Assembly (NCBI RefSeq): GCF_014174255.1
Contig: NZ_JABEQJ010000035.1
Location: 1-50,628, forward strand
Direction of reading: 5' to 3'
DNA from: Gluconacetobacter sacchari
GTDB lineage: Bacteria > Pseudomonadota > Alphaproteobacteria > Acetobacterales > Acetobacteraceae
DNA: 50,628 bases
The notes beneath the pieces are model-generated. The model had not been told where the DNA came from. It worked only from the letters and a program-made list of their open reading frames with translations, and did not search any database. The translations under genes were made by a program, and so were the position numbers. Positions 1 through 50,628 of this stretch are shown here, one piece after another (within the stretch, counting starts at the first letter, position 1; the number at the start of each line of letters is the position of its first letter).

Positions 1-170
1 GGATCGGCGATGAGCCGGGCGAGGCGATCAGCCAGGCCGATCCGCCGCTCGGCGGCAGCCAGCAGCAGGACACCACCATCCGAGGTGATCCGGCCACCAT
101 CAAAATCAGCCATGATTTTCTTGCGTCGGATGGCTGGAAACAGGAACGGTTGGCTCGTATCGTCGGACAT
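1..170 (-). mobile_element. IS1380-family transposase, N-terminal part (cut by window edge)
   Basis: Reading the minus strand from the ATG at 170 gives about 56 residues beginning MSDDTSQPFLFPAIRRKK, followed by FDGGRITSDGGVLLL and an Ala/Arg-rich stretch. A transposase N-terminus with a DGGxxTSDGGxxLL motif is characteristic of IS1380-family DDE transposases, which are abundant in acetic acid bacteria. The rest of the gene lies left of the window. The element sits directly upstream of a decayed exbB and probably marks one edge of the deletion-prone segment. Family assignment is by motif recall, not by a search. Confidence 0.75.
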
Positions 171-332
171 GGCGGGTGTGGCTCGGCGCGATCGGAGAAA
201 CGGATGGCTTTGACACCCAATTCGTAAACCCAATCAAAAGCTTAGGCGATACCCGCCACCCAGCCCCGACCAACCCCGTGAATAAGATGGGTTAACTCCT
301 GGTCCCATTTCCGGGGACCACTTCAGTCGCTC
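171..332. other. Outer end of the IS1380-type element and junction with exbB
   Basis: This non-coding stretch holds the 5' leader and outer terminus of the insertion sequence and the junction to exbB. I could not place the terminal inverted repeat because the other IS end is outside the window. No promoter for exbB was recognised here, so exbB has probably lost its native promoter. Confidence 0.4.
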
Positions 333-1005
333 ATGACCCCGATTTCGTTTTCTCCATGGCAGATGTTCCTCGGCGCCGTCGTGCGCGGCGTCATGATCCT
401 GCTGGCGGTGGCATCGCTGCTGACCTGGACGATCCTGATCGCCAAGAGCGTGGAACTCGTGCGGCTCCGCCTGGCCCTCAGCCGCGCCGAGCGCGCGCTG
501 GGCGCGGCCAATACACTGACTCTCGGCGAGGAATGGACACGCGACCATGGCGGGATCGCCCACCGCCTCGTCATGGCGGCCGAGGCCGAGCGCAGGCAGT
601 CGCAGGATATTCCCGACGACCGCGACGGACTCAGGAGCGCATCGTGCTCCATCTCGAACGGCTGGAAGCGGCCGAGGGGCGCCGGCTGATGCGCGGCACC
701 GGGTTGCTGGCCACCATCGGCGCGACGTCGCCCTTCATCGGCCTGTTCGGCACCGTCTGGGGCATCATGACGTCGTTCACCGGTATCGCCGCCAGCAGGG
801 CCACCAGCCTCGCGGTGGTGGCGCCCGGCATCGCCGAGGCGCTGCTCGCGACCGCGCTCGGGCTGGTCGCGGCCATCCCGGCGGTGGTGATCTACAACCA
901 CATCGCGCGGCAGTCGGCGTCCTGCCGCGCACAGCTGGCCGACCTGACGTCACTGGTGATGCGTCTGGTCTCACGCGGCCTTGGCCGGATGCAGGCTTTG
1001 ATCGC
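333..1005 (+). pseudogene. exbB: exbB, frameshifted and 3'-truncated
   Basis: ExbB is the inner-membrane proton-channel subunit that energises TonB. From the ATG at 333 the frame reads [11 protein letters not shown], a first membrane segment and LIAKSVEL, then leaves frame after IPDDRDGL. From base 635 another frame resumes with [44 protein letters not shown] and the last membrane segment. A single missing G within 631-637 explains the shift. After LVSRGL the homology stops and runs out of frame into a tonB fragment. exbD and the 5' half of tonB are absent, so the gene cannot yield a working ExbB and the cell must use a copy elsewhere for the three TonB receptors here. Confidence 0.85.
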
Positions 1006-1014
1006 CAGCGGCCA

Positions 1015-1323
1015 GGTCGTGCGGCTCCCGTCGCCTGGCAGGGCGCGTTGCTGGCGCAGTTGGAGACGTTCAAGCGCTATCCGGCCGATGCCATGGCCGA
1101 GCATCAGGAAGGCACGCCGACCGTGACCTTCGCCATGGACCGCAAGGGCCGCGTGCTCTCGGTGACGCTGGCCAGCCGTTCCGGTCATCCGTTGCTGGAC
1201 CAGGAGGCGGTCGCGCTCCCCAGCCGCGCCCAGCCCCTGCCGATCCCTCCCGACAGCGTCGCGGGGGATCCGATTACCCTGACGGTCCCCGTCGCGTTCT
1301 ACATATCCGGCGGCGGAGACTGA
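1015..1323 (+). pseudogene. tonB: tonB, C-terminal remnant
   Basis: This frame reads [40 protein letters not shown], a Ser-Gly-His/LDQEAV segment and a terminal [11 protein letters not shown]. That is the periplasmic C-terminal domain of a TonB energy-transducing protein, about 95 residues. The N-terminal membrane anchor and proline-rich linker are missing. It follows the exbB remnant in a different frame, so one deletion has removed the end of exbB, all of exbD and the start of tonB. There is no start codon or ribosome site for it, so I treat it as dead. Confidence 0.85.
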
Positions 1324-1371
1324 TCTTTCCTCGCCGCCATGGGCGCTGGCCGCGCGCAGACGGGGGCGCTT

Positions 1372-1686
1372 CTACCCCTCGACGTTCTGGAGTACGTCGA
1401 ATCCTTCAAAAACGGGCGGCCCGACCGTCAGGGGCTGGCCTTCCCCCGCATTGGCGTGGGCCGCGCGAAACTGCTCGGAGCGCGTCCAGCCGATAAACGC
1501 CTCGTAGGACGCCCAGACCGTGTGCGAGGCGTAGAGCACATGGTCCTCGGCGGCCGCTCCCTTGAGAAACTGGAAACTGACGAATCCCGGTACGGTTTTC
1601 AGCAGGACGTCGCGGTCCAGCCAGCGCCTCCGGAAGGCTTCCTCGCAGTCGGGACGTACGCGAAAGCGGTTCATGGCGATATACAT
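1372..1686 (-). CDS. IsdG/HmoA-like haem-degrading monooxygenase (ABM fold)
   Basis: This 104-residue single-domain protein of the antibiotic-biosynthesis-monooxygenase fold would open haem in the cytoplasm to release iron. It shows the IsdG-type catalytic set at nearly identical positions: Asn6 in YIAMNRF, Trp67 in IGWTRS and His77 in FRAAHA (IsdG uses Asn7, Trp67, His77). It is the last gene of the haem-import operon, 26 bp after hmuV on the same strand, and no HemS/HmuS-type protein is present, which supports a haem-processing role. The product (biliverdin-like or other) cannot be told from sequence. A generic ABM monooxygenase is the alternative. Confidence 0.75.
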   Translation of the reverse strand: MYIAMNRFRVRPDCEEAFRRRWLDRDVLLKTVPGFVSFQFLKGAAAEDHVLYASHTVWASYEAFIGWTRSEQFRAAHANAGEGQPLTVGPPVFEGFDVLQNVEG

Positions 1687-1712
1687 GCATGTCTCTCCGT
1701 ATAGGGGGTAGG

Positions 1713-2513
1713 CTAATCAAGCAGATCGTGCGGCAGAATGTAGGGCCGCCCGGTGGGTGCATGAGGCGGCGCAGGCACGGTCCGGACACCGAAAACGTCC
1801 GCCAGAAGGGCCGCGTTCAAAAGCTGGTCCGGCGGCCCCTGCGCGTGGATCTGCCCCCGCTTCATCACGACGATCCGGTCCGCCCGCGCCGCAGCCCAGT
1901 TCAGGTCATGAAGCACGACGACGACGCTGCCACCCATGCGCGCATGATCGCAAGCGAGATCGAGCACCAGTTTCTGGCGCGCGAGATCCTGCGCCGCGAT
2001 CGGCTCGTCGAGCAGGAGAATGCCGGGGCCGTCCCTGACGGCGCCCGCCTCCAGTTGCGCCAGCACGCGCGCCAGATGCGCCCGTTGCCGTTCGCCACCC
2101 GACAGGGTCATGACGTCCCGCCGCGCGAATGCCGAAAGACCGGTCCGGGCGAGCGCGGCGTCGACGATCCGCGCCTGTCGGGGCGCGGTGAGGCCGGCTC
2201 CGGCGACGGCAAGCCCCATCGTCGCGAGTTCCCGCACGGTAAAGCGCGCCCGAAGGCTGCCGTCCTGCGGCAGAAGCGCCCGCCGGCGGGCGAGGATGTG
2301 CCGGGGAACATCCGCGATCGGCCGGCCGTCGGATGTCACGACGCCCGTGGTCGCCCCCACGATGCCGGCCAGCAGGCGCAGGGCCGTGCTCTTGCCCGCG
2401 CCATTCGGCCCGACGATGGCCAGAACCTCGCCCGGCCGCGTCTCAAGGTCGAGCGCCGCCACGATGGATCTCGCCGCAACATGAAACCCGGCCCGTCTCA
2501 GACGCAGGCTCAT
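1713..2513 (-). CDS. hmuV: Haem ABC transporter ATPase HmuV
   Basis: 266-residue cytoplasmic ATPase that drives haem import through HmuU. Visible motifs are Walker A (GPNGAGKST, about residues 35-43), signature LSGGERQR, Walker B (ILLLDEP) and the switch His in VVLHDLNWAA. The size and the VPRHILARRRALLPQ segment fit the HmuV/BtuD branch of iron-chelate transporters. The start codon overlaps the hmuU stop by four bases (ATGA), so translation is probably coupled. The neighbouring haem-binding protein, permease and receptor set the substrate as haem rather than a ferric siderophore or vitamin B12. Confidence 0.9.
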   Translation of the reverse strand: MSLRLRRAGFHVAARSIVAALDLETRPGEVLAIVGPNGAGKSTALRLLAGIVGATTGVVTSDGRPIADVPRHILARRRALLPQDGSLRARFTVRELATMGLAVAGAGLTAPRQARIVDAALARTGLSAFARRDVMTLSGGERQRAHLARVLAQLEAGAVRDGPGILLLDEPIAAQDLARQKLVLDLACDHARMGGSVVVVLHDLNWAAARADRIVVMKRGQIHAQGPPDQLLNAALLADVFGVRTVPAPPHAPTGRPYILPHDLLD

Positions 2514-3541
2514 GACGGCATGTCCGGATCATGCGTGCGGGTCAGCAGCCAGACGAAGGCCGGGGCGCCGAGCACCGCCGTCACGATCCCGACCGGCACC
2601 TCGGCAGGTGCCGCGATCACGCGCGCCAGGCTGTCGGACAGCGTCAGGAGCGTCGCCCCCAGCAACGCGCTTGCCGGCAGCACCAGCCGGTGATCCGGCC
2701 CGGTCGCCAGCCGCACGAGATGCGGCACCACGACCCCGACGAAACCGATGGCGCCCACGATCGAGACCGTCGCCCCGACCATGGCCGCGACGGCGAGCAT
2801 GGCCAGACGCTTGGTCCGCTCCACCGGATAGCCCATCAGCCGCGCGTCCTCCTCGCCGAGAAGCAGCGCGTTCAGCGGCCGCACGAGGCCGAGCGTCGCG
2901 AGCAGGCCGAACGCAAGAAACGGCGTGACGAGCATGACGTTCCGCCAGCTCGTCCCCGCCAGGCTTCCCATGGTCCAGAATGTCAGGTCGCGCAGGGCCT
3001 GGTCGTTGGCCCGGAAAATCAGGATGCCCGTCAGCGCGCCGCTGAAGGCCCCGAAGGCGACCCCCGCGAGAAGAATGGTCCCGATCGACGTGACGCCGTT
3101 GCGGGTTGCGAAGACATACAGCAGCGCGGTCGTCGCGAAGCCGCCGGCCATGCCGGCGAACGGCACGCTCCACAGGCCCAGGCCACCCGGCAGTCCGGCG
3201 GCGCCTCCCGCCACGATGACGAGCGCCGTCGCGAGGGCGGACCCCGGTGAAACGCCGATCAGACTCGGGTCCGCCAACGGATTGCGAAACAGCCCCTGCA
3301 TGATCGTGCCCGCCACGCCAAGCGCCGCGCCGGTCAGGGCGGCCATCGCGACGCGGGGCGCGCGGATGCGCGACAGGACCGTCCATGCCATGCCGTCGCC
3401 GGAGCCGGCCCACGCGGCGCGGAGCCCAACGCCCGTCGCGCCGATATCGAGCGACGCCAGCAGTGACAGGCACAGCGCCAGGGCCAGGCCGCAGAGGAAG
3501 ATCGGCGGCGGCAGCCGCACGGCACGATCCTGCCCGGTCAT
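2510..3541 (-). CDS. hmuU: Haem ABC transporter permease HmuU (FecCD family)
   Basis: 343-residue inner-membrane permease of the BtuC/FecCD family with about ten predicted hydrophobic segments. Diagnostic stretches are RAPRVAMAALTGAALGVAG, IMQGLFRNPLADPSLIGVS, FWTMGSLAG and the cytoplasmic GAIGFVGVVVPHLVR loop that contacts the ATPase. I took the ATG at 3541, which overlaps the hmuT stop (ATGA). The open frame runs further upstream but only as an antisense-like Arg/Ala-rich extension. It works with HmuT and HmuV to move haem from periplasm to cytoplasm. Confidence 0.9.
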   Translation of the reverse strand: MTGQDRAVRLPPPIFLCGLALALCLSLLASLDIGATGVGLRAAWAGSGDGMAWTVLSRIRAPRVAMAALTGAALGVAGTIMQGLFRNPLADPSLIGVSPGSALATALVIVAGGAAGLPGGLGLWSVPFAGMAGGFATTALLYVFATRNGVTSIGTILLAGVAFGAFSGALTGILIFRANDQALRDLTFWTMGSLAGTSWRNVMLVTPFLAFGLLATLGLVRPLNALLLGEEDARLMGYPVERTKRLAMLAVAAMVGATVSIVGAIGFVGVVVPHLVRLATGPDHRLVLPASALLGATLLTLSDSLARVIAAPAEVPVGIVTAVLGAPAFVWLLTRTHDPDMPS

Positions 3542-4488
3542 ATCGTCTTGCCGGCCATGTCGATCATCCGCGCGAGATCGAGCGCCGCGCCGGGCGTGCG
3601 CGGGCCGAAACCCAGCATGCGCTCGCCCTCCATGGACACGATCGCCCTGCGCCTGCCCGCCGGCGTCAGGGCGAAGGCCGGGCTGGCGAGAAGGGCCGGC
3701 CGGATCGCCGCCGCGTCCTGGTCCATGAGCAGGATGACGTCCGGCGCGAGCGCGACCACCGCTTCGTCGTTCAGGATCTTGTAGCCCTGCATGCCAGAGG
3801 CCGCGTTGGCGTGCCCGGCAAGCCCGATGATGGACGCCGCGGCCGTACCGCTTCCCGCGGCGAGGGGGCGGCCATTCTGCATGCGCATGACGAACAGCAC
3901 CTTGCGGGCGCCGCCGGCATGGTCCAGTCGCCATTGCCGCAGCGTGGCGAAACCCCGTTCGATCGACTCGCCCAGGCGCGCGCCCGCGGCCGGAAGATCG
4001 ACCACATCGGCAAGAAAGCGCGTCCGCGCGAGAATGGCATCCGGCGACGGCGTGGCATCGACGAAGACGATGGGCACCGCCGCCGCCATGAGCTGATCGA
4101 GCGCGGCCGGCGGCCCGGCATCGTTCATGGCAAGGACGAGATCGGGGCGCAGGGACAGGATGCCCTCCGCCGAGAGCGTTCGCATGTAGCCCAGCGATTT
4201 CCTGTCGCGCAGCGCCTCCGGGGGCCAGGTGCTGGTGACGTCGACCGCCACGACGCGCCCCTGCGCGCCCAGGGCGTAGAGCGTCTCGGTAATGGTGCCG
4301 CCGGCGCAGGCGATGCGCCGCGCGAACCCCACTCTGACGCGACGCCCACGACAGTCGGTCACACTCCGTTCGTCGGCGCCGCGGGCAGGCGGCGTCATGA
4401 CCGCCGAGGCGCACAGGACGAGGGTGCGCCGGGTCATTCTGGTCAGGGACGGCACGCGACGATTCTCCCAAGGATTTGGCGCCTTCAT
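3538..4488 (-). CDS. hmuT: Periplasmic haem-binding protein HmuT
   Basis: 316-residue substrate-binding protein of the HmuT class, first gene of the minus operon hmuTUV plus monooxygenase. An N-terminal Arg-rich segment followed by a short hydrophobic stretch (TLVLCASAVM) looks like an export signal. The body shows GGTITETLYALGAQGRVVAVD, STWPPEAL and LGYMRTLSAEGILSLRPDLVL. The Tyr in GYMR sits where HmuT-type proteins place a haem ligand. The ATG at 4488 has a GAGGG ribosome site. A second ATG at 4437 (MTRRTL) is a possible alternative start. The promoter faces the haem receptor and contains a Fur-like box. Confidence 0.88.
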   Translation of the reverse strand: MKAPNPWENRRVPSLTRMTRRTLVLCASAVMTPPARGADERSVTDCRGRRVRVGFARRIACAGGTITETLYALGAQGRVVAVDVTSTWPPEALRDRKSLGYMRTLSAEGILSLRPDLVLAMNDAGPPAALDQLMAAAVPIVFVDATPSPDAILARTRFLADVVDLPAAGARLGESIERGFATLRQWRLDHAGGARKVLFVMRMQNGRPLAAGSGTAAASIIGLAGHANAASGMQGYKILNDEAVVALAPDVILLMDQDAAAIRPALLASPAFALTPAGRRRAIVSMEGERMLGFGPRTPGAALDLARMIDMAGKTI

Positions 4489-4516
4489 CCGAGCGCCCTC
4501 GTCCGGACATCATTAG

Positions 4517-4554
4517 ATGAGAATGATTCCTATTGCAAATAAGAATCTTTCGCA
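4517..4554. promoter_or_regulatory. Tandem Fur-like operator between hmuT and the haem receptor
   Basis: The divergent promoter carries two overlapping matches to the classical iron box. The first, GATGAGAATGATTCCTATT (4517-4535), is close to ATGAGAATGATTCTCATT. The second at 4534-4554 has outer arms TGCAAAT and TTCGCA around AAGAATC. The same 21-bp arrangement recurs at 8041-8061. Iron-dependent repression of both haem operons is inferred. Whether Fur itself or another alphaproteobacterial iron regulator binds is unknown. Confidence 0.7.
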
Positions 4555-4592
4555 CTAACCGTCGACACGATCAGCCGGAGATCAAATGTGTG

Positions 4593-6746
4593 ATGGTTAC
4601 TCTGCGTCGAATCCTCTGCCTTTCCTGCGCGACGGCGCTTCTGGCGCCGGCCGCGGCCGTCCGCGCCGCATCCGCGCGGGACGGGACGACCGCCCCGGCA
4701 GGCACCGGACATTCCACCGCCAGCATCCGGTCGAACCCGCCCGCGATCGCGCTGCCGACCGTAAGGGTCGGCGGAAATATCCGGCCTGCCACCGTGCCCC
4801 AGGCATCGGCATCGGTCTCGCGCCAGGACATGCTCCGGGTCCAGCCCAACGAGCCCTACGCGATCCTGACCGGCGTCCCGGGCGTGTTCTTTCAGAACGA
4901 CGGAACGCCCGCCCTGTCGGTGAGCATCCGGGGGATGCAGGATTTCGGCCGGGTCAATGTGATGATCGATGGCGCGCGGCAGAATTTTCAGGAAAGCGGA
5001 CATGGCGCCAACGGCAGCGTGTATGTCGATCCGGCGCTCCTCGCCGGTCTGGACGTTCGGCGCGGCACCGTCTCGACCGGCGATGGCGCGGGAGCGACCG
5101 GCGGCGTGATGAACCTGCATACGCTGGATGTCGGCGATATCGTCGAGACGGGAAAGCGGTATGGCGTCACGGCCCGCGCCCTCGGCGGGACGAACAATTA
5201 TGACGGGTCGGGGATGATCGGCGCGGCCGATCGCATCAATCGCTGGATCAGCATCGGCGCGGCCTTCAGCATGCGCAGCTCGGGCGATTACGAGGACGGC
5301 AACGGCGACCGGGTCGCCCATACCTTCCAGCGCCTGCAATCGGGCCTGTTCAAGATCGACATCACGCCGGGGGCCGACCAGAGCCTGCGGCTGGGCACGG
5401 TGATCTATCACAACCAGTTCGGCGTCGGCTCCGAGGGCATCGCGACCGCCGACACCGTGCAGAACAATACGGGCAATATCGAATATCGCTACACGCCGAA
5501 GGGCAATCCGCTCGTCGCCCTGCATGTGAAGGGCTATGTCGTCAGCACCGGCATGACCAATTACACGCCGTCCTTTCAGGGCGTCACCATGGCGGCGGCG
5601 GATCGGACGCGCTACGGACTGACCACGCTGGGGTTCGAGGCCGACAACAATTCGCGGCTCCTCGCGGGCCCGATCCGCATAGCGCTCGATTACGGCGGCG
5701 AATATTATCACGACCAGGTCACGACGACGGACCAGACCGGATACACCGGCGCGACACCCTCGGGCGGCCGGGCGGTCGGCGGCGCCTTTACCCAGGCGAC
5801 GCTGGGATGGAAGATCGTCGATCTGACGGGCGCCATTCGCTACGACACCTACCACCTCTCGGGCGGCGGAACCAACGAGGCCTCGGGCTTCACGCAGGTT
5901 CCGGCCGGACGCTTCCATGTCGGCCGCGGCGCGGACGCCGCAAGCCCCAAGGTGACGCTGGCCGTCCATCCGACGCCGGGTCTTCAGGTCTATGCCAATT
6001 ACGGTCTCGGCTTCCGTCCGCCGGCCACGACGGAGACGCTCTATTCCGGCTCGCACCCCGGCCTCGGATTCCTGAAATTCATTCCCAACCCCGCCCTGGA
6101 GCCCGAACGGACCTATGGATGGGAAGCCGGCAGCAAATTCCATTTCCGCGATGTCTTGTCCGCCCATGACAGCGTGGAGTTCAACGGCGATTATTTCGAT
6201 ACGCGGATCAGGAACTATATCGGCCAGACGCTCGTGACCGGCGCGCCCGCTCCGGGTTCCTACATCCCGACCATGGGATATTTCTTCCAGAACATGCCGG
6301 GCAATACGCGGACCAGCGGCTTCGAGGGGCAGATCAGATATGAGTCCGCGCTGGTCTTCGCCTCGCTGTCCTACACCAACACGACCACAAAACTGCCGAT
6401 GATGGACTATACCGGCTACGACCAGCTCGTCACGACGCCCCCCCGATCGGTCATGGCGGCCACGCTCGGGTTCCACCTGCTCCAGGACAGGCTGACCCTC
6501 GGCGTGCGCTCGCGCGCGGGGTCGGAAACGCGCGGCCAGCCCAGCGCGGAAACCGGTATGGCCCAGGTGCGGCCGGGCTACGTCATCTTCGATCTGTTCG
6601 GATCGTACCAGATGACGAAACGGCTCCAGATCTTCGCATCGGCCGACAACGTGGCCAACCGGGCCTATTACGCCGACGCTCTGTCATCGATTCCCAATCA
6701 GGGGCTCGCGGTCATGGCCGGACTGAACTTCGCCCTGTCACGATGA
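4593..6746 (+). CDS. hmuR: TonB-dependent haem/haemoprotein outer-membrane receptor
   Basis: 717-residue outer-membrane receptor. The ATG at 4593 has a CGGAG ribosome site and opens a clean signal peptide (MVTLRRILCLSCATALLAPA). The plug contains LTGVPGVFFQNDG, SVSIRGMQDFGRVNVMIDGA and a Gly-rich GDGAGATGGVMN segment. The barrel carries FRPP (in GLGFRPPATTETL) and NPAL next to LEPERTYGWEAG, the equivalents of the FRAP and NPNL boxes of HasR/HmuR-type haem receptors. It is divergent from hmuTUV with a shared Fur-like operator, so it supplies haem to that importer. It needs TonB/ExbBD from elsewhere because the local copies are broken. Confidence 0.88.
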   Translation: MVTLRRILCLSCATALLAPAAAVRAASARDGTTAPAGTGHSTASIRSNPPAIALPTVRVGGNIRPATVPQASASVSRQDMLRVQPNEPYAILTGVPGVFFQNDGTPALSVSIRGMQDFGRVNVMIDGARQNFQESGHGANGSVYVDPALLAGLDVRRGTVSTGDGAGATGGVMNLHTLDVGDIVETGKRYGVTARALGGTNNYDGSGMIGAADRINRWISIGAAFSMRSSGDYEDGNGDRVAHTFQRLQSGLFKIDITPGADQSLRLGTVIYHNQFGVGSEGIATADTVQNNTGNIEYRYTPKGNPLVALHVKGYVVSTGMTNYTPSFQGVTMAAADRTRYGLTTLGFEADNNSRLLAGPIRIALDYGGEYYHDQVTTTDQTGYTGATPSGGRAVGGAFTQATLGWKIVDLTGAIRYDTYHLSGGGTNEASGFTQVPAGRFHVGRGADAASPKVTLAVHPTPGLQVYANYGLGFRPPATTETLYSGSHPGLGFLKFIPNPALEPERTYGWEAGSKFHFRDVLSAHDSVEFNGDYFDTRIRNYIGQTLVTGAPAPGSYIPTMGYFFQNMPGNTRTSGFEGQIRYESALVFASLSYTNTTTKLPMMDYTGYDQLVTTPPRSVMAATLGFHLLQDRLTLGVRSRAGSETRGQPSAETGMAQVRPGYVIFDLFGSYQMTKRLQIFASADNVANRAYYADALSSIPNQGLAVMAGLNFALSR

Positions 6747-6955
6747 GGAGGCGAGCAGATTGCCCGACGTCATGCGCACGGATGTCCGCAAGCCGCAAGC
6801 CGATCCGGCCGGACACCACGCCCTGAAGCACGCGAAAGCCAAGCGGCAGCGGAAACGACCGTGCCATGCCGCACAGGCCGGAGGCGAGCGTGCAGGCCGG
6901 CCGCGACCCGCGCCGACGAACAGGCGCACCTGCCCGACACGCCGCCTGTGTGGGT

Positions 6956-7450
6956 TCAATGCAGGGTCGTGGCAGGGATGGATGACGACCATCCCTGTTC
7001 GCCGCCGGGCCACCACGGCGCGCCGCGCGGCGCTTCGAAAACATGTCCCGCCGCCGCGAAGGTCAGCGCCATCCGCGCGAGATGGTCGCAGCCATCCAGG
7101 GCGGCTGCGTCGGTCATCAGGCCGGTGAGGATATCGAAGGCGTCCTCATGCCGCCCCCGTTGCTGGCAGGCGAGGGCATCCAGCAATAGCCGTTCGTCCG
7201 CGCTGACATACGGGAAACAGACGCAGTTCACCTCGATGACGCGCCGCGCGCCCCGCCCCGTCGTCACCATCAGGCCATGCAGGTCCGCGATTGCCGCGCC
7301 GACGCCAAGCTGGTGGAAGACGTTTTCGATCCCCTCCGCATAATCGCGACGATCGGACAGGCTGATGACCCAGGCCCGGATGCACCAGAGAACGGTCCGT
7401 TCCAGCTCCGGCAGGTCGGCACGGCGGCGGGAGATGCCGGCCGCCGTCAT
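6956..7450 (-). CDS. Unrecognised protein, second gene of an iron-box operon
   Basis: 164 residues. I do not recognise the family. The start is the ATG overlapping the upstream stop by four bases (ATGA at 7447-7450). The sequence is helical-looking and Trp/Cys-containing, with ELERTVLWCIRAWVIS, then a Gly-rich centre, VNCVCFPYVSADERLLLDALACQQ and a C-terminal Ala-rich helix. The CVCFP pair of cysteines and the WC near the N-terminus could be functional. It has no signal peptide or membrane segment. It is convergent with the haem receptor and co-transcribed with another unknown gene behind a Fur-like box, so a role in iron or haem handling is inferred from context only. Confidence 0.65.
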   Translation of the reverse strand: MTAAGISRRRADLPELERTVLWCIRAWVISLSDRRDYAEGIENVFHQLGVGAAIADLHGLMVTTGRGARRVIEVNCVCFPYVSADERLLLDALACQQRGRHEDAFDILTGLMTDAAALDGCDHLARMALTFAAAGHVFEAPRGAPWWPGGEQGWSSSIPATTLH

Positions 7451-7995
7451 GACGGCTCTTCCCATCTTGCCGTTCCGGACCATCCGACGCCCGTGCCGCC
7501 CGAAGCCGGCCACGCGACCGCCAGGCGGGCCGGATCGGCGCCACGCAGGCGCATCAGGCGCAGGGCCGGCGCCGGCAGCGGCGCGGCCGACAGCCAGTGT
7601 CCGCACCCGGCCAGGCTGTTCGCCAGCGTCGTCACCGCCCGTGTCAGTACCGGGCGCGCGCGCGGGTGAGGCGCGAGTTTGCACAGGAAATTATCCACCA
7701 GCCCGTCCTCCTCGTTCTGCGCGGCGCCCGCCGCCTGGAGCAGCCGGCGCTCATGGCGCGTGGTTTCGATGGTTCCGGGCGGCGCCACGATCAGCCCCGC
7801 GCCCTGCCATTCCAGCATCGCCGCCTGGGCACCGCGGAAGCCGGCGCCGATCGCCGGCAGCGCGCTCTCCCAGGCGGTGATTTTCCGCGCCGACAGGGGG
7901 CAGGCTCGCGATCCATGGAAGGCATGCCGGACCGCGCCGATGATTTTGGCGGCGGCCTCGCTGGCGGCGGGATCATAGGTGAGCGTGATGGTCAT
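7447..7995 (-). CDS. Unrecognised protein, first gene of an iron-box operon
   Basis: 182 residues, probably cytoplasmic. The ATG at 7995 has an AAGGACAGG ribosome site. Readable segments are AAAKIIGAVRHAFHGS, CPLSARKITAWESALPAIGAGFRGA, a central ETTRHERRLLQAAGAAQ helix and DNFLCKLAPHPRARPVL. I cannot assign a family. His and Cys residues occur in potentially conserved places (RHAFHGSRAC, TRHERR, CKLAPHP). The upstream region contains the same 21-bp palindrome seen at the haem operon promoter, and the downstream unknown gene is translationally coupled. Function should be treated as unknown; regulation by iron is the best-supported statement. Confidence 0.68.
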   Translation of the reverse strand: MTITLTYDPAASEAAAKIIGAVRHAFHGSRACPLSARKITAWESALPAIGAGFRGAQAAMLEWQGAGLIVAPPGTIETTRHERRLLQAAGAAQNEEDGLVDNFLCKLAPHPRARPVLTRAVTTLANSLAGCGHWLSAAPLPAPALRLMRLRGADPARLAVAWPASGGTGVGWSGTARWEEPS

Positions 7996-8040
7996 CGGCC
8001 TGTCCTTCTGCCGTGTCTCCCTCTTCGCGATGCTATATAT

Positions 8041-8061
8041 TGCAAACGACTCGCAATTGCA
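8041..8061 (-). promoter_or_regulatory. Fur-like palindrome upstream of the two unknown genes
   Basis: On the plus strand the arms are TGCAAACGA and CGCAATTGCA around a 2-bp centre, 45 bp before the ATG at 7995. Read on the minus strand it matches the 4534-4554 element at about 16 of 21 positions, with the same TGCAA/TTNGCA outer arms. An AT-rich TATATAT run lies beside it and may be a -10 region. Confidence 0.55.
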
Positions 8062-8147
8062 ATTCAAAACATAGCCGCGCCCCATGATCCGATGCGGCGC
8101 TTCGCGACCGGTAAGATTGTCCGGCGGTGTCGGCCCCTGTGCCGCCT

Positions 8148-9248
8148 CTATGGCAGGGGCGTCATCGTCCGACGCGCCGCCATGATGATCTGCCGGCACA
8201 GGTCGAGATCGGCGACCGCCTCGCGGAGCGGGGTACGCGGCGGCACGCCCATGACGACGGCCTCATGGAAATGCTCCAGCTCCACGCGGAACGGGTCCTT
8301 GTAGAAAGGACCGAAATTCTGGATGACATTTTCCGTCTCGGTGCTTTTCTGTAGAACCGCGCGGCCGGGCAGATTGCGGATATAGGGCGTATCGTAATGA
8401 ATATCGAGCTTTTCGTGCCCTGAAATCACCTCGATCGTCGCGTCGAAGCGGACGACATCGTCGATCAGGCATTCATAGCTCGTCACGAAATGTCCATGGT
8501 CCAGAAGCGCGTTGATCTGCATGCCGCTCTGCGCGACATGCGCCGCGATGACGCGCCGCGGCGCGCCCAGCAGCATGCGCAGGGCCGACAGCGAATGCAC
8601 ACCCAGCCCGGTGAGAACCTCATACGCCTTCAGCATGGTGGGCGACGCGTCGTCGCCACAGACGGATTTCAGGTCGGCAAGGCGTCTGGCCCGGCCCGAC
8701 GCGACCATGTCCGCCGGAATGTCATCCGTGGGCACGGCAACATCGCTCCAGTTGCGGAAAAACCACGGGCCTTCGCAAATCAGGTCTCGAACACGGGCAT
8801 ACCGCGTCTCGCCCATGTGCGTCAGCAGCGCCTGGCCCTGCGTGAAGGCGGGGGCGTAGCACCGCATGTATCCCACCATGGCCACCCGGTCGGTCTGCTC
8901 GTCCACCTCGATCAGGGACCGCAGATCCGCGTTCGTCAGGCAGGCGGGCTTTTCGAGGAAAACATGCTTTCGGGCCTTCAGCGCGGATCGGGCATGTTCG
9001 CCATGGAACTGGTCCGGACTCAGGATCATGACGGCGTCGATCGAGTCGTCGGAAAGAAGGGCGTCAACCGTGTCGTGGCGATGCGGTATCGCCCATGCCT
9101 CGCCGACACGCGACAGAACCGAGGGCGACGGGTCGTACAGCGCGGTCACGTCATATCGGTCCCGCAATTGGTGCAGGACCGGCAGATGGATAAGCTGCGC
9201 GACCTCGCCGGCGCCAAGCAGGCCGAGAGAAATCTTCGTCATTGTCAC
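8148..9248 (-). CDS. Gfo/Idh/MocA-family NAD(P)-dependent oxidoreductase
   Basis: 366-residue cytoplasmic dehydrogenase. It shows an N-terminal Rossmann motif GLLGAGEVAQ, the family EKPACLTN segment with the catalytic Lys (about residue 97), and a C-terminal alpha/beta domain. The start has AGGAG ten bases upstream and overlaps the stop of the PI-PLC/phosphatase gene (ATGA). Family members oxidise inositols, sugars or glycosides. An inositol 2-dehydrogenase-like role would fit the upstream inositol-phosphate-releasing fusion and the IolE-like protein in the opposite operon. An alternative is oxidation at C3 of a glycoside as a first step of oxidative cleavage. Substrate is not readable from sequence. 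Confidence 0.85.
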   Translation of the reverse strand: MTMTKISLGLLGAGEVAQLIHLPVLHQLRDRYDVTALYDPSPSVLSRVGEAWAIPHRHDTVDALLSDDSIDAVMILSPDQFHGEHARSALKARKHVFLEKPACLTNADLRSLIEVDEQTDRVAMVGYMRCYAPAFTQGQALLTHMGETRYARVRDLICEGPWFFRNWSDVAVPTDDIPADMVASGRARRLADLKSVCGDDASPTMLKAYEVLTGLGVHSLSALRMLLGAPRRVIAAHVAQSGMQINALLDHGHFVTSYECLIDDVVRFDATIEVISGHEKLDIHYDTPYIRNLPGRAVLQKSTETENVIQNFGPFYKDPFRVELEHFHEAVVMGVPPRTPLREAVADLDLCRQIIMAARRTMTPLP

Positions 9249-11536
9249 TTTTCTCCTGTGGTGGGCGCATGCGGGTCCTGCGCCCGGCTGGTCTTCAAGG
9301 CGGATATCAGCTCGTCAGGCGTGCAGAGGCCCGTTGCGGCCTTGCAGGCCGGCACGGCGGGAAACCCGAGCGAAGGCCGGGCGTGCCCAGGCGCCGCGCG
9401 CAAGGCTTCCGGCGTCTGGGATTGGAAGAAGACGCGGATAGCCGTCTTGCCCGCATCGGTGTCGTAGACGGCAAATCCCAGCGCCGAACCGACGGGTATC
9501 TCGTCTGGCGCGTAACCCGGCGCGCGCACATGGGTATCCATCAGGCCCAGAAGCGGTGCGATGGTGTCGTCATGCCCGACATAGAGCCGGAAGTCCGGTC
9601 CGCTGGTCTCGGTCAGATCCGCGATAAGGCGCTCACGCAGGTCGCGGGACAGGGGTTCGCCGATCGCGGGCGGCCGCACGATGCTGTTCAGCATCGCGGC
9701 ATGCAGCGCCGAAAACAGTCCGAGTTGGGCGGCGCCCACGGACGCCCCGTCCAGGCGCGTTTCCGGCTTGCCGTCCAGATAGGCCAGCATCAGCGCCTCG
9801 GCGATGGAGGAGCCTTCGCGGATCGGGCCGGCGAGGATCAGCCCGTGATTCGCGCCATCCGGCTGGACACGGTTCACGGATGTCAGGAAGCTGCACAGGC
9901 CGCCATTGCAACGGACAAGCCGCGCCAGTGCCGCCAGCGCGTCCGTCCGTCGCGCAAAAACCCGGTCTGCGTCCGGCAGCCGCCGCACGATGGCGCGCAT
10001 GTCGAAGCGCGTCGGGTCGGCGTCCAGCGCCGAGAAGATCGGGTCGGGCACCCCAGGGCGCAGATGCGTGACGCTGATGGAGCACGCGGGCGCGAAGCCG
10101 CGGGTAAACGCCTCGGCGCTGGCGACCGTGCGGGGTTCCGAATTGGCGCGTATCGCCAGGGTCTGCGGCGCGGGGCAGCCACGCGCCGGAATCAGGCCGT
10201 TCTGATCCAGCCATTCACGCTCGAACCGTCCGGTCGCGCGCATGCCCGCGGCACCGCGCGGCGTCAGGTCGCCGGGGGCGACCTCCCATCGCGGCCATCC
10301 ACCGGGAACGGTCGCCTCCCCGGGTTCCTGTCCCGGAAGCGGAGAGCGGATGCCGTGCCGCATGACCATGACGACCCGGCGCAGATGGAGCCCGTGCCGG
10401 CCGGCGGGCTCGATCCCCTGCGCGATACAGCCTGCCGGGGCGGTGACGGGGTTGCACCGCGCGGCGCCTCCAGCCGGAAACCCGACCCGGTACCCGCTCC
10501 AGCGCGCCGGTTCACCGTCGGGATAATCCGTGCTGACGATCTGCGCCCCGCTGGCCAGCATGGCGTCGCGGCGTGCGATGCGCCCGTCCCGGGCCTCGAT
10601 GGTGTTCACGTCGGCCCGCGTGCGTACAAGCAGGTGGCGGCGCACCAGCGCCGTGATCCGGTCGGTCGGACCATCGTTGAGTTCCGCGAAGGCGGCGTCG
10701 GGCGCGTCGGGGGCCGCATTGGTAAAGGCGACGCGGCCGCGCAGGGACGGGTGTCCCTCGAGATAAAGCGGCCCGTTATCGCGTTGGTCGAGCAGAAACA
10801 CGATCTTGCCCCGGCTGCGGGCGAGCGTCGGCCACCCACGCGCGCTGACGGCGGCCGAAAGCGACGGATCACGGCCGCGCACGTCATCGGGGGTCAGCAG
10901 GTCGTTCGGCGCGAAAACGGACCGGATCGTCTCATCGAGCGTGTCGAACGCTCCGGCGTTGAAAAGCTCGGCAGGCGTCGTGCCGGGAACATCGTTCGAC
11001 TGTTCGATTTCGAGAATGACGAAGACCGGAACATGGTCGGGATGGGCGTGCGACCAGGTGCGAATCTCTTGCAGGCATGCCTTGAGCGGCTGGCAGGTCG
11101 CATGCTGGTCGATGTCCGGAATATGCATGACCTTCAGGCCGGGCTGGCGCATGAGCGCGGCCTCGGCCGGAGGAAGCGGCCATTTTTCTTCAGGGTGACC
11201 GGGGCGATGCGGATCCGCGAAGCGGCCGCCCTGGCTGTCGGCGTAAATATCGAGTTCGAGTTGGCGAACGCCCTGATCGAGTTGCGTCGAAAGGGGCGGG
11301 TGCGCGTAGTCGAGCAGCCGCGCGAGATCGGGGGAGGTGCGTCCGATCTCCGCGAGAATGCCGGGCTCGACCCCGGCATGATAGCTGTTATGCGATCCGA
11401 TGACCTGCACCTGATCCAGCCGCAGCGATGCCGGATCGAATGTCTCATCGGCCTTCGCCGCGCCAACCGCCGCCAGGAACAGCGCGGCCGCAAGGGCCGC
11501 GCTCCGGTGATGACGGCGCTGTGGGAAAGCATTCAT
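9245..11536 (-). CDS. Secreted fusion: Ca2+-dependent PI-PLC domain plus histidine acid phosphatase
   Basis: 763 residues with a signal peptide (about 1-29). Residues 30-370 match the PI-PLC-C1 family: VIGSHNSYH (His49, His53), RQLELDIYAD, VMHIPDID, EIRTWSHAHPDHVPVFV and VSTDYP. This part should hydrolyse phosphatidylinositol-type lipids and release a phosphoinositol head group. Residues 385-720 form a histidine acid phosphatase of the AppA/Agp phytase and glucose-1-phosphatase branch: RHGIRSP at 393-399, GDLTPRG, NSEPRT, and the proton-donor pair His655-Asp656 in VGHDDTIAPL. Both domains keep their visible catalytic motifs, so one exported chain could cut and then dephosphorylate. It lies between a TonB receptor and a Gfo/Idh gene with overlapping stop/start codons on both sides. 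I know of no described enzyme with this architecture. Confidence 0.88.
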   Translation of the reverse strand: MNAFPQRRHHRSAALAAALFLAAVGAAKADETFDPASLRLDQVQVIGSHNSYHAGVEPGILAEIGRTSPDLARLLDYAHPPLSTQLDQGVRQLELDIYADSQGGRFADPHRPGHPEEKWPLPPAEAALMRQPGLKVMHIPDIDQHATCQPLKACLQEIRTWSHAHPDHVPVFVILEIEQSNDVPGTTPAELFNAGAFDTLDETIRSVFAPNDLLTPDDVRGRDPSLSAAVSARGWPTLARSRGKIVFLLDQRDNGPLYLEGHPSLRGRVAFTNAAPDAPDAAFAELNDGPTDRITALVRRHLLVRTRADVNTIEARDGRIARRDAMLASGAQIVSTDYPDGEPARWSGYRVGFPAGGAARCNPVTAPAGCIAQGIEPAGRHGLHLRRVVMVMRHGIRSPLPGQEPGEATVPGGWPRWEVAPGDLTPRGAAGMRATGRFEREWLDQNGLIPARGCPAPQTLAIRANSEPRTVASAEAFTRGFAPACSISVTHLRPGVPDPIFSALDADPTRFDMRAIVRRLPDADRVFARRTDALAALARLVRCNGGLCSFLTSVNRVQPDGANHGLILAGPIREGSSIAEALMLAYLDGKPETRLDGASVGAAQLGLFSALHAAMLNSIVRPPAIGEPLSRDLRERLIADLTETSGPDFRLYVGHDDTIAPLLGLMDTHVRAPGYAPDEIPVGSALGFAVYDTDAGKTAIRVFFQSQTPEALRAAPGHARPSLGFPAVPACKAATGLCTPDELISALKTSRAQDPHAPTTGEK

Positions 11537-14388
11537 CAGAATTGCCCGGTCAGCCCTGCGAGATACGTCCGGCCCGTCTGGACAAAGGCGCCATTGGCCG
11601 AGCCGTCATAGGCGAGATAGGCTTTCCCCTTGCCCATCGTTTCCCAGTAGGCGGGCGTATTCAGCAGGTTCTGCATCGCCAATGTTCCCGTCAGACCCCA
11701 GCCGAACCTGTATTTCATGCTGAGATCGAGCCGCTGCGTCGGTTGCAGATAGAAGTCCGGCAGAGTCGAATTGACGCTGAGAAGCTGCGGTCCGATATAA
11801 TTATAGTTCAGGTCGAAATGGACCGGACCCCGGTTATAGAACACGCCAAGATTATACATCATCTCCGGCGCGCGCGGCAGCGCGGTATTCGGATGTCCGG
11901 CAATGTTGCTGTCGGCGACCGAATGCTGGAGCGTGATGTTGCCGTTCACGCCAAAGCCGCCGAGCCAACCCGGCAGGAAATACAATGTCTGCTGGGCATT
12001 CAGTTCGATGCCTTCCAGCGTCGCGCCGCCGCCGTTCATGGGCATCTGGTATTCGGTCCCGTTATTCGTATAGGCGTTGGTCGGCACGTTGCCACCCAGC
12101 GTCGAACTGTTTGACGTGCCGGAGACGGAGGTGAAAACGAATTTCTGGATCTGCTTGTAATAGACCGACGCCGAAACCACGCCGGAATGGTGGTTGTAGA
12201 GTTCTCCGGAGAAGTCGAAGACGGTGGCGGTCGTCGGGCGCAGATTCGGGTTGGGCTCCGAAACCGAGATGATGCGGTTGGTCAGAGAGTCCAGCGTCAG
12301 GGAGGTCGCGCCGTTGATCAGGCCGAAGGCCGGGCGCGTCAGGGAGCGGCGCACGGAAAAACGCAGGACACTGAGGTCCGTCGGGCGCCAGTTGATGTTG
12401 AGGTAGGGAAGCGGCGTGCCATAGGACTGCTTCACGTCGATGAAGGACCCTGTCGCGTCGTCGCCGTTCGATTTCCAGTGCGCGCCGCTGAAATCGGTAT
12501 ATTCGTAGCGGAAGCCAGGATGGATATCGACGGGGCCGGCCTGGAGGTTCAGTTCGACGAAAGCCGCATAGATGCGTTCGGAGCCACGGCTGGTATTCGC
12601 ATTCCAGTCGTTCTTCGTGTAATCGCCCGCGCCGTTGGGATCGTTCTGATATTTGTACGGGACGGTCGTATTCTTGATCCAGTCGCGGTCAAGCAGGCGG
12701 AAATCGCCGGCGGCGCCGCCGAACGCATTCACGTTCCTGCCCGGAACGGCGCCGACGACCGGGCCGGCCGCATTGTTGTAGGCCCAGTTCTCGCCACCGA
12801 AGAAAGGCCCGTCATACACGAAGTTATTGTCGTCGTGGAAATACGGATGATGCCAGGCCTGCCGCTGCGTGTCGCTGACCTTGAAGCCGAATACGATGGA
12901 TTTCAGGATGTCGGAATGGAAGCGATAGGCGGCGCCGGCATGGATGCCGAACATGTCCGCGGTACTCCGGGAATCACGTCCCTGCGTCTTCCAGAAGCGG
13001 TCCGTGTTCTGATCGTAGAGCCGGGAAAGGGCGGCGGACGACGCAACGGCGCGCGGCAGCGTCGTGTTGGCGACATCGAAGGTGAAGGGGCCATTGACGA
13101 TCGTGTTGCCATACATGCTGGCCTCGACCTGATTGGGGCTGGACTGGACGCCATAGCTGTTGAACACGTCATAATTGACGGTCCAGTCGCCGGTGCGCGT
13201 GGTGCCTCCGAGTTTCTGCGTGGTCAGCAACTGGGCCGAGTCGTCGGTTTCGAAATACTGGCCGCGCGTGGCCGTGGCGGACTGGTACACGCCATCGGAG
13301 CCATAGCCCGAATTCGCGCCGCGCAGCGACACCTGATTGTCGTTTATGTTGACGTTGTACTGGCCGTACGTGCCCAGAAAATAGAGTTCCTGGTTGTCAC
13401 CCTTGTAATTGAGCGAGAGGGAACCGCCATAACGCTTGAGGGAACTCGAAAACAGATCATATTTCAACTGTTGCGTCGAAAGCTGCGATGCCTGGTTCAG
13501 GCTCGTCACACCCGCCTGGGACAGCAGGGTCGGCGTGTACGATGTGTTCGGCGCGACGGCATCGGCCAGAACACCCTTGGACGAATAATAGCCCGTGGCG
13601 TAGACGCCGAAACGTCCATCCCTGCCGAAACGCCGGGCGAACTCCACCTGCGCGGTGCCGCCGAGATCCTGCGTGCCGATCTGCGCGGCCTTGTCGTTCA
13701 ACTGTCCCTGCAACGTGATCTTCTGGTAGGGGCCGACGAAATCGAAGGCCGTGGGCGTCCGGATATCGATGGCGCCCCCGACCGCATCGCCATCCATGTC
13801 GGCGGTGGTGCTTTTGGACACCTTGATCGACGTGATGCCATAGGGGGCGAGCATATCGAATGAAATGGCACGGGTGGACGGGTCCGCCGGGGCAATGCGC
13901 TCGCCATTGAGCATATAGGCGTTGTAGCTCGAATCCAGGCCCCGGATGGTCATGTACTGCGCTTCGCCCGTCGCGGCCTGGCCGCTGGCCATGTCGCTGT
14001 AAGCCGATACGCCCGGCAGTCGCGTCAGGATGTCGGAAAGGTTCGTCTCGGGCGCCTGCTCGATCTGCTCGCGAGACATCACGCTCGCCACGCCCGGGCC
14101 CCGGCGCTGCTCGTCGAGCGCGGCGGCAACGCTCCCTCCGCGCAGCGCCGTGACGTTGATGCTCTCGGTGTTGTCGGCAGGGGCGACGGTCTTCCGCGAG
14201 GCAGCGGGGGCGGATGCCGCCGATGCCGGCAGCGCCGGGGCCGCGGTCTGGTTGATGGCGTGCGGCTCAGTCTTCTTGCTGCGGGTCTTGAGCTTGTGCG
14301 TCGTCGGCTGCGCCATCGCGGGCGCGATGACGCCTGCCGCCGCCAACGGGATCAGATATCTCGTCAGCGCTTTCTTGAACGATATCAT
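11536..14388 (-). CDS. TonB-dependent receptor (Caulobacter/Xanthomonas carbohydrate-type)
   Basis: 950-residue outer-membrane receptor. I chose the ATG at 14388, which follows AGAGGA by a normal distance and opens a signal peptide ending AMAQ. A longer frame from 14436 lacks these. After the signal comes a Lys/Ala/Pro-rich linker, a plug (SREQIEQAPETNLSDILTRL, TIRGLDSSYNAYMLNGERI, a DMDGDAVGGAIDIRT segment) and a large barrel ending in Phe. The VLRFSVRRSLTRPAF and NPNLRPTTA segments are typical of the large carbohydrate/phytate-type receptor class. It is first in the minus operon, and its stop TGA overlaps the ATG of the PI-PLC fusion (TGATG). It is likely to import the fusion's substrate or product. 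Confidence 0.88.
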   Translation of the reverse strand: MISFKKALTRYLIPLAAAGVIAPAMAQPTTHKLKTRSKKTEPHAINQTAAPALPASAASAPAASRKTVAPADNTESINVTALRGGSVAAALDEQRRGPGVASVMSREQIEQAPETNLSDILTRLPGVSAYSDMASGQAATGEAQYMTIRGLDSSYNAYMLNGERIAPADPSTRAISFDMLAPYGITSIKVSKSTTADMDGDAVGGAIDIRTPTAFDFVGPYQKITLQGQLNDKAAQIGTQDLGGTAQVEFARRFGRDGRFGVYATGYYSSKGVLADAVAPNTSYTPTLLSQAGVTSLNQASQLSTQQLKYDLFSSSLKRYGGSLSLNYKGDNQELYFLGTYGQYNVNINDNQVSLRGANSGYGSDGVYQSATATRGQYFETDDSAQLLTTQKLGGTTRTGDWTVNYDVFNSYGVQSSPNQVEASMYGNTIVNGPFTFDVANTTLPRAVASSAALSRLYDQNTDRFWKTQGRDSRSTADMFGIHAGAAYRFHSDILKSIVFGFKVSDTQRQAWHHPYFHDDNNFVYDGPFFGGENWAYNNAAGPVVGAVPGRNVNAFGGAAGDFRLLDRDWIKNTTVPYKYQNDPNGAGDYTKNDWNANTSRGSERIYAAFVELNLQAGPVDIHPGFRYEYTDFSGAHWKSNGDDATGSFIDVKQSYGTPLPYLNINWRPTDLSVLRFSVRRSLTRPAFGLINGATSLTLDSLTNRIISVSEPNPNLRPTTATVFDFSGELYNHHSGVVSASVYYKQIQKFVFTSVSGTSNSSTLGGNVPTNAYTNNGTEYQMPMNGGGATLEGIELNAQQTLYFLPGWLGGFGVNGNITLQHSVADSNIAGHPNTALPRAPEMMYNLGVFYNRGPVHFDLNYNYIGPQLLSVNSTLPDFYLQPTQRLDLSMKYRFGWGLTGTLAMQNLLNTPAYWETMGKGKAYLAYDGSANGAFVQTGRTYLAGLTGQF

Positions 14389-14847
14389 CGAACGGATCCT
14401 CTTGAAGGAAAGAGACGGACGACACGCCGGCCGCATGGGACATCCGGCTGTCGCAGGCGGCGGGGTCGCGGGAAATTCGGGAGGGCGAGAGACGGGAAGG
14501 GGTCACATCCGCCACCCCTGTTCGACGGGTATAAAACAATAGAACGGATTTAAATTTCTATTGTCCAGATTCGCAACGAGAAGCCATATCGCCTCGTGGT
14601 CTTTCGCGTCCTATCATCAGAAATCCTGATAAAACTTGGAAGATGACCTCCGATGCGGCTTTAATCGCTTTCCTTGGGGATTTGTGTGAAGGCTGTGTTA
14701 AATCTCCATCCATGTCGATTTGTGCCAAAAACCCGGATGGACTTGGGAATAAAATACGACATATGTAATTAAAGAGGCGGCATGAGGCCGGCATGAGGTG
14801 CTTCTGGCTCTCAGCGCCCGTTCAGGGCGGTGCAACGGGAGAGGGCG
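14389..14847. other. Divergent promoter region of the phosphoinositide-glycan locus
   Basis: This 459-bp gene-free stretch is far more AT-rich than its surroundings and separates the two divergent operons. It holds the inverted repeat at 14536-14564. Around 14741-14770 the plus strand has a TTGGGA / TATGTA-like pair that could be a weak promoter for the GH76 operon. No convincing small ORF was seen. Confidence 0.6.
14536..14564. promoter_or_regulatory. Inverted repeat, candidate operator for the ROK regulator
   Basis: Perfect 9-bp arms ACAATAGAA and TTCTATTGT are separated by 11 bp containing ATTTAAAT. The AT-rich arms with a CG near the centre resemble the sites of NagC/Mlc-type ROK repressors, and a ROK regulator with a winged helix is encoded in the plus operon (20763-21971). 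It lies about 150 bp upstream of the receptor start. The assignment is inference. Confidence 0.55.
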
Positions 14848-15951
14848 GTGAGGTCGGGACGCGTTCGAAAACTTCCGGGAGTTCCGGCTTTTGTCGCATG
14901 GGGGCTTCTGTCATGGTCATGTCCCCTCGCGGCGGCAACGTGCCCCGGGTCGCCACTTCTCCACCATGCGTCGGCGGCGCTGGCGGTCCTGCCCGGGCGT
15001 TATGGCCGCGCGCTGCATGCCCATCGTGACGGCGGCGATGTTCATGCCTGGCAGCGTTTCGTGACCGTCAGCGCCCTGGCGGGATACGAGGCGGCGTCGC
15101 ATGACCGTCGCTTTCACACGCTGGGGCTGGCGCTTCTCGCCGACCGCCGTGGGCTGGACGGCAATGACGACGATCTGTGGGTCGCCGAGGCGGCGCTGGA
15201 CATGGCCGAACTGGAGGCGGACCCGGCGCATCGGCGCGATGCGGCGATGGACGCGGCAGGCATCTTCGATCGTCTCGCCGCCGATTATTGGGATACGACC
15301 TGTGGCGGCGGCCTGTGGTGGGATCACGCGCGTACCTACAAGAACGCGATCACCAACGCGCTTTTCATCGATGTCGCCGCCCGTCTGTATGGCGCGACGG
15401 GCACGTCTCGCTACAAGGGGTGGGCGATGAAGGGTTGGCGCTGGTTCGATGCCAGCGGCATGATCGCGGCGTCCCATGAGGTCAATGACGGCCTGGACGC
15501 ACGCTGTCGCAACAATGGCGGCGTACCCTACAGTTATAATCAGGGCGTCATTCTCGATGCCCTGCGGCGCCTGTCGGTTCTGACGGGCGATCGCCGCCTG
15601 CTGGACGAAGCCGCCCGGATCGCCCGAAAGGCGATCGACGCGCGCGGAACGCCGGCAGGAGGCTTCCGGGAGGCCCAAGAGCCGATGAGCGTGGACAGCC
15701 GGATTTTTCGCGGCATCTTCGCGCAGGCCCTCGGGCGCCTCGCACCGGCATTGCCCCCCGGCGAGGACCGTCGGCATGTCGGCGCCTGGCTGCGCGACCA
15801 GAGCGCGCACCTGTGGAAGACCCGGTCCCCAGCCGCGCTGTTCAATGCCACCTGGGATCGCACGGCCTTTCGGCCCTCGGCGCAGGCACAGGTCACGGCG
15901 GCCGATCTGTTCGTCGCGGCGGCGCGCGCCTCGGGGGAACGCGCCCGATGA
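14848..15951 (+). CDS. GH76 alpha-1,6-mannanase
   Basis: 367-residue (alpha/alpha)6-barrel hydrolase, probably exported; the N-terminal segment LPGVPAFVAWGLLSWSCPLAAA looks like a signal peptide. Family marks are the catalytic acidic run NDDDLWVAE (paired Asp), GGGLWWDHARTYKNAITNALF and YSYNQGVILDALRRL. GH76 members cut alpha-1,6-mannan backbones or act on GPI-anchor glycans (fungal Dfg5/Dcw1). The start chosen is GTG 14848, preceded by GGGAGAGG; GTG 14830 in the same frame is an alternative. The stop overlaps the next ATG by four bases. It heads the plus operon, so mannose-containing glycan is the likely substrate of the locus. Confidence 0.85.
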   Translation: MRSGRVRKLPGVPAFVAWGLLSWSCPLAAATCPGSPLLHHASAALAVLPGRYGRALHAHRDGGDVHAWQRFVTVSALAGYEAASHDRRFHTLGLALLADRRGLDGNDDDLWVAEAALDMAELEADPAHRRDAAMDAAGIFDRLAADYWDTTCGGGLWWDHARTYKNAITNALFIDVAARLYGATGTSRYKGWAMKGWRWFDASGMIAASHEVNDGLDARCRNNGGVPYSYNQGVILDALRRLSVLTGDRRLLDEAARIARKAIDARGTPAGGFREAQEPMSVDSRIFRGIFAQALGRLAPALPPGEDRRHVGAWLRDQSAHLWKTRSPAALFNATWDRTAFRPSAQAQVTAADLFVAAARASGERAR

Positions 15952-17240
15952 GGAGAGGTCTGTCGATCATCCTGGCGGGCTGCGCGCTGCTTTTCGGCCA
16001 GCGGGCGTCGGCGGGAAGCCTCACGGTGTTCTGCTCGTCGAGCGGCGCGGAAATGGCGCTCTGCCGGTCCGAAACCCAGGCCTGGTCCCGCGCGACGGGA
16101 AACACGGTGACACTCGTCCCGCTGCTGTCCGACTGGGGCACGATCCTGCCGCTCTATCGGCAACTTCTGTCGGCGCAGAAGACGATGGTCGATATTCTGG
16201 TCATGGACGGAACATGGCTGGGCACGCTGGCTCCCATGCTCGGCACCATCGCGCCGGCGCCCGATGATGGCGATCTGGCGCCCGGTCCGTTCGTCAGCGC
16301 CGGGCGCGAGGTCGCGCTCCCATGGTACCGCGATATCGGTCTGCTGTTCTACCGGCGCGACCTGCTGGAAAAATACCGCCTTCCCGTGCCGCAAAGCTGG
16401 GACGACCTCGCCGCCGAGGCGCGCACGATCCAGAACGCCGAACGGGCGCACGGAGACGGGTCCTTGTGGGGCTATGTCTGGCAGGGCCGGACGGCGGAAA
16501 GCCTGATATGCAATGCCCTCGAATGGTTCGGCCCCGCCGGGGGCACCATCGTTGCCGAGAGCGGGGCGGTCGATCTCGACAACGCGGACGCGCGCGCGGC
16601 TCTGGCGCGGGCCGCGGGCTGGATCGGCACGATCTCGCCCGCGGGCGTCCTCTCGGACGACGAGGAAGCGGCGCGCGGGGTTTTTCAGGACGGCCATGCC
16701 GTGTTCATGCGGAACTGGGTCTATGCCTGGGCGCTCGCCAATGATCCGCAGAGCCCGATCGCGGGAAAGGTCGGGGTCGCGCCGCTGCCCCGCGCACGCG
16801 CTTCCGAACCGCCGCGCGGCGTCGATGGCACGGTCTATCTCGGCATGGCGCGCGGCACCGCCCATCCGGCGGAGGCGCTTTCGCTCATGCGCTATCTGAC
16901 GTCGCGCGCGGTCGAACGGGCGCGCGTCGTCACGGGGGCTTATATCCCGGCGCGCCGATCGCTGCTCGACGAACCCGACGTGCGCGCGGCCCTGCCTGTT
17001 CTCGCGACGATCCGGTCGGCGCTGCTCCATCCCGTCCTGCGTCCGATGGCGCAGACCGGCGTGGATTATCCCCGTGTGGCCTGGCTCGCGGCAAACGGCT
17101 TCCACGATGCGTTGCGCGACCGGCACGATGCCCCGGACACGCTGCACCGGCTTGCGAACGTTTTCGAGGTCATGGCCCACCGTGGCCAGTGGCCCGGAAG
17201 GCCGGCGGACAAGAACGCTCTTCAGGAGAAGACAGAATGA
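15948..17240 (+). CDS. ABC sugar-binding protein (family 1)
   Basis: 430-residue periplasmic solute-binding protein. It has an N-terminal signal (RRGLSIILAGCALLFGQRASA) and the classical family-1 fold cues SWDDLAAEARTIQ, GYVWQGRTAESLICNALEW and DGHAVFMRNWVYAWAL. It should deliver an oligosaccharide or polyol to the two permeases encoded downstream. The ATG overlaps the GH76 stop, and its own stop overlaps the next gene, so GH76 and binding protein are made together. This suggests the mannanase product is the ligand. Exact ligand unknown. Confidence 0.88.
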   Translation: MRRGLSIILAGCALLFGQRASAGSLTVFCSSSGAEMALCRSETQAWSRATGNTVTLVPLLSDWGTILPLYRQLLSAQKTMVDILVMDGTWLGTLAPMLGTIAPAPDDGDLAPGPFVSAGREVALPWYRDIGLLFYRRDLLEKYRLPVPQSWDDLAAEARTIQNAERAHGDGSLWGYVWQGRTAESLICNALEWFGPAGGTIVAESGAVDLDNADARAALARAAGWIGTISPAGVLSDDEEAARGVFQDGHAVFMRNWVYAWALANDPQSPIAGKVGVAPLPRARASEPPRGVDGTVYLGMARGTAHPAEALSLMRYLTSRAVERARVVTGAYIPARRSLLDEPDVRAALPVLATIRSALLHPVLRPMAQTGVDYPRVAWLAANGFHDALRDRHDAPDTLHRLANVFEVMAHRGQWPGRPADKNALQEKTE

Positions 17241-18109
17241 CCATTCAGATCGGAACGGCCCCGGACGCCTGGGGCGTATGGTACGCCGAGGATCCCCGCC
17301 AGACACCGTGGGAGCGTTATCTCGACGAGGTGGCGCAGGCCGGTTATGGCTGGACCGAACTGGGCCCGTGGGGCTACCTGCCGACGGACCGTTCCCGGCT
17401 CGCGGAGGCATTGGCCGCGCGCCATCTCGGCCTGTGTGGCGCGGCGGTGGTTCATCCGCTGGCGGAGGCGAACGCCCTGGAGACCCTGCGGGCGCGCCTG
17501 CGGCCATTGTGCGAGACGCTGGTCGCCACCGGCACGCCGTGGCTCCTGCTCATGGACGATTCGGACGTCTATCCCACCCGGCAGGGGCGTATCGCATCGC
17601 CCGAAACATGGCGGCACATGATGGGCGTCATCACCGAGGCCGGGCGCGTCGTCGCGCAGGACCATGGGCTGCGGCTTCTCTTTCATCCGCATGTCGGCAC
17701 GGCGGTCGAAACCGAGGAGGAAATCCTCCGTCTTCTGGCCGACACGCCGGAAGACCTCGTGGCCCTCTGCTACGATTTCGGCCACCACGCCTATACCGGC
17801 GCGGATGCGCTGGCCTTCATGCGCGCGCATGCGGACCGGATTCCCTATTATCACTTCAAGAATCTGGACGGTTCCATCCATGCCCGCGCGATGGAGGCGG
17901 CCACGCCGTTCATGGAGGTGTTCCAGAACGGCGTGATGTGCGAGCTGGACAGGGGGGTCATCGATTTCGCGGAAGTGGTGGCCTTTCTCAAGGCGCGGAA
18001 TTTCGAAGGCTTCGCCGTGGTCGAGCAGGACATGTATCCGTGCCCGCCGGAAAAGCCGCTGCCCATTGCCCGGCATAACCGCGAAGCCCTGCGGCGGCTC
18101 GGCCTGTGA
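17237..18109 (+). CDS. IolE-like sugar isomerase/epimerase (xylose-isomerase-like TIM barrel)
   Basis: 290-residue cytoplasmic protein of the AP-endonuclease-2/IolE family. It begins with GTAPDAWGVW and TELGPWGYLP, as in inosose-dehydratase-like proteins. Metal-binding candidates are Glu in TELGP, His in FHPHVGT, Asp and His in CYDFGHHAY, His in YHFKNLDG and Glu in MCELDRG. The start has AGGAGAAG upstream and overlaps the binding-protein stop. A role in dehydrating or isomerising a keto-inositol or keto-sugar made by the Gfo/Idh enzyme fits. Family members that eliminate 3-keto-glycosides are the main alternative. Confidence 0.8.
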   Translation: MTIQIGTAPDAWGVWYAEDPRQTPWERYLDEVAQAGYGWTELGPWGYLPTDRSRLAEALAARHLGLCGAAVVHPLAEANALETLRARLRPLCETLVATGTPWLLLMDDSDVYPTRQGRIASPETWRHMMGVITEAGRVVAQDHGLRLLFHPHVGTAVETEEEILRLLADTPEDLVALCYDFGHHAYTGADALAFMRAHADRIPYYHFKNLDGSIHARAMEAATPFMEVFQNGVMCELDRGVIDFAEVVAFLKARNFEGFAVVEQDMYPCPPEKPLPIARHNREALRRLGL

Positions 18110-19038
18110 CGGCAATGCGGGCGCCGTCCTCGTACGCCATCGGGATCGATGTCGGGGCAACCAAGGTCGCGGCGGCCTGGGTAAACCTGCATGACGGCAC
18201 GCTCGGGCCCGTCAGCCGCATTCCAACCCGCCGCGACGCGCGGCGGGAGGCGATCGTAGACGATATCGTGGCGCTGGTCGGCACAGCCACACCTCCCCCC
18301 GGCCCGGACGCCATCGCAGCGGCCGGCGTGGGCGTGGCGGTTCCCGAACTGGTTGACCTGCGCGGCGAAATCCGCAGCGCCTGGAATTTCCCGCTTCCCG
18401 GTCTCGTCGAGCGCCTGACGGCGGTCGCCGGCGCGCCTGTCAGGGCGGAGAGCGACGTCCGTGCCGCCGCCCTCGCCGAAGCGCGCTTCGGCGCGGGGCG
18501 GGGCTGCGACAATTTCGCGTATTTCTCTCTCGGTTCCGGGATGAGCTACACACTTTGCCTCAACGGTCGCCCCTACGCGGGCGCGCACGGTTTCGCCATC
18601 CATTTCGCGAGTTCCGAAATGGCGGTGCCGGTGCGCGATCGTTCGATGCTCGCGGCCGCCATCCCCGAAGACTACGCCTCGGGCCTGGGCATGGCGCGCC
18701 TGTGGGAGGAGCGGGGGGGCGCGCCGCTGCCGCAAGGGGTCCATAGTCTTGAAGGGCAGGCCGCCCTGGGCAATCCACGGGCGCTGGGGGTCATCGCCGA
18801 TGCCGCCGGAATGGGGGGGCGCCTGATCGCGCAGGCGGTGAACATGCTCGACCCCGAGAAGCTCATTCTCGGCGGCGGGCTCGGCTGTTCCACCGGGCTC
18901 TACAGAACGCGGCTTGAAACGCAGATCCGCGCCCATATCTGGGAGCGGTCATGTGCGGATATTCCGCTGCTCGTGGCCGAACTTGGCGAGGAAGCAGGCA
19001 TCATCGGCGCGGCTCTGGCCGCGTGCGCGGCGCGATAG
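18106..19038 (+). CDS. ROK-family protein, kinase-like, without the zinc motif
   Basis: 310 residues, no DNA-binding domain. The phosphate loop IGIDVGATKVAAAW and the C-terminal LILGGGLG fit the actin-like ROK fold of sugar kinases. Unlike typical ROK glucokinases, the ExGH/CxCGxxGC zinc segment is absent; its place is taken by a GAHGFAIHFASSEM stretch. The start is GTG 18106, overlapping the previous stop (GTGA), or ATG 18115. It could phosphorylate mannose, glucosamine or a related sugar, or be a sensor. The missing zinc site makes a divergent specificity likely. Confidence 0.75.
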   Translation: MTAMRAPSSYAIGIDVGATKVAAAWVNLHDGTLGPVSRIPTRRDARREAIVDDIVALVGTATPPPGPDAIAAAGVGVAVPELVDLRGEIRSAWNFPLPGLVERLTAVAGAPVRAESDVRAAALAEARFGAGRGCDNFAYFSLGSGMSYTLCLNGRPYAGAHGFAIHFASSEMAVPVRDRSMLAAAIPEDYASGLGMARLWEERGGAPLPQGVHSLEGQAALGNPRALGVIADAAGMGGRLIAQAVNMLDPEKLILGGGLGCSTGLYRTRLETQIRAHIWERSCADIPLLVAELGEEAGIIGAALAACAAR

Positions 19039-19045
19039 GCGCCGG

Positions 19046-19948
19046 ATGTCGCGCGGCAGCCTGACGCACAAGATGCCCGCATGGCAGCCATGGGCCTTGC
19101 TGCTGCCCGCGCTCGCCACGCTGGCGGCGCTGGTGCTGGTCCCGTTCGTCCAGACCGTGATTCTCGCCTTCAGCCACGATCCGCACGGCTTCGTTCCCGC
19201 GCGGCCGGGCGCGACGTTCGAGAATTTCCATATCCTGCTGGGCGATCCGGGCTGGTGGCGCGCGGCGCGCACGACGGTCGCGTTCGCGCTGGCCGCCGTT
19301 CCGGCCGAGACGGCGCTGGGCGTGGTCCTGGCCGTGCTGCTTCGTCAACTGGGCAGGCGGCCGCGCGGGGCCGTGCTGGCGGTCATGCTGCTGCCCTGGG
19401 CCGTGCCCGGCGTGGTCGCCGCGCGGCTGTGGGGCTGGATGCTCAACGACCAGTACGGCGTGCTGAACGCGGTACTCGTCGATGTCGGGCTGATCCGCCA
19501 CGGCGCTGCCTGGATGGCGAACCCGGCCGGGATGCTCTTCGTCATGGTCATCGTCGACATATGGCAAGCGACGCCCTTCATGACGCTGCTCGCCCTTGCC
19601 GGGCTCCAGGCCGTGCCGCCGGACGTGGTGAACGCCGCGCGCATGGACGGCGCGAGCGGCTGGCAATGCTTCGTCCATGTCACCCTGCCTCTGCTCCGGC
19701 CGACACTTGCCGTCGCGGCGCTGTTCCGCCTGCTCGACGCGCTGAGAATGTTCGATCTTTCCAGCGTTCTCTACGGCGCGGATATGAACGGCATGACCCT
19801 GTCCGTCTTCGTTCAGATGCAGATCGTGCAATTCGGCGCGGCGGGTTACGGCGCGGCGTCGGCGCTCGCCACGCTGGGGGTCATCGGCCTCGTCGCCGCC
19901 CTGTTCTGGCGATGCGCCATCCCGCCGCGCCGCGGGGGCGATCGCTGA
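19046..19948 (+). CDS. ABC sugar permease, MalF/UgpA-like
   Basis: 300-residue inner-membrane permease with about six hydrophobic segments. The cytoplasmic EAA-type loop reads AVPPDVVNAARMDGASGWQCFVHVTLPLLRP, the contact for the ATPase. I chose ATG 19046, since the frame upstream belongs to the ROK gene's 3' end; ATG 19073 is also possible. The stop and next start overlap as TGATG. It pairs with the following permease to form the channel for the sugar delivered by the 15948-17240 binding protein. Confidence 0.88.
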   Translation: MSRGSLTHKMPAWQPWALLLPALATLAALVLVPFVQTVILAFSHDPHGFVPARPGATFENFHILLGDPGWWRAARTTVAFALAAVPAETALGVVLAVLLRQLGRRPRGAVLAVMLLPWAVPGVVAARLWGWMLNDQYGVLNAVLVDVGLIRHGAAWMANPAGMLFVMVIVDIWQATPFMTLLALAGLQAVPPDVVNAARMDGASGWQCFVHVTLPLLRPTLAVAALFRLLDALRMFDLSSVLYGADMNGMTLSVFVQMQIVQFGAAGYGAASALATLGVIGLVAALFWRCAIPPRRGGDR

Positions 19949-20766
19949 TGCGCCCCGCCCGTCTCTCCTGGCGCTGGCTGGCCCTGGCCGCGGCATGCGT
20001 CCAGACGATTCTTCCGCTGTACTGGGCAGTCGTGACGTCCTTCCGGCGGGGGCCGCAACTTTTTTCGACCGCGTTGCTCGCCCGTCCCGATTTCGGCAAT
20101 TATCGCGTGGTGCTGTCGGAGCCCACATGGTGGCGCGACGCCGCCAATTCCCTGGTCTCGGCCGCCGCCGTGGGGCTGATCGCCCTGTTTCTGGCGCTTC
20201 CCGCGGCCTATGCGCTGGGGCGCATGTCCTTTCGCGGGCGCAGGACGGTTCTCGCCCTGCTGCTTGGCTGCGCGATGCTGCCGCAGATCGCGATCCTGTC
20301 CGGCCTGTTCACCATCATTTCCCGCCTCGGCCTCTATGACCGGCTTGGGGGCCTGATTTTCGCCGATCTGTCGTTCGCGCTGCCCTTCGCGATCTGGCTC
20401 CTGGCCGGCTTCTTTCGCGATCTGCCGCGCGATCTCGACGAGGCTGCCGCGTTGGATGGATGCGGCCTGCTGCGGCGCCTGGCGATGATCCACCTGCCGC
20501 TGATCTGGCCGGGCATCGTCGCGACCGGCCTTCTGATTTTCATGAACTGCTGGAACGAGTTCCTTTTCGCCCTGGCCTTCACCCTGAGCGAGTCCGCGCG
20601 TACACTGCCGGTCGGTATCGGCCTCATCTCCGCGTCCGGCCGGTTCGAACTGCCTTTCGGAATCATCATGTCTGCTTCCCTGCTCGCGACGCTGCCTCCT
20701 GTTTTCCTCGTCCTGCTGTTCCAGCATCGCATCGCGGCGGGGCTGACGGCGGGAGAGGTGAAATGA
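19948..20766 (+). CDS. ABC sugar permease, MalG/UgpE-like
   Basis: 272-residue inner-membrane permease, second half of the sugar channel. It has six predicted hydrophobic segments and an EAA loop (DLPRDLDEAAALDGCGLLRRLAMIHLPLIWP). The NxxxxSxxxA-type segment ANSLVSAAAVG and the FNCWNEFLFA-like segment MNCWNEFLFAL are typical of CUT1 permeases. It is coupled to the upstream permease by TGATG and to the regulator downstream by ATGA. Confidence 0.88.
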   Translation: MRPARLSWRWLALAAACVQTILPLYWAVVTSFRRGPQLFSTALLARPDFGNYRVVLSEPTWWRDAANSLVSAAAVGLIALFLALPAAYALGRMSFRGRRTVLALLLGCAMLPQIAILSGLFTIISRLGLYDRLGGLIFADLSFALPFAIWLLAGFFRDLPRDLDEAAALDGCGLLRRLAMIHLPLIWPGIVATGLLIFMNCWNEFLFALAFTLSESARTLPVGIGLISASGRFELPFGIIMSASLLATLPPVFLVLLFQHRIAAGLTAGEVK

Positions 20767-21971
20767 CCGAACATGACGTGCCCGACGGCGCCGGACAGGC
20801 CTTCTCGCGCATCTACAACCGGCGCCTCGTTTTCGAACTGCTGCATCAGAACGGGCCGTTGAGCCGTGTGGACATCGCGCAGCGCGTCGGCCTCAAGCCG
20901 CAGACGATTTCGGGCATTACGCGCGAACTGCTCGATCAGGGGCTGATTCGCGAGGCCGGGCGGTCCACGGGGTTGCGGGGGCAGCCCCAGACCTACCTCG
21001 CGCCCAATCCCGAGGCCGGCTACGCGATCGGCATGCACGTGGATCGCGGGCGGATTTCGGCCGTCCTCGGAGATCTCCTGCTCAATATCGTCGCCCGGGC
21101 CGACTGGTCGGGCGATACCGGCAATCCGGTGGACACGATGGCGGTCATGGCGCGGCTGGCCGGCCAGCTCATGACGGACAGCGGCATCCAGCACGCGGCG
21201 GTCTGGGGGCTCGGCCTCGTGCTGCCGACGCTGAACGCCGACATGTATGAAGTCGAGATGCGCATGCCTGGCTGGGAAATGTGGCGCGGCTTCGATCCGA
21301 TCGCCGACCTGGCCGGTCGGCTCGGGATTCCGGTCCTGATGGAAAACGATGCCACGGCGGCGGCGGTCGGCACGCTCCTTCACCAGTCCGGCGGGTCGCT
21401 GCGCAATTTCGTGCTTGTCTATATCGGGTATGGAACCGGCGCGGGCATCGTCGTGGACGGCATGCCGATGAAGGGCGTGCATGGCAATGCCGGCGAATTC
21501 GGCCTGCTGCCGGCACCGGGCGGCGAAGGCGTGATCGACGACCAGCTTTCGCTCCACGCCGTCGCGCGCTTGCTGGACCAGCCCGTGGAGGAACTGACGC
21601 CGGACAGGCTGGCGGACCTGCATCGCCGGCGTGACAGCCGTCTCATGCACTGGCTGGAAGATGCGGCCACGACCCTGCGCTACCTCATTTCAATCATGGA
21701 AACGGCCTTCGATCCCGAGACGGTGCTGCTGGGCGGCACGATGCCGGAATCGATCCTCTCGGCACTGGTCGAACGGGCCTATCCGCTTCTTCCGTCCCTC
21801 AGCGCCATCCGCGCGCGCGACCTGCCGCGCTTTTCCGTCGCCAGCCTCGTGACGGACGGTCCCGTCATCGGCGGCATGAGCCTGCCGATCTTCGTCAATA
21901 CGCGCTCGGACTTCCATCATCTCTATATCCGGCACGCCGCGGGCGACGAGCGGCCTTTCGATCATCGCTGA
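20763..21971 (+). CDS. ROK-family transcriptional regulator (NagC/XylR-like)
   Basis: 402 residues. The N-terminus is a winged helix (NRRLVFELLHQNGPLSRVD, VGLKPQTISGITRELLDQGLI, about residues 18-65) followed by an actin-like sugar-binding domain (ENDATAAAVG, YIGYGTGAGIVVDG, GNAGEFGLLPAP). The cysteines of the usual ROK zinc site are absent. It is embedded between permease and ATPase genes and probably represses the divergent operons through the inverted repeat at 14536-14564, released by a sugar. Self-regulation through the plus operon would follow. Confidence 0.85.
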   Translation: MTEHDVPDGAGQAFSRIYNRRLVFELLHQNGPLSRVDIAQRVGLKPQTISGITRELLDQGLIREAGRSTGLRGQPQTYLAPNPEAGYAIGMHVDRGRISAVLGDLLLNIVARADWSGDTGNPVDTMAVMARLAGQLMTDSGIQHAAVWGLGLVLPTLNADMYEVEMRMPGWEMWRGFDPIADLAGRLGIPVLMENDATAAAVGTLLHQSGGSLRNFVLVYIGYGTGAGIVVDGMPMKGVHGNAGEFGLLPAPGGEGVIDDQLSLHAVARLLDQPVEELTPDRLADLHRRRDSRLMHWLEDAATTLRYLISIMETAFDPETVLLGGTMPESILSALVERAYPLLPSLSAIRARDLPRFSVASLVTDGPVIGGMSLPIFVNTRSDFHHLYIRHAAGDERPFDHR

Positions 21972-22015
21972 CCGCGCGTTTCGGCGTCCTGACTTTTCCA
22001 CGGAGCCTGCCGCCC

Positions 22016-23131
22016 ATGGCCCTCGTCGAACTGAAGAACATCCGCAAGACCTATCACGCGGAAGAGATCGTCCGGGGCGTTTCCCTGTCCGTCGCGCGGG
22101 GCGAGTTCGTGGTCTTCGTGGGCCCGTCGGGCTGCGGCAAATCGACGCTGCTGCGCATGATCGCGGGGCTGGAGGACATCTCGTCCGGCGAACTGCTGAT
22201 GGACGGCCAGTTGATGAACGCGGTCGAGCCGGCCAGGCGCGGCCTGGCCATGGTGTTTCAGTCCTACGCCCTTTATCCGCACATGACGGTGCGGCGGAAC
22301 ATGGAATTCAATCTCAGGCTCGCGAAGCTTCCGGCCGCCGAACGCGCGCGGCGCGTGGAGGACGTCGCGCGCATTCTCAAGCTGGACTCCTGCCTCGACT
22401 GCAAGCCCGGCGCACTGTCCGGCGGCCAACGGCAGCGCGTCGCCATCGGGCGCGCCATCGTGCGGAACCCGAAGCTGTTCCTGTTCGACGAGCCGCTGTC
22501 CAATCTCGACGCCGAGTTGCGCGGGCACATGCGGGTCGAACTCGCGATGCTGCATCGCAGGCTCGGCGCGACGACCATCTACGTGACGCACGATCAGGTC
22601 GAGGCCATGACGATGGCGGATCGGATCGTCGTGCTGCGCCAGGGCGCGATCGAGCAGGTCGGCACGCCGCTCGACCTCTATCTCCACCCGCGCAACCGCT
22701 TCGTCGCCGGATTCATCGGCAGCCCGGCGATGAATTTCATCCCCCTGACCATCCTGAAAACCGGGGGTGCCGAAACGCGTGTCGCACTGTCCTGCGGGGT
22801 TCATCTCACGCTGCCGATCGGGTGCCCGTCACGGCTGGCCGGCACGTCGGCCACGCTGGGCATCCGGCCGGAGCACATTCATGTCATGGATGGCGCAGAC
22901 GCGCCGCTTCGGGGCACCATCCTGACCGTCGAACATCTCGGGGCGCTGACGTTCCTGCATGTTCGCCTCGGGCGGGCGGAAACGGTGGTGATCCAGGTCG
23001 GGGGGTATCGGGACGGCCGGGTCGGGGCCGACCTGTCTTTCTGCTTCCCGCCTGCATCCTGCCACCTCTTCGATGTCACGGGCGCGTCGGTCGCCCGGAT
23101 GATGGCGGACGAAGCGCCGTCGCAGGCCTGA
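22016..23131 (+). CDS. ABC sugar transporter ATPase, UgpC/MsmK-like
   Basis: 371-residue CUT1-type ATPase. Motifs are Walker A (GPSGCGKST), Q-loop, LSGGQRQRVAIGRA signature, LFLFDEPLSNLD Walker B and the switch in VTHDQVEAMTMADRIVVL. After about residue 240 comes the regulatory OB-fold domain (IRPEHIHVM). It is the last gene of the plus operon, 44 bp after the ROK regulator, with a new ribosome site (ACGGAG). It powers the two permeases at 19046-20766. Such ATPases can serve several importers. Confidence 0.9.
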   Translation: MALVELKNIRKTYHAEEIVRGVSLSVARGEFVVFVGPSGCGKSTLLRMIAGLEDISSGELLMDGQLMNAVEPARRGLAMVFQSYALYPHMTVRRNMEFNLRLAKLPAAERARRVEDVARILKLDSCLDCKPGALSGGQRQRVAIGRAIVRNPKLFLFDEPLSNLDAELRGHMRVELAMLHRRLGATTIYVTHDQVEAMTMADRIVVLRQGAIEQVGTPLDLYLHPRNRFVAGFIGSPAMNFIPLTILKTGGAETRVALSCGVHLTLPIGCPSRLAGTSATLGIRPEHIHVMDGADAPLRGTILTVEHLGALTFLHVRLGRAETVVIQVGGYRDGRVGADLSFCFPPASCHLFDVTGASVARMMADEAPSQA

Positions 23132-23206
23132 CGGCACCGACAGGGTCGAGACCGCCGGAGGCAAGACGCGCCGCGCGGACGCGATCCGGCTGCGCGGACC
23201 GGACAA

Positions 23207-23236
23207 TTGACAGCAATTCCGGCACGCAAATATAGT
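23207..23236 (+). promoter_or_regulatory. Sigma70-type promoter of the kinase/PLP-enzyme operon
   Basis: A consensus -35 TTGACA (23207-23212) and a -10 TATAGT (23231-23236) are separated by 18 bp. This is the strongest housekeeping promoter seen in the window. It also shows that coding sequence cannot begin at the TTG of the -35 box, and sets the kinase start downstream of about 23243. Confidence 0.7.
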
Positions 23237-23287
23237 CCAGCCCGGCACCTGTCTCGATCCGCCCGTCCGCTGGAAAGGCCCCGGCCC

Positions 23288-24385
23288 TTGCCCGACACGC
23301 CCGCCCGCATGCCGGACATCGCCCTGCTGGGCGACCTGGGCTCGACCTTCGTGTCGATCGCGCGGGACGAAGCCATCGATATCCTGAAACGTTTCTATGG
23401 CCTGACCGCATCGGTGGCGCGGCTGGAGACCGAAAAGGACGACACGTTCCGCGTCACGCCCGCCTGCGGCGACAGCCTGATTCTGAAAATCGCCAACCCG
23501 GCCGAGGACCCGGCCGAGATCGAGGCGCAGGCCGCGCTGCTGACGTTCCTGGAACGGACGGCGCCGCACCTGCCCACCCCGCGCGTGATGGCGGGCCGCG
23601 AGGGTGCGGCGATCGTCACCTTTCAGGACCGCGCCGGCCAGACACGCCGCGCGCGCGTCATGACCTACCTGCCGGGCCAGCCCCTGGACCGGCTGGACGC
23701 CGGCGCGGTGCTCCGCCGCGATGTGGGGCGGATGCTGGGGCGATTGCGCCTGGCGATGGCGGCGTTCGATCATCCGGGCTGCCATCGGGTCCTGGCCTGG
23801 GATGTCCGGCATGTGACGAAGCTTGCGCCCCTGCTCGACCATGTTCACGACCAGCGGCGGCGCGAGGCGCTCGCGGAGGCGATGCGCCGCCTGACCGGCC
23901 TCTCGCAGCGTATCGCCGGCCTGCGCCGGCAGGTCGTGCATAACGATTTCAACCGCTCCAACCTCATCATCCGCGACGATGGCGGCCCCCGGCTCGGCGG
24001 CATCATCGATTTCGGCGACATCGTCCACACCGCGATCGCGATCGACGTCTCCACCGCGGTCGTGAACCAGTTGCCCCGGACGCTCGACGGCGCCTTCCGC
24101 GACGATCTGTTCCGCGACGCGCGCGATGTGGTGCGCGGCTACCTGGCGGCGGCCGACCTCGATGACGAGGAACTGCGGCTGATTCCGCACCTGGCGATGG
24201 CGCGGATCGTGGTGCGATCCCTGATTTCACTGTATCGGGCGGCGCTGCTCCCGCATAATGCCCGCTATATCCTGCGTAATACCGAACCGGGCTGGGCCCA
24301 GCTCGACTGGCTGCTGAAACGCGATCCGGACCGGATGTCCGCCCGGTTCCTGTCCGATCTCCGACATCGAGGCCCCAGCACATGA
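23288..24385 (+). CDS. APH-fold small-molecule kinase (hydroxylysine/ethanolamine kinase-like)
   Basis: 365 residues of the aminoglycoside-phosphotransferase/choline-kinase fold. It shows a nucleotide-binding N-lobe (KDDTFRV ... LILKIANP), the catalytic loop VVHNDFNRSNLI and metal-binding IIDFGD. The start is TTG 23288 with GGAAAGG nine bases upstream; ATG 23309 is the alternative without a ribosome site. The stop overlaps the next ATG. Kinase plus class-III PLP enzyme is the arrangement of hydroxylysine kinase with 5-phosphohydroxylysine phospho-lyase, and of ethanolamine-phosphate breakdown. An antibiotic-resistance role is unlikely given this partner. Confidence 0.75.
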   Translation: MPDTPARMPDIALLGDLGSTFVSIARDEAIDILKRFYGLTASVARLETEKDDTFRVTPACGDSLILKIANPAEDPAEIEAQAALLTFLERTAPHLPTPRVMAGREGAAIVTFQDRAGQTRRARVMTYLPGQPLDRLDAGAVLRRDVGRMLGRLRLAMAAFDHPGCHRVLAWDVRHVTKLAPLLDHVHDQRRREALAEAMRRLTGLSQRIAGLRRQVVHNDFNRSNLIIRDDGGPRLGGIIDFGDIVHTAIAIDVSTAVVNQLPRTLDGAFRDDLFRDARDVVRGYLAAADLDDEELRLIPHLAMARIVVRSLISLYRAALLPHNARYILRNTEPGWAQLDWLLKRDPDRMSARFLSDLRHRGPST

Positions 24386-25734
24386 CGTCCGTGAAACAGC
24401 CCGCGACGATGGTCAACGCCTTCGATCCCGCCCGTCTGGGCGATCTCGACGCCGAAACGCGCGGCATGATCGAACGGCGCATGCGCCTGCTCGGCCCGGC
24501 CTATCGCCTGTTCTACGAACAGCCGCTGCGCGTCGAACGGGGCAGCGGCCCGTTCCTCTACGACCAGAACGGCGTGGAATATCTCGATGCCTACAACAAT
24601 GTCGCCAGCGTCGGCCACGCGAATCCCCGCGTCGCGGCGGCGATCGCCGGGCAGGCCGCGCGCCTGGCCACGCACACCCGCTACGTGCAGGAGCCCATCC
24701 TGCGCTATGCCGAATCGATCCTGCCCAGCTTCGGCGGCAGGCTGGCCGAAGACGGCCATATCATGTTCACCTGCACCGGGTCCGAGGCCAACGACCTGGC
24801 ATTGCGCATCGCCCAGCATCGCACCGGGCGCGACGGGATCATCATCACGTCCGAGGCCTATCACGGCAATTCCCAGCTCACGGCGGGGTGCTCGCCGTCG
24901 CTGGGGCGCCGCGCGCCGCTGGGCCCATGGGTCAGGCAGGTGCCCACGCCCGATTCCTATCGCCTGCCGCGGGAGACGATGGTGCCCTGGTTCGTCGAAC
25001 AGGTGGCGCGCCAGATCGACGACCTGGAACGGCACGGCAACGGGATTGCCGCCTTTATCTGCGATTCCATTTTCTCGTCCGATGGCATCTACGACGATCC
25101 GGTCGGTCTGCTGGCACCGGTGGCGGATCTCGTACGCAGCCGGGGCGGGGTCTTCATCGCCGACGAAGTCCAGGCGGGCTTCGGGCGCACGGGCACGGCA
25201 TTCTGGGGCTATCGCCGCCACGGCGTCGACCCGGACATGGTGACGATGGGCAAGCCGATGGGCAACGGCTTTCCCGTCGCGGCCGTCGCCGTCCGCCCCG
25301 ACATCATCGCGGGCTTCGGGTGCGACATGCGCTATTTCAATACGTTCGGCGGCAACGCGGTGGCGATCGCGGCCGCCCAGGCCACGCTCGACGTCCTGCG
25401 CGACGACGCCCTGTCCGAGAACGCGGAGCGCGTGGGCAACCATATCCGCGCCGGCTTCGCCAGGTTGCGGCACCGTTTTCCCGTCATCGGCGATATTCGC
25501 GGCGCCGGCCTATATGTCGGCGTCGAGATGGTCACGGACCCGGCGAGCCGGCAGCCCGACGGCGCGCTGGCGGCGCGCATCGTCAACGGCCTGCGCGACC
25601 GGCATATCCTGATCTCCGCGACCGGCTTTCACGCCAACACGCTCAAGATCCGCCCCCCGCTGGTGTTCACGACGGAGAACGCGGACCGGCTGCTGGATCA
25701 GACCGAAGCGCTTCTCGACGCTCTGGCCGGATAG
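24382..25734 (+). CDS. Class-III PLP enzyme, aminotransferase or phospho-lyase of the AGXT2L type
   Basis: 450-residue fold-type I PLP enzyme. Visible marks are YLDAYNNVASVGHANPRV, CTGSEANDLALRIA, ICDSIFSSDGIYDDP, FIADEVQAGFGRTG (Asp for the pyridine nitrogen) and the Schiff-base Lys in MGKPMGNGFP. The YNNVASVGHANP signature is typical of the ethanolamine-phosphate and 5-phosphohydroxylysine phospho-lyase subgroup. It is coupled to the kinase (ATGA), so the pair probably phosphorylates an amino alcohol and then eliminates phosphate and ammonia. A plain omega-transaminase is possible. Confidence 0.8.
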   Translation: MTSVKQPATMVNAFDPARLGDLDAETRGMIERRMRLLGPAYRLFYEQPLRVERGSGPFLYDQNGVEYLDAYNNVASVGHANPRVAAAIAGQAARLATHTRYVQEPILRYAESILPSFGGRLAEDGHIMFTCTGSEANDLALRIAQHRTGRDGIIITSEAYHGNSQLTAGCSPSLGRRAPLGPWVRQVPTPDSYRLPRETMVPWFVEQVARQIDDLERHGNGIAAFICDSIFSSDGIYDDPVGLLAPVADLVRSRGGVFIADEVQAGFGRTGTAFWGYRRHGVDPDMVTMGKPMGNGFPVAAVAVRPDIIAGFGCDMRYFNTFGGNAVAIAAAQATLDVLRDDALSENAERVGNHIRAGFARLRHRFPVIGDIRGAGLYVGVEMVTDPASRQPDGALAARIVNGLRDRHILISATGFHANTLKIRPPLVFTTENADRLLDQTEALLDALAG

Positions 25735-25747
25735 GCCGCGCGGCGCC

Positions 25748-26176
25748 TCACGCGCGCGCGGGCACGACCGGCGCGGTATTGGGCACCCCGGCGCCATCCG
25801 CGTCGGGCGCATCCTCCGGCAGGCGTTCGCCCAGCAACGCCAGGCGCGGCCCAAGCCACGCGCCGGCAACCAGATGATCCCGGCGCGGGTGGCGGGTGTT
25901 CGGATGGATCAGCACGCTCAGGCCGCCATGATTGAGCATCAGCCACGGCACCAGCGTCGCGAACAGCGCGGTTTCGAACGCGATCTGGTACATCGGCAGC
26001 GTATGCGGGCCCACCGGCACCTCATGCCAGCGCCCCAGCCGGACGGCGAAGCGATCGGCGAGGGCGCCGCGCAGGTCCCCGGCCGCCGCGCGCTCCGCCG
26101 GGCCGTCGAAATAGACATGAGCATGATAGCTGGCGATCGTCTCGACCTGGCGAACCGGCTCGGGCATCGGGGTCAT
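25748..26176 (-). CDS. DOPA 4,5-dioxygenase-family protein
   Basis: 142 residues. The segments SYHAHVYFDG, RFAVRLGRWHEVPVGPHTLPMYQIAF, VPWLMLNHGGLSVLIHPNT and DHLVAGAWLG match the DOPA-dioxygenase family (extradiol-type, His-rich). The start ATG 26176 has GGAAGG upstream and overlaps the stop of the oxidoreductase gene (ATGA). The longer open frame upstream lies inside that gene. Bacterial members have unclear substrates, so the family name should not be read as proven activity. It ends 13 bp from the convergent PLP-enzyme gene. Confidence 0.8.
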   Translation of the reverse strand: MTPMPEPVRQVETIASYHAHVYFDGPAERAAAGDLRGALADRFAVRLGRWHEVPVGPHTLPMYQIAFETALFATLVPWLMLNHGGLSVLIHPNTRHPRRDHLVAGAWLGPRLALLGERLPEDAPDADGAGVPNTAPVVPARA

Positions 26177-26835
26177 CCGGCCTTCCATTGCGCTGTCCGT
26201 TCCGGCCGGGCGTCGGCCAAGGCCTTTTTCACCCCCGCGAAGTCCAGGTCGGCGGCATAGACCGGCGTGCCGGGCTGCTGCCGCCACGAATCGTCCAGGC
26301 CCCCGGCATCGACCGGGTCGAAGCCCAGGTCGTTCACCAGGTCCAGCACGATCGCCTTGGCGACCGGGTCGTCCCCCGCGACCGGCAGGGCGATCCGCCC
26401 CGGCGTGCCCTGCGGCCTGCCGTTCTCCAGCAGGTGCAGCGAATAGATGGTGTTGAATGTCTTGACGACCGGATGCGCGATCATCCGCTCCACCCAGCGG
26501 CTTTCGGGCAACCCGTCCTCGATCGCCGCGATCCGGCCATCGCGCTGCTGCGGGTAATAATTCCCGGTATCGACCACCGGCAGCGCCCTGGGCACGTCCG
26601 CGAACAGTCCATGGGGCAGGGACGGGACGTTCTTCTCCGGGATCGTCAGCACGATCAGATCGACATCCTTCACCGCCTCGCGCGGCGTCACGGCGGTCGC
26701 CCCGGTTTCCGCCGCCAGGTCGTCCAATGTTTCCGGTCCCCGGGAATTGGCCACCAGAACGATATGTCCCAACGCCGCCAGCCGGCGCGCCAGCGTGCCG
26801 CCGATATGCCCGGCGCCGATAATGCCGATTTTCAT
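26173..26835 (-). CDS. NADP oxidoreductase, F420-dependent-type Rossmann protein
   Basis: 220 residues. It opens with a Rossmann motif IGIIGAGHIGGTLARRLAALGH and VLVANSRGPETL, followed by LIVLTIPEKNV, VVDTGNYYPQRDG-like and VKTFNTIYS segments, as in the pfam03807 NADP/F420 oxidoreductase group. Start ATG 26835 has GGAGG seven bases upstream. It is the first gene of a two-gene minus operon with the DOPA-dioxygenase-like gene and divergent from a nitroreductase. Most alphaproteobacteria lack F420, so NADP(H) is the likely cofactor. Confidence 0.8.
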   Translation of the reverse strand: MKIGIIGAGHIGGTLARRLAALGHIVLVANSRGPETLDDLAAETGATAVTPREAVKDVDLIVLTIPEKNVPSLPHGLFADVPRALPVVDTGNYYPQQRDGRIAAIEDGLPESRWVERMIAHPVVKTFNTIYSLHLLENGRPQGTPGRIALPVAGDDPVAKAIVLDLVNDLGFDPVDAGGLDDSWRQQPGTPVYAADLDFAGVKKALADARPERTAQWKAG

Positions 26836-27144
26836 AGGTGCCTCCGTTGCAGGTGGCCTGTTAGCTATGAACGGCACCGAAGGCGGGCAAGGGGTGCGCC
26901 CAGCGGTTCTTTTTTAAAAAGAGCCCCAGCGCCCGCACAACACCGCGCGTCCGCCAGCGATCTTCCTGCGTCCATGCGCGGTGTCGATGCAGGAATGCAC
27001 GTACCGCGCCCTTGCGGCGATGCCACGATTATATTGCATTTGTTCCGTATGATATACAAATAACGAATAATCGTTGTAAGAATGGTATTTTCCTGACAGC
27101 ATGGAACTAAATCCGTTCCAGCCAAGCATGAAAGGCCGATCGCC
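26836..27144. other. Divergent intergenic region, AT-rich at its right half
   Basis: 309 bp between the oxidoreductase and nitroreductase starts. At about 26910-26931 there is an A/T-rich hairpin (GGTTC-T6-A5-GAGCC type). The segment 27025-27110 is strongly AT-rich, with TATGATATAC and a short AACGATTATTCGTT-like repeat, and probably holds the nitroreductase promoter. No small ORF with a ribosome site was found. Confidence 0.4.
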
Positions 27145-27768
27145 ATGACTGACCTGTCCAGGACCAAAGCCTCCGGGCGCGTGTCCGAAACCCCCGTGGA
27201 GCCCCTGATCCTCGACCGCTGGTCGCCCCGGGCCTTCGCCCCGGCCCCGATTGCCGAGGCCGACCTGCTGGCCCTGCTCGATGCCGGCCGCTGGGCGCCG
27301 TCCGCCTATAATTCCCAGCCCTGGCGCTTTCTCTACGCCCGCCGGGATACAGCCGACTGGGATCGCTTCCTCTCCTGGCTGATCCCGTTCAATCATGCCT
27401 GGGCGCAGCATGCCTCGGCGCTGGTCTATGTCGCGTCGCACACGGTGACCAGCGCGGCGGGACAGGCCGAGCCGGTGCCCGCCCCGACCCACGCCTTCGA
27501 TGCCGGCGCGGCGGCGGTGCTGGTGCAGGTGCAGGCCGCCCGCGCCGGCTGGGCGACGCACCCGGTCAGCGGCTTCGACCACGAGGTTGCCCGCGCGGGC
27601 CTGGAACTGCCGGACGATTATGCGCTGAACGCGGCGATCGTCATCGGCCGGCAAGGCTCGGCCGATACCCTGCCCGAGGGGCTGCGTGCCCGCGAAACGC
27701 CCTCCGGCCGCCGGCCGCTGTCCGAACTGGCGTTCGAGGGGCGCTTTCCCGCCCGGGCGGACGCATAG
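27145..27768 (+). CDS. Nitroreductase-family flavoprotein
   Basis: 207 residues, FMN-binding nitroreductase fold. It shows the N-terminal RWSPRAF, the FMN-contact segment LLDAGRWAPSAYNSQPWRFLYA, a central AWAQHASALVYVAS and the C-terminal LPDDYALNAAIVIGRQG. Such enzymes reduce nitroaromatics, quinones or related electrophiles with NAD(P)H. It stands alone, between the oxidoreductase pair and the copper genes. Substrate is unknown. Confidence 0.88.
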   Translation: MTDLSRTKASGRVSETPVEPLILDRWSPRAFAPAPIAEADLLALLDAGRWAPSAYNSQPWRFLYARRDTADWDRFLSWLIPFNHAWAQHASALVYVASHTVTSAAGQAEPVPAPTHAFDAGAAAVLVQVQAARAGWATHPVSGFDHEVARAGLELPDDYALNAAIVIGRQGSADTLPEGLRARETPSGRRPLSELAFEGRFPARADA

Positions 27769-27820
27769 CGCGCAGCCGCGTGGATGTCCCTGTTCATTCT
27801 GGTTTCAACATGAGTGTTGC

Positions 27821-27837
27821 ATACCCCCATGGGGGAT
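27821..27837. promoter_or_regulatory. CsoR operator 1 (copZ, distal)
   Basis: ATACCC-CCATG-GGGGAT is the first of two copies upstream of copZ. Its centre is 33 bp (about three helical turns) from that of the next copy. The motif matches the GC-flanked palindromes bound by CsoR-type repressors, and csoR lies in the same window. Confidence 0.65.
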
Positions 27838-27853
27838 GATAAGGAGTCGTCAG

Positions 27854-27870
27854 ATACCCTCATATGGTAT
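27854..27870. promoter_or_regulatory. CsoR operator 2 (copZ, proximal)
   Basis: ATACCC-TCATA-TGGTAT lies 66 bp before the copZ start. The surrounding GATACC/GGTATC arms make a 19-bp inverted repeat. It is on the same face of the helix as operator 1, which suggests cooperative binding. Confidence 0.65.
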
Positions 27871-27935
27871 CGATCCTCTCTTGCTTGCAGACTTCGCGCC
27901 TCCCGGGGGCGGATGAAAAAAAGGGAACAGGGCAT

Positions 27936-28148
27936 ATGGTTGCCATTGAAAATCTGATCGTCGAAGGCATGTCCTGTGGCGGTTGCTCCGGCAAGCTCAA
28001 GCGCGCGCTGGAGGCCCTGGACGGCGTATCCGAAGCCGATGTCGTGCTCGAAGGCGGGAAAGTATCGGTGCAGTACGATCCGGCCGTCGTGCAGGCGTCG
28101 AAATTCGCCGAAGTGGTGGAAGAGACCGGTTTCGAACTGGTCTCCTGA
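27936..28148 (+). CDS. copZ: CopZ-like copper chaperone (single HMA domain)
   Basis: 70-residue cytosolic chaperone with one heavy-metal-associated ferredoxin-like domain. The metal loop is GMSCGGCSGKLK (Cys-Gly-Gly-Cys), followed by VLEGGKVSVQYDPA and a C-terminal ETGFEL. The ATG at 27936 has an AAGGGAACAGG ribosome site. It would carry Cu(I) to the CopA ATPase at 33345-35729. Two CsoR-type operators precede it, so copper induction is likely. Confidence 0.88.
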   Translation: MVAIENLIVEGMSCGGCSGKLKRALEALDGVSEADVVLEGGKVSVQYDPAVVQASKFAEVVEETGFELVS

Positions 28149-28160
28149 TCCCGCGATAGA

Positions 28161-28203
28161 ATCCAGGCCGCATCCTTGGGCATAACGAAGAAGCGGCCTG
28201 GAT
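28161..28203 (+). repeat. Inverted repeat after copZ, possible weak terminator
   Basis: Perfect 11-bp arms ATCCAGGCCGC and GCGGCCTGGAT are separated by a 21-nt loop, starting 13 bp after the copZ stop. The stem is strong and GC-rich but lacks a T-tract, so it may stabilise the copZ mRNA end rather than terminate transcription. Confidence 0.5.
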
Positions 28204-28408
28204 GACTGTGACATATGGTTCCGGGTGGCTGCCCGGGGGGCATGCTGCATGCCAATTAGTTTCGATAAAGAAATGATTTGGCGGGGATTTTCATGCGGTA
28301 CCTGCCCTCGCCAATCATCGGCTATTAAAAACCACTATATAAAACTGTCAAATTGGGCATCAAAACAAGTAGAACAATTATCTTGCGTGATTCGTTTGTT
28401 GCTTCTAT

Positions 28409-28425
28409 ATACCCATATAGGGTAT
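28409..28425. promoter_or_regulatory. CsoR operator 3 (between copZ and the TonB receptor)
   Basis: ATACCC-ATATA-GGGTAT is the most symmetrical of the four copies. It lies 260 bp after copZ and 365 bp before the receptor start, with a terminator in between. It therefore probably controls a promoter of its own in this gap. Confidence 0.7.
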
Positions 28426-28568
28426 GGATACTTTCTCTGGCCCGGGCGACTCGATATGTGGTGGGTTGGCTGTCAATCATGGAAGATCGTCTGGATGTCA
28501 TAACGCCACCGGCGAGTCGTCTTTCCCAGTCGAACAATAGGCTGGTGTCCTGTCTTTTTTATCTGTGT

Positions 28569-28593
28569 TGCGACGTCAGGCGTCGCATTTTTT
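28569..28593 (+). terminator. Rho-independent terminator
   Basis: Stem TGCGACG/CGTCGCA with loop TCAGG is followed directly by six T. It would end a plus-strand transcript starting near the CsoR operator at 28409. The T-tract also forms a perfect CGCATTT-TTT-AAATGCG inverted repeat (28584-28600). Confidence 0.75.
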
Positions 28594-28789
28594 AAATGCG
28601 TTCTTATCAGTTCAAGAGATGTAATAGTAAAGTGCTTCTGCTCTGCTAAACTGATAGCGTGTTCCGAAATATAAATACAGGCTGTACCGCCGTGGCGCAG
28701 GAATCGGTACCACCCTTTTGGATAATACCTGCCATTTCGTTTCTAGTAAGAAACGTTTAGTCGTTTTCATGTCTGCGAAAGGTTCGGTG

Positions 28790-31102
28790 ATGAAGCGATC
28801 GGTCGAACATAAGGAAATCCGCCTTTCCGGGGTCTCCCTGCCTGCCCTGCTCTGGGGCGGCGTTTTCATGGGTCTCTGCGCCCCGCCGCCGGCAGGGGCC
28901 GCAGATCATCCGGCGGTGCTGTCGCGGTCTTGCAAGACCGCACGGCAGGCTGGCATGCATCGGTGCCATCGCGCGAAGCTCCCCGCGACGGTGTCCCCGA
29001 CCGCCGCCCCGGTCTCCATGCCGCAGCAGCCCGATTCCGCCGCCGCAAGCAGCGGGCCCGAATCCATCCAGGTTCTCGGCACCGCGGGGTCCTATACCGC
29101 CCCCACGGCCGAAGGCTGGGGCAAATCGCCGGTCGCGTTGAAGGATATTCCGCAATCCATTTCGGTCCTCACGCAGGAGCGGATGCAGGATTCCAACATG
29201 CTGACGATGACGGACGCCATGCGCGCGATCAGCGGCATCCGCGTCATTCCCGCGTCCACGGCGAACAGCAATTTCTATGCGCGCGGCTACCAGTTGACGA
29301 CTTCCGTCGACAGCACGCCGAACGTGGCCGGCACCCTGAACAACGCCACCTTCGACCTGTCGATGTATGACCGGATCGAGGTCCTGCGCGGCTCGGCCGG
29401 ACTGCTGCAAGGCGGTGGCGGGGCAGGCGGCGTGGTCAATGAAGTCACGAAGAAGCCGGGCCGCGCATTCGCGATCAGCGGTGCCGCGACGGTCGGCAGC
29501 TTCGACACCTACCGGGCGGACCTGGACATGACCGTGGTCCTGAACAAGGCGAGAACCTTGCGGTTCCGCACCGCCGACCTGTTCGAGGATAATGATTTCT
29601 TCTACAAATACGCGCATTCCCGCAAATGGCAGGCCTACGGCGTCCTGGAATGGGACATCACGCCGTCCACGACCTTCACCGTCTCGAACGCTTCCCAGCA
29701 GCAGGACATCACGGCTCCTTATTACGGCCTGCCGCTCACCACGGCCAATACCCTGTGGTACGGCGGCCGCGACGCCAATCCGTCTCAGAAATGGGGCTAC
29801 AGCAATTACATGACGCAGCAGACGATCGCGTCGCTGTCACGGAAACTGTGGGGCGACTGGACGGTCACCGCGCGCGGCACATTCTACGACCAGAGCTACA
29901 ATACCCTGTATAACGAGCCCTGGAACACGATCGATGCCACGACCGGGCTGCTCCAGTATCGCGACCAGGGCAACGTCGCCTATCGCGGCACCAATTCGTC
30001 ACGTTCGGCGGACATCTACACGCAAGGCGGCTTCAGGCTTTTCCGTCGGACGCACCACGCCCTTTTCGGCTTCAACTACAATTCCTATGACCAGCTTGTC
30101 CGTTATGGCAACGTGACCAGCAACAATATCTATAATGATGTCAGTATCAACGATACGGGGGTGGTGCCGCCGCCGCCGGTCGGCAGCATCAATTATCTGC
30201 AAAATTCCGACGGCTACGGGACCGACGATTTCGCCTATCAATGGGGGTTCTACGGCCAGCTTCGCCTCGAACTGCTGAAGAACCTCACCCTGATCCTGGG
30301 CGGTCGCGTCTCGCGGTTCTTCGAACATATCCGCAACGTCTCGCCCGCGCCGGCCAGCGGATGGAATCCGGAGGCCAATATCTCGGCGCAACTGACCCCC
30401 TATCTTGGCCTGACCTATGACATCACGCTCCATATTACCTGGTATGCCAGCTATTCCAGCATCTTCACGCCTTCTGTCGGCAGGTTGAACTATCACGGCG
30501 GGGGCCTGCCGCCACAGACGGGCAATCAGGTCGAGACCGGCTTCAAGGGCGAATATTTCCATGGCCGACTGAATGTCTCATCGGCGCTGTTCCGCCTGGA
30601 AAGCGTCAACCAGCCGGCGCAGGACCCGGAACATTCGAATTTCTACGTCACCACCGGCCTGATCCGACGCCAGGGGTGGGAAGCACAGGTCGACGGCCAG
30701 ATCATCCCGAACCTGGATGTCTCGATCGGCTATACCTACCTTGATACCAGGGTATCGGGCGGCAACCGCATCAACGATTTCGGCGGTATCTACTCTCCCC
30801 GCCACATGTTCAAATCCTGGGTTCATTACAACGTGCCGTCGGGCAGGCTGAAGGGCCTGGGCGTCGGACTGGGGCTGGACGCCAATTCGAACCTGCGCGG
30901 CAGCTACGCCACCACCCTCCAGGGCGGCTACATGACGCTCGACGGCATGATCGGCTACCATTTTGATAAACATCTGAAGCTTCAGCTCAATGCGACCAAC
31001 CTGACGAACCGCTATTACTATGAGCGCGCGAGCGGGATATGGCAGTTCAACTTCCCTGCGGCCCCGCGTTCCTTCCTGGCGACACTCCGTGCAACCTACT
31101 GA
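28790..31102 (+). CDS. TonB-dependent siderophore-type receptor
   Basis: 770-residue outer-membrane receptor of the FhuE/FpvA class. ATG 28790 has GAAAGG seven bases upstream; ATG 28769 or 28718 in frame are less likely. A signal peptide ends near PAGAADH. The plug begins with GKSPVALKDIPQSISVLTQE, MTDAMRAISGIRV and YDRIEVLRGSAGLLQGGG, characteristic of siderophore receptors. The barrel ends RATY with a terminal aromatic. No Fur-like box was seen upstream, but a CsoR operator is. The next gene, a YddA-like ABC transporter, overlaps its 3' end, recalling E. coli yddA-yddB. Ligand unknown: a siderophore or a copper-binding metallophore. Confidence 0.88.
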   Translation: MKRSVEHKEIRLSGVSLPALLWGGVFMGLCAPPPAGAADHPAVLSRSCKTARQAGMHRCHRAKLPATVSPTAAPVSMPQQPDSAAASSGPESIQVLGTAGSYTAPTAEGWGKSPVALKDIPQSISVLTQERMQDSNMLTMTDAMRAISGIRVIPASTANSNFYARGYQLTTSVDSTPNVAGTLNNATFDLSMYDRIEVLRGSAGLLQGGGGAGGVVNEVTKKPGRAFAISGAATVGSFDTYRADLDMTVVLNKARTLRFRTADLFEDNDFFYKYAHSRKWQAYGVLEWDITPSTTFTVSNASQQQDITAPYYGLPLTTANTLWYGGRDANPSQKWGYSNYMTQQTIASLSRKLWGDWTVTARGTFYDQSYNTLYNEPWNTIDATTGLLQYRDQGNVAYRGTNSSRSADIYTQGGFRLFRRTHHALFGFNYNSYDQLVRYGNVTSNNIYNDVSINDTGVVPPPPVGSINYLQNSDGYGTDDFAYQWGFYGQLRLELLKNLTLILGGRVSRFFEHIRNVSPAPASGWNPEANISAQLTPYLGLTYDITLHITWYASYSSIFTPSVGRLNYHGGGLPPQTGNQVETGFKGEYFHGRLNVSSALFRLESVNQPAQDPEHSNFYVTTGLIRRQGWEAQVDGQIIPNLDVSIGYTYLDTRVSGGNRINDFGGIYSPRHMFKSWVHYNVPSGRLKGLGVGLGLDANSNLRGSYATTLQGGYMTLDGMIGYHFDKHLKLQLNATNLTNRYYYERASGIWQFNFPAAPRSFLATLRATY

Positions 31103-32816
31103 CGAAACCCCGCCCCATTCCCTCTCCGATTGGAAAGTCCTGCTACCCTATTGGGTGTCGGAGGAGAAATGGCAGGGCCTGACCCTGCTGGCGGGCATCG
31201 TGGCCCTCTCGTTCCTGTCCGTCCAGACGGCGGTCTGGTTCGGGAAGTGGGACCAGCGATTCTTCGATGCCTTCTTCGCCTTCAAGGTCGCGGAGTGCAT
31301 CGGAATGCTGCCGGTCTACGTGGCGGTCATATTCGTCTCGGTCGGCATTCACGTGACGCAGACCTACATGACGCAGATCCTGTCCATGCGCTGGCGCCTG
31401 TGGAACACCCGCGTCTATCTCAGGCAATATCTGTCCCACGAGGCCTATTACCGGCTGGAACACGGGCTGGAAAAAGCCGACAACCCGGACCAGCGGATCG
31501 CGGACGACCTGTCCCAGATGACGATCTGGGCGCTCAGGCTCGGTCTCGACGCCATCCAGGCGGTGACGACCCTGCTGTCCTTTTCCGTCGTGCTGTGGGA
31601 AATCGGCGGCGCGCTGACGATCCCGTTCCGGGGGCATGACATCCATGTCCCCGGCTACCTCTTCCTGGGTACGGTGGCGGCCACGCTTCTGGCCTCGCTC
31701 ATACTGGAAAAATTTGGGGCGCCGCTCGTCGACGCCGATTACCGGCAGCAGCATTTCGACGCCGACCTGCGTGCCGGATTGCTCGATATCCGCCGCAATT
31801 CGGAACAGATCGCGTTCTATGGCGGCGAGGACGCGGAAAATGCGCGCCTGTCCACCTACCTGTCCCATATCGCGACCAATTGGCGCAGCGTCGTCACCTA
31901 TACCTGGCGGGCGAACTTCGTCTCCGGTTTCTTCAACGGTACCGCCACCATCATCCTGTGGCTTCTGCTGATGCCGAAACTCATGGCCCACGCCCTGACC
32001 TTCGGTCTCTATTCGCGGATCAACGCGGCATTCATGCAGGTGCGCCGCAGCCTGCAATGGTTCATCGACAATTATACCGACCTCGCGACGCTCCGCTCCA
32101 TCCTCCAACGACTGAGCGAGTTCGAGCGCATCATGGCGCATCCCTTCCAGAAAGGGATCACGCGTCATCAGGTCGATACCAGGGATGTCGAGATCCGCGA
32201 TCTCGTGCTCAACCGGCCCGACGGCACCCCGATCGCATCGATCGCTTCCCTCGTGATACGCGGCGGCGAACGCTGGATGATCGTCGGTCCGTCCGGCGCG
32301 GGCAAGAGCACGCTGCTGCGCGCCATGGCCGGCCTATGGGGCCATGGCAGCGGGGACCTGTTCTTCGACATCCGCCACGCGATGTTCCTGCCGCAGCGCA
32401 GCTATATGCCGGCCGGCACCCTGCGGCAGGCCCTCAGCTACCCGCTCGCACCCGGCTGTCATGACGGTCCCGCCTGTGGCACGGCCCTCACGGCGGTCAA
32501 TCTCGGCCCCTATGTCGCCCGGCTGGATGAAGACGCCGACTGGCCCGCCATCCTGTCCCCCGGCGAGCAACAGCGCCTGGCCGCCGCCCGCGCGTTGCTG
32601 CTCCGTCCACGGATCCTGTTCCTCGACGAGGCAACCTCGGCCCTCGACGACGAAAACGAACGCCTGGTCTATGACGCCCTGACCACGCACCTTGCCGGCG
32701 CCACGATCATCAGCGTCGCCCATCACGCGGCCCTGCGGCGCTATCACCAGTGCGCGCTCGCGATCGGTCCCGGCTACCCGCGCGCCGAGCGCATCACCAC
32801 GGCGCGGGAGGCCTGA
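31089..32816 (+). CDS. ABC transporter with fused SbmA/BacA-like membrane domain (YddA-like)
   Basis: 575 residues, membrane domain then ATPase. The N-terminal half (about 1-340) has six hydrophobic segments and NPDQRIADDL, typical of the ABC_membrane_2/SbmA-BacA group. The C-terminal half has Walker A (GPSGAGKST), signature LSPGEQQRLAAARALL, Walker B (ILFLDEATSALD) and SVAHHAALR. The likely start is GTG 31089 inside the receptor's 3' end (14-bp overlap). E. coli YddA and mycobacterial Rv1819c are the models; the latter imports hydrophilic compounds. Here it may carry the ligand of the receptor across the inner membrane. Export is not excluded. Confidence 0.82.
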   Translation: MQPTDETPPHSLSDWKVLLPYWVSEEKWQGLTLLAGIVALSFLSVQTAVWFGKWDQRFFDAFFAFKVAECIGMLPVYVAVIFVSVGIHVTQTYMTQILSMRWRLWNTRVYLRQYLSHEAYYRLEHGLEKADNPDQRIADDLSQMTIWALRLGLDAIQAVTTLLSFSVVLWEIGGALTIPFRGHDIHVPGYLFLGTVAATLLASLILEKFGAPLVDADYRQQHFDADLRAGLLDIRRNSEQIAFYGGEDAENARLSTYLSHIATNWRSVVTYTWRANFVSGFFNGTATIILWLLLMPKLMAHALTFGLYSRINAAFMQVRRSLQWFIDNYTDLATLRSILQRLSEFERIMAHPFQKGITRHQVDTRDVEIRDLVLNRPDGTPIASIASLVIRGGERWMIVGPSGAGKSTLLRAMAGLWGHGSGDLFFDIRHAMFLPQRSYMPAGTLRQALSYPLAPGCHDGPACGTALTAVNLGPYVARLDEDADWPAILSPGEQQRLAAARALLLRPRILFLDEATSALDDENERLVYDALTTHLAGATIISVAHHAALRRYHQCALAIGPGYPRAERITTAREA

Positions 32817-32915
32817 CGCGCAGGGGGGGCGGACAGGGATCTGTCGTGTCGATGTCGTGGCGGGCGCCCCGGCAAGCCTATACAGCGGCTCGGGCAAGGA
32901 CAGAGGGAGGCGCAC

Positions 32916-33116
32916 GTGCATGGACGGATCAAGGGCGCAAGGCTGCGGGATCTCAGGCAGGCGCGCGGCTGGACCCGGGAAGAACTTGCCGAACGCTGCG
33001 ATCTGAGCCCGCGTTCCATCCAGCGGTTCGAAGGCGGCTCGCGCATCGCGCGGCAAAGCGCGCAGAGACTGGCGCGGAGATCATCGAAACGGAAACCGAC
33101 CAATGTGTGGGCATAA
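32916..33116 (+). CDS. Short XRE-family helix-turn-helix protein, possibly truncated
   Basis: 66 residues. The GTG at 32916 has GGGAGG five bases upstream. The helix-turn-helix reads LRQARGWTREELAERCDLSPRSIQRFEGG, of the Cro/CI type. The chain stops shortly after, in a Lys/Arg-rich tail without a recognisable dimerisation domain. The following 220 bp show no in-frame continuation that I can identify, so it may be a remnant of a longer regulator. It is convergent with copA. DNA-binding is expected, the target unknown. Confidence 0.6.
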   Translation: MHGRIKGARLRDLRQARGWTREELAERCDLSPRSIQRFEGGSRIARQSAQRLARRSSKRKPTNVWA

Positions 33117-33344
33117 TATACGCCACGACGGGTTGGATATTCGCGTCAGACCGTCACCTGTCGCTGTTCTTTCAGTCGGACACGGTGCGCGAATTATCCG
33201 GCCTGACCGTCCCGTAGTCCTGTACATCTACGTCCGCCAATTCAGCGCCGCCGAATGGGTCGTCGGCGCCGAGGGGCGGCTCTCGATCTACGCGGCGCGC
33301 CTGCCAGGCCCGACCGGTCAACTCCCGGATCGCGCCGAGTGATC

Positions 33345-35729
33345 CTACCCCTGCGCGCCCGAGCGGGCATGCGGCTTCCAGCGGTTCAGCAGCAGGGAAT
33401 TGCTGACCACCGACACGGAACTCATGGCCATCGCCGCGCCCGCCACGATCGGGTTGAGCATGCCCAGGGCGGCCAGCGGCACGCCCAGGATATTGTAGAT
33501 AAAGGCAAAGAACAGGTTCTGCCGGATCTTCGAAAGCGTGGCGCGCGACAGCGAAATCGCGTCCAGAACGCTGGTCAGCTCGCTGTTCATCAGCACCACG
33601 TCCGCCGTGTCCAGCGCAACGGCCGACCCGCCGCCGATCGCGAAGCCCACATCGGCGGCCGCCAGGGCGGGCGCGTCGTTGATGCCGTCGCCGACCATGC
33701 CGACCACGCTGCCCGCGGCGCGGTATGTCTCCACGCCCTCGGCCTTGTGGCCGGGCAGCACGCCGGCCAGGTAATCGTCCACGCCGACCTGCTTCGCCAC
33801 GGCCGAAGCCGCGCGCTGGTTGTCGCCGGTCAGCATCACGACCCGGATGCCGGCCGCCTTCAGGGCCCTCACGGTCGCAACCGCGTCCGGGCGCAGGCGG
33901 TCCGACAGGGCGATATATCCCAGCAGCCGCGTCGCCAGCGCCACGCCGATCACGGTCTTGCCCTCGCTCTCCAGCCGCCCGACCAGCGCATCGTCGACGG
34001 CAATCCCGGCATCCGCCAGAAACCGGGGCGATCCCAGGCGGGCGGCGGCGCCGTCAAGCGTCGCCGCGACACCCATCCCGGGTATCGCCTGAAACCCCGC
34101 GACCGTTCGCCCGGCCGCGCCGGCCGCCAGGGCATGGTCCACGATCGCGCGGGCCAGCGGATGCTCCGAATCACGCTCCAGGGCCCAGGCGACGCCCAGC
34201 AGCTCGGCGTCCGCGCTGCCCGGCGCGGCATGAACGTCGCTGACCGTCGGCCGGCCTTCCGTCAGCGTGCCGGTCTTGTCCATGATGATGGTGGTCAGTT
34301 TCTCCGCCTGTTCCAGCGCGTCCGCATTGCGGAACAGAATGCCCGACCGGGCGCCCAGCCCGGTGCCGACCATGATCGCGGTCGGCGTGGCCAGGCCCAG
34401 CGAGCAGGGGCAGGCGATCACCAGCACCGAAACCGCCGAGACGAGGCTCCAGGTGGCATTGCCCGTCACCAGCCAGCCGACCAGGAACGTGGCCAGCGCG
34501 ATCGCCACCACGGCGGGGACGAAGATGTTGGAAACCCTGTCGGCCAGGCGCTGCACGCTGGCCTTCGACCCCTGGGCCTGCTCGACCATCCGGACGATGC
34601 GCGCCAGCGCGGTGTCCGCGCCGACGCCGGTCGCCTTGGCCCGCAGCACGCCGTTGGCATTCATGGTGCCGCCGAAGATCTGGTCCTCTGGCGCCTTGAG
34701 CACGGGCATGCTTTCGCCGGTCAGCATGGCCTCGTCGACGTCCGACATCCCCTCGATCACCGCGCCGTCGACGGGAATGCTCTCGCCCGGCCGCACGACG
34801 AAGATATCGCCGATCCGCACATCGGCCACCGGCCGGTCGACCACGCCGCCCCCGGCCTCGACATGCGCGACCGGCGGCTGGAGCCGAAGCAGGCTCTCGA
34901 TCCCGGCACTGGTCCGGTTCTTCGCCCGGGTCTCCATCAGCTTCCCGAGCGAAATCAGCGTGATGATGGACGCGCTGGCCTCGAAATAGACAGGTTGGGG
35001 CAGATGGAACAGCACCACCACGGCGCTGAAGCCATAGGCGATGCTGGTGCCGAGCACGACCAGCACATCCATGTTGGCCGAACCGCCACGCACCGCGTTC
35101 CAGGCGCGCTGGTACAGATGGCGCGCGCAGACCACCTGCACGGGCGTCGCGAACACCCATTGCAGCCAACCCGGCATCATCGCCATGTGCCCGGCCAGCA
35201 TCCCCGCCATCTGCACGAAGAAGGGCAGGGACAATCCGGCCGTCAGGATAAAGCGGTTGCGTTCGGCCGCCCATATCTGCGCGCGCCTGGCCGTGGCGTC
35301 TTCATGCGCGTCGTCATCCAGCCGTTTCGCGCCGAAGCCCGCTTTCTCGATCCGCGCGATGAAGGTCTCGGGCTCCACGATGCCGGGCACGAACACGATA
35401 TGCGCGCGTTCCGAGGCGAAATTCACGCTCGCCCGCGTCATGGGCAACTTGTTGAGGATCTTTTCGATCCGCGCGGCGCAGGCCGCGCAGGTCATGCCGG
35501 ACAGGGAGAGGTCGACGCTGCGTTCCTCGACCACGAATCCCGCCTTGCGCACGGCGGCGACGACGGCACCGATCGACGCGGACATGTCGTCCAGAACGAC
35601 CTGCACGCGTTCCGAGGCGAAGTTCACCGTCGCGGCCACGCCGCCGAGGCGGTTCAGGACTTTCTCGATGCGCGCGGCACAGGCCGCGCAGGTCATGCCC
35701 CCAACCGGAAAACTGACCGTGACCGACAT
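33345..35729 (-). CDS. copA: Cu(I)-exporting P1B-type ATPase CopA
   Basis: 794-residue copper efflux pump. It has two N-terminal HMA domains, each with GMTCAACAARIEK (about residues 11-23 and 79-91). The membrane part carries the CPC site in IACPCSLGLATP, the phosphorylated Asp in DKTGTLTEGRP, the HP-type SEHPLARA segment, GDGINDAPALAAADVG, and Tyr-Asn and Met-Ser-Ser residues in the last helices (FIYNILG, MAMSSVSVVSN) that define Cu(I) pumps. ATG 35729 has GGGGAGAG upstream; the frame further upstream lies in the divergent csoR region. A CsoR operator is 34 bp upstream. Confidence 0.93.
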   Translation of the reverse strand: MSVTVSFPVGGMTCAACAARIEKVLNRLGGVAATVNFASERVQVVLDDMSASIGAVVAAVRKAGFVVEERSVDLSLSGMTCAACAARIEKILNKLPMTRASVNFASERAHIVFVPGIVEPETFIARIEKAGFGAKRLDDDAHEDATARRAQIWAAERNRFILTAGLSLPFFVQMAGMLAGHMAMMPGWLQWVFATPVQVVCARHLYQRAWNAVRGGSANMDVLVVLGTSIAYGFSAVVVLFHLPQPVYFEASASIITLISLGKLMETRAKNRTSAGIESLLRLQPPVAHVEAGGGVVDRPVADVRIGDIFVVRPGESIPVDGAVIEGMSDVDEAMLTGESMPVLKAPEDQIFGGTMNANGVLRAKATGVGADTALARIVRMVEQAQGSKASVQRLADRVSNIFVPAVVAIALATFLVGWLVTGNATWSLVSAVSVLVIACPCSLGLATPTAIMVGTGLGARSGILFRNADALEQAEKLTTIIMDKTGTLTEGRPTVSDVHAAPGSADAELLGVAWALERDSEHPLARAIVDHALAAGAAGRTVAGFQAIPGMGVAATLDGAAARLGSPRFLADAGIAVDDALVGRLESEGKTVIGVALATRLLGYIALSDRLRPDAVATVRALKAAGIRVVMLTGDNQRAASAVAKQVGVDDYLAGVLPGHKAEGVETYRAAGSVVGMVGDGINDAPALAAADVGFAIGGGSAVALDTADVVLMNSELTSVLDAISLSRATLSKIRQNLFFAFIYNILGVPLAALGMLNPIVAGAAMAMSSVSVVSNSLLLNRWKPHARSGAQG

Positions 35730-35762
35730 TCTTGCTCTCCCCGAGATCTCATCCCTGATCTT

Positions 35763-35779
35763 ATACCCCATACCGGTAT
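35763..35779. promoter_or_regulatory. CsoR operator 4 (copA/csoR divergent promoter)
   Basis: ATACCC-CATAC-CGGTAT lies between the divergent copA and csoR starts, closer to copA. It matches the other three copies in the left arm and in GGTAT of the right arm. Autoregulation of csoR is plausible. Confidence 0.65.
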
Positions 35780-35879
35780 TATCAAGGGTCGCGGATTCTT
35801 TTTCCGCAGGGCGCCCGCCTCCGGCCGGGCCACGCGCCGGATGGCGGTCGGGGGCACGACCTGCTAGGAACATGCTGCA

Positions 35880-36245
35880 ATGGAAGGTGAGGCAGGCATG
35901 GCAACACAGAGTCGAAAGGCGTCTGCCGTCGACAAATGCGCGCATTGCGAGGTCGAGACGGATGATCCGGGCAAGCGTGTCCGCCAGCCGCAGAAAAAGG
36001 CCCTGACCAACCGCCTGCGCCGTATCGAGGGCCAGATCGGCGGCGTGCTGAACATGATCGAGAACGATCGGTACTGCGTGGATATCCTGATGCAGATCTC
36101 GGCCGTCAAGTCGGCGCTGGACGGCGTCGCCATCCAGATATTGTCGGCGCATGCCAGCGGCTGCGTCCGCAAGGCGGTGAAGGAAGATGGCGGCGACGAC
36201 GCCATCGAGGAACTGCTCGGCGTCGTCCGGCGGATGATGCGCTAG
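35880..36245 (+). CDS. csoR: CsoR-family copper-sensing repressor
   Basis: 121-residue all-helical repressor of the CsoR/RcnR family. The core reads ALTNRLRRIEGQIGGVLNMIE. The copper triad is Cys66, His91 and Cys95, with the same spacing (25 and 4) as Cys36-His61-Cys65 of M. tuberculosis CsoR, which separates it from the nickel (RcnR) and formaldehyde (FrmR) members. The N-terminus has an extra CAHC pair at 20-23. ATG 35898 (ribosome site GGTGAGG) is an alternative to 35880. It is divergent from copA and probably releases the four ATACCC-type operators when Cu(I) binds. Confidence 0.9.
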   Translation: MEGEAGMATQSRKASAVDKCAHCEVETDDPGKRVRQPQKKALTNRLRRIEGQIGGVLNMIENDRYCVDILMQISAVKSALDGVAIQILSAHASGCVRKAVKEDGGDDAIEELLGVVRRMMR

Positions 36246-36272
36246 GCGCCATCGCCGCCCGGCCCGCGCCCG

Positions 36273-36959
36273 TCAGCCAGCGCGCATCGAGAGCCTGACA
36301 AGGCCGTCGCGGCCGGGAACATAGAGGTCCGCTCCCCGCGGAAAGAGCGACCGGATCGGCGGCATCGTCACGTCGAGGCCGCCGGTATAGGCGCCGAAGG
36401 CGGGCAGGATCACCCGCCCTCCACCCACCACGAAACAGGGGCGGGCCATCGCGTGCCCACCGGCCCGGATACGGGCTTTCGGGTGGAGGTGCCCTGCCAG
36501 TTCACGCACGTTCGCCGCGGAGGACGGCACATGCCGGAAGGTGACCGTCCGGCGCGCGAACGACGGCACGACGGTCCCGGGCAATGTCGAGGGCAGTTCC
36601 GGATCATGGTTGCCGACCAGCCAGATCGTCCGCGTGAGGCCGGCAAGGGCCGCGAGGCGTTCGCGCGCATGCGTATCGAGCCGTTCGACGCTCCCGGCGT
36701 CATGAAAACTGTCGCCGAGGGCCAGCACGGTCTCCGGGCGCAGGGTGCGCACGAGATCGAGCAGCCGGGCCAGCGTCTCGTGCGTGTCATAGGGCGGCAG
36801 CAGGATACCTGCCTCGCGCCGGGCCGTCGCCTTTTCCAGATGCATGTCCGCGACAATCAGCATCCGTTCCGCCGGCCAATATACCGCCTTCTGCGGCAGC
36901 AGCACGAGTTCCTCGCGGCCCAGCATAATCGTGGCGCCGTCGCCCCGCCGCGCGTTCAT
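36273..36959 (-). CDS. pdeM: Ligase-associated DNA damage response endonuclease PdeM
   Basis: 228-residue metallophosphoesterase. Metal-ligand motifs in order are VADMHLEK (DxH), LALGDSFHD (GDxxxD-like), VGNHDPELP (GNHD), LAGHLHPKARI and GGHAMARP. This matches the MPE partner of the Lhr-type helicase in the four-protein repair set, where it acts as a Mn-dependent nuclease. The start overlaps the helicase stop by four bases (ATGA). All four members of the set are present within 36273-42052. Confidence 0.88.
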   Translation of the reverse strand: MNARRGDGATIMLGREELVLLPQKAVYWPAERMLIVADMHLEKATARREAGILLPPYDTHETLARLLDLVRTLRPETVLALGDSFHDAGSVERLDTHARERLAALAGLTRTIWLVGNHDPELPSTLPGTVVPSFARRTVTFRHVPSSAANVRELAGHLHPKARIRAGGHAMARPCFVVGGGRVILPAFGAYTGGLDVTMPPIRSLFPRGADLYVPGRDGLVRLSMRAG

Positions 36960-39364
36960 GACAGTCCGGCCTCATGCACCAGCGCCTCGGCCTCCCGCAG
37001 CAGCAGTTCCTCCCCTTCGCCGTTCCTGATCCGGTTGCGACCCAGTTCCAGCAGGATCGGCACCGCCAGGGGCGAACCGCGGTCGAGGCGGCGATGATCG
37101 ATCCGTCCCTGCACCCGCTCGACCAGTGCCCTGATGCGGTCGAAGTTCGTCAGTCCGCGCGCCGCGTCCTGCCAGGTCGCGCGCAGCAGCACATGGTCCG
37201 GGTCATAACGGCGCAGAACGTCGTAGAGCAGGTCGGTGCTGGCCGTCATCTGCCGCCCGGTCCTGGACCGTCCGGGCACCTGTCGCTCCGTCAGGCCGGA
37301 AATGACGGCGACTTCCCGAAAGGCCCTGCGCACGACCGCACTTTCGGCCAGCCACTCCGTCATGTCGCCCTCAAGAAGGCGCGGGCTGAACAGGGCATGG
37401 ATATCGGCCGGCTCGCGCATGCACCAGCAGGCCAGCGCGTCGTCGGTGGCGACGAAGCCCAGCGGCGCCGCACCCGTCTCTTCCAGAATACGGGTGGCGA
37501 GCAGCCCCAGCGTCTGGTGCGCGTTCCGCCCCTCGAACCCGTAGGCCACCAGGTACCACCGCTTCCGGCGTGGAAAGGTCTCCACCAGCAGCCGGTCCGG
37601 CTGCGGCAGGACGGAGCGCCGGGCCTGTGCCGACAGCCAGTCGCGCACGTCAGGCGGGAGCAAGTCCCACCGCGCCCGGTCATGGATCAGGTCGCGCACA
37701 CGCCCGGCTAGGCCGCGCGACATCGACAGGCGGCTGCCGCCATAGACCGGCACGCGCGGCGTCCGCGCGGCGGAACGCGCGACGGTGGCCGTCGTCTCGC
37801 GCAGGGTCAGGAATTCCACCACTTCCCCACCCAGGAAGAACGTATCCCCGGCCACGAGGGTGGAGGCGAAATACTCGTCGATGCTCCCCATGTCCCGGCC
37901 CCGACGGGTCCGCACGCGGATGCGCGGCGTCTCGACGATGGTGCCGATATTCATCCGGGCCGTCCGTGCGATCGCCTCCGTCCGCACCTCCATCCGGCCC
38001 AGCGCGTCGCGGTGCAGGCGCCTGTGCCTGTCATAGGCGCGCAGGGCGAATCCGCCGGTTTCCACAAAGTCGAGCACGGCGTCGAAACACTCCCGGCCCA
38101 GCATGGCATACGGCGCGGCGCGGCCTATCTCCGCGAACAGCCGGTCTGGCAGAAACGGTCCGTGGCAGGCCGTCAGCAGCATGTGCTGGGCCAGCACGTC
38201 CAGCGTCCCCGGACCGGGCGGCTCGCCATCGAGGTCCCGCGCCAGCACGGCCTCGCGCGCGGCGACGCTCTCCAGCACCTCGAACCGGTTGGCGGGGACG
38301 AGAAACGCGCGGGAGGGCCGGTCCATCCGGTGGTTCGACCGGCCGATCCGCTGCGCCAGCCGCGCCGCCTCGCGCGGGGCGCCGACCTGGATGATCTGCT
38401 CCACGTCCCCCCAGTCGATGCCGAGGTCGAGCGAACTGGTCGCGATCACCGCGCGCAGTTCCGCGGCCGCCATCGCGGCCTCGATCCGGCTGCGCCGCGC
38501 CGGGTCCAGGCTGCCGTGGTGCAGGCCGATCGGCAGGTTGCGATCGTTGATCTTCCATAGCGCCTGAAACAGCAGCTCCGCCTGCGCCCGCGAATTGACG
38601 AACACGATCGTCACCTTCGCCCGCTCGATCTGCCGCAGGATCGCCCCAGCGCTCGCCAGCCCCATATGCCCCGTCCAGGGCATCGGCCCGTCCGGCAGGA
38701 TCAGTCCGATCTCCGGCGCCATCCCTTCGCCGGCGCGCACGATGCGCGCCCCGCCGGGCGCGCCGCCCGCGACATAGGCTGCCAGCGCAGCGGGATGCGC
38801 CGCGGTCGCCGAAAGACCGACCCGGCGCAGCCCGGGCGCGAGCGTCGCGAGCCGCTCGGCACATAGGGCGAGCTGGTCGCCCCGCTTGGTCCCGGCGAGC
38901 GCATGGACCTCGTCGATGATCAGTGTTCGCAGCGCCGCGAACAGGGTCGTCGCCTCGGGCCGCGACAGCAGGAGGCTCAGGCTCTCGGGGGTGGTCAGCA
39001 GGACCTGCGGCGGCATGCGCGCCTGGCGCCGCCTGCGGGACGAAGGCGTGTCGCCCGTCCGCACGTCGAGGCGGATGCCCAGCCGTGCCTCCCCGACCAG
39101 GCGCGCCATCGCGTCGGCAATGTTGGCGGTCAGTGCCTTCAGCGGCGCCACATACACGGTATGCAGCCCGGCCCGGGGCGCATCGGCCAGGGCGACGAAC
39201 GACGGCAGGAACCCCGCCAGGGTCTTGCCGCCCCCCGTGGGCGCGATCAGCAGCGCGGAATGCCCGGCCCGCGCGGCGTCCAGCATGGCAAGCTGATGTG
39301 GATACGGATGCCAACCCCGGGCGGCGAACCACGTTCTGAAGGCAACGGGAAGCGGTTCGGTCAT
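36956..39364 (-). CDS. Ligase-associated DEXH-box DNA helicase (Lhr-like)
   Basis: 802-residue superfamily-2 helicase. Motifs are Walker A APTGGGKTLAGFLP, TTPESLSLLLS, motif II IIDEVHALAGTKRGDQLAL, motif III LSATAAHP, and motifs V/VI ATSSLDLGIDWG and AQRIGRSNHR. The C-terminal Lhr-core and winged-helix region follows. I chose ATG 39364; a TTG at 39376 would add four residues. It is divergent from the exonuclease with only 46 bp between starts. In characterised bacteria this helicase unwinds 3'-to-5' and belongs to a DNA damage response unit. Confidence 0.92.
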   Translation of the reverse strand: MTEPLPVAFRTWFAARGWHPYPHQLAMLDAARAGHSALLIAPTGGGKTLAGFLPSFVALADAPRAGLHTVYVAPLKALTANIADAMARLVGEARLGIRLDVRTGDTPSSRRRRQARMPPQVLLTTPESLSLLLSRPEATTLFAALRTLIIDEVHALAGTKRGDQLALCAERLATLAPGLRRVGLSATAAHPAALAAYVAGGAPGGARIVRAGEGMAPEIGLILPDGPMPWTGHMGLASAGAILRQIERAKVTIVFVNSRAQAELLFQALWKINDRNLPIGLHHGSLDPARRSRIEAAMAAAELRAVIATSSLDLGIDWGDVEQIIQVGAPREAARLAQRIGRSNHRMDRPSRAFLVPANRFEVLESVAAREAVLARDLDGEPPGPGTLDVLAQHMLLTACHGPFLPDRLFAEIGRAAPYAMLGRECFDAVLDFVETGGFALRAYDRHRRLHRDALGRMEVRTEAIARTARMNIGTIVETPRIRVRTRRGRDMGSIDEYFASTLVAGDTFFLGGEVVEFLTLRETTATVARSAARTPRVPVYGGSRLSMSRGLAGRVRDLIHDRARWDLLPPDVRDWLSAQARRSVLPQPDRLLVETFPRRKRWYLVAYGFEGRNAHQTLGLLATRILEETGAAPLGFVATDDALACWCMREPADIHALFSPRLLEGDMTEWLAESAVVRRAFREVAVISGLTERQVPGRSRTGRQMTASTDLLYDVLRRYDPDHVLLRATWQDAARGLTNFDRIRALVERVQGRIDHRRLDRGSPLAVPILLELGRNRIRNGEGEELLLREAEALVHEAGLS

Positions 39365-39410
39365 CGTGGGACACAACGCCCGCTCCGACTGCCGGTTGCG
39401 GGGAGGGGCA

Positions 39411-40448
39411 ATGGTCGCGTGGCTGGTACCGAAACCCGAAGGGCTGTATTGCGCCCCGGGCGATTTCTACATCGACCCGCTGGTGCCCGTGCCGCGCGCC
39501 GTCATCACCCATGGCCACGCCGACCACGCGCGCCCGCATCATGAAGCCGTGCTCGCCACGCCGGAGACGCTCGCGATCATGGCGCTGCGCATGGGGGAGG
39601 ACCGCGCCGGACGCGCGCGCCAGTCGCTGGGCTACGACACGCCGCTGCGCCTCGGCGACGTGACGCTCCGCCTCGCGCCGGCGGGTCATGTGCTGGGCAG
39701 CGCGCAGGTGGTGCTGGAGCATGCCGGCCAGCGCGCCGTGGTCAGCGGCGACTACAAGCGCGTGCCCGATCCGACCTGCGCGCCGTTCGAGCCCGTGCCG
39801 TGCGACCTGTTCGTGACGGAAGCCACGTTCGCCCTGCCGGTCTTCCGCCACCCCGATCCCCGGCGCGAGATCGGGCGCCTGCTGCACGACGTCAGGCTGT
39901 TTCCCGATCGCACGCATCTGGTCGGATGCTACGCGCTCGGCAAGGCACAGAGGCTGGTCGCGCTGCTGCGGCAGGCCGGCTACGACGCACCGGTCTGGCT
40001 GCATGGCGCGTTGCGGCCGATATGCGCCCTGTACGGCCGGTTCGGCATCGATCTCGGCGTGCTCGGCGCGGCGACCGGGGCCGCCAGGGACGCGATGCGC
40101 GGCGGGATCGTCCTCGCCCCGCCATCGGCGATCGCCGACCGCTGGGCCCGCCGGCTGCCCGACCCGGTGGTCTGCCTCGCGTCGGGCTGGATGCAGGTCA
40201 GGCAGCGCGCCAAGGCACGCGGTGTCGAGCTTCCCCTGGTCATCAGCGACCACGCCGATTGGGATGCGCTGCTGCAAACCTGCGACGACACGGGCGCGCG
40301 TGAGGTCTGGGTGACCCACGGGCGCGAGGACGCCTTGATCCATGCGCTGGGCAGGCGCGGCGTGCGCGCCCGCGCGCTCCGCCTGGTCGGCTACGGCGAG
40401 GAGGACGAGGCCGGCGACGCAGCGGCGGCCGAGGGAGAGCCCGCGTGA
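39411..40448 (+). CDS. Ligase-associated DNA exonuclease (beta-CASP metallo-beta-lactamase fold)
   Basis: 345 residues. The nuclease motifs are ITHGHADHARPHH (HxHxDH), GHVLGSAQVVLEH, VSGDYKRVPDP (motif 3 Asp) and WVTHGRED. The absence of an RNA-binding extension and its partners separate it from CPSF-type RNases. ATG 39411 follows GGGGAGGGG. The stop overlaps the ligase start (GTGA). It would resect DNA ends for the adjacent ligase. Confidence 0.9.
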   Translation: MVAWLVPKPEGLYCAPGDFYIDPLVPVPRAVITHGHADHARPHHEAVLATPETLAIMALRMGEDRAGRARQSLGYDTPLRLGDVTLRLAPAGHVLGSAQVVLEHAGQRAVVSGDYKRVPDPTCAPFEPVPCDLFVTEATFALPVFRHPDPRREIGRLLHDVRLFPDRTHLVGCYALGKAQRLVALLRQAGYDAPVWLHGALRPICALYGRFGIDLGVLGAATGAARDAMRGGIVLAPPSAIADRWARRLPDPVVCLASGWMQVRQRAKARGVELPLVISDHADWDALLQTCDDTGAREVWVTHGREDALIHALGRRGVRARALRLVGYGEEDEAGDAAAAEGEPA

Positions 40449-42052
40449 TCGCCTTTGCCGCCCTGCTCGAACGGCTGGTGTTCACGCCCTCGCGCAACGC
40501 CAAGATCGCGCTGTTGCGCGATTATTTTCTCCATGCGGCAGACCCCGACCGCGGCTACGCCCTGGCGGCGATCGCGGGCACCCTGGCGTTTCCGGCCGCC
40601 AGGCCCGGCATGCTGCGCGCGCTGGCCATGGAGCGCGTCGACCCCGAACTGTTCGCCCTGTCCTATGATTATGTCGGGGACCTGGCCGAAACGGTGGCCC
40701 TGATCTGGAGGCCCCCCGCCGACCGCCCCGACGCGTCGCCGCCGGGCCTGACGGAGGTGGCGACCGCGCTGGCCGACACGCCCAGGGCCGACCTGCCCGC
40801 CCTGCTGGCGCGCTGGCTGGACATCTGCGATACGCCGACGCGCCATGCCCTCCTCAAGCTCGTGACGGGCGCCCTGCGGGTCGGGGCCTCGGCGCGCCTT
40901 GCCAAGGTGGCGCTGGCCGAGATCGCGGACGTGACGGCCGACGAGATCGAGGAGGTCTGGCACGGGCTCGCGATTCCCTATGCGCCGCTCTTCGCGTGGA
41001 TCGACGGCACGGCCCCGCGCCCGGACGCGAGGGACGCACCGGTCTTTCGGCCGCCGATGCTGGCCCACCCGCTGGAAGGGGTGGACCTTGACGCGCTGGC
41101 CCCCGCCGACTGGCGCGCGGAATGGAAATGGGACGGCATTCGCGTGCAACTGGTGCGCACCCCGGGCGGGGAGCGGCTGTACACCCGCACCGCCGAGGAT
41201 ATCGGCCGCGCATTTCCCGATATCCTGCGCATCCTGCAGGACATGGCCGGACATGTCGTGCTCGATGGCGAACTGCTGGTCATGCGCGGTGGCGCGCCGG
41301 AGCCCTTCGCGCAACTCCAGCGCCGCCTCAACCGCCTCGCACCCTCCGCGGCCATGCTGCGCGACCTGCCGGCGGGCGTGCATCTGTACGACATCCTGTT
41401 CGAGGACGGCGAAGACCTGCGCGCGCTGCCATTCGACACGCGCCGCGCGCGGCTCGAATCATGGTTCGCGCGCAACGCGCCGCCGATGCTCGGTCTCTCG
41501 CCGCTGATCCCGTTCGGCAGCTTCGCCGAACTGGCCGGGATCCGCGCCGGCACGCGGGCGGAGGGGGTCGAGGGGCTGATGCTCAAGCGCGCCGACAGCC
41601 CCTATCTCCCCGGCCGCCCACGCGGACCGTGGTGGAAATGGAAGCGCGATCCGCTGACCGTCGACGCGGTGCTGATGTATGCGCAGCGCGGTCACGGCCG
41701 GCGCAGCAGCTTCTATTCGGACTACACTTTCGGTCTCTGGCGCGGCATGGGCGACACGCGCGAGCTGGTGCCCATCGGCAAGGCCTATTCCGGCATAACG
41801 GACGAGGAACTGAAGTTCCTCGACCGCTGGGTCCGCCACCACACGATCGCCCGCTTCGGTCCGGTGCGGGAGGTGGAGAAGAGCCTCGTGCTGGAAATCG
41901 CCTTCGACGCGGCCCAGCCCTCCACCCGGCACAAGAGCGGCGTGGCACTGCGCTTTCCACGCATCGCGCGTATCAGGGCCGACAAACCCGCCGCCGATGT
42001 CGAGGACATTCCGGCTTTTCTCCGGGCGACGCGCTGCGTCGACGGCCCCTGA
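40445..42052 (+). CDS. Cisplatin damage response ATP-dependent DNA ligase
   Basis: 535-residue ATP-dependent ligase. It has an N-terminal DNA-binding domain (about 1-200), then the adenylation motif EWKWDGIRVQ with the nucleotide-accepting Lys, motif III (VHLYDILF), motif IV (EGVEGLMLKR), motif V (WWKWKRDPLTVDAVL) and a C-terminal OB fold. It starts with GTG overlapping the exonuclease stop. The gene order nuclease-ligase with divergent helicase-phosphoesterase fits the conserved four-gene repair unit of Pseudomonas and many alphaproteobacteria. Confidence 0.92.
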   Translation: MIAFAALLERLVFTPSRNAKIALLRDYFLHAADPDRGYALAAIAGTLAFPAARPGMLRALAMERVDPELFALSYDYVGDLAETVALIWRPPADRPDASPPGLTEVATALADTPRADLPALLARWLDICDTPTRHALLKLVTGALRVGASARLAKVALAEIADVTADEIEEVWHGLAIPYAPLFAWIDGTAPRPDARDAPVFRPPMLAHPLEGVDLDALAPADWRAEWKWDGIRVQLVRTPGGERLYTRTAEDIGRAFPDILRILQDMAGHVVLDGELLVMRGGAPEPFAQLQRRLNRLAPSAAMLRDLPAGVHLYDILFEDGEDLRALPFDTRRARLESWFARNAPPMLGLSPLIPFGSFAELAGIRAGTRAEGVEGLMLKRADSPYLPGRPRGPWWKWKRDPLTVDAVLMYAQRGHGRRSSFYSDYTFGLWRGMGDTRELVPIGKAYSGITDEELKFLDRWVRHHTIARFGPVREVEKSLVLEIAFDAAQPSTRHKSGVALRFPRIARIRADKPAADVEDIPAFLRATRCVDGP

Positions 42053-42081
42053 CGCCTCCTCGGGGCAGCCGGCGCACCCTT

Positions 42082-42999
42082 TCAGGACAGGCTTCCGCCC
42101 TCCCCGACGGTGCGCACATATCGCATTGGCGACACGCCGACATGGCGGGCAAAGGCGGTGCTGAACGTGCTCGCCGAGCCATAGCCGACCTGTGCCGCGA
42201 CATGCTCCATCGCCATCTCGCGCGAGCGCAGCAGGCGTTTGGCGAGCGCCATGCGCCACGCCAGCAGATATTCCATCGGCGGCAGCCCGACGATGCGATT
42301 GAAGCGCGCGAAGAACGCCGAGCGCGACATGGCGGCCTCGGCGGCAAGATCGACGACGGTCCAGCGATGCGCGGGCCGCGCATGCATGGCCCGCAGCGCG
42401 AAGACCAGGCGCCCGTCCGCCAGCCCGCGAGAAACGCCCGGCATCGACGAGACATCGGCCCCGCACCGCAGCGCCTCGATCAGCAGCACCTCCAGCAGGC
42501 GCTCCAGGACCAGTTCCCGGCCCGGCCGGGCATGGCGCGTCTCGTCGCCCACCAGTTGCAGCAGCAGCGCGAGGCGCGGCTCCCCGCTGGCGACGATCAT
42601 CGCCGGCAGCAGGGAGACGAGCAGGGCGGCATCGGGCGAGGCGAAGCTGCAAAATCCGACCTGCATCCGGAGATTGACCGGTTCGCCGGGGGGCCCGACC
42701 CGAAAGCGCCCCGCGCCGATCTCCGTCGGCACCATCGCGGTCCCGTACGCCGGCGCGTCGATGCTTTCGACGGCGTGGTCGTTGGTCGAGGGAGACAGCA
42801 CGAAATCTCCCTGGCGCACGATGATCGGCGGCCGACCGGACGACACGACCCTGCACGCGCCCTCCAGCACCGCGAAAAAGACAGGCTTGCCTTCGATGTC
42901 GCGGCGGATGCGCCATCGCCCGGCATACTCGACAAGCTTGGAGTAACTGGCCGAGGGCTGGAGCAGGGTCACGATCTCGGCCAGCGGATCGATGGGCAT
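42082..42999 (-). CDS. AraC-family regulator with cupin N-terminus
   Basis: 305 residues. The N-terminal part (about 1-190) is a cupin-like sensor domain (WRIRRDIEGKPVFFAVLEG, VRQGDFVLSP). The C-terminal AraC domain shows WTVVDLAAEAAMSRSAFFARF and a second helix-turn-helix MEHVAAQVGYGSASTFSTAF. It is divergent from an SDR gene with 99 bp between starts and probably controls it, as is common for this cupin_6/AraC group. Inducer unknown. Confidence 0.9.
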   Translation of the reverse strand: MPIDPLAEIVTLLQPSASYSKLVEYAGRWRIRRDIEGKPVFFAVLEGACRVVSSGRPPIIVRQGDFVLSPSTNDHAVESIDAPAYGTAMVPTEIGAGRFRVGPPGEPVNLRMQVGFCSFASPDAALLVSLLPAMIVASGEPRLALLLQLVGDETRHARPGRELVLERLLEVLLIEALRCGADVSSMPGVSRGLADGRLVFALRAMHARPAHRWTVVDLAAEAAMSRSAFFARFNRIVGLPPMEYLLAWRMALAKRLLRSREMAMEHVAAQVGYGSASTFSTAFARHVGVSPMRYVRTVGEGGSLS

Positions 43000-43098
43000 G
43001 ACAGGACGATCGCCAATGAATTAGGGACGGACGACCATAGAGAATCTTCCGCCCCGGCGCCATATTCGGATGACCACACACCAGTTCGGAGCACGCGC

Positions 43099-43857
43099 AT
43101 GCCCACCATTCTCATCACCGGCTGTTCCTCGGGCTTCGGCCTCGACACCGCGAGGCTGTTCCTCGAAAAAGGCTGGCGCGTCGTCGCCACGATGCGCCGG
43201 CCCATGCCCGACCTCCTGCCCGCGTCCGATCATCTCACCATCCTGCCGCTCGACGTCACCGATCCGCACAGTATCCGGGCCGCGTTCGCGCAGGCCGGCG
43301 ATATCGACGTGCTGGTCAACAATGCGGGGGTGGGGGCTGCGGTGCCGGTCGAACTGACCGAGCCGGAAACCGCGCGCCTGTTGTTCGAGACCAACACCCT
43401 CGGCACGCTGGCGACGATGCAGGCGATCCTCCCCCGGTTCCGCGAACGCCGCGGCGGCACGATCATCAATGTCACGTCGAGCGTGACCCTCAAGCCGCTG
43501 CCGCTGATCGGCGTCTATCGGGCGAGCAAGGCGGCCGTGAACGCGCTCACCGAAAGCCTCGCGATCGAAATGGAACCGTTCGGCGTGCGCGTGCATATCG
43601 TCCTGCCCGGCCGCTCGCCCGAGACCAGCTTCGGTACGAACGCCATGCCGCATCTGCGCGGCCTGGACAATGCCGACTACAAGCCGATGATCGAAGGCAT
43701 GATCGCCAGCTTCCGCGATGCGGGCGGCCCGGTCACCCACGCGGGCGACGTGGCGGCGGCGGTCTGGCGCGCGGCCACCGATCCAGGCGCCCCGTTCAGG
43801 ATCGCGGCCGGCGAGGATGCCGTCCAGTGGATGGCCGAGGCCGAAGGGCACGACTGA
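43099..43857 (+). CDS. Short-chain dehydrogenase/reductase
   Basis: 252 residues of the classical SDR fold. It has the cofactor motif TGCSSGFGLD, DVTDP, NNAGVG, the catalytic Ser in INVTSSVT and the YRASK pair, so it should be active. The C-terminal substrate loop reads LPGRSPETSFG, which is unlike the usual PG(x)T(x)-type end of the family. It is divergent from the AraC regulator, its likely controller. Substrate unknown. Confidence 0.88.
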   Translation: MPTILITGCSSGFGLDTARLFLEKGWRVVATMRRPMPDLLPASDHLTILPLDVTDPHSIRAAFAQAGDIDVLVNNAGVGAAVPVELTEPETARLLFETNTLGTLATMQAILPRFRERRGGTIINVTSSVTLKPLPLIGVYRASKAAVNALTESLAIEMEPFGVRVHIVLPGRSPETSFGTNAMPHLRGLDNADYKPMIEGMIASFRDAGGPVTHAGDVAAAVWRAATDPGAPFRIAAGEDAVQWMAEAEGHD

Positions 43858-43952
43858 CAACCGCACCGAGGCCAGGCGAACGGCGCTTCCTTTCGCGACC
43901 AGCCGATATCTCGCGGTTTCTACGATGCATGCGTCCCGCCGCGATCACCTCA

Positions 43953-44546
43953 TCACAGCCCCGGCATCGGTATAAAGCCGGCAAGGCTGCGGACGCGGCC
44001 GAACCACCGTGCGAGAGCAGGATAGGGGGACAGGTCGATCCCCCCCTCGGGCGCCAGCGCGAGATACGGAAAAAGGGCGCAATCGGCGATGGTGGGGCGG
44101 TCCAGCGCGAACCAGTCCCGCGTCGCGACATGGGCGTCGAGCAGCGGCAGAAGCCTGCCGGTCTGGCGCAGGGCGGCATCCATGTCGAGCGCATAGCCGA
44201 ACTTCCGGATCAGCCGGGCCACGTTCGGGCCGCCGCGGACCTCGCTCGCTGCCACGGACAGCCATTGCATGATGCTGGCCTGGGACCGGCTATCGTCGGG
44301 CCACCAGCTTCGGTCCGGCAGCCGGCCGGCAAGGTAGACCAGAATGGCCTGCGAATCCCGAAGGATGAAGTCGCCATCGACCAGCACCGGCACTTCCTCG
44401 AACGGGTTCAGTTTCCGGAATGCCGGATCATGATGCTGTCCCGCCGCGAAATTGACGGGAACGAGGTCCAGGCTCGTCCCGGTGAGGGCCGCGAAAAGCC
44501 GCACCTTGTAACAGTTTCCGGAAAGATCGAGATCATGAAGAAGCAT
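43953..44546 (-). CDS. Glutathione S-transferase family protein
   Basis: 197 residues. The N-terminal thioredoxin-like domain shows LSGNCYKVRLFAALTG, LNPFEEVPVLVDGDFILRDSQAILVYLA (the cis-Pro and glutathione-contact segments), followed by an all-helical C-terminal domain ending ALARWFGRVRSLAGF. I chose ATG 44546, with CAGGAC upstream; the longer frame crosses the operator region. It is divergent from a TetR regulator that probably represses it. A detoxification role is inferred. Confidence 0.88.
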   Translation of the reverse strand: MLLHDLDLSGNCYKVRLFAALTGTSLDLVPVNFAAGQHHDPAFRKLNPFEEVPVLVDGDFILRDSQAILVYLAGRLPDRSWWPDDSRSQASIMQWLSVAASEVRGGPNVARLIRKFGYALDMDAALRQTGRLLPLLDAHVATRDWFALDRPTIADCALFPYLALAPEGGIDLSPYPALARWFGRVRSLAGFIPMPGL

Positions 44547-44626
44547 CGCGTCGTGTCCTGCGGCTCGAAGATGAAGGCGATAGACAGAAGATCCTTGCCG
44601 GAGAAAGATCGGTGCCCTACGGTAGG

Positions 44627-44640
44627 CGAACGATCGTTCG
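44627..44640. promoter_or_regulatory. Perfect 14-bp palindrome, candidate TetR operator
   Basis: CGAACGATCGTTCG lies 16 bp upstream of the TetR start and 80 bp upstream of the divergent GST start. Its position and symmetry suit autorepression and control of the GST gene. Assignment to the TetR protein is by location only. Confidence 0.65.
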
Positions 44641-44655
44641 TGAGTCAAAGACGGA

Positions 44656-45210
44656 ATGAGGGAAACGGTTTCCATCCACCGGATCGTTGCCGAAGCGCGC
44701 GAGCTGTTTCGCGATCGCGGCTACGAGGGCGCATCCATGCGCGATCTGGCCGATCGCGTGGGCCTGCGTCCGCAGAGTCTCTACACGCGCTTTGCGTCGA
44801 AGGAATCGCTGGTGCGCGCGGTACTGGCCATGACGCTCGACGACGCGCTGGCCGATCTTCCGGATCCCGCGACGGACTGGCGTGGAGCCTGGCGAACGCT
44901 GATCGGGCGGATTGCAAAGACGTTCGAGACACGAGAGCGCTGCGTGGGGCTGCACCTCGCTTATGGCGTGACGGCGCGGACACCGGACGCGCAGGACGCG
45001 GTGCGGGCGTTTTTCGTGCGATTGCGCGATGCGATGGCCGGGATTCTGGATGCCGGGAAGGTTTCCGAACCCGCGTCCGTCGCGGCGGACACCCTCGCGC
45101 AACTCGAAGGGGCAACGCTCTGGATCACGACCGAGGGTAACATGGCGCCCCTCCGCCATGCCGTGGAACGCGCCCTGCGTGTTGCCGATCCGGAAGGGAA
45201 ACCAGCGTGA
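44656..45210 (+). CDS. TetR-family repressor
   Basis: 184 residues. The N-terminal three-helix DNA-binding domain reads IVAEARELFRDRGYEGASM, RDLADRVGLRPQSLYTRFASKESL, of the TetR type. The C-terminal ligand domain is helical and unassignable. It is divergent from GST, with a palindrome in between. Its stop overlaps the GTG of a broken GNAT gene (GTGA), which shows the original operon continued into an acetyltransferase that has been lost. Confidence 0.9.
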   Translation: MRETVSIHRIVAEARELFRDRGYEGASMRDLADRVGLRPQSLYTRFASKESLVRAVLAMTLDDALADLPDPATDWRGAWRTLIGRIAKTFETRERCVGLHLAYGVTARTPDAQDAVRAFFVRLRDAMAGILDAGKVSEPASVAADTLAQLEGATLWITTEGNMAPLRHAVERALRVADPEGKPA

Positions 45211-45299
45211 TCGAAACCGAGAGATGGCGTCTCTCGCTCCATCAGCCGACCGATTTCGACGATCTGCGCGCGATGTGGCGCGATCCGGATGTCGTTTTT
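45207..45299 (+). pseudogene. GNAT acetyltransferase, N-terminal remnant
   Basis: About 31 codons read IETERWRLSLHQPTDFDDLR and AMWRDPDVV, the typical N-terminal strand of a RimJ/RimL-like GNAT protein. Homology then stops abruptly and the frame ends at 45401 inside the next gene. The acetyl-CoA site and the rest of the 160-180-residue domain are missing. A deletion has joined it to the leader of the MDR gene. Confidence 0.7.
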
Positions 45300-45324
45300 T
45301 CCAGCGCAAGAAGGAAGATCGGTG

Positions 45325-46326
45325 ATGAATGCCTCCGCAACCGCATGCCGCGCCTGGACCTGGCACGCGCCGGGCGAGCCCGAACAGCTTCAACCGGGTA
45401 AGCCGCCCATCGTGTCGCCAGGACCGGGCGAGATCGTGGTGCGGAATACCATGATCGCGCTCAACCCCGTTGACTGGAAAGTCATCGCCGCGCCCCCCGA
45501 CGGCTGGAAGCCGGGGCACGTACCCGGCGTGGATGGCGTCGGCATCGTCACGGCCGTGGGCGACGGCGTGAGCCTTCCCATCGGAACGCGGGTCGCATAT
45601 CATCAGGCCCTCGGCAAACCGGGCAGCTTCGCGGACTATACGACCGTGGACATCGCGTGCGTCCAGCTCGTGCCCGACGGCGTCGGCGACGAGAGCGCCG
45701 CCGGAATCCCCTGTCCGGGGCTGACGGCGTGGCAGGCCCTGGCCAAGGTGCCGGACATTCCGAACCGGGACGTGCTGGTGACGGGGGCAGGCGGCGCGGT
45801 GTCGCTGATCCTGGCGCAACTGGCATCCCGCCGGAACTGGCGTGTCTGGGTAACGGCATCGCCCGCCCATCGCGACCGGCTGCTGGCGCTGGGCATCGCC
45901 GGAACGTTCGATTATCGCACCGAGGATTGGCGGGACCAGTTGGGCGCGGCGCTCGGGCCGCGTCGCCTTTTCGCGGCGTTCGATACCACGAATGCGGCGT
46001 ATGCACGCGGCCTGGCGCCTCTCCTGGGGTATAACGGTCATCTGGTCTGCATCCAGGACCGGCTGGACGCATCGCCCATGCCGCCCTTCACGACGGCGCT
46101 GTCCCTGCACGAGGTCGCGCTGAACAGCGCCCACGCCCATGCGACGGCCGAAGACTGGCGAGACTGGCGCAGGGCCGGAGCCAACCTGCTCGATGCGGTC
46201 CGCACCGGCGCCCTCGATCTCCAGCAGCATATCGTCACCGCCTTCGACGACCTCCCGGCCAGCCTCTCCGCTCTGAAGCACGGACGCATCACAGGCAGGA
46301 AGATTCTCGTGCGCACGAGGGAATGA
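45325..46326 (+). CDS. MDR-family (quinone oxidoreductase-like) dehydrogenase
   Basis: 333 residues of the medium-chain dehydrogenase fold. The catalytic domain shows GEIVVRNTMIALNPVDWKVI and HVPGVDGVGIVTAVGDGV; the usual zinc-binding GHE is replaced by GVDG, so it is a zinc-free quinone-oxidoreductase-like member. The cofactor motif is VTGAGGAVSLILAQLA. ATG 45325 has AAGGAAG upstream. It may once have been in an operon with the deleted acetyltransferase. NADPH use and a carbonyl/quinone substrate are inferred. Confidence 0.86.
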   Translation: MNASATACRAWTWHAPGEPEQLQPGKPPIVSPGPGEIVVRNTMIALNPVDWKVIAAPPDGWKPGHVPGVDGVGIVTAVGDGVSLPIGTRVAYHQALGKPGSFADYTTVDIACVQLVPDGVGDESAAGIPCPGLTAWQALAKVPDIPNRDVLVTGAGGAVSLILAQLASRRNWRVWVTASPAHRDRLLALGIAGTFDYRTEDWRDQLGAALGPRRLFAAFDTTNAAYARGLAPLLGYNGHLVCIQDRLDASPMPPFTTALSLHEVALNSAHAHATAEDWRDWRRAGANLLDAVRTGALDLQQHIVTAFDDLPASLSALKHGRITGRKILVRTRE

Positions 46327-46392
46327 GGTCGTCATGTCGGGGCGTCGTCCGGCCGTTTCGCGACGCGCGCCATGCCGCGATGAAACCGCGCT

Positions 46393-47229
46393 TCAGGACA
46401 GGCGGAGAAGCGCGGTGCCCAGCACGATACAAAGCGTGGCAACGACACGCCGCACGCTCACACGCTCGCCCAGAAAAATCACAGCGATCAGCGTGCCGAA
46501 CACGATCGAACATTCCCGCGTCGCCGAAACGACGGCGATGGAAACGCGCGTCATGGCCCAGAGCGCGATTCCGTAGGAGCAGACACTCCCCGCGCCGCCT
46601 GATACGCCGCGCCATGCATGGTGCGCGAGACGTACCGCGAATGCGTGTCGACCCAGTGCCAGGTTCCAGGCCAACATTGCCGTGCCAGTCAGTAAAAAGA
46701 CCCACAACACATAGCCCGCCGGTGCCTGGGCGGCACGCACGCCTTGTCCGTCTATGATCGAATATCCCGCGATCGCCAGGGCATTGACCAATGCATAAAT
46801 CACGCCCTTGCCGCTCCAATTGTGATGACGCGCCAGAACGAGGCTGCCGATGCCACAACTGATGACGGCAATGCCCACCCACGCCATGGTCGGAACGGTC
46901 TCGCGCAGCCACAGGACGGCGGCGAAGGCGGTCATCAACGGCGCCGCTCCGCGCATCAACGGATAAACCTGCGTCATATCCGCCTCGTGGTAGGCGCGCG
47001 CCGTCAATAAATAGGAAATGATGTGGATAACAGTCGATAAAACGAGAAACGGCCAGCTCGCACGCGCCGGCTGGTCCATGAAAGGCAGCACGACCACCGC
47101 GACGAACGCCGCGCCGCCCGCCACCGCGATCGTGGTGGCAACGCGATCCTCCGCCCCGCGAATCAAGGCATTCCAAAACGCATGCAGCGCCGCGGCGCCC
47201 ATCAGGAGAGCAAACACAGAGGAGGGCAT
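46393..47229 (-). CDS. EamA-family (DMT) membrane transporter
   Basis: 278 residues with about ten hydrophobic segments arranged as two EamA repeats (AALHAFWNALIRG; RGAAPLMTAFAAVLWLRETVP; SATRECSIVFGTLIAVIFLGERVSV). Such proteins usually export metabolites or amino acids. It is convergent with the MDR gene and downstream of a decayed thiamine-diphosphate enzyme on the same strand. Substrate unknown. Confidence 0.85.
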   Translation of the reverse strand: MPSSVFALLMGAAALHAFWNALIRGAEDRVATTIAVAGGAAFVAVVVLPFMDQPARASWPFLVLSTVIHIISYLLTARAYHEADMTQVYPLMRGAAPLMTAFAAVLWLRETVPTMAWVGIAVISCGIGSLVLARHHNWSGKGVIYALVNALAIAGYSIIDGQGVRAAQAPAGYVLWVFLLTGTAMLAWNLALGRHAFAVRLAHHAWRGVSGGAGSVCSYGIALWAMTRVSIAVVSATRECSIVFGTLIAVIFLGERVSVRRVVATLCIVLGTALLRLS

Positions 47230-47330
47230 GGGTTGGGCGTGGCTTTCAAGGCAAGCATGGCTCTATGGGCGGCAAGTCTCCTTCATATCCCGGCCAGCAC
47301 CGGATGTCGTTGCCTTGTGCCATGGGGTAC

Positions 47331-47960
47331 TCATGCAAGCACGGCTTCGATCAGGACGGGGCCACCCGTCCGCATGGCCCGACCGAACGTGTCCCTGAAC
47401 GCGCCCAGCGTGGCGACACGTTCCGCGGCGACGCCCATTCCTGTCGCAAGGGCGGTCCAATCGAGATCGCCGCCGCCAGTTGCCGGATGACCTCGTCGCC
47501 CCGGTAATGCAGTCGCTCGATGACGGGATGATCCCCTCCCCGACGAATCCGGGGCGCGAAGGTATCACAGAACAGCATCGCCCCCGTTCGTGCCGCGATA
47601 CGCGCCGCCCGCTGGAGACCATGTCCGTGCAGAACATCGCCACGCAGGAGCATCGCCGACCGGCCGGGGCCACGTAGAAGGCTGGCGACGCGTTCGAGCG
47701 TGCTTTCGGCGCTCGTCGCGGGCAACGGCTCGGAAACGGGCAGGCCGATCCGCTCGGCCGGAGACCAGGCGGTATCGGCGGGCAAGATCAGCGTGGCGAT
47801 CTGCCCGGGCGCACGACGCGCACAGGCGACCGCCGCGACCACATCTCCCGGAAGAGCACGGGTCGAGGCCGATCGACGAACCCAGTCGGATACAGGCCGC
47901 GCGAAGCCGGCGATGTCCGAGGTGAGAGGCGCATCATACTGGAGATGACAGGTGGCATGG
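47331..47960 (-). pseudogene. Acetolactate-synthase-like ThDP enzyme, 5'-truncated with internal deletion
   Basis: From about 47960 the minus strand reads HATCHLQYDAPLTSDIAGFA, then GQIATLILPADTAW, and a central domain ending HYRGDEVIRQLA, as in the IlvB-type family. Near 47471-47477 the frame jumps to DLDWTALATGMGVAAERVA and a C-terminal GPVLIEAVLA with stop at 47331. So about 105 N-terminal residues, with the catalytic Glu region, and most of the ThDP-binding domain are absent. It abuts the SDR stop, so the truncation lies exactly at that junction. Confidence 0.82.
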
Positions 47961-47970
47961 CAAAATGCGT

Positions 47971-48759
47971 TCAGTGACCGTGCAGCAATCCGCCATCGAC
48001 AGGGATGAGCGCACCCGTCACGTACGAGGCCAGAGGGCTGGCGAGAAAGGCGGCGACGGCCCCGAATTCCTCGGGCGTCCCATAGCGGCCTGCCGGTATG
48101 GTTTCGAGATCCCGTCGCCGAATCTCCTCGGCGGAGCGACCTTCGGCGTCCGCGCGCGACTGGTGGAGCGTCTGGACCCGAGCCGTATCGAAGCGGCCGG
48201 GCATCACCGTATTGACCGTGACACCGTCTCGCGCGACCTCCCGCGCCAGGGTACGGCCCCAGTTGGCAAGCGCCGCTCTCAAGGCGTTGGAGAGTACCAG
48301 ACCCGCGATCGGTTCGACGACGCTGGTGGACGAAACCATGATGATGCGTCCGAAACCGTTCGCGCGCATGGCCGGCAGGAAGGCGTCGGTCATGGTCATC
48401 ACGGGCAGCAGCATCGCCCGCGCCTGGGCCTCCCAGAGCGCGGCATCGAAGTCGGCGGCCGAACCCGGCGGCGGCCCACCGCCATTGCCGACCAGGATAT
48501 CGGGCACACCGATCTCGTCTTGTATGGCGCCGATCGCCGCATGAACCGCGTCCTGCGATGCCAGATCGGCTACGATGCACGATATCCGCGTCGACGAAAC
48601 GTCACGGAGCCTGGCCGCCGCCGTGTCCAGGCGCGACGGGTCGCGCGCGAGCAGGCCGACATGCACGCCTTCCCTGGCGAGGGCACGGGCAATCCCGAAT
48701 CCGAGGCCGCTGCTGGCGCCCATGACGATGGCCGTGCGGCCTGAAATCTGAAGATCCAT
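47971..48759 (-). CDS. SDR-family protein lacking the catalytic Tyr-Lys pair
   Basis: 262 residues. The cofactor motif MGASSGLGFG, IVADLAS, and NGGGPPPG are SDR-like, and the C-terminus ends VTGALIPVDGG. At the catalytic position the YxxxK pair is replaced by LVLSNALRAAL; this SNALR variant is known in a subgroup of 3-oxoacyl-reductase-like SDRs. ATG 48759 has GGAGGG upstream. It may have supplied the partner of the adjacent truncated ThDP enzyme. Activity of the variant site is uncertain. Confidence 0.85.
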   Translation of the reverse strand: MDLQISGRTAIVMGASSGLGFGIARALAREGVHVGLLARDPSRLDTAAARLRDVSSTRISCIVADLASQDAVHAAIGAIQDEIGVPDILVGNGGGPPPGSAADFDAALWEAQARAMLLPVMTMTDAFLPAMRANGFGRIIMVSSTSVVEPIAGLVLSNALRAALANWGRTLAREVARDGVTVNTVMPGRFDTARVQTLHQSRADAEGRSAEEIRRRDLETIPAGRYGTPEEFGAVAAFLASPLASYVTGALIPVDGGLLHGH

Positions 48760-48841
48760 TCCATGTCCCTCCTTTCCCGACAGGAAAATTACCTGCCGGC
48801 GCACCGAGGGCGCCAATGCTCCTTTGATGGGGTTGATGATG

Positions 48842-49753
48842 TCAGGTCATCACCTGAGACAGTCGGTCGGTGTGCCACAGAGCGTTTGTGGCGGCTCCCT
48901 CGGACGCGAGCCAGGCAATGAAGGCGCCGATCGCGCGTTCATGCTGGCGTCCGGGCCGGGTGACGACATGATAGGCGGTTCCGCAATCCATCCAGGGCGT
49001 GCGAACACGCACCAGGCGTCCGTCGTCGAAATGAGACTGGAGCAGGGAGCGTCTGCCGACCATGATCCCCTGGCCCGCCAGGGTCGCGCTGATGACCACG
49101 TTATAGTCGTTCAGCGACATGACGGCGGGCCTGGAAGAAACACCGAGCGCGTCGAGCAGTCGATCCCATTCGAAAGGTCGCGCCGCGCCAAATACCGTCC
49201 TGCCCGCAAATATCCACTCCCCCTCCGCGCTGTCTTGCCACGCGGCCGGAGCCGCGACGGGGGCCAGTTCCTCACGCATGAACATGCGGGACCACGTTCC
49301 CCGCCACGGCCCTGTCCCGTAACGCAGGGCCAGGTCGGTCGATCCGGCATCGAGGTCGGCGAGGTGGTAGTCCGGCACGAGTTCGACGGCGATATCCCGA
49401 TGCGCCGTCATGAAGCCAGGCAGACGAGGCGCAAGCCATGACGCGGCCAGCGAAGGCAGGACGCTGACACGCAGTGGGGCCGCCGCGCGTTCCGCGACCT
49501 GGGAAAGACCCTCGTGCAGCCATTGGAAAGCCTGCTCTGCTTTCGCAAAAAGCAGGCGCCCCTTTTCCGTCAGCGCGATGGTGTTCCCGCGTCGCGCGAA
49601 CAGAGGCACGCCCAGATCCCGTTCAAGATTCTGGACATGGCGGGAAAGCGCGCTTTGAGAAACGCCGATAGCCTCGGCGGCGCCGCGAAAGCTGAGATGC
49701 CGCGCGACCGCGCAGAATGCTTCCATGGCCGTCAGGGGCAGGCGTTGGCGCAT
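48842..49753 (-). CDS. LysR-family regulator (GcvA-like)
   Basis: 303 residues. The N-terminal winged helix reads MEAFCAVARHLSFRGAAEAIGVSQSALSRHVQNLE; the effector domain follows, with DLALRYGTGPW and VVISATLAGQGIMVGRRSL. ATG 49753 has AGGAAAG upstream. On the opposite side the first thing encoded is the tail of a deleted SDR, which was probably its divergent target gene. It now faces no intact partner. Confidence 0.88.
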   Translation of the reverse strand: MRQRLPLTAMEAFCAVARHLSFRGAAEAIGVSQSALSRHVQNLERDLGVPLFARRGNTIALTEKGRLLFAKAEQAFQWLHEGLSQVAERAAAPLRVSVLPSLAASWLAPRLPGFMTAHRDIAVELVPDYHLADLDAGSTDLALRYGTGPWRGTWSRMFMREELAPVAAPAAWQDSAEGEWIFAGRTVFGAARPFEWDRLLDALGVSSRPAVMSLNDYNVVISATLAGQGIMVGRRSLLQSHFDDGRLVRVRTPWMDCGTAYHVVTRPGRQHERAIGAFIAWLASEGAATNALWHTDRLSQVMT

Positions 49754-49776
49754 GATGTCTTTCCTGTAAATGGGCC

Positions 49777-49929
49777 GCCACGGTCGGCGAGCCAAACGCT
49801 CTGGCCGCCGCCTGTCTGTTCCTGATGCAGCAGCGTTTCGCCACGGGACAGAGCGTCGTGATCGATCGGGGACGGTATGCCGGTAAAGAAATCGTCAGGC
49901 GCAGGCAGGCTACGAGGAGCCCGCCCTGA
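49777..49929 (+). pseudogene. SDR, 3'-terminal remnant
   Basis: About 50 codons read TVGEPNALAAACLFLMQQRF, ATGQSVVIDRGRYAG and then a run to a stop at 49929. This is the final helix and strand of an SDR (GxPxEIAxxxLFLxxxxxxTGQxxxxDGG). No start or upstream body is present. It lies 23 bp from the LysR start. The remaining 120 bp to the racemase hold nothing recognised. Confidence 0.65.
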
Positions 49930-50050
49930 TAGTCGTCGCAATGTGCCTTGTTCTCAAAAGGCGGCATGTGCGATCGGGAATCAGCCCCGCCCTGCCGCAA
50001 TCATGCGGATCGGGCTCCGCGGACGCGATTTCAGAGCCGATCTCGCCCGG

Positions 50051-50517
50051 TCATCCTTCATCGGGAAAGGTTTGCCCCAGACTCATCGTCACGGCCGCCT
50101 CGGCATGGAGCGCGATGGTGTCATAGAGCGGCACCGGGCTGTCATCCGGGCCGATCAGCAGCATGATTTCCGTGCAGCCCAGAATGATCGCCCGCGCCCC
50201 ACGGCGCCGCAGCCATTCGATGACGGTGCGATAGGCGCGGCGCGAGTCCGGCAGGACACGTCCCCGCACCAGTTCCTCATAGATCACCCGATGGACGGTC
50301 CGCCGATCGTCCGCGTCCGGAACAAGCACGTCCAGGCCGTGCCGCTCCGTCAGGCGCCCCCTGTAGAAATCCTGCTCCATCGTAAAGGCGGTGCCCAGCA
50401 GCGCCACCCGGCGCAGCCCGTCCGCCCGGATGCGCGCGGCGGTCGGGTCGGCGATGTGCAGCAGCGGGATATCGATGGCCGCCTGCACGTCGCCTGCCAT
50501 GCGGTGCATGGTGTTGG
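50051..50517 (-). pseudogene. Aspartate/glutamate racemase family, 5' end cut by an IS
   Basis: The frame reads STNTMHRMAGDVQAAIDIPLL, ADP, then IIGC-type segment AIILGCTEIMLLI, which carries the C-terminal catalytic Cys. The family's N-terminal third, including the first catalytic Cys that normally precedes TNTMH, is missing because the coding sequence stops at an insertion-sequence end near 50518. About 155 of the usual 230 residues remain. YgeA-type broad-specificity racemases are the nearest relatives by motif. Confidence 0.82.
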
Positions 50518-50628
50518 TGGACTTGCGCTGAAAAAGTGGAGAGCTCCTGATACACTGAGAGAGGAGTTTTCTGGGCATGCCACAGAAGCGGTTCACGAAG
50601 GAATTTGAGGATGAGGCCGTTCGCCTAT
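50518..50628 (+). mobile_element. Left end of an IS3-type insertion sequence
   Basis: The element seems to begin at TGGACTTGCGCTGAAAAAG, starting with the TG expected of IS3-family ends, exactly where the racemase homology stops. A transposase frame starts 59 bp inside. The other end is beyond the window, so the inverted repeat and target duplication could not be checked. Confidence 0.65.
50577..50628 (+). CDS. IS3-family OrfA transposase, first 17 codons
   Basis: The ATG at 50577 is preceded by GAGAGAGGAG and reads MPQKRFTKEFEDEAVRL before the window ends. This is the usual opening of an IS3-family OrfA helix-turn-helix protein. Only the N-terminus is available. Confidence 0.75.
   Translation, partial: MPQKRFTKEFEDEAVRL

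Follow-up and report, generated by a model that had tools for sequence, protein, structure and literature searches.

Organization of the locus

The locus spans positions 8148 to 23131 of the window, the whole 50,628-nucleotide stretch of Gluconacetobacter sacchari DNA that was analyzed, and consists of two divergent operons. The minus-strand operon encodes a TonB receptor, a phosphatidylinositol phospholipase C (PI-PLC)/histidine-phosphatase fusion, and a Gfo/Idh dehydrogenase, and the plus-strand operon encodes a GH76 glycoside hydrolase, a sugar-binding protein, an IolE-like protein, a ROK kinase-like protein, two permeases, a ROK regulator, and an ATPase. Profile searches and ORF reading found all of the named genes in the window, each matching its own family; ORFs were picked with a simple, crude gene caller that was used for ORF choice alone.

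8148..9248, minus strand: Gfo/Idh-family dehydrogenase (PF01408, 79 bits; alternative ATG start at 9242)
9245..11536, minus strand: exported PI-PLC-C1/histidine acid phosphatase (Agp/phytase-like) fusion, 763 amino acids (PF16670 and PF00328)
11536..14436, minus strand: TonB-dependent receptor, TIGR01782 type (TIGR01782, 511 bits)
14437..14829, no strand: putative divergent control region (short blocks conserved in five loci)
14830..15951, plus strand: exported GH76 glycoside hydrolase with the catalytic pair D113/D114 (PF03663, 127 bits)
15948..17240, plus strand: sugar ABC solute-binding protein (SBP_bac_1, 90 bits)
17237..18109, plus strand: IolE-like TIM-barrel enzyme (AP_endonuc_2; TIGR04379, 147 bits, cutoff 290)
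18106..19038, plus strand: ROK-family sugar kinase-like protein (PF00480, 117 bits)
19046..19948, plus strand: ABC permease F, MalF/GlcT-like (PF00528, 60 bits)
19948..20766, plus strand: ABC permease G, MalG-like (ORF, position and homology)
20763..21971, plus strand: ROK-family transcription regulator (winged helix-turn-helix and ROK)
22016..23131, plus strand: MalK/UgpC-type ABC ATPase (profile searches)
23207-24385: APH-like gene, the next gene beyond the locus
24382-25734: class III aminotransferase, beyond the APH-like gene

Both operons are tightly packed. The receptor and fusion genes overlap by 1 nucleotide (nt), and the fusion and Gfo/Idh genes overlap by 4 nt if the latter starts at its GTG or are separated by 2 nt if it starts at the alternative ATG. 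On the plus strand, 4-nt overlaps join GH76 to the binding protein, the binding protein to the IolE-like gene, the IolE-like gene to the ROK kinase-like gene, and permease G to the ROK regulator. The permease genes overlap by 1 nt, and gaps of 7 nt and 44 nt precede permease F and the ATPase, respectively. The sequence between the operons, which we take to be a control region, carries an imperfect 27-nt direct repeat; DNA alignment revealed blocks around TAAAnCAA...GATnTAA and GTGTGAAGnCTnTnTTAAAT common to five loci.

Glycosylphosphatidylinositol (GPI) contains an ethanolamine-phosphate group, and the APH-like and aminotransferase genes were considered as users of it. This idea was dropped: the pair accompanied none of the nine named loci described below, some of which ended there at a contig boundary.

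Distribution and co-conservation

The same gene set, in reshuffled order, turned up in nine named species of acetic acid bacteria, as expected from the original prediction of a conserved system at home in this group, and the fusion is present in eight of the nine. Carriers include Acidomonas methanolica, several Gluconobacter species, Brytella acorum, Novacetimonas, and Acetobacter senegalensis; with the window, 10 distinct loci of acetic acid bacteria carry the set. The whole set occurs together in five genomes of five genera (G000, G037, G079, G226, and G279, the locus of G226 ending at a contig end). Because the set recurs in other genera in reshuffled order, chance adjacency is excluded.

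Among 299 genomes of the family, strong GH76 matches occurred in 6, every one inside this cluster, and full-length fusions in 9; the two co-occurred in 5 genomes (hypergeometric probability 4e-8, kinship ignored). An α-mannosidase adjoins 8 of 10 full-length fusions (5 GH76 and 3 GH92), and the fusion adjoins the GH76 operon in 9 of the 10 loci of acetic acid bacteria (window plus nine named) despite the reshuffling. Draws of 385 genomes from the class and 398 from the phylum, which overlap each other and hold few members of the family, returned a full-length fusion in the window's own genome only. The family, class, and phylum searches for the fusion scored two or three candidates per genome and may miss further copies. 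Nine stretches of viral contigs matched the search pattern, none of them encoding a relative of the fusion.

A scan of contigs with two exact peptide patterns yielded at least 30 loci, which are IolE positive by construction and in which nearby species are counted separately. Gfo/Idh accompanies the IolE-like gene in all nine named loci and in 18 of 21 others; in the named loci it lies at the far end (L062 to L064) or between receptor and GH76 (L065 to L070) and is never missing. The ROK regulator is present in 29 of 30 IolE-like loci, the exception (L066) ending at a contig end. Permease G is kept in eight of the nine named loci and in all five of the type 1 Rhizobium loci described below. 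The ATPase lies at the locus in three of the nine (L062, L067, and L070) and again in all five Rhizobium loci; contig ends truncate L063 and L066.

Several observations count against the function that we propose below. Distribution is patchy: the six further genomes sampled from the genus of the window all lacked a strong GH76 match. In Novacetimonas maltaceti the cluster comes without the fusion, with an OprB porin encoded on the corresponding side, and GH76 of Gluconobacter oxydans NBRC 14819 contains an internal stop.

The lipase/phosphatase fusion and its receptor

The PI-PLC-C1 half of the fusion matched PF16670 over positions 1 to 329 of 329 (400 bits), and the same 763-residue ORF matched His_Phos_2 (PF00328, 81 bits). 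The nearest solved structures are 5fyo and 3h4w for the lipase half and glucose-1-phosphatase 6rmr (4e-34) for the phosphatase half. Because H49, H138, R393, H394, R397, H655, and D656 are invariant across nine aligned fusions, the protein looks intact; H49 and H138 are presumably the catalytic histidines of the lipase half. RHGIRSP at 393 and HD at 655-656 match the RHGxRxP and HD motifs of the Agp/AppA branch 2, the final proline not being kept in all nine. Agp/AppA histidine acid phosphatases and Ca-dependent bacterial PI-PLCs (PF16670) thus each match one half, but here the two are joined in one exported protein. Taken with its neighboring α-mannosidases, this upholds the predicted phosphoinositide-type fusion.

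An orthologous TonB receptor (84 to 87% identity) is present in five of the nine named loci and a divergent one (26 to 28%) in the other four. A receptor of the same family is paired with a stand-alone phosphatase in three genomes (G054, G131, and G180). Two genomes (G192 and G008) have the fusion and a TonB receptor without a mannosidase and own canonical iol genes; there, plain phosphatidylinositol (PI) or inositol phosphate suffices as the substrate of the fusion.

If its reaction runs through a 1,2-cyclic intermediate, a PI-PLC needs a free inositol 2-OH, and mannosyl inositol phosphorylceramide (MIPC) and PI-mannosides carry mannose on inositol O-2. Because that position is occupied, both would be chemically less likely substrates for such an enzyme than the original prediction proposed. 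A Ca-dependent PI-PLC of Streptomyces reportedly uses the inositol 6-OH, where GPI is substituted, and this would count against GPI in turn; among the literature matches listed, none was by its title a mechanistic study of Ca-dependent PI-PLC.

GH76 and its fungal relative

The GH76 domain scored 127 bits against a cutoff of 25.9. Its best match among solved structures was the fungal CtGH76 (9r4k, 1.1e-20), followed by Lin0763 (6e-12) and, at 2e-8 to 4e-5, by CtDfg5 (6ry0) and named mannanases; CtDfg5 ranked no better than the ordinary mannanases, a point against our preferred account. The family assignment also draws on an alignment of six rows, two of which are the same gene. D113/D114 align with D163/D164 of CtGH76, and 75 of 197 aligned residues are identical (38%, over partial length). 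Membership in the Fungi/Bacteria-mixed GH76 subfamily corresponds to roughly >35% identity to a member (PMC12295086), and the window enzyme lies above this value in comparison with one member, CtGH76. The latter was inferred to recognize GPI-core glycans and is reported, on the evidence of bound fragments rather than turnover, to accept α-1,6-mannobiose glycans generally (PMC12295086). The predicted link between GH76 and GPI glycans may hold for the window enzyme, given that this reported recognizer is its nearest relative among solved structures. The two proteins have in common the DD pair and one aligned disulfide cysteine pair, and both are exported; unlike CtGH76, the window enzyme is bacterial, lies in an importer operon, and adjoins a lipase.

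GH76 is the classic endo-α-1,6-mannanase family. Bacteroides-type α-mannan utilization loci likewise combine GH76/GH92 with a TonB receptor; relative to these, the window adds the fusion and inositol-type enzymes and has an ABC importer instead of SusCD.

The IolE-like protein and Gfo/Idh dehydrogenase

The nearest relatives of the IolE-like protein in both sequence and fold are IolE proteins, as originally assigned. Its TIGR04379 score (147 bits) lies below the curated cutoff of 290, and it matched IolE 3cny at 2e-25 by sequence. The AlphaFold model (pLDDT 86.2) matched IolE structures best (2.8e-22 to 1.9e-20, 3cny and Brucella IolE at the top), with the next matches at 7e-15. Seven residues (H150, H152, D180, H183, H206, K208, and E263), which we take to form the catalytic shell of the active site, are shared with three canonical IolE proteins. 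We propose that the protein is a keto-inositol (β-)eliminase. The next relatives sit beside IolD, IolC, IolG, and an IolB-like protein at one locus (L152) and beside IolD at another (L157), as scored with NCBIfam. By eye, three further loci (L154 to L156) also resemble iol operons. A 31% relative in G008 (L058) was left out of the family alignment.

Gfo/Idh lacks an export signal and probably oxidizes an inositol (or sugar) ring. Its best NCBIfam match, IolG, scored 85 bits, below the cutoff of 355. Its AlphaFold model (pLDDT 90.7) matched dozens of Gfo/Idh structures near equally, with no clear favorite, and was set aside as a guide to substrate.

The locus has a Gfo/Idh protein and an IolE-fold enzyme in common with canonical iol catabolism (iolG, iolE, iolD, iolB, and iolC), but no iolD, iolB, or iolC was recognized at the locus. 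Among nine genomes searched, IolD (TIGR04377) and IolE exceeded their curated cutoffs only in G079, G008, and G192. Lower IolD matches only were found in G000 (best 202 of 715 bits), G037, G226, G279, G174, and G277; in the cluster genomes among them, as in controls, ThDP enzymes gave the sub-cutoff matches to IolD. Curated IolD and IolE are thus absent from four of the five cluster genomes searched. For this reason ordinary inositol catabolism, as implied by the original family assignments, does not explain the locus and was rejected; the same absence also weighs against our own account.

The importer and its relatives in Rhizobiales

The binding protein is nearest to 6jaz (1.2e-64), titled just "ABC transporter, periplasmic substrate-binding protein," and then to MalE3 and trehalose/maltose-binding proteins. 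The nearest solved structure to the ROK kinase-like protein is glucokinase 3vgk (5e-17); the usual ROK zinc and ExGH motifs were not seen in it by eye.

A core of Gfo/Idh, IolE-like protein, and ROK regulator also occurs in Rhizobiales (Rhizobium, Agrobacterium, and Devosia). Type 2 loci add a GH38 α-mannosidase in 11 of 16 cases; in the other 5, GH38 is missing from the stretch fetched, with no obvious replacement by eye. Type 1 Rhizobium loci have the importer core without lipase, GH76, or TonB receptor and add a NagB-like gene in all five cases. Since this importer occurs without the lipase, its cargo need not be lipid derived, and the combination with a NagB-like gene suggests that a small sugar-inositol compound, possibly with an amino sugar in it, is what is taken up. 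The original prediction of imported inositol or sugar is accordingly narrowed: these Rhizobium sequences favor a sugar-inositol core over free mannose or free inositol.

Proposed function and alternatives

Fungi, plants, and animals all display glycosylated phosphoinositides on the surfaces of their cells. We propose, with slightly better than even confidence, that the locus scavenges the α-mannosylated and perhaps also glucosaminylated phosphoinositide head groups of fungal or plant membranes, among which GPI-type glycans fit best. The first steps would be extracytoplasmic: the PI-PLC half would free glycosyl-inositol phosphate from lipid, the phosphatase half would remove the phosphate, and GH76 (GH92 in the sister locus) would trim the mannose part. 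The TonB receptor would carry the pieces across the outer membrane, presumably in that order, and the ABC importer would take in a small glycosyl-inositol. Gfo/Idh could then turn a hydroxyl of the ring into a ketone, and the IolE-like enzyme could cleave the keto product in an elimination like the one by which IolE removes water, while the ROK kinase-like protein would phosphorylate the released sugar and the ROK regulator would sense it.

Alternatively, the functions may be loosely joined, sharing a niche and not a molecule: GH76, the ABC importer, and the kinase would use α-mannan oligosaccharides (mannobiose-type cargo), and the TonB receptor and fusion would scavenge phosphate and inositol from PI or inositol phosphates. 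The standing of GH76 as a mannanase family, the mannobiose glycans that CtGH76 also fits, and the sugar-type binding protein agree with this, as do the 2 of 10 fusion loci with receptor but no mannosidase, the pairing of same-family receptors with stand-alone phosphatases, and the fusion-less N. maltaceti cluster. We nonetheless regard it as possible but unlikely: fusion and GH76 operon stay adjacent through reshuffling, Gfo/Idh is always at the locus while its position varies, mannose use offers no obvious role for the IolE-like gene, and type 1 Rhizobium has the importer without a mannanase.

Two further alternatives alter the chemistry or the source. Gfo/Idh and the IolE-like protein could work together as a glycosidase that acts by oxidation and elimination, as in 3-keto-glycoside pathways (AtOGE, levoglucosan breakdown), splitting an imported α-disaccharide via a keto-sugar without inositol. 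Known clusters pair a dehydrogenase with TIM-barrel (xylose-isomerase-like) "sugar phosphate isomerases," and in B. smithii, the levoglucosan (lgd) case, ABC importer genes are present as well (PMC10628242, PMC7676230). GFOR, DgpA, and aldose oxidoreductases, moreover, are similar to our Gfo/Idh in sequence or fold. The locus TIM barrel is nearest to IolE, however, and not to the Agrobacterium tumefaciens enzymes: its model matched IolE at 2.8e-22 but the keto-glucal hydratase AtHYD (8ro4) at 4.2e-11 (rank 26), AtOGE was not among the best 50 of 1,764 fold matches, IolE was its only strong NCBIfam match, and the two next-relative loci that were scored are both inositol operons. We consider this alternative improbable. 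More improbable still is a plant-type substrate that acetic acid bacteria living with plants would encounter just as rhizobia do: galactinol-like inositol glycosides, or else glycosyl inositol phosphoryl ceramides (Man- or GlcN-GlcA-inositol). The core common to Rhizobium, Agrobacterium, and Devosia would suit it, and mannosidase or amino-sugar enzymes differ by lineage much as the sugars of these ceramides differ between plants. Against it, the ten locus proteins scanned include no glucuronidase-type enzyme, and inositol O-2 is substituted in such lipids, which is unsuited to a 2-OH-dependent PI-PLC.

The preferred reading, scavenging of mannosylated head groups, would join parts that are known enzyme families in a combination that seems undescribed; among the matches listed from the open-licence literature, none described a bacterial route for feeding on the head groups of glycosylated phosphoinositides. 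With the genes defined and the strains named, such use can be tested directly. The locus might account for the way acetic acid bacteria live off yeast and fungal debris, be a source of enzymes for GPI-anchor trimming, and assign a role to an orphan family of IolE-like proteins, one found across Rhizobiales as well.

A more specific version, which we think unlikely as a whole, is that GPI-anchor cores are dismantled to glucosaminyl-inositol, from which glucosamine is expelled by inosose-dehydratase chemistry. The PI-PLC would free the glycan from lipid, the phosphatase would remove the ring phosphate, GH76 would cut Man-α1,4-GlcN, and the importer would take up GlcN-α1,6-inositol. Gfo/Idh would oxidize inositol C2, the IolE-like protein would expel glucosamine in place of water from C6, β to the ketone, and the kinase and a NagB would then use the glucosamine. 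If true, this would be, as far as limited searches show, the first bacterial GPI-anchor-eating pathway and a novel mode of inositol-glycoside cleavage. Two NagB-type genes (242 and 234 bits against a cutoff of 237) lie away from the locus in G000.

Gene content of the locus

The window is the complete contig C35 of a 4.83-Mb Gluconacetobacter sacchari genome (G000). Pfam and NCBIfam agree with the families named in the original prediction, confirming both its genes and its observation of the locus as a whole.

Features of the cluster (Pfam and NCBIfam; permease starts re-read from open reading frames)
8148-9248, minus, Gfo/Idh
9245-11536, minus, PI-PLC/histidine phosphatase fusion
11536-14436, minus, TonB receptor
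14830-15951, plus, GH76
15948-17240, plus, solute-binding protein
17237-18109, plus, IolE-like
18106-19038, plus, ROK kinase-like
19046-19948 and 19948-20766, plus, two permeases
20763-21971, plus, ROK regulator
22016-23131, plus, MalK-type ATPase

Most adjoining genes of both operons overlap by 1 to 4 nt, which makes it likely that the genes of each operon are translated together. By-eye reading of the proteins identified export signals at the N-termini of the fusion, GH76, and the binding protein, and none at the start of Gfo/Idh or IolE-like. G+C dips to 61% in the receptor gene, against 66 to 70% in most of the window. The divergent control region (14437-14829) holds short blocks conserved across five loci, a possible operator for the ROK regulator. 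ROK kinases usually carry ExGH and a zinc motif. The ROK kinase-like protein (18106-19038) keeps DVGATK and an SDVRAAA motif and has GAHGFAIHF at that place, a stretch very similar to one in its Rhizobium counterpart; its catalysis or substrate may be unusual.

Distribution among acetic acid bacteria

With the fusion as query, 33 of 299 family genomes gave a match, full-length in 9 genomes (10 loci). In the stretches around full-length fusions, the cluster set recurs in G037, G079, G226, and G279, which bears out the expected co-occurrence of fusion, GH76, and importer. Among these four, the ATPase is at the locus only in G037 (the G226 locus ends with its contig just after the kinase gene). 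The set stays together even though Gfo/Idh is relocated in G226 and G279 and the G279 receptor is not orthologous (28% identity). An alpha-mannosidase lies beside 8/10 full-length fusions: GH76 in five cases and GH92 in three, namely the second G000 fusion (on contig C6) and the G174 and G277 fusions (the last by coordinates). Only G192 and G008 have receptor and fusion without a mannosidase, and both own canonical iol genes.

The receptor, same-kind fusion, and GH92 of G000:C6 (L038:5725-12979), L039, and G277:C2 form a sister system within the window's genus; a DUF4880 gene precedes the group in L038. At three further loci (L042, L044, and L045), a receptor of the same family (66 to 67% identity) accompanies a stand-alone histidine phosphatase, and no PI-PLC match was found beside it; this pairing hints that the receptor family more broadly serves inositol phosphates or phytate.

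A separate GH76 search of the same 299 genomes matched 24, only 6 of them strongly (above 100 bits); the remainder, at ≤46 bits, probably represent different barrel proteins. Each of the six strong matches lies inside this cluster, five with the fusion. In the sixth, G189, an OprB porin gene stands beyond the TonB receptor, at the expected place of the fusion. The overlap of fusion and strong GH76 has a hypergeometric value of 4e-8, counting genomes as independent of kinship. With no GH76 match in any of six other sampled genomes of the window's genus, the distribution of the locus is patchy, through gain or frequent loss. In the Gluconobacter oxydans NBRC 14819 GH76 gene (L065/G279:C12, near 41.1 kb), a stop codon interrupts the reading frame near the 3' end, through decay or sequencing error.

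An IolE-like alignment was used to scan an 84,980-genome collection, yielding 30 loci: nine from named acetic acid bacteria (75 to 89% identity) and a further 21 (57 to 61%), of which nearly all have titles that place them in Rhizobiales. Five of the nine coincide with G037, G079, G279, G226, and G189. GH76, binding protein, IolE-like, ROK kinase-like, and Gfo/Idh are each present in 9/9, the fusion in 8/9, and the permeases and ROK regulator in 8/9 (L066 is cut at a contig end). The receptor is orthologous in five and divergent in four, and the ATPase gene accompanies the others in 3/9 (L063 and L066 are cut at contig ends).

Rhizobiales loci

Five loci (type 1: L071, L072, L075, L076, and L077) have orthologous importer, Gfo/Idh, IolE-like, ROK kinase-like, and ROK regulator genes; no lipase, GH76, or TonB receptor was found in them. 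All five carry a Glucosamine_iso/NagB-like gene between the IolE-like and kinase genes. The encoded protein scores below the NagB cut-off (106 and 121 bits) and has NPPG where NEPG is usual, so its substrate may differ from GlcN-6-P. The other 16 (type 2, one from a proteobacterial MAG) have a different ABC importer and, in 11, a GH38 alpha-mannosidase, which was not found within the fetched stretches of L082, L084, L085, L086, and L090. L087 to L089 have a GH2 enzyme beside the IolE-like gene and lack Gfo/Idh; the substrate of this variant may be a beta-linked glycoside. GH76 and GH38 go with the IolE core, and GH92 with the fusion; by lineage, the same modules are thus joined to three unrelated alpha-mannosidase families and one amino-sugar-type enzyme.

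Substrate and mechanism

The best solved relative of GH76 in a PDB sequence search was CtGH76 (9r4k, 1.1e-20), ahead of Lin0763 (6e-12), CtDfg5 (6ry0, 2e-8), and named alpha-1,6-mannanases. Identity to CtGH76 is 75/197 aligned residues, above the about 35% that PMC12295086 takes as its criterion for a single subfamily, and the alignment also matches the DD pair and one pair of cysteines. That paper infers CtGH76 recognition of GPI-core glycans from crystal structures with glycan fragments and adds that other alpha-1,6-mannobiose glycans can also be recognized. These are data on binding, not turnover, and leave mannan a possible GH76 substrate. As a single account of the locus, the scavenging of mannosylated phosphoinositide head groups fits best, and we hold it to be slightly more probable than not. 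The main rival, in which mannan use is only loosely coupled to the use of phosphate and inositol, we consider rather unlikely.

Fusion key residues are invariant in nine aligned fusions. A free 2-OH is required by any PI-PLC that proceeds via a 1,2-cyclic phosphate; O-2 is substituted in MIPC, PI-mannosides, and plant GIPC and usually free in GPI. One Streptomyces PI-PLC reportedly uses the inositol 6-OH, and if the fusion's family did likewise, this would rule out GPI and admit MIPC. A phosphoinositide is the plausible target under either chemistry.

NCBIfam, PDB sequence, and predicted fold all place the IolE-like protein nearest to IolE, with which it shares the active-site shell and from which it differs in loops; Gfo/Idh had no decisive relative in PDB sequence or fold comparison. 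The next relatives of the IolE-like protein were read in gene context in 7 other genomes among 270 of a class draw: one (L152) lies beside IolD, IolC, and IolG above cut-off and IolB below it, another (L157) beside IolD, three more are in similar contexts by eye, and two contexts were unreadable. In L152 and L154 to L156, which look like inositol operons, a relative of the IolE-like family seemingly takes the IolE slot; a levoglucosan-dehydrogenase-like Gfo/Idh adjoins it in L152, the only locus so scored.

Inositol catabolism in the ordinary sense is not supported: curated-level IolD and IolE were not found in G000, G037, G226, or G279 (both are present in G079, G008, and G192). IolE eliminates water at the position beta to the ketone. 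Because a dehydratase without IolD would be a dead end, the IolE-like enzyme more likely uses this chemistry on another leaving group. If inositol were oxidized at C2, C6 would be beta to the ketone, and in GPI, glucosamine sits on inositol O-6; on a bold reading, the enzyme would therefore expel glucosamine from a GPI-derived inositol glycoside. Such expulsion would fit the type 1 NagB-like gene and the sugar-type binding protein.

The locus is built of known families; the combination and probable substrate seem to be new. Among the matches listed, no open-licence paper presents such a locus in its title or the opening of its abstract, a scope that makes this weak evidence.

Neighboring genes

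An APH-family phosphotransferase and a class-III aminotransferase gene (23207-25734, 4-nt overlap) encode proteins each most like half of PRK06148-type proteins, and may form a kinase/phospho-lyase pair for amino alcohols; the pair was not seen beside the cluster in other genomes' loci. Apparently unrelated transport genes flank the cluster: a FecCD-type permease gene on the left (2510-4555) and, on the right (28718-32816), genes for a TonB receptor and, after it, an SbmA/BacA-like ABC protein.
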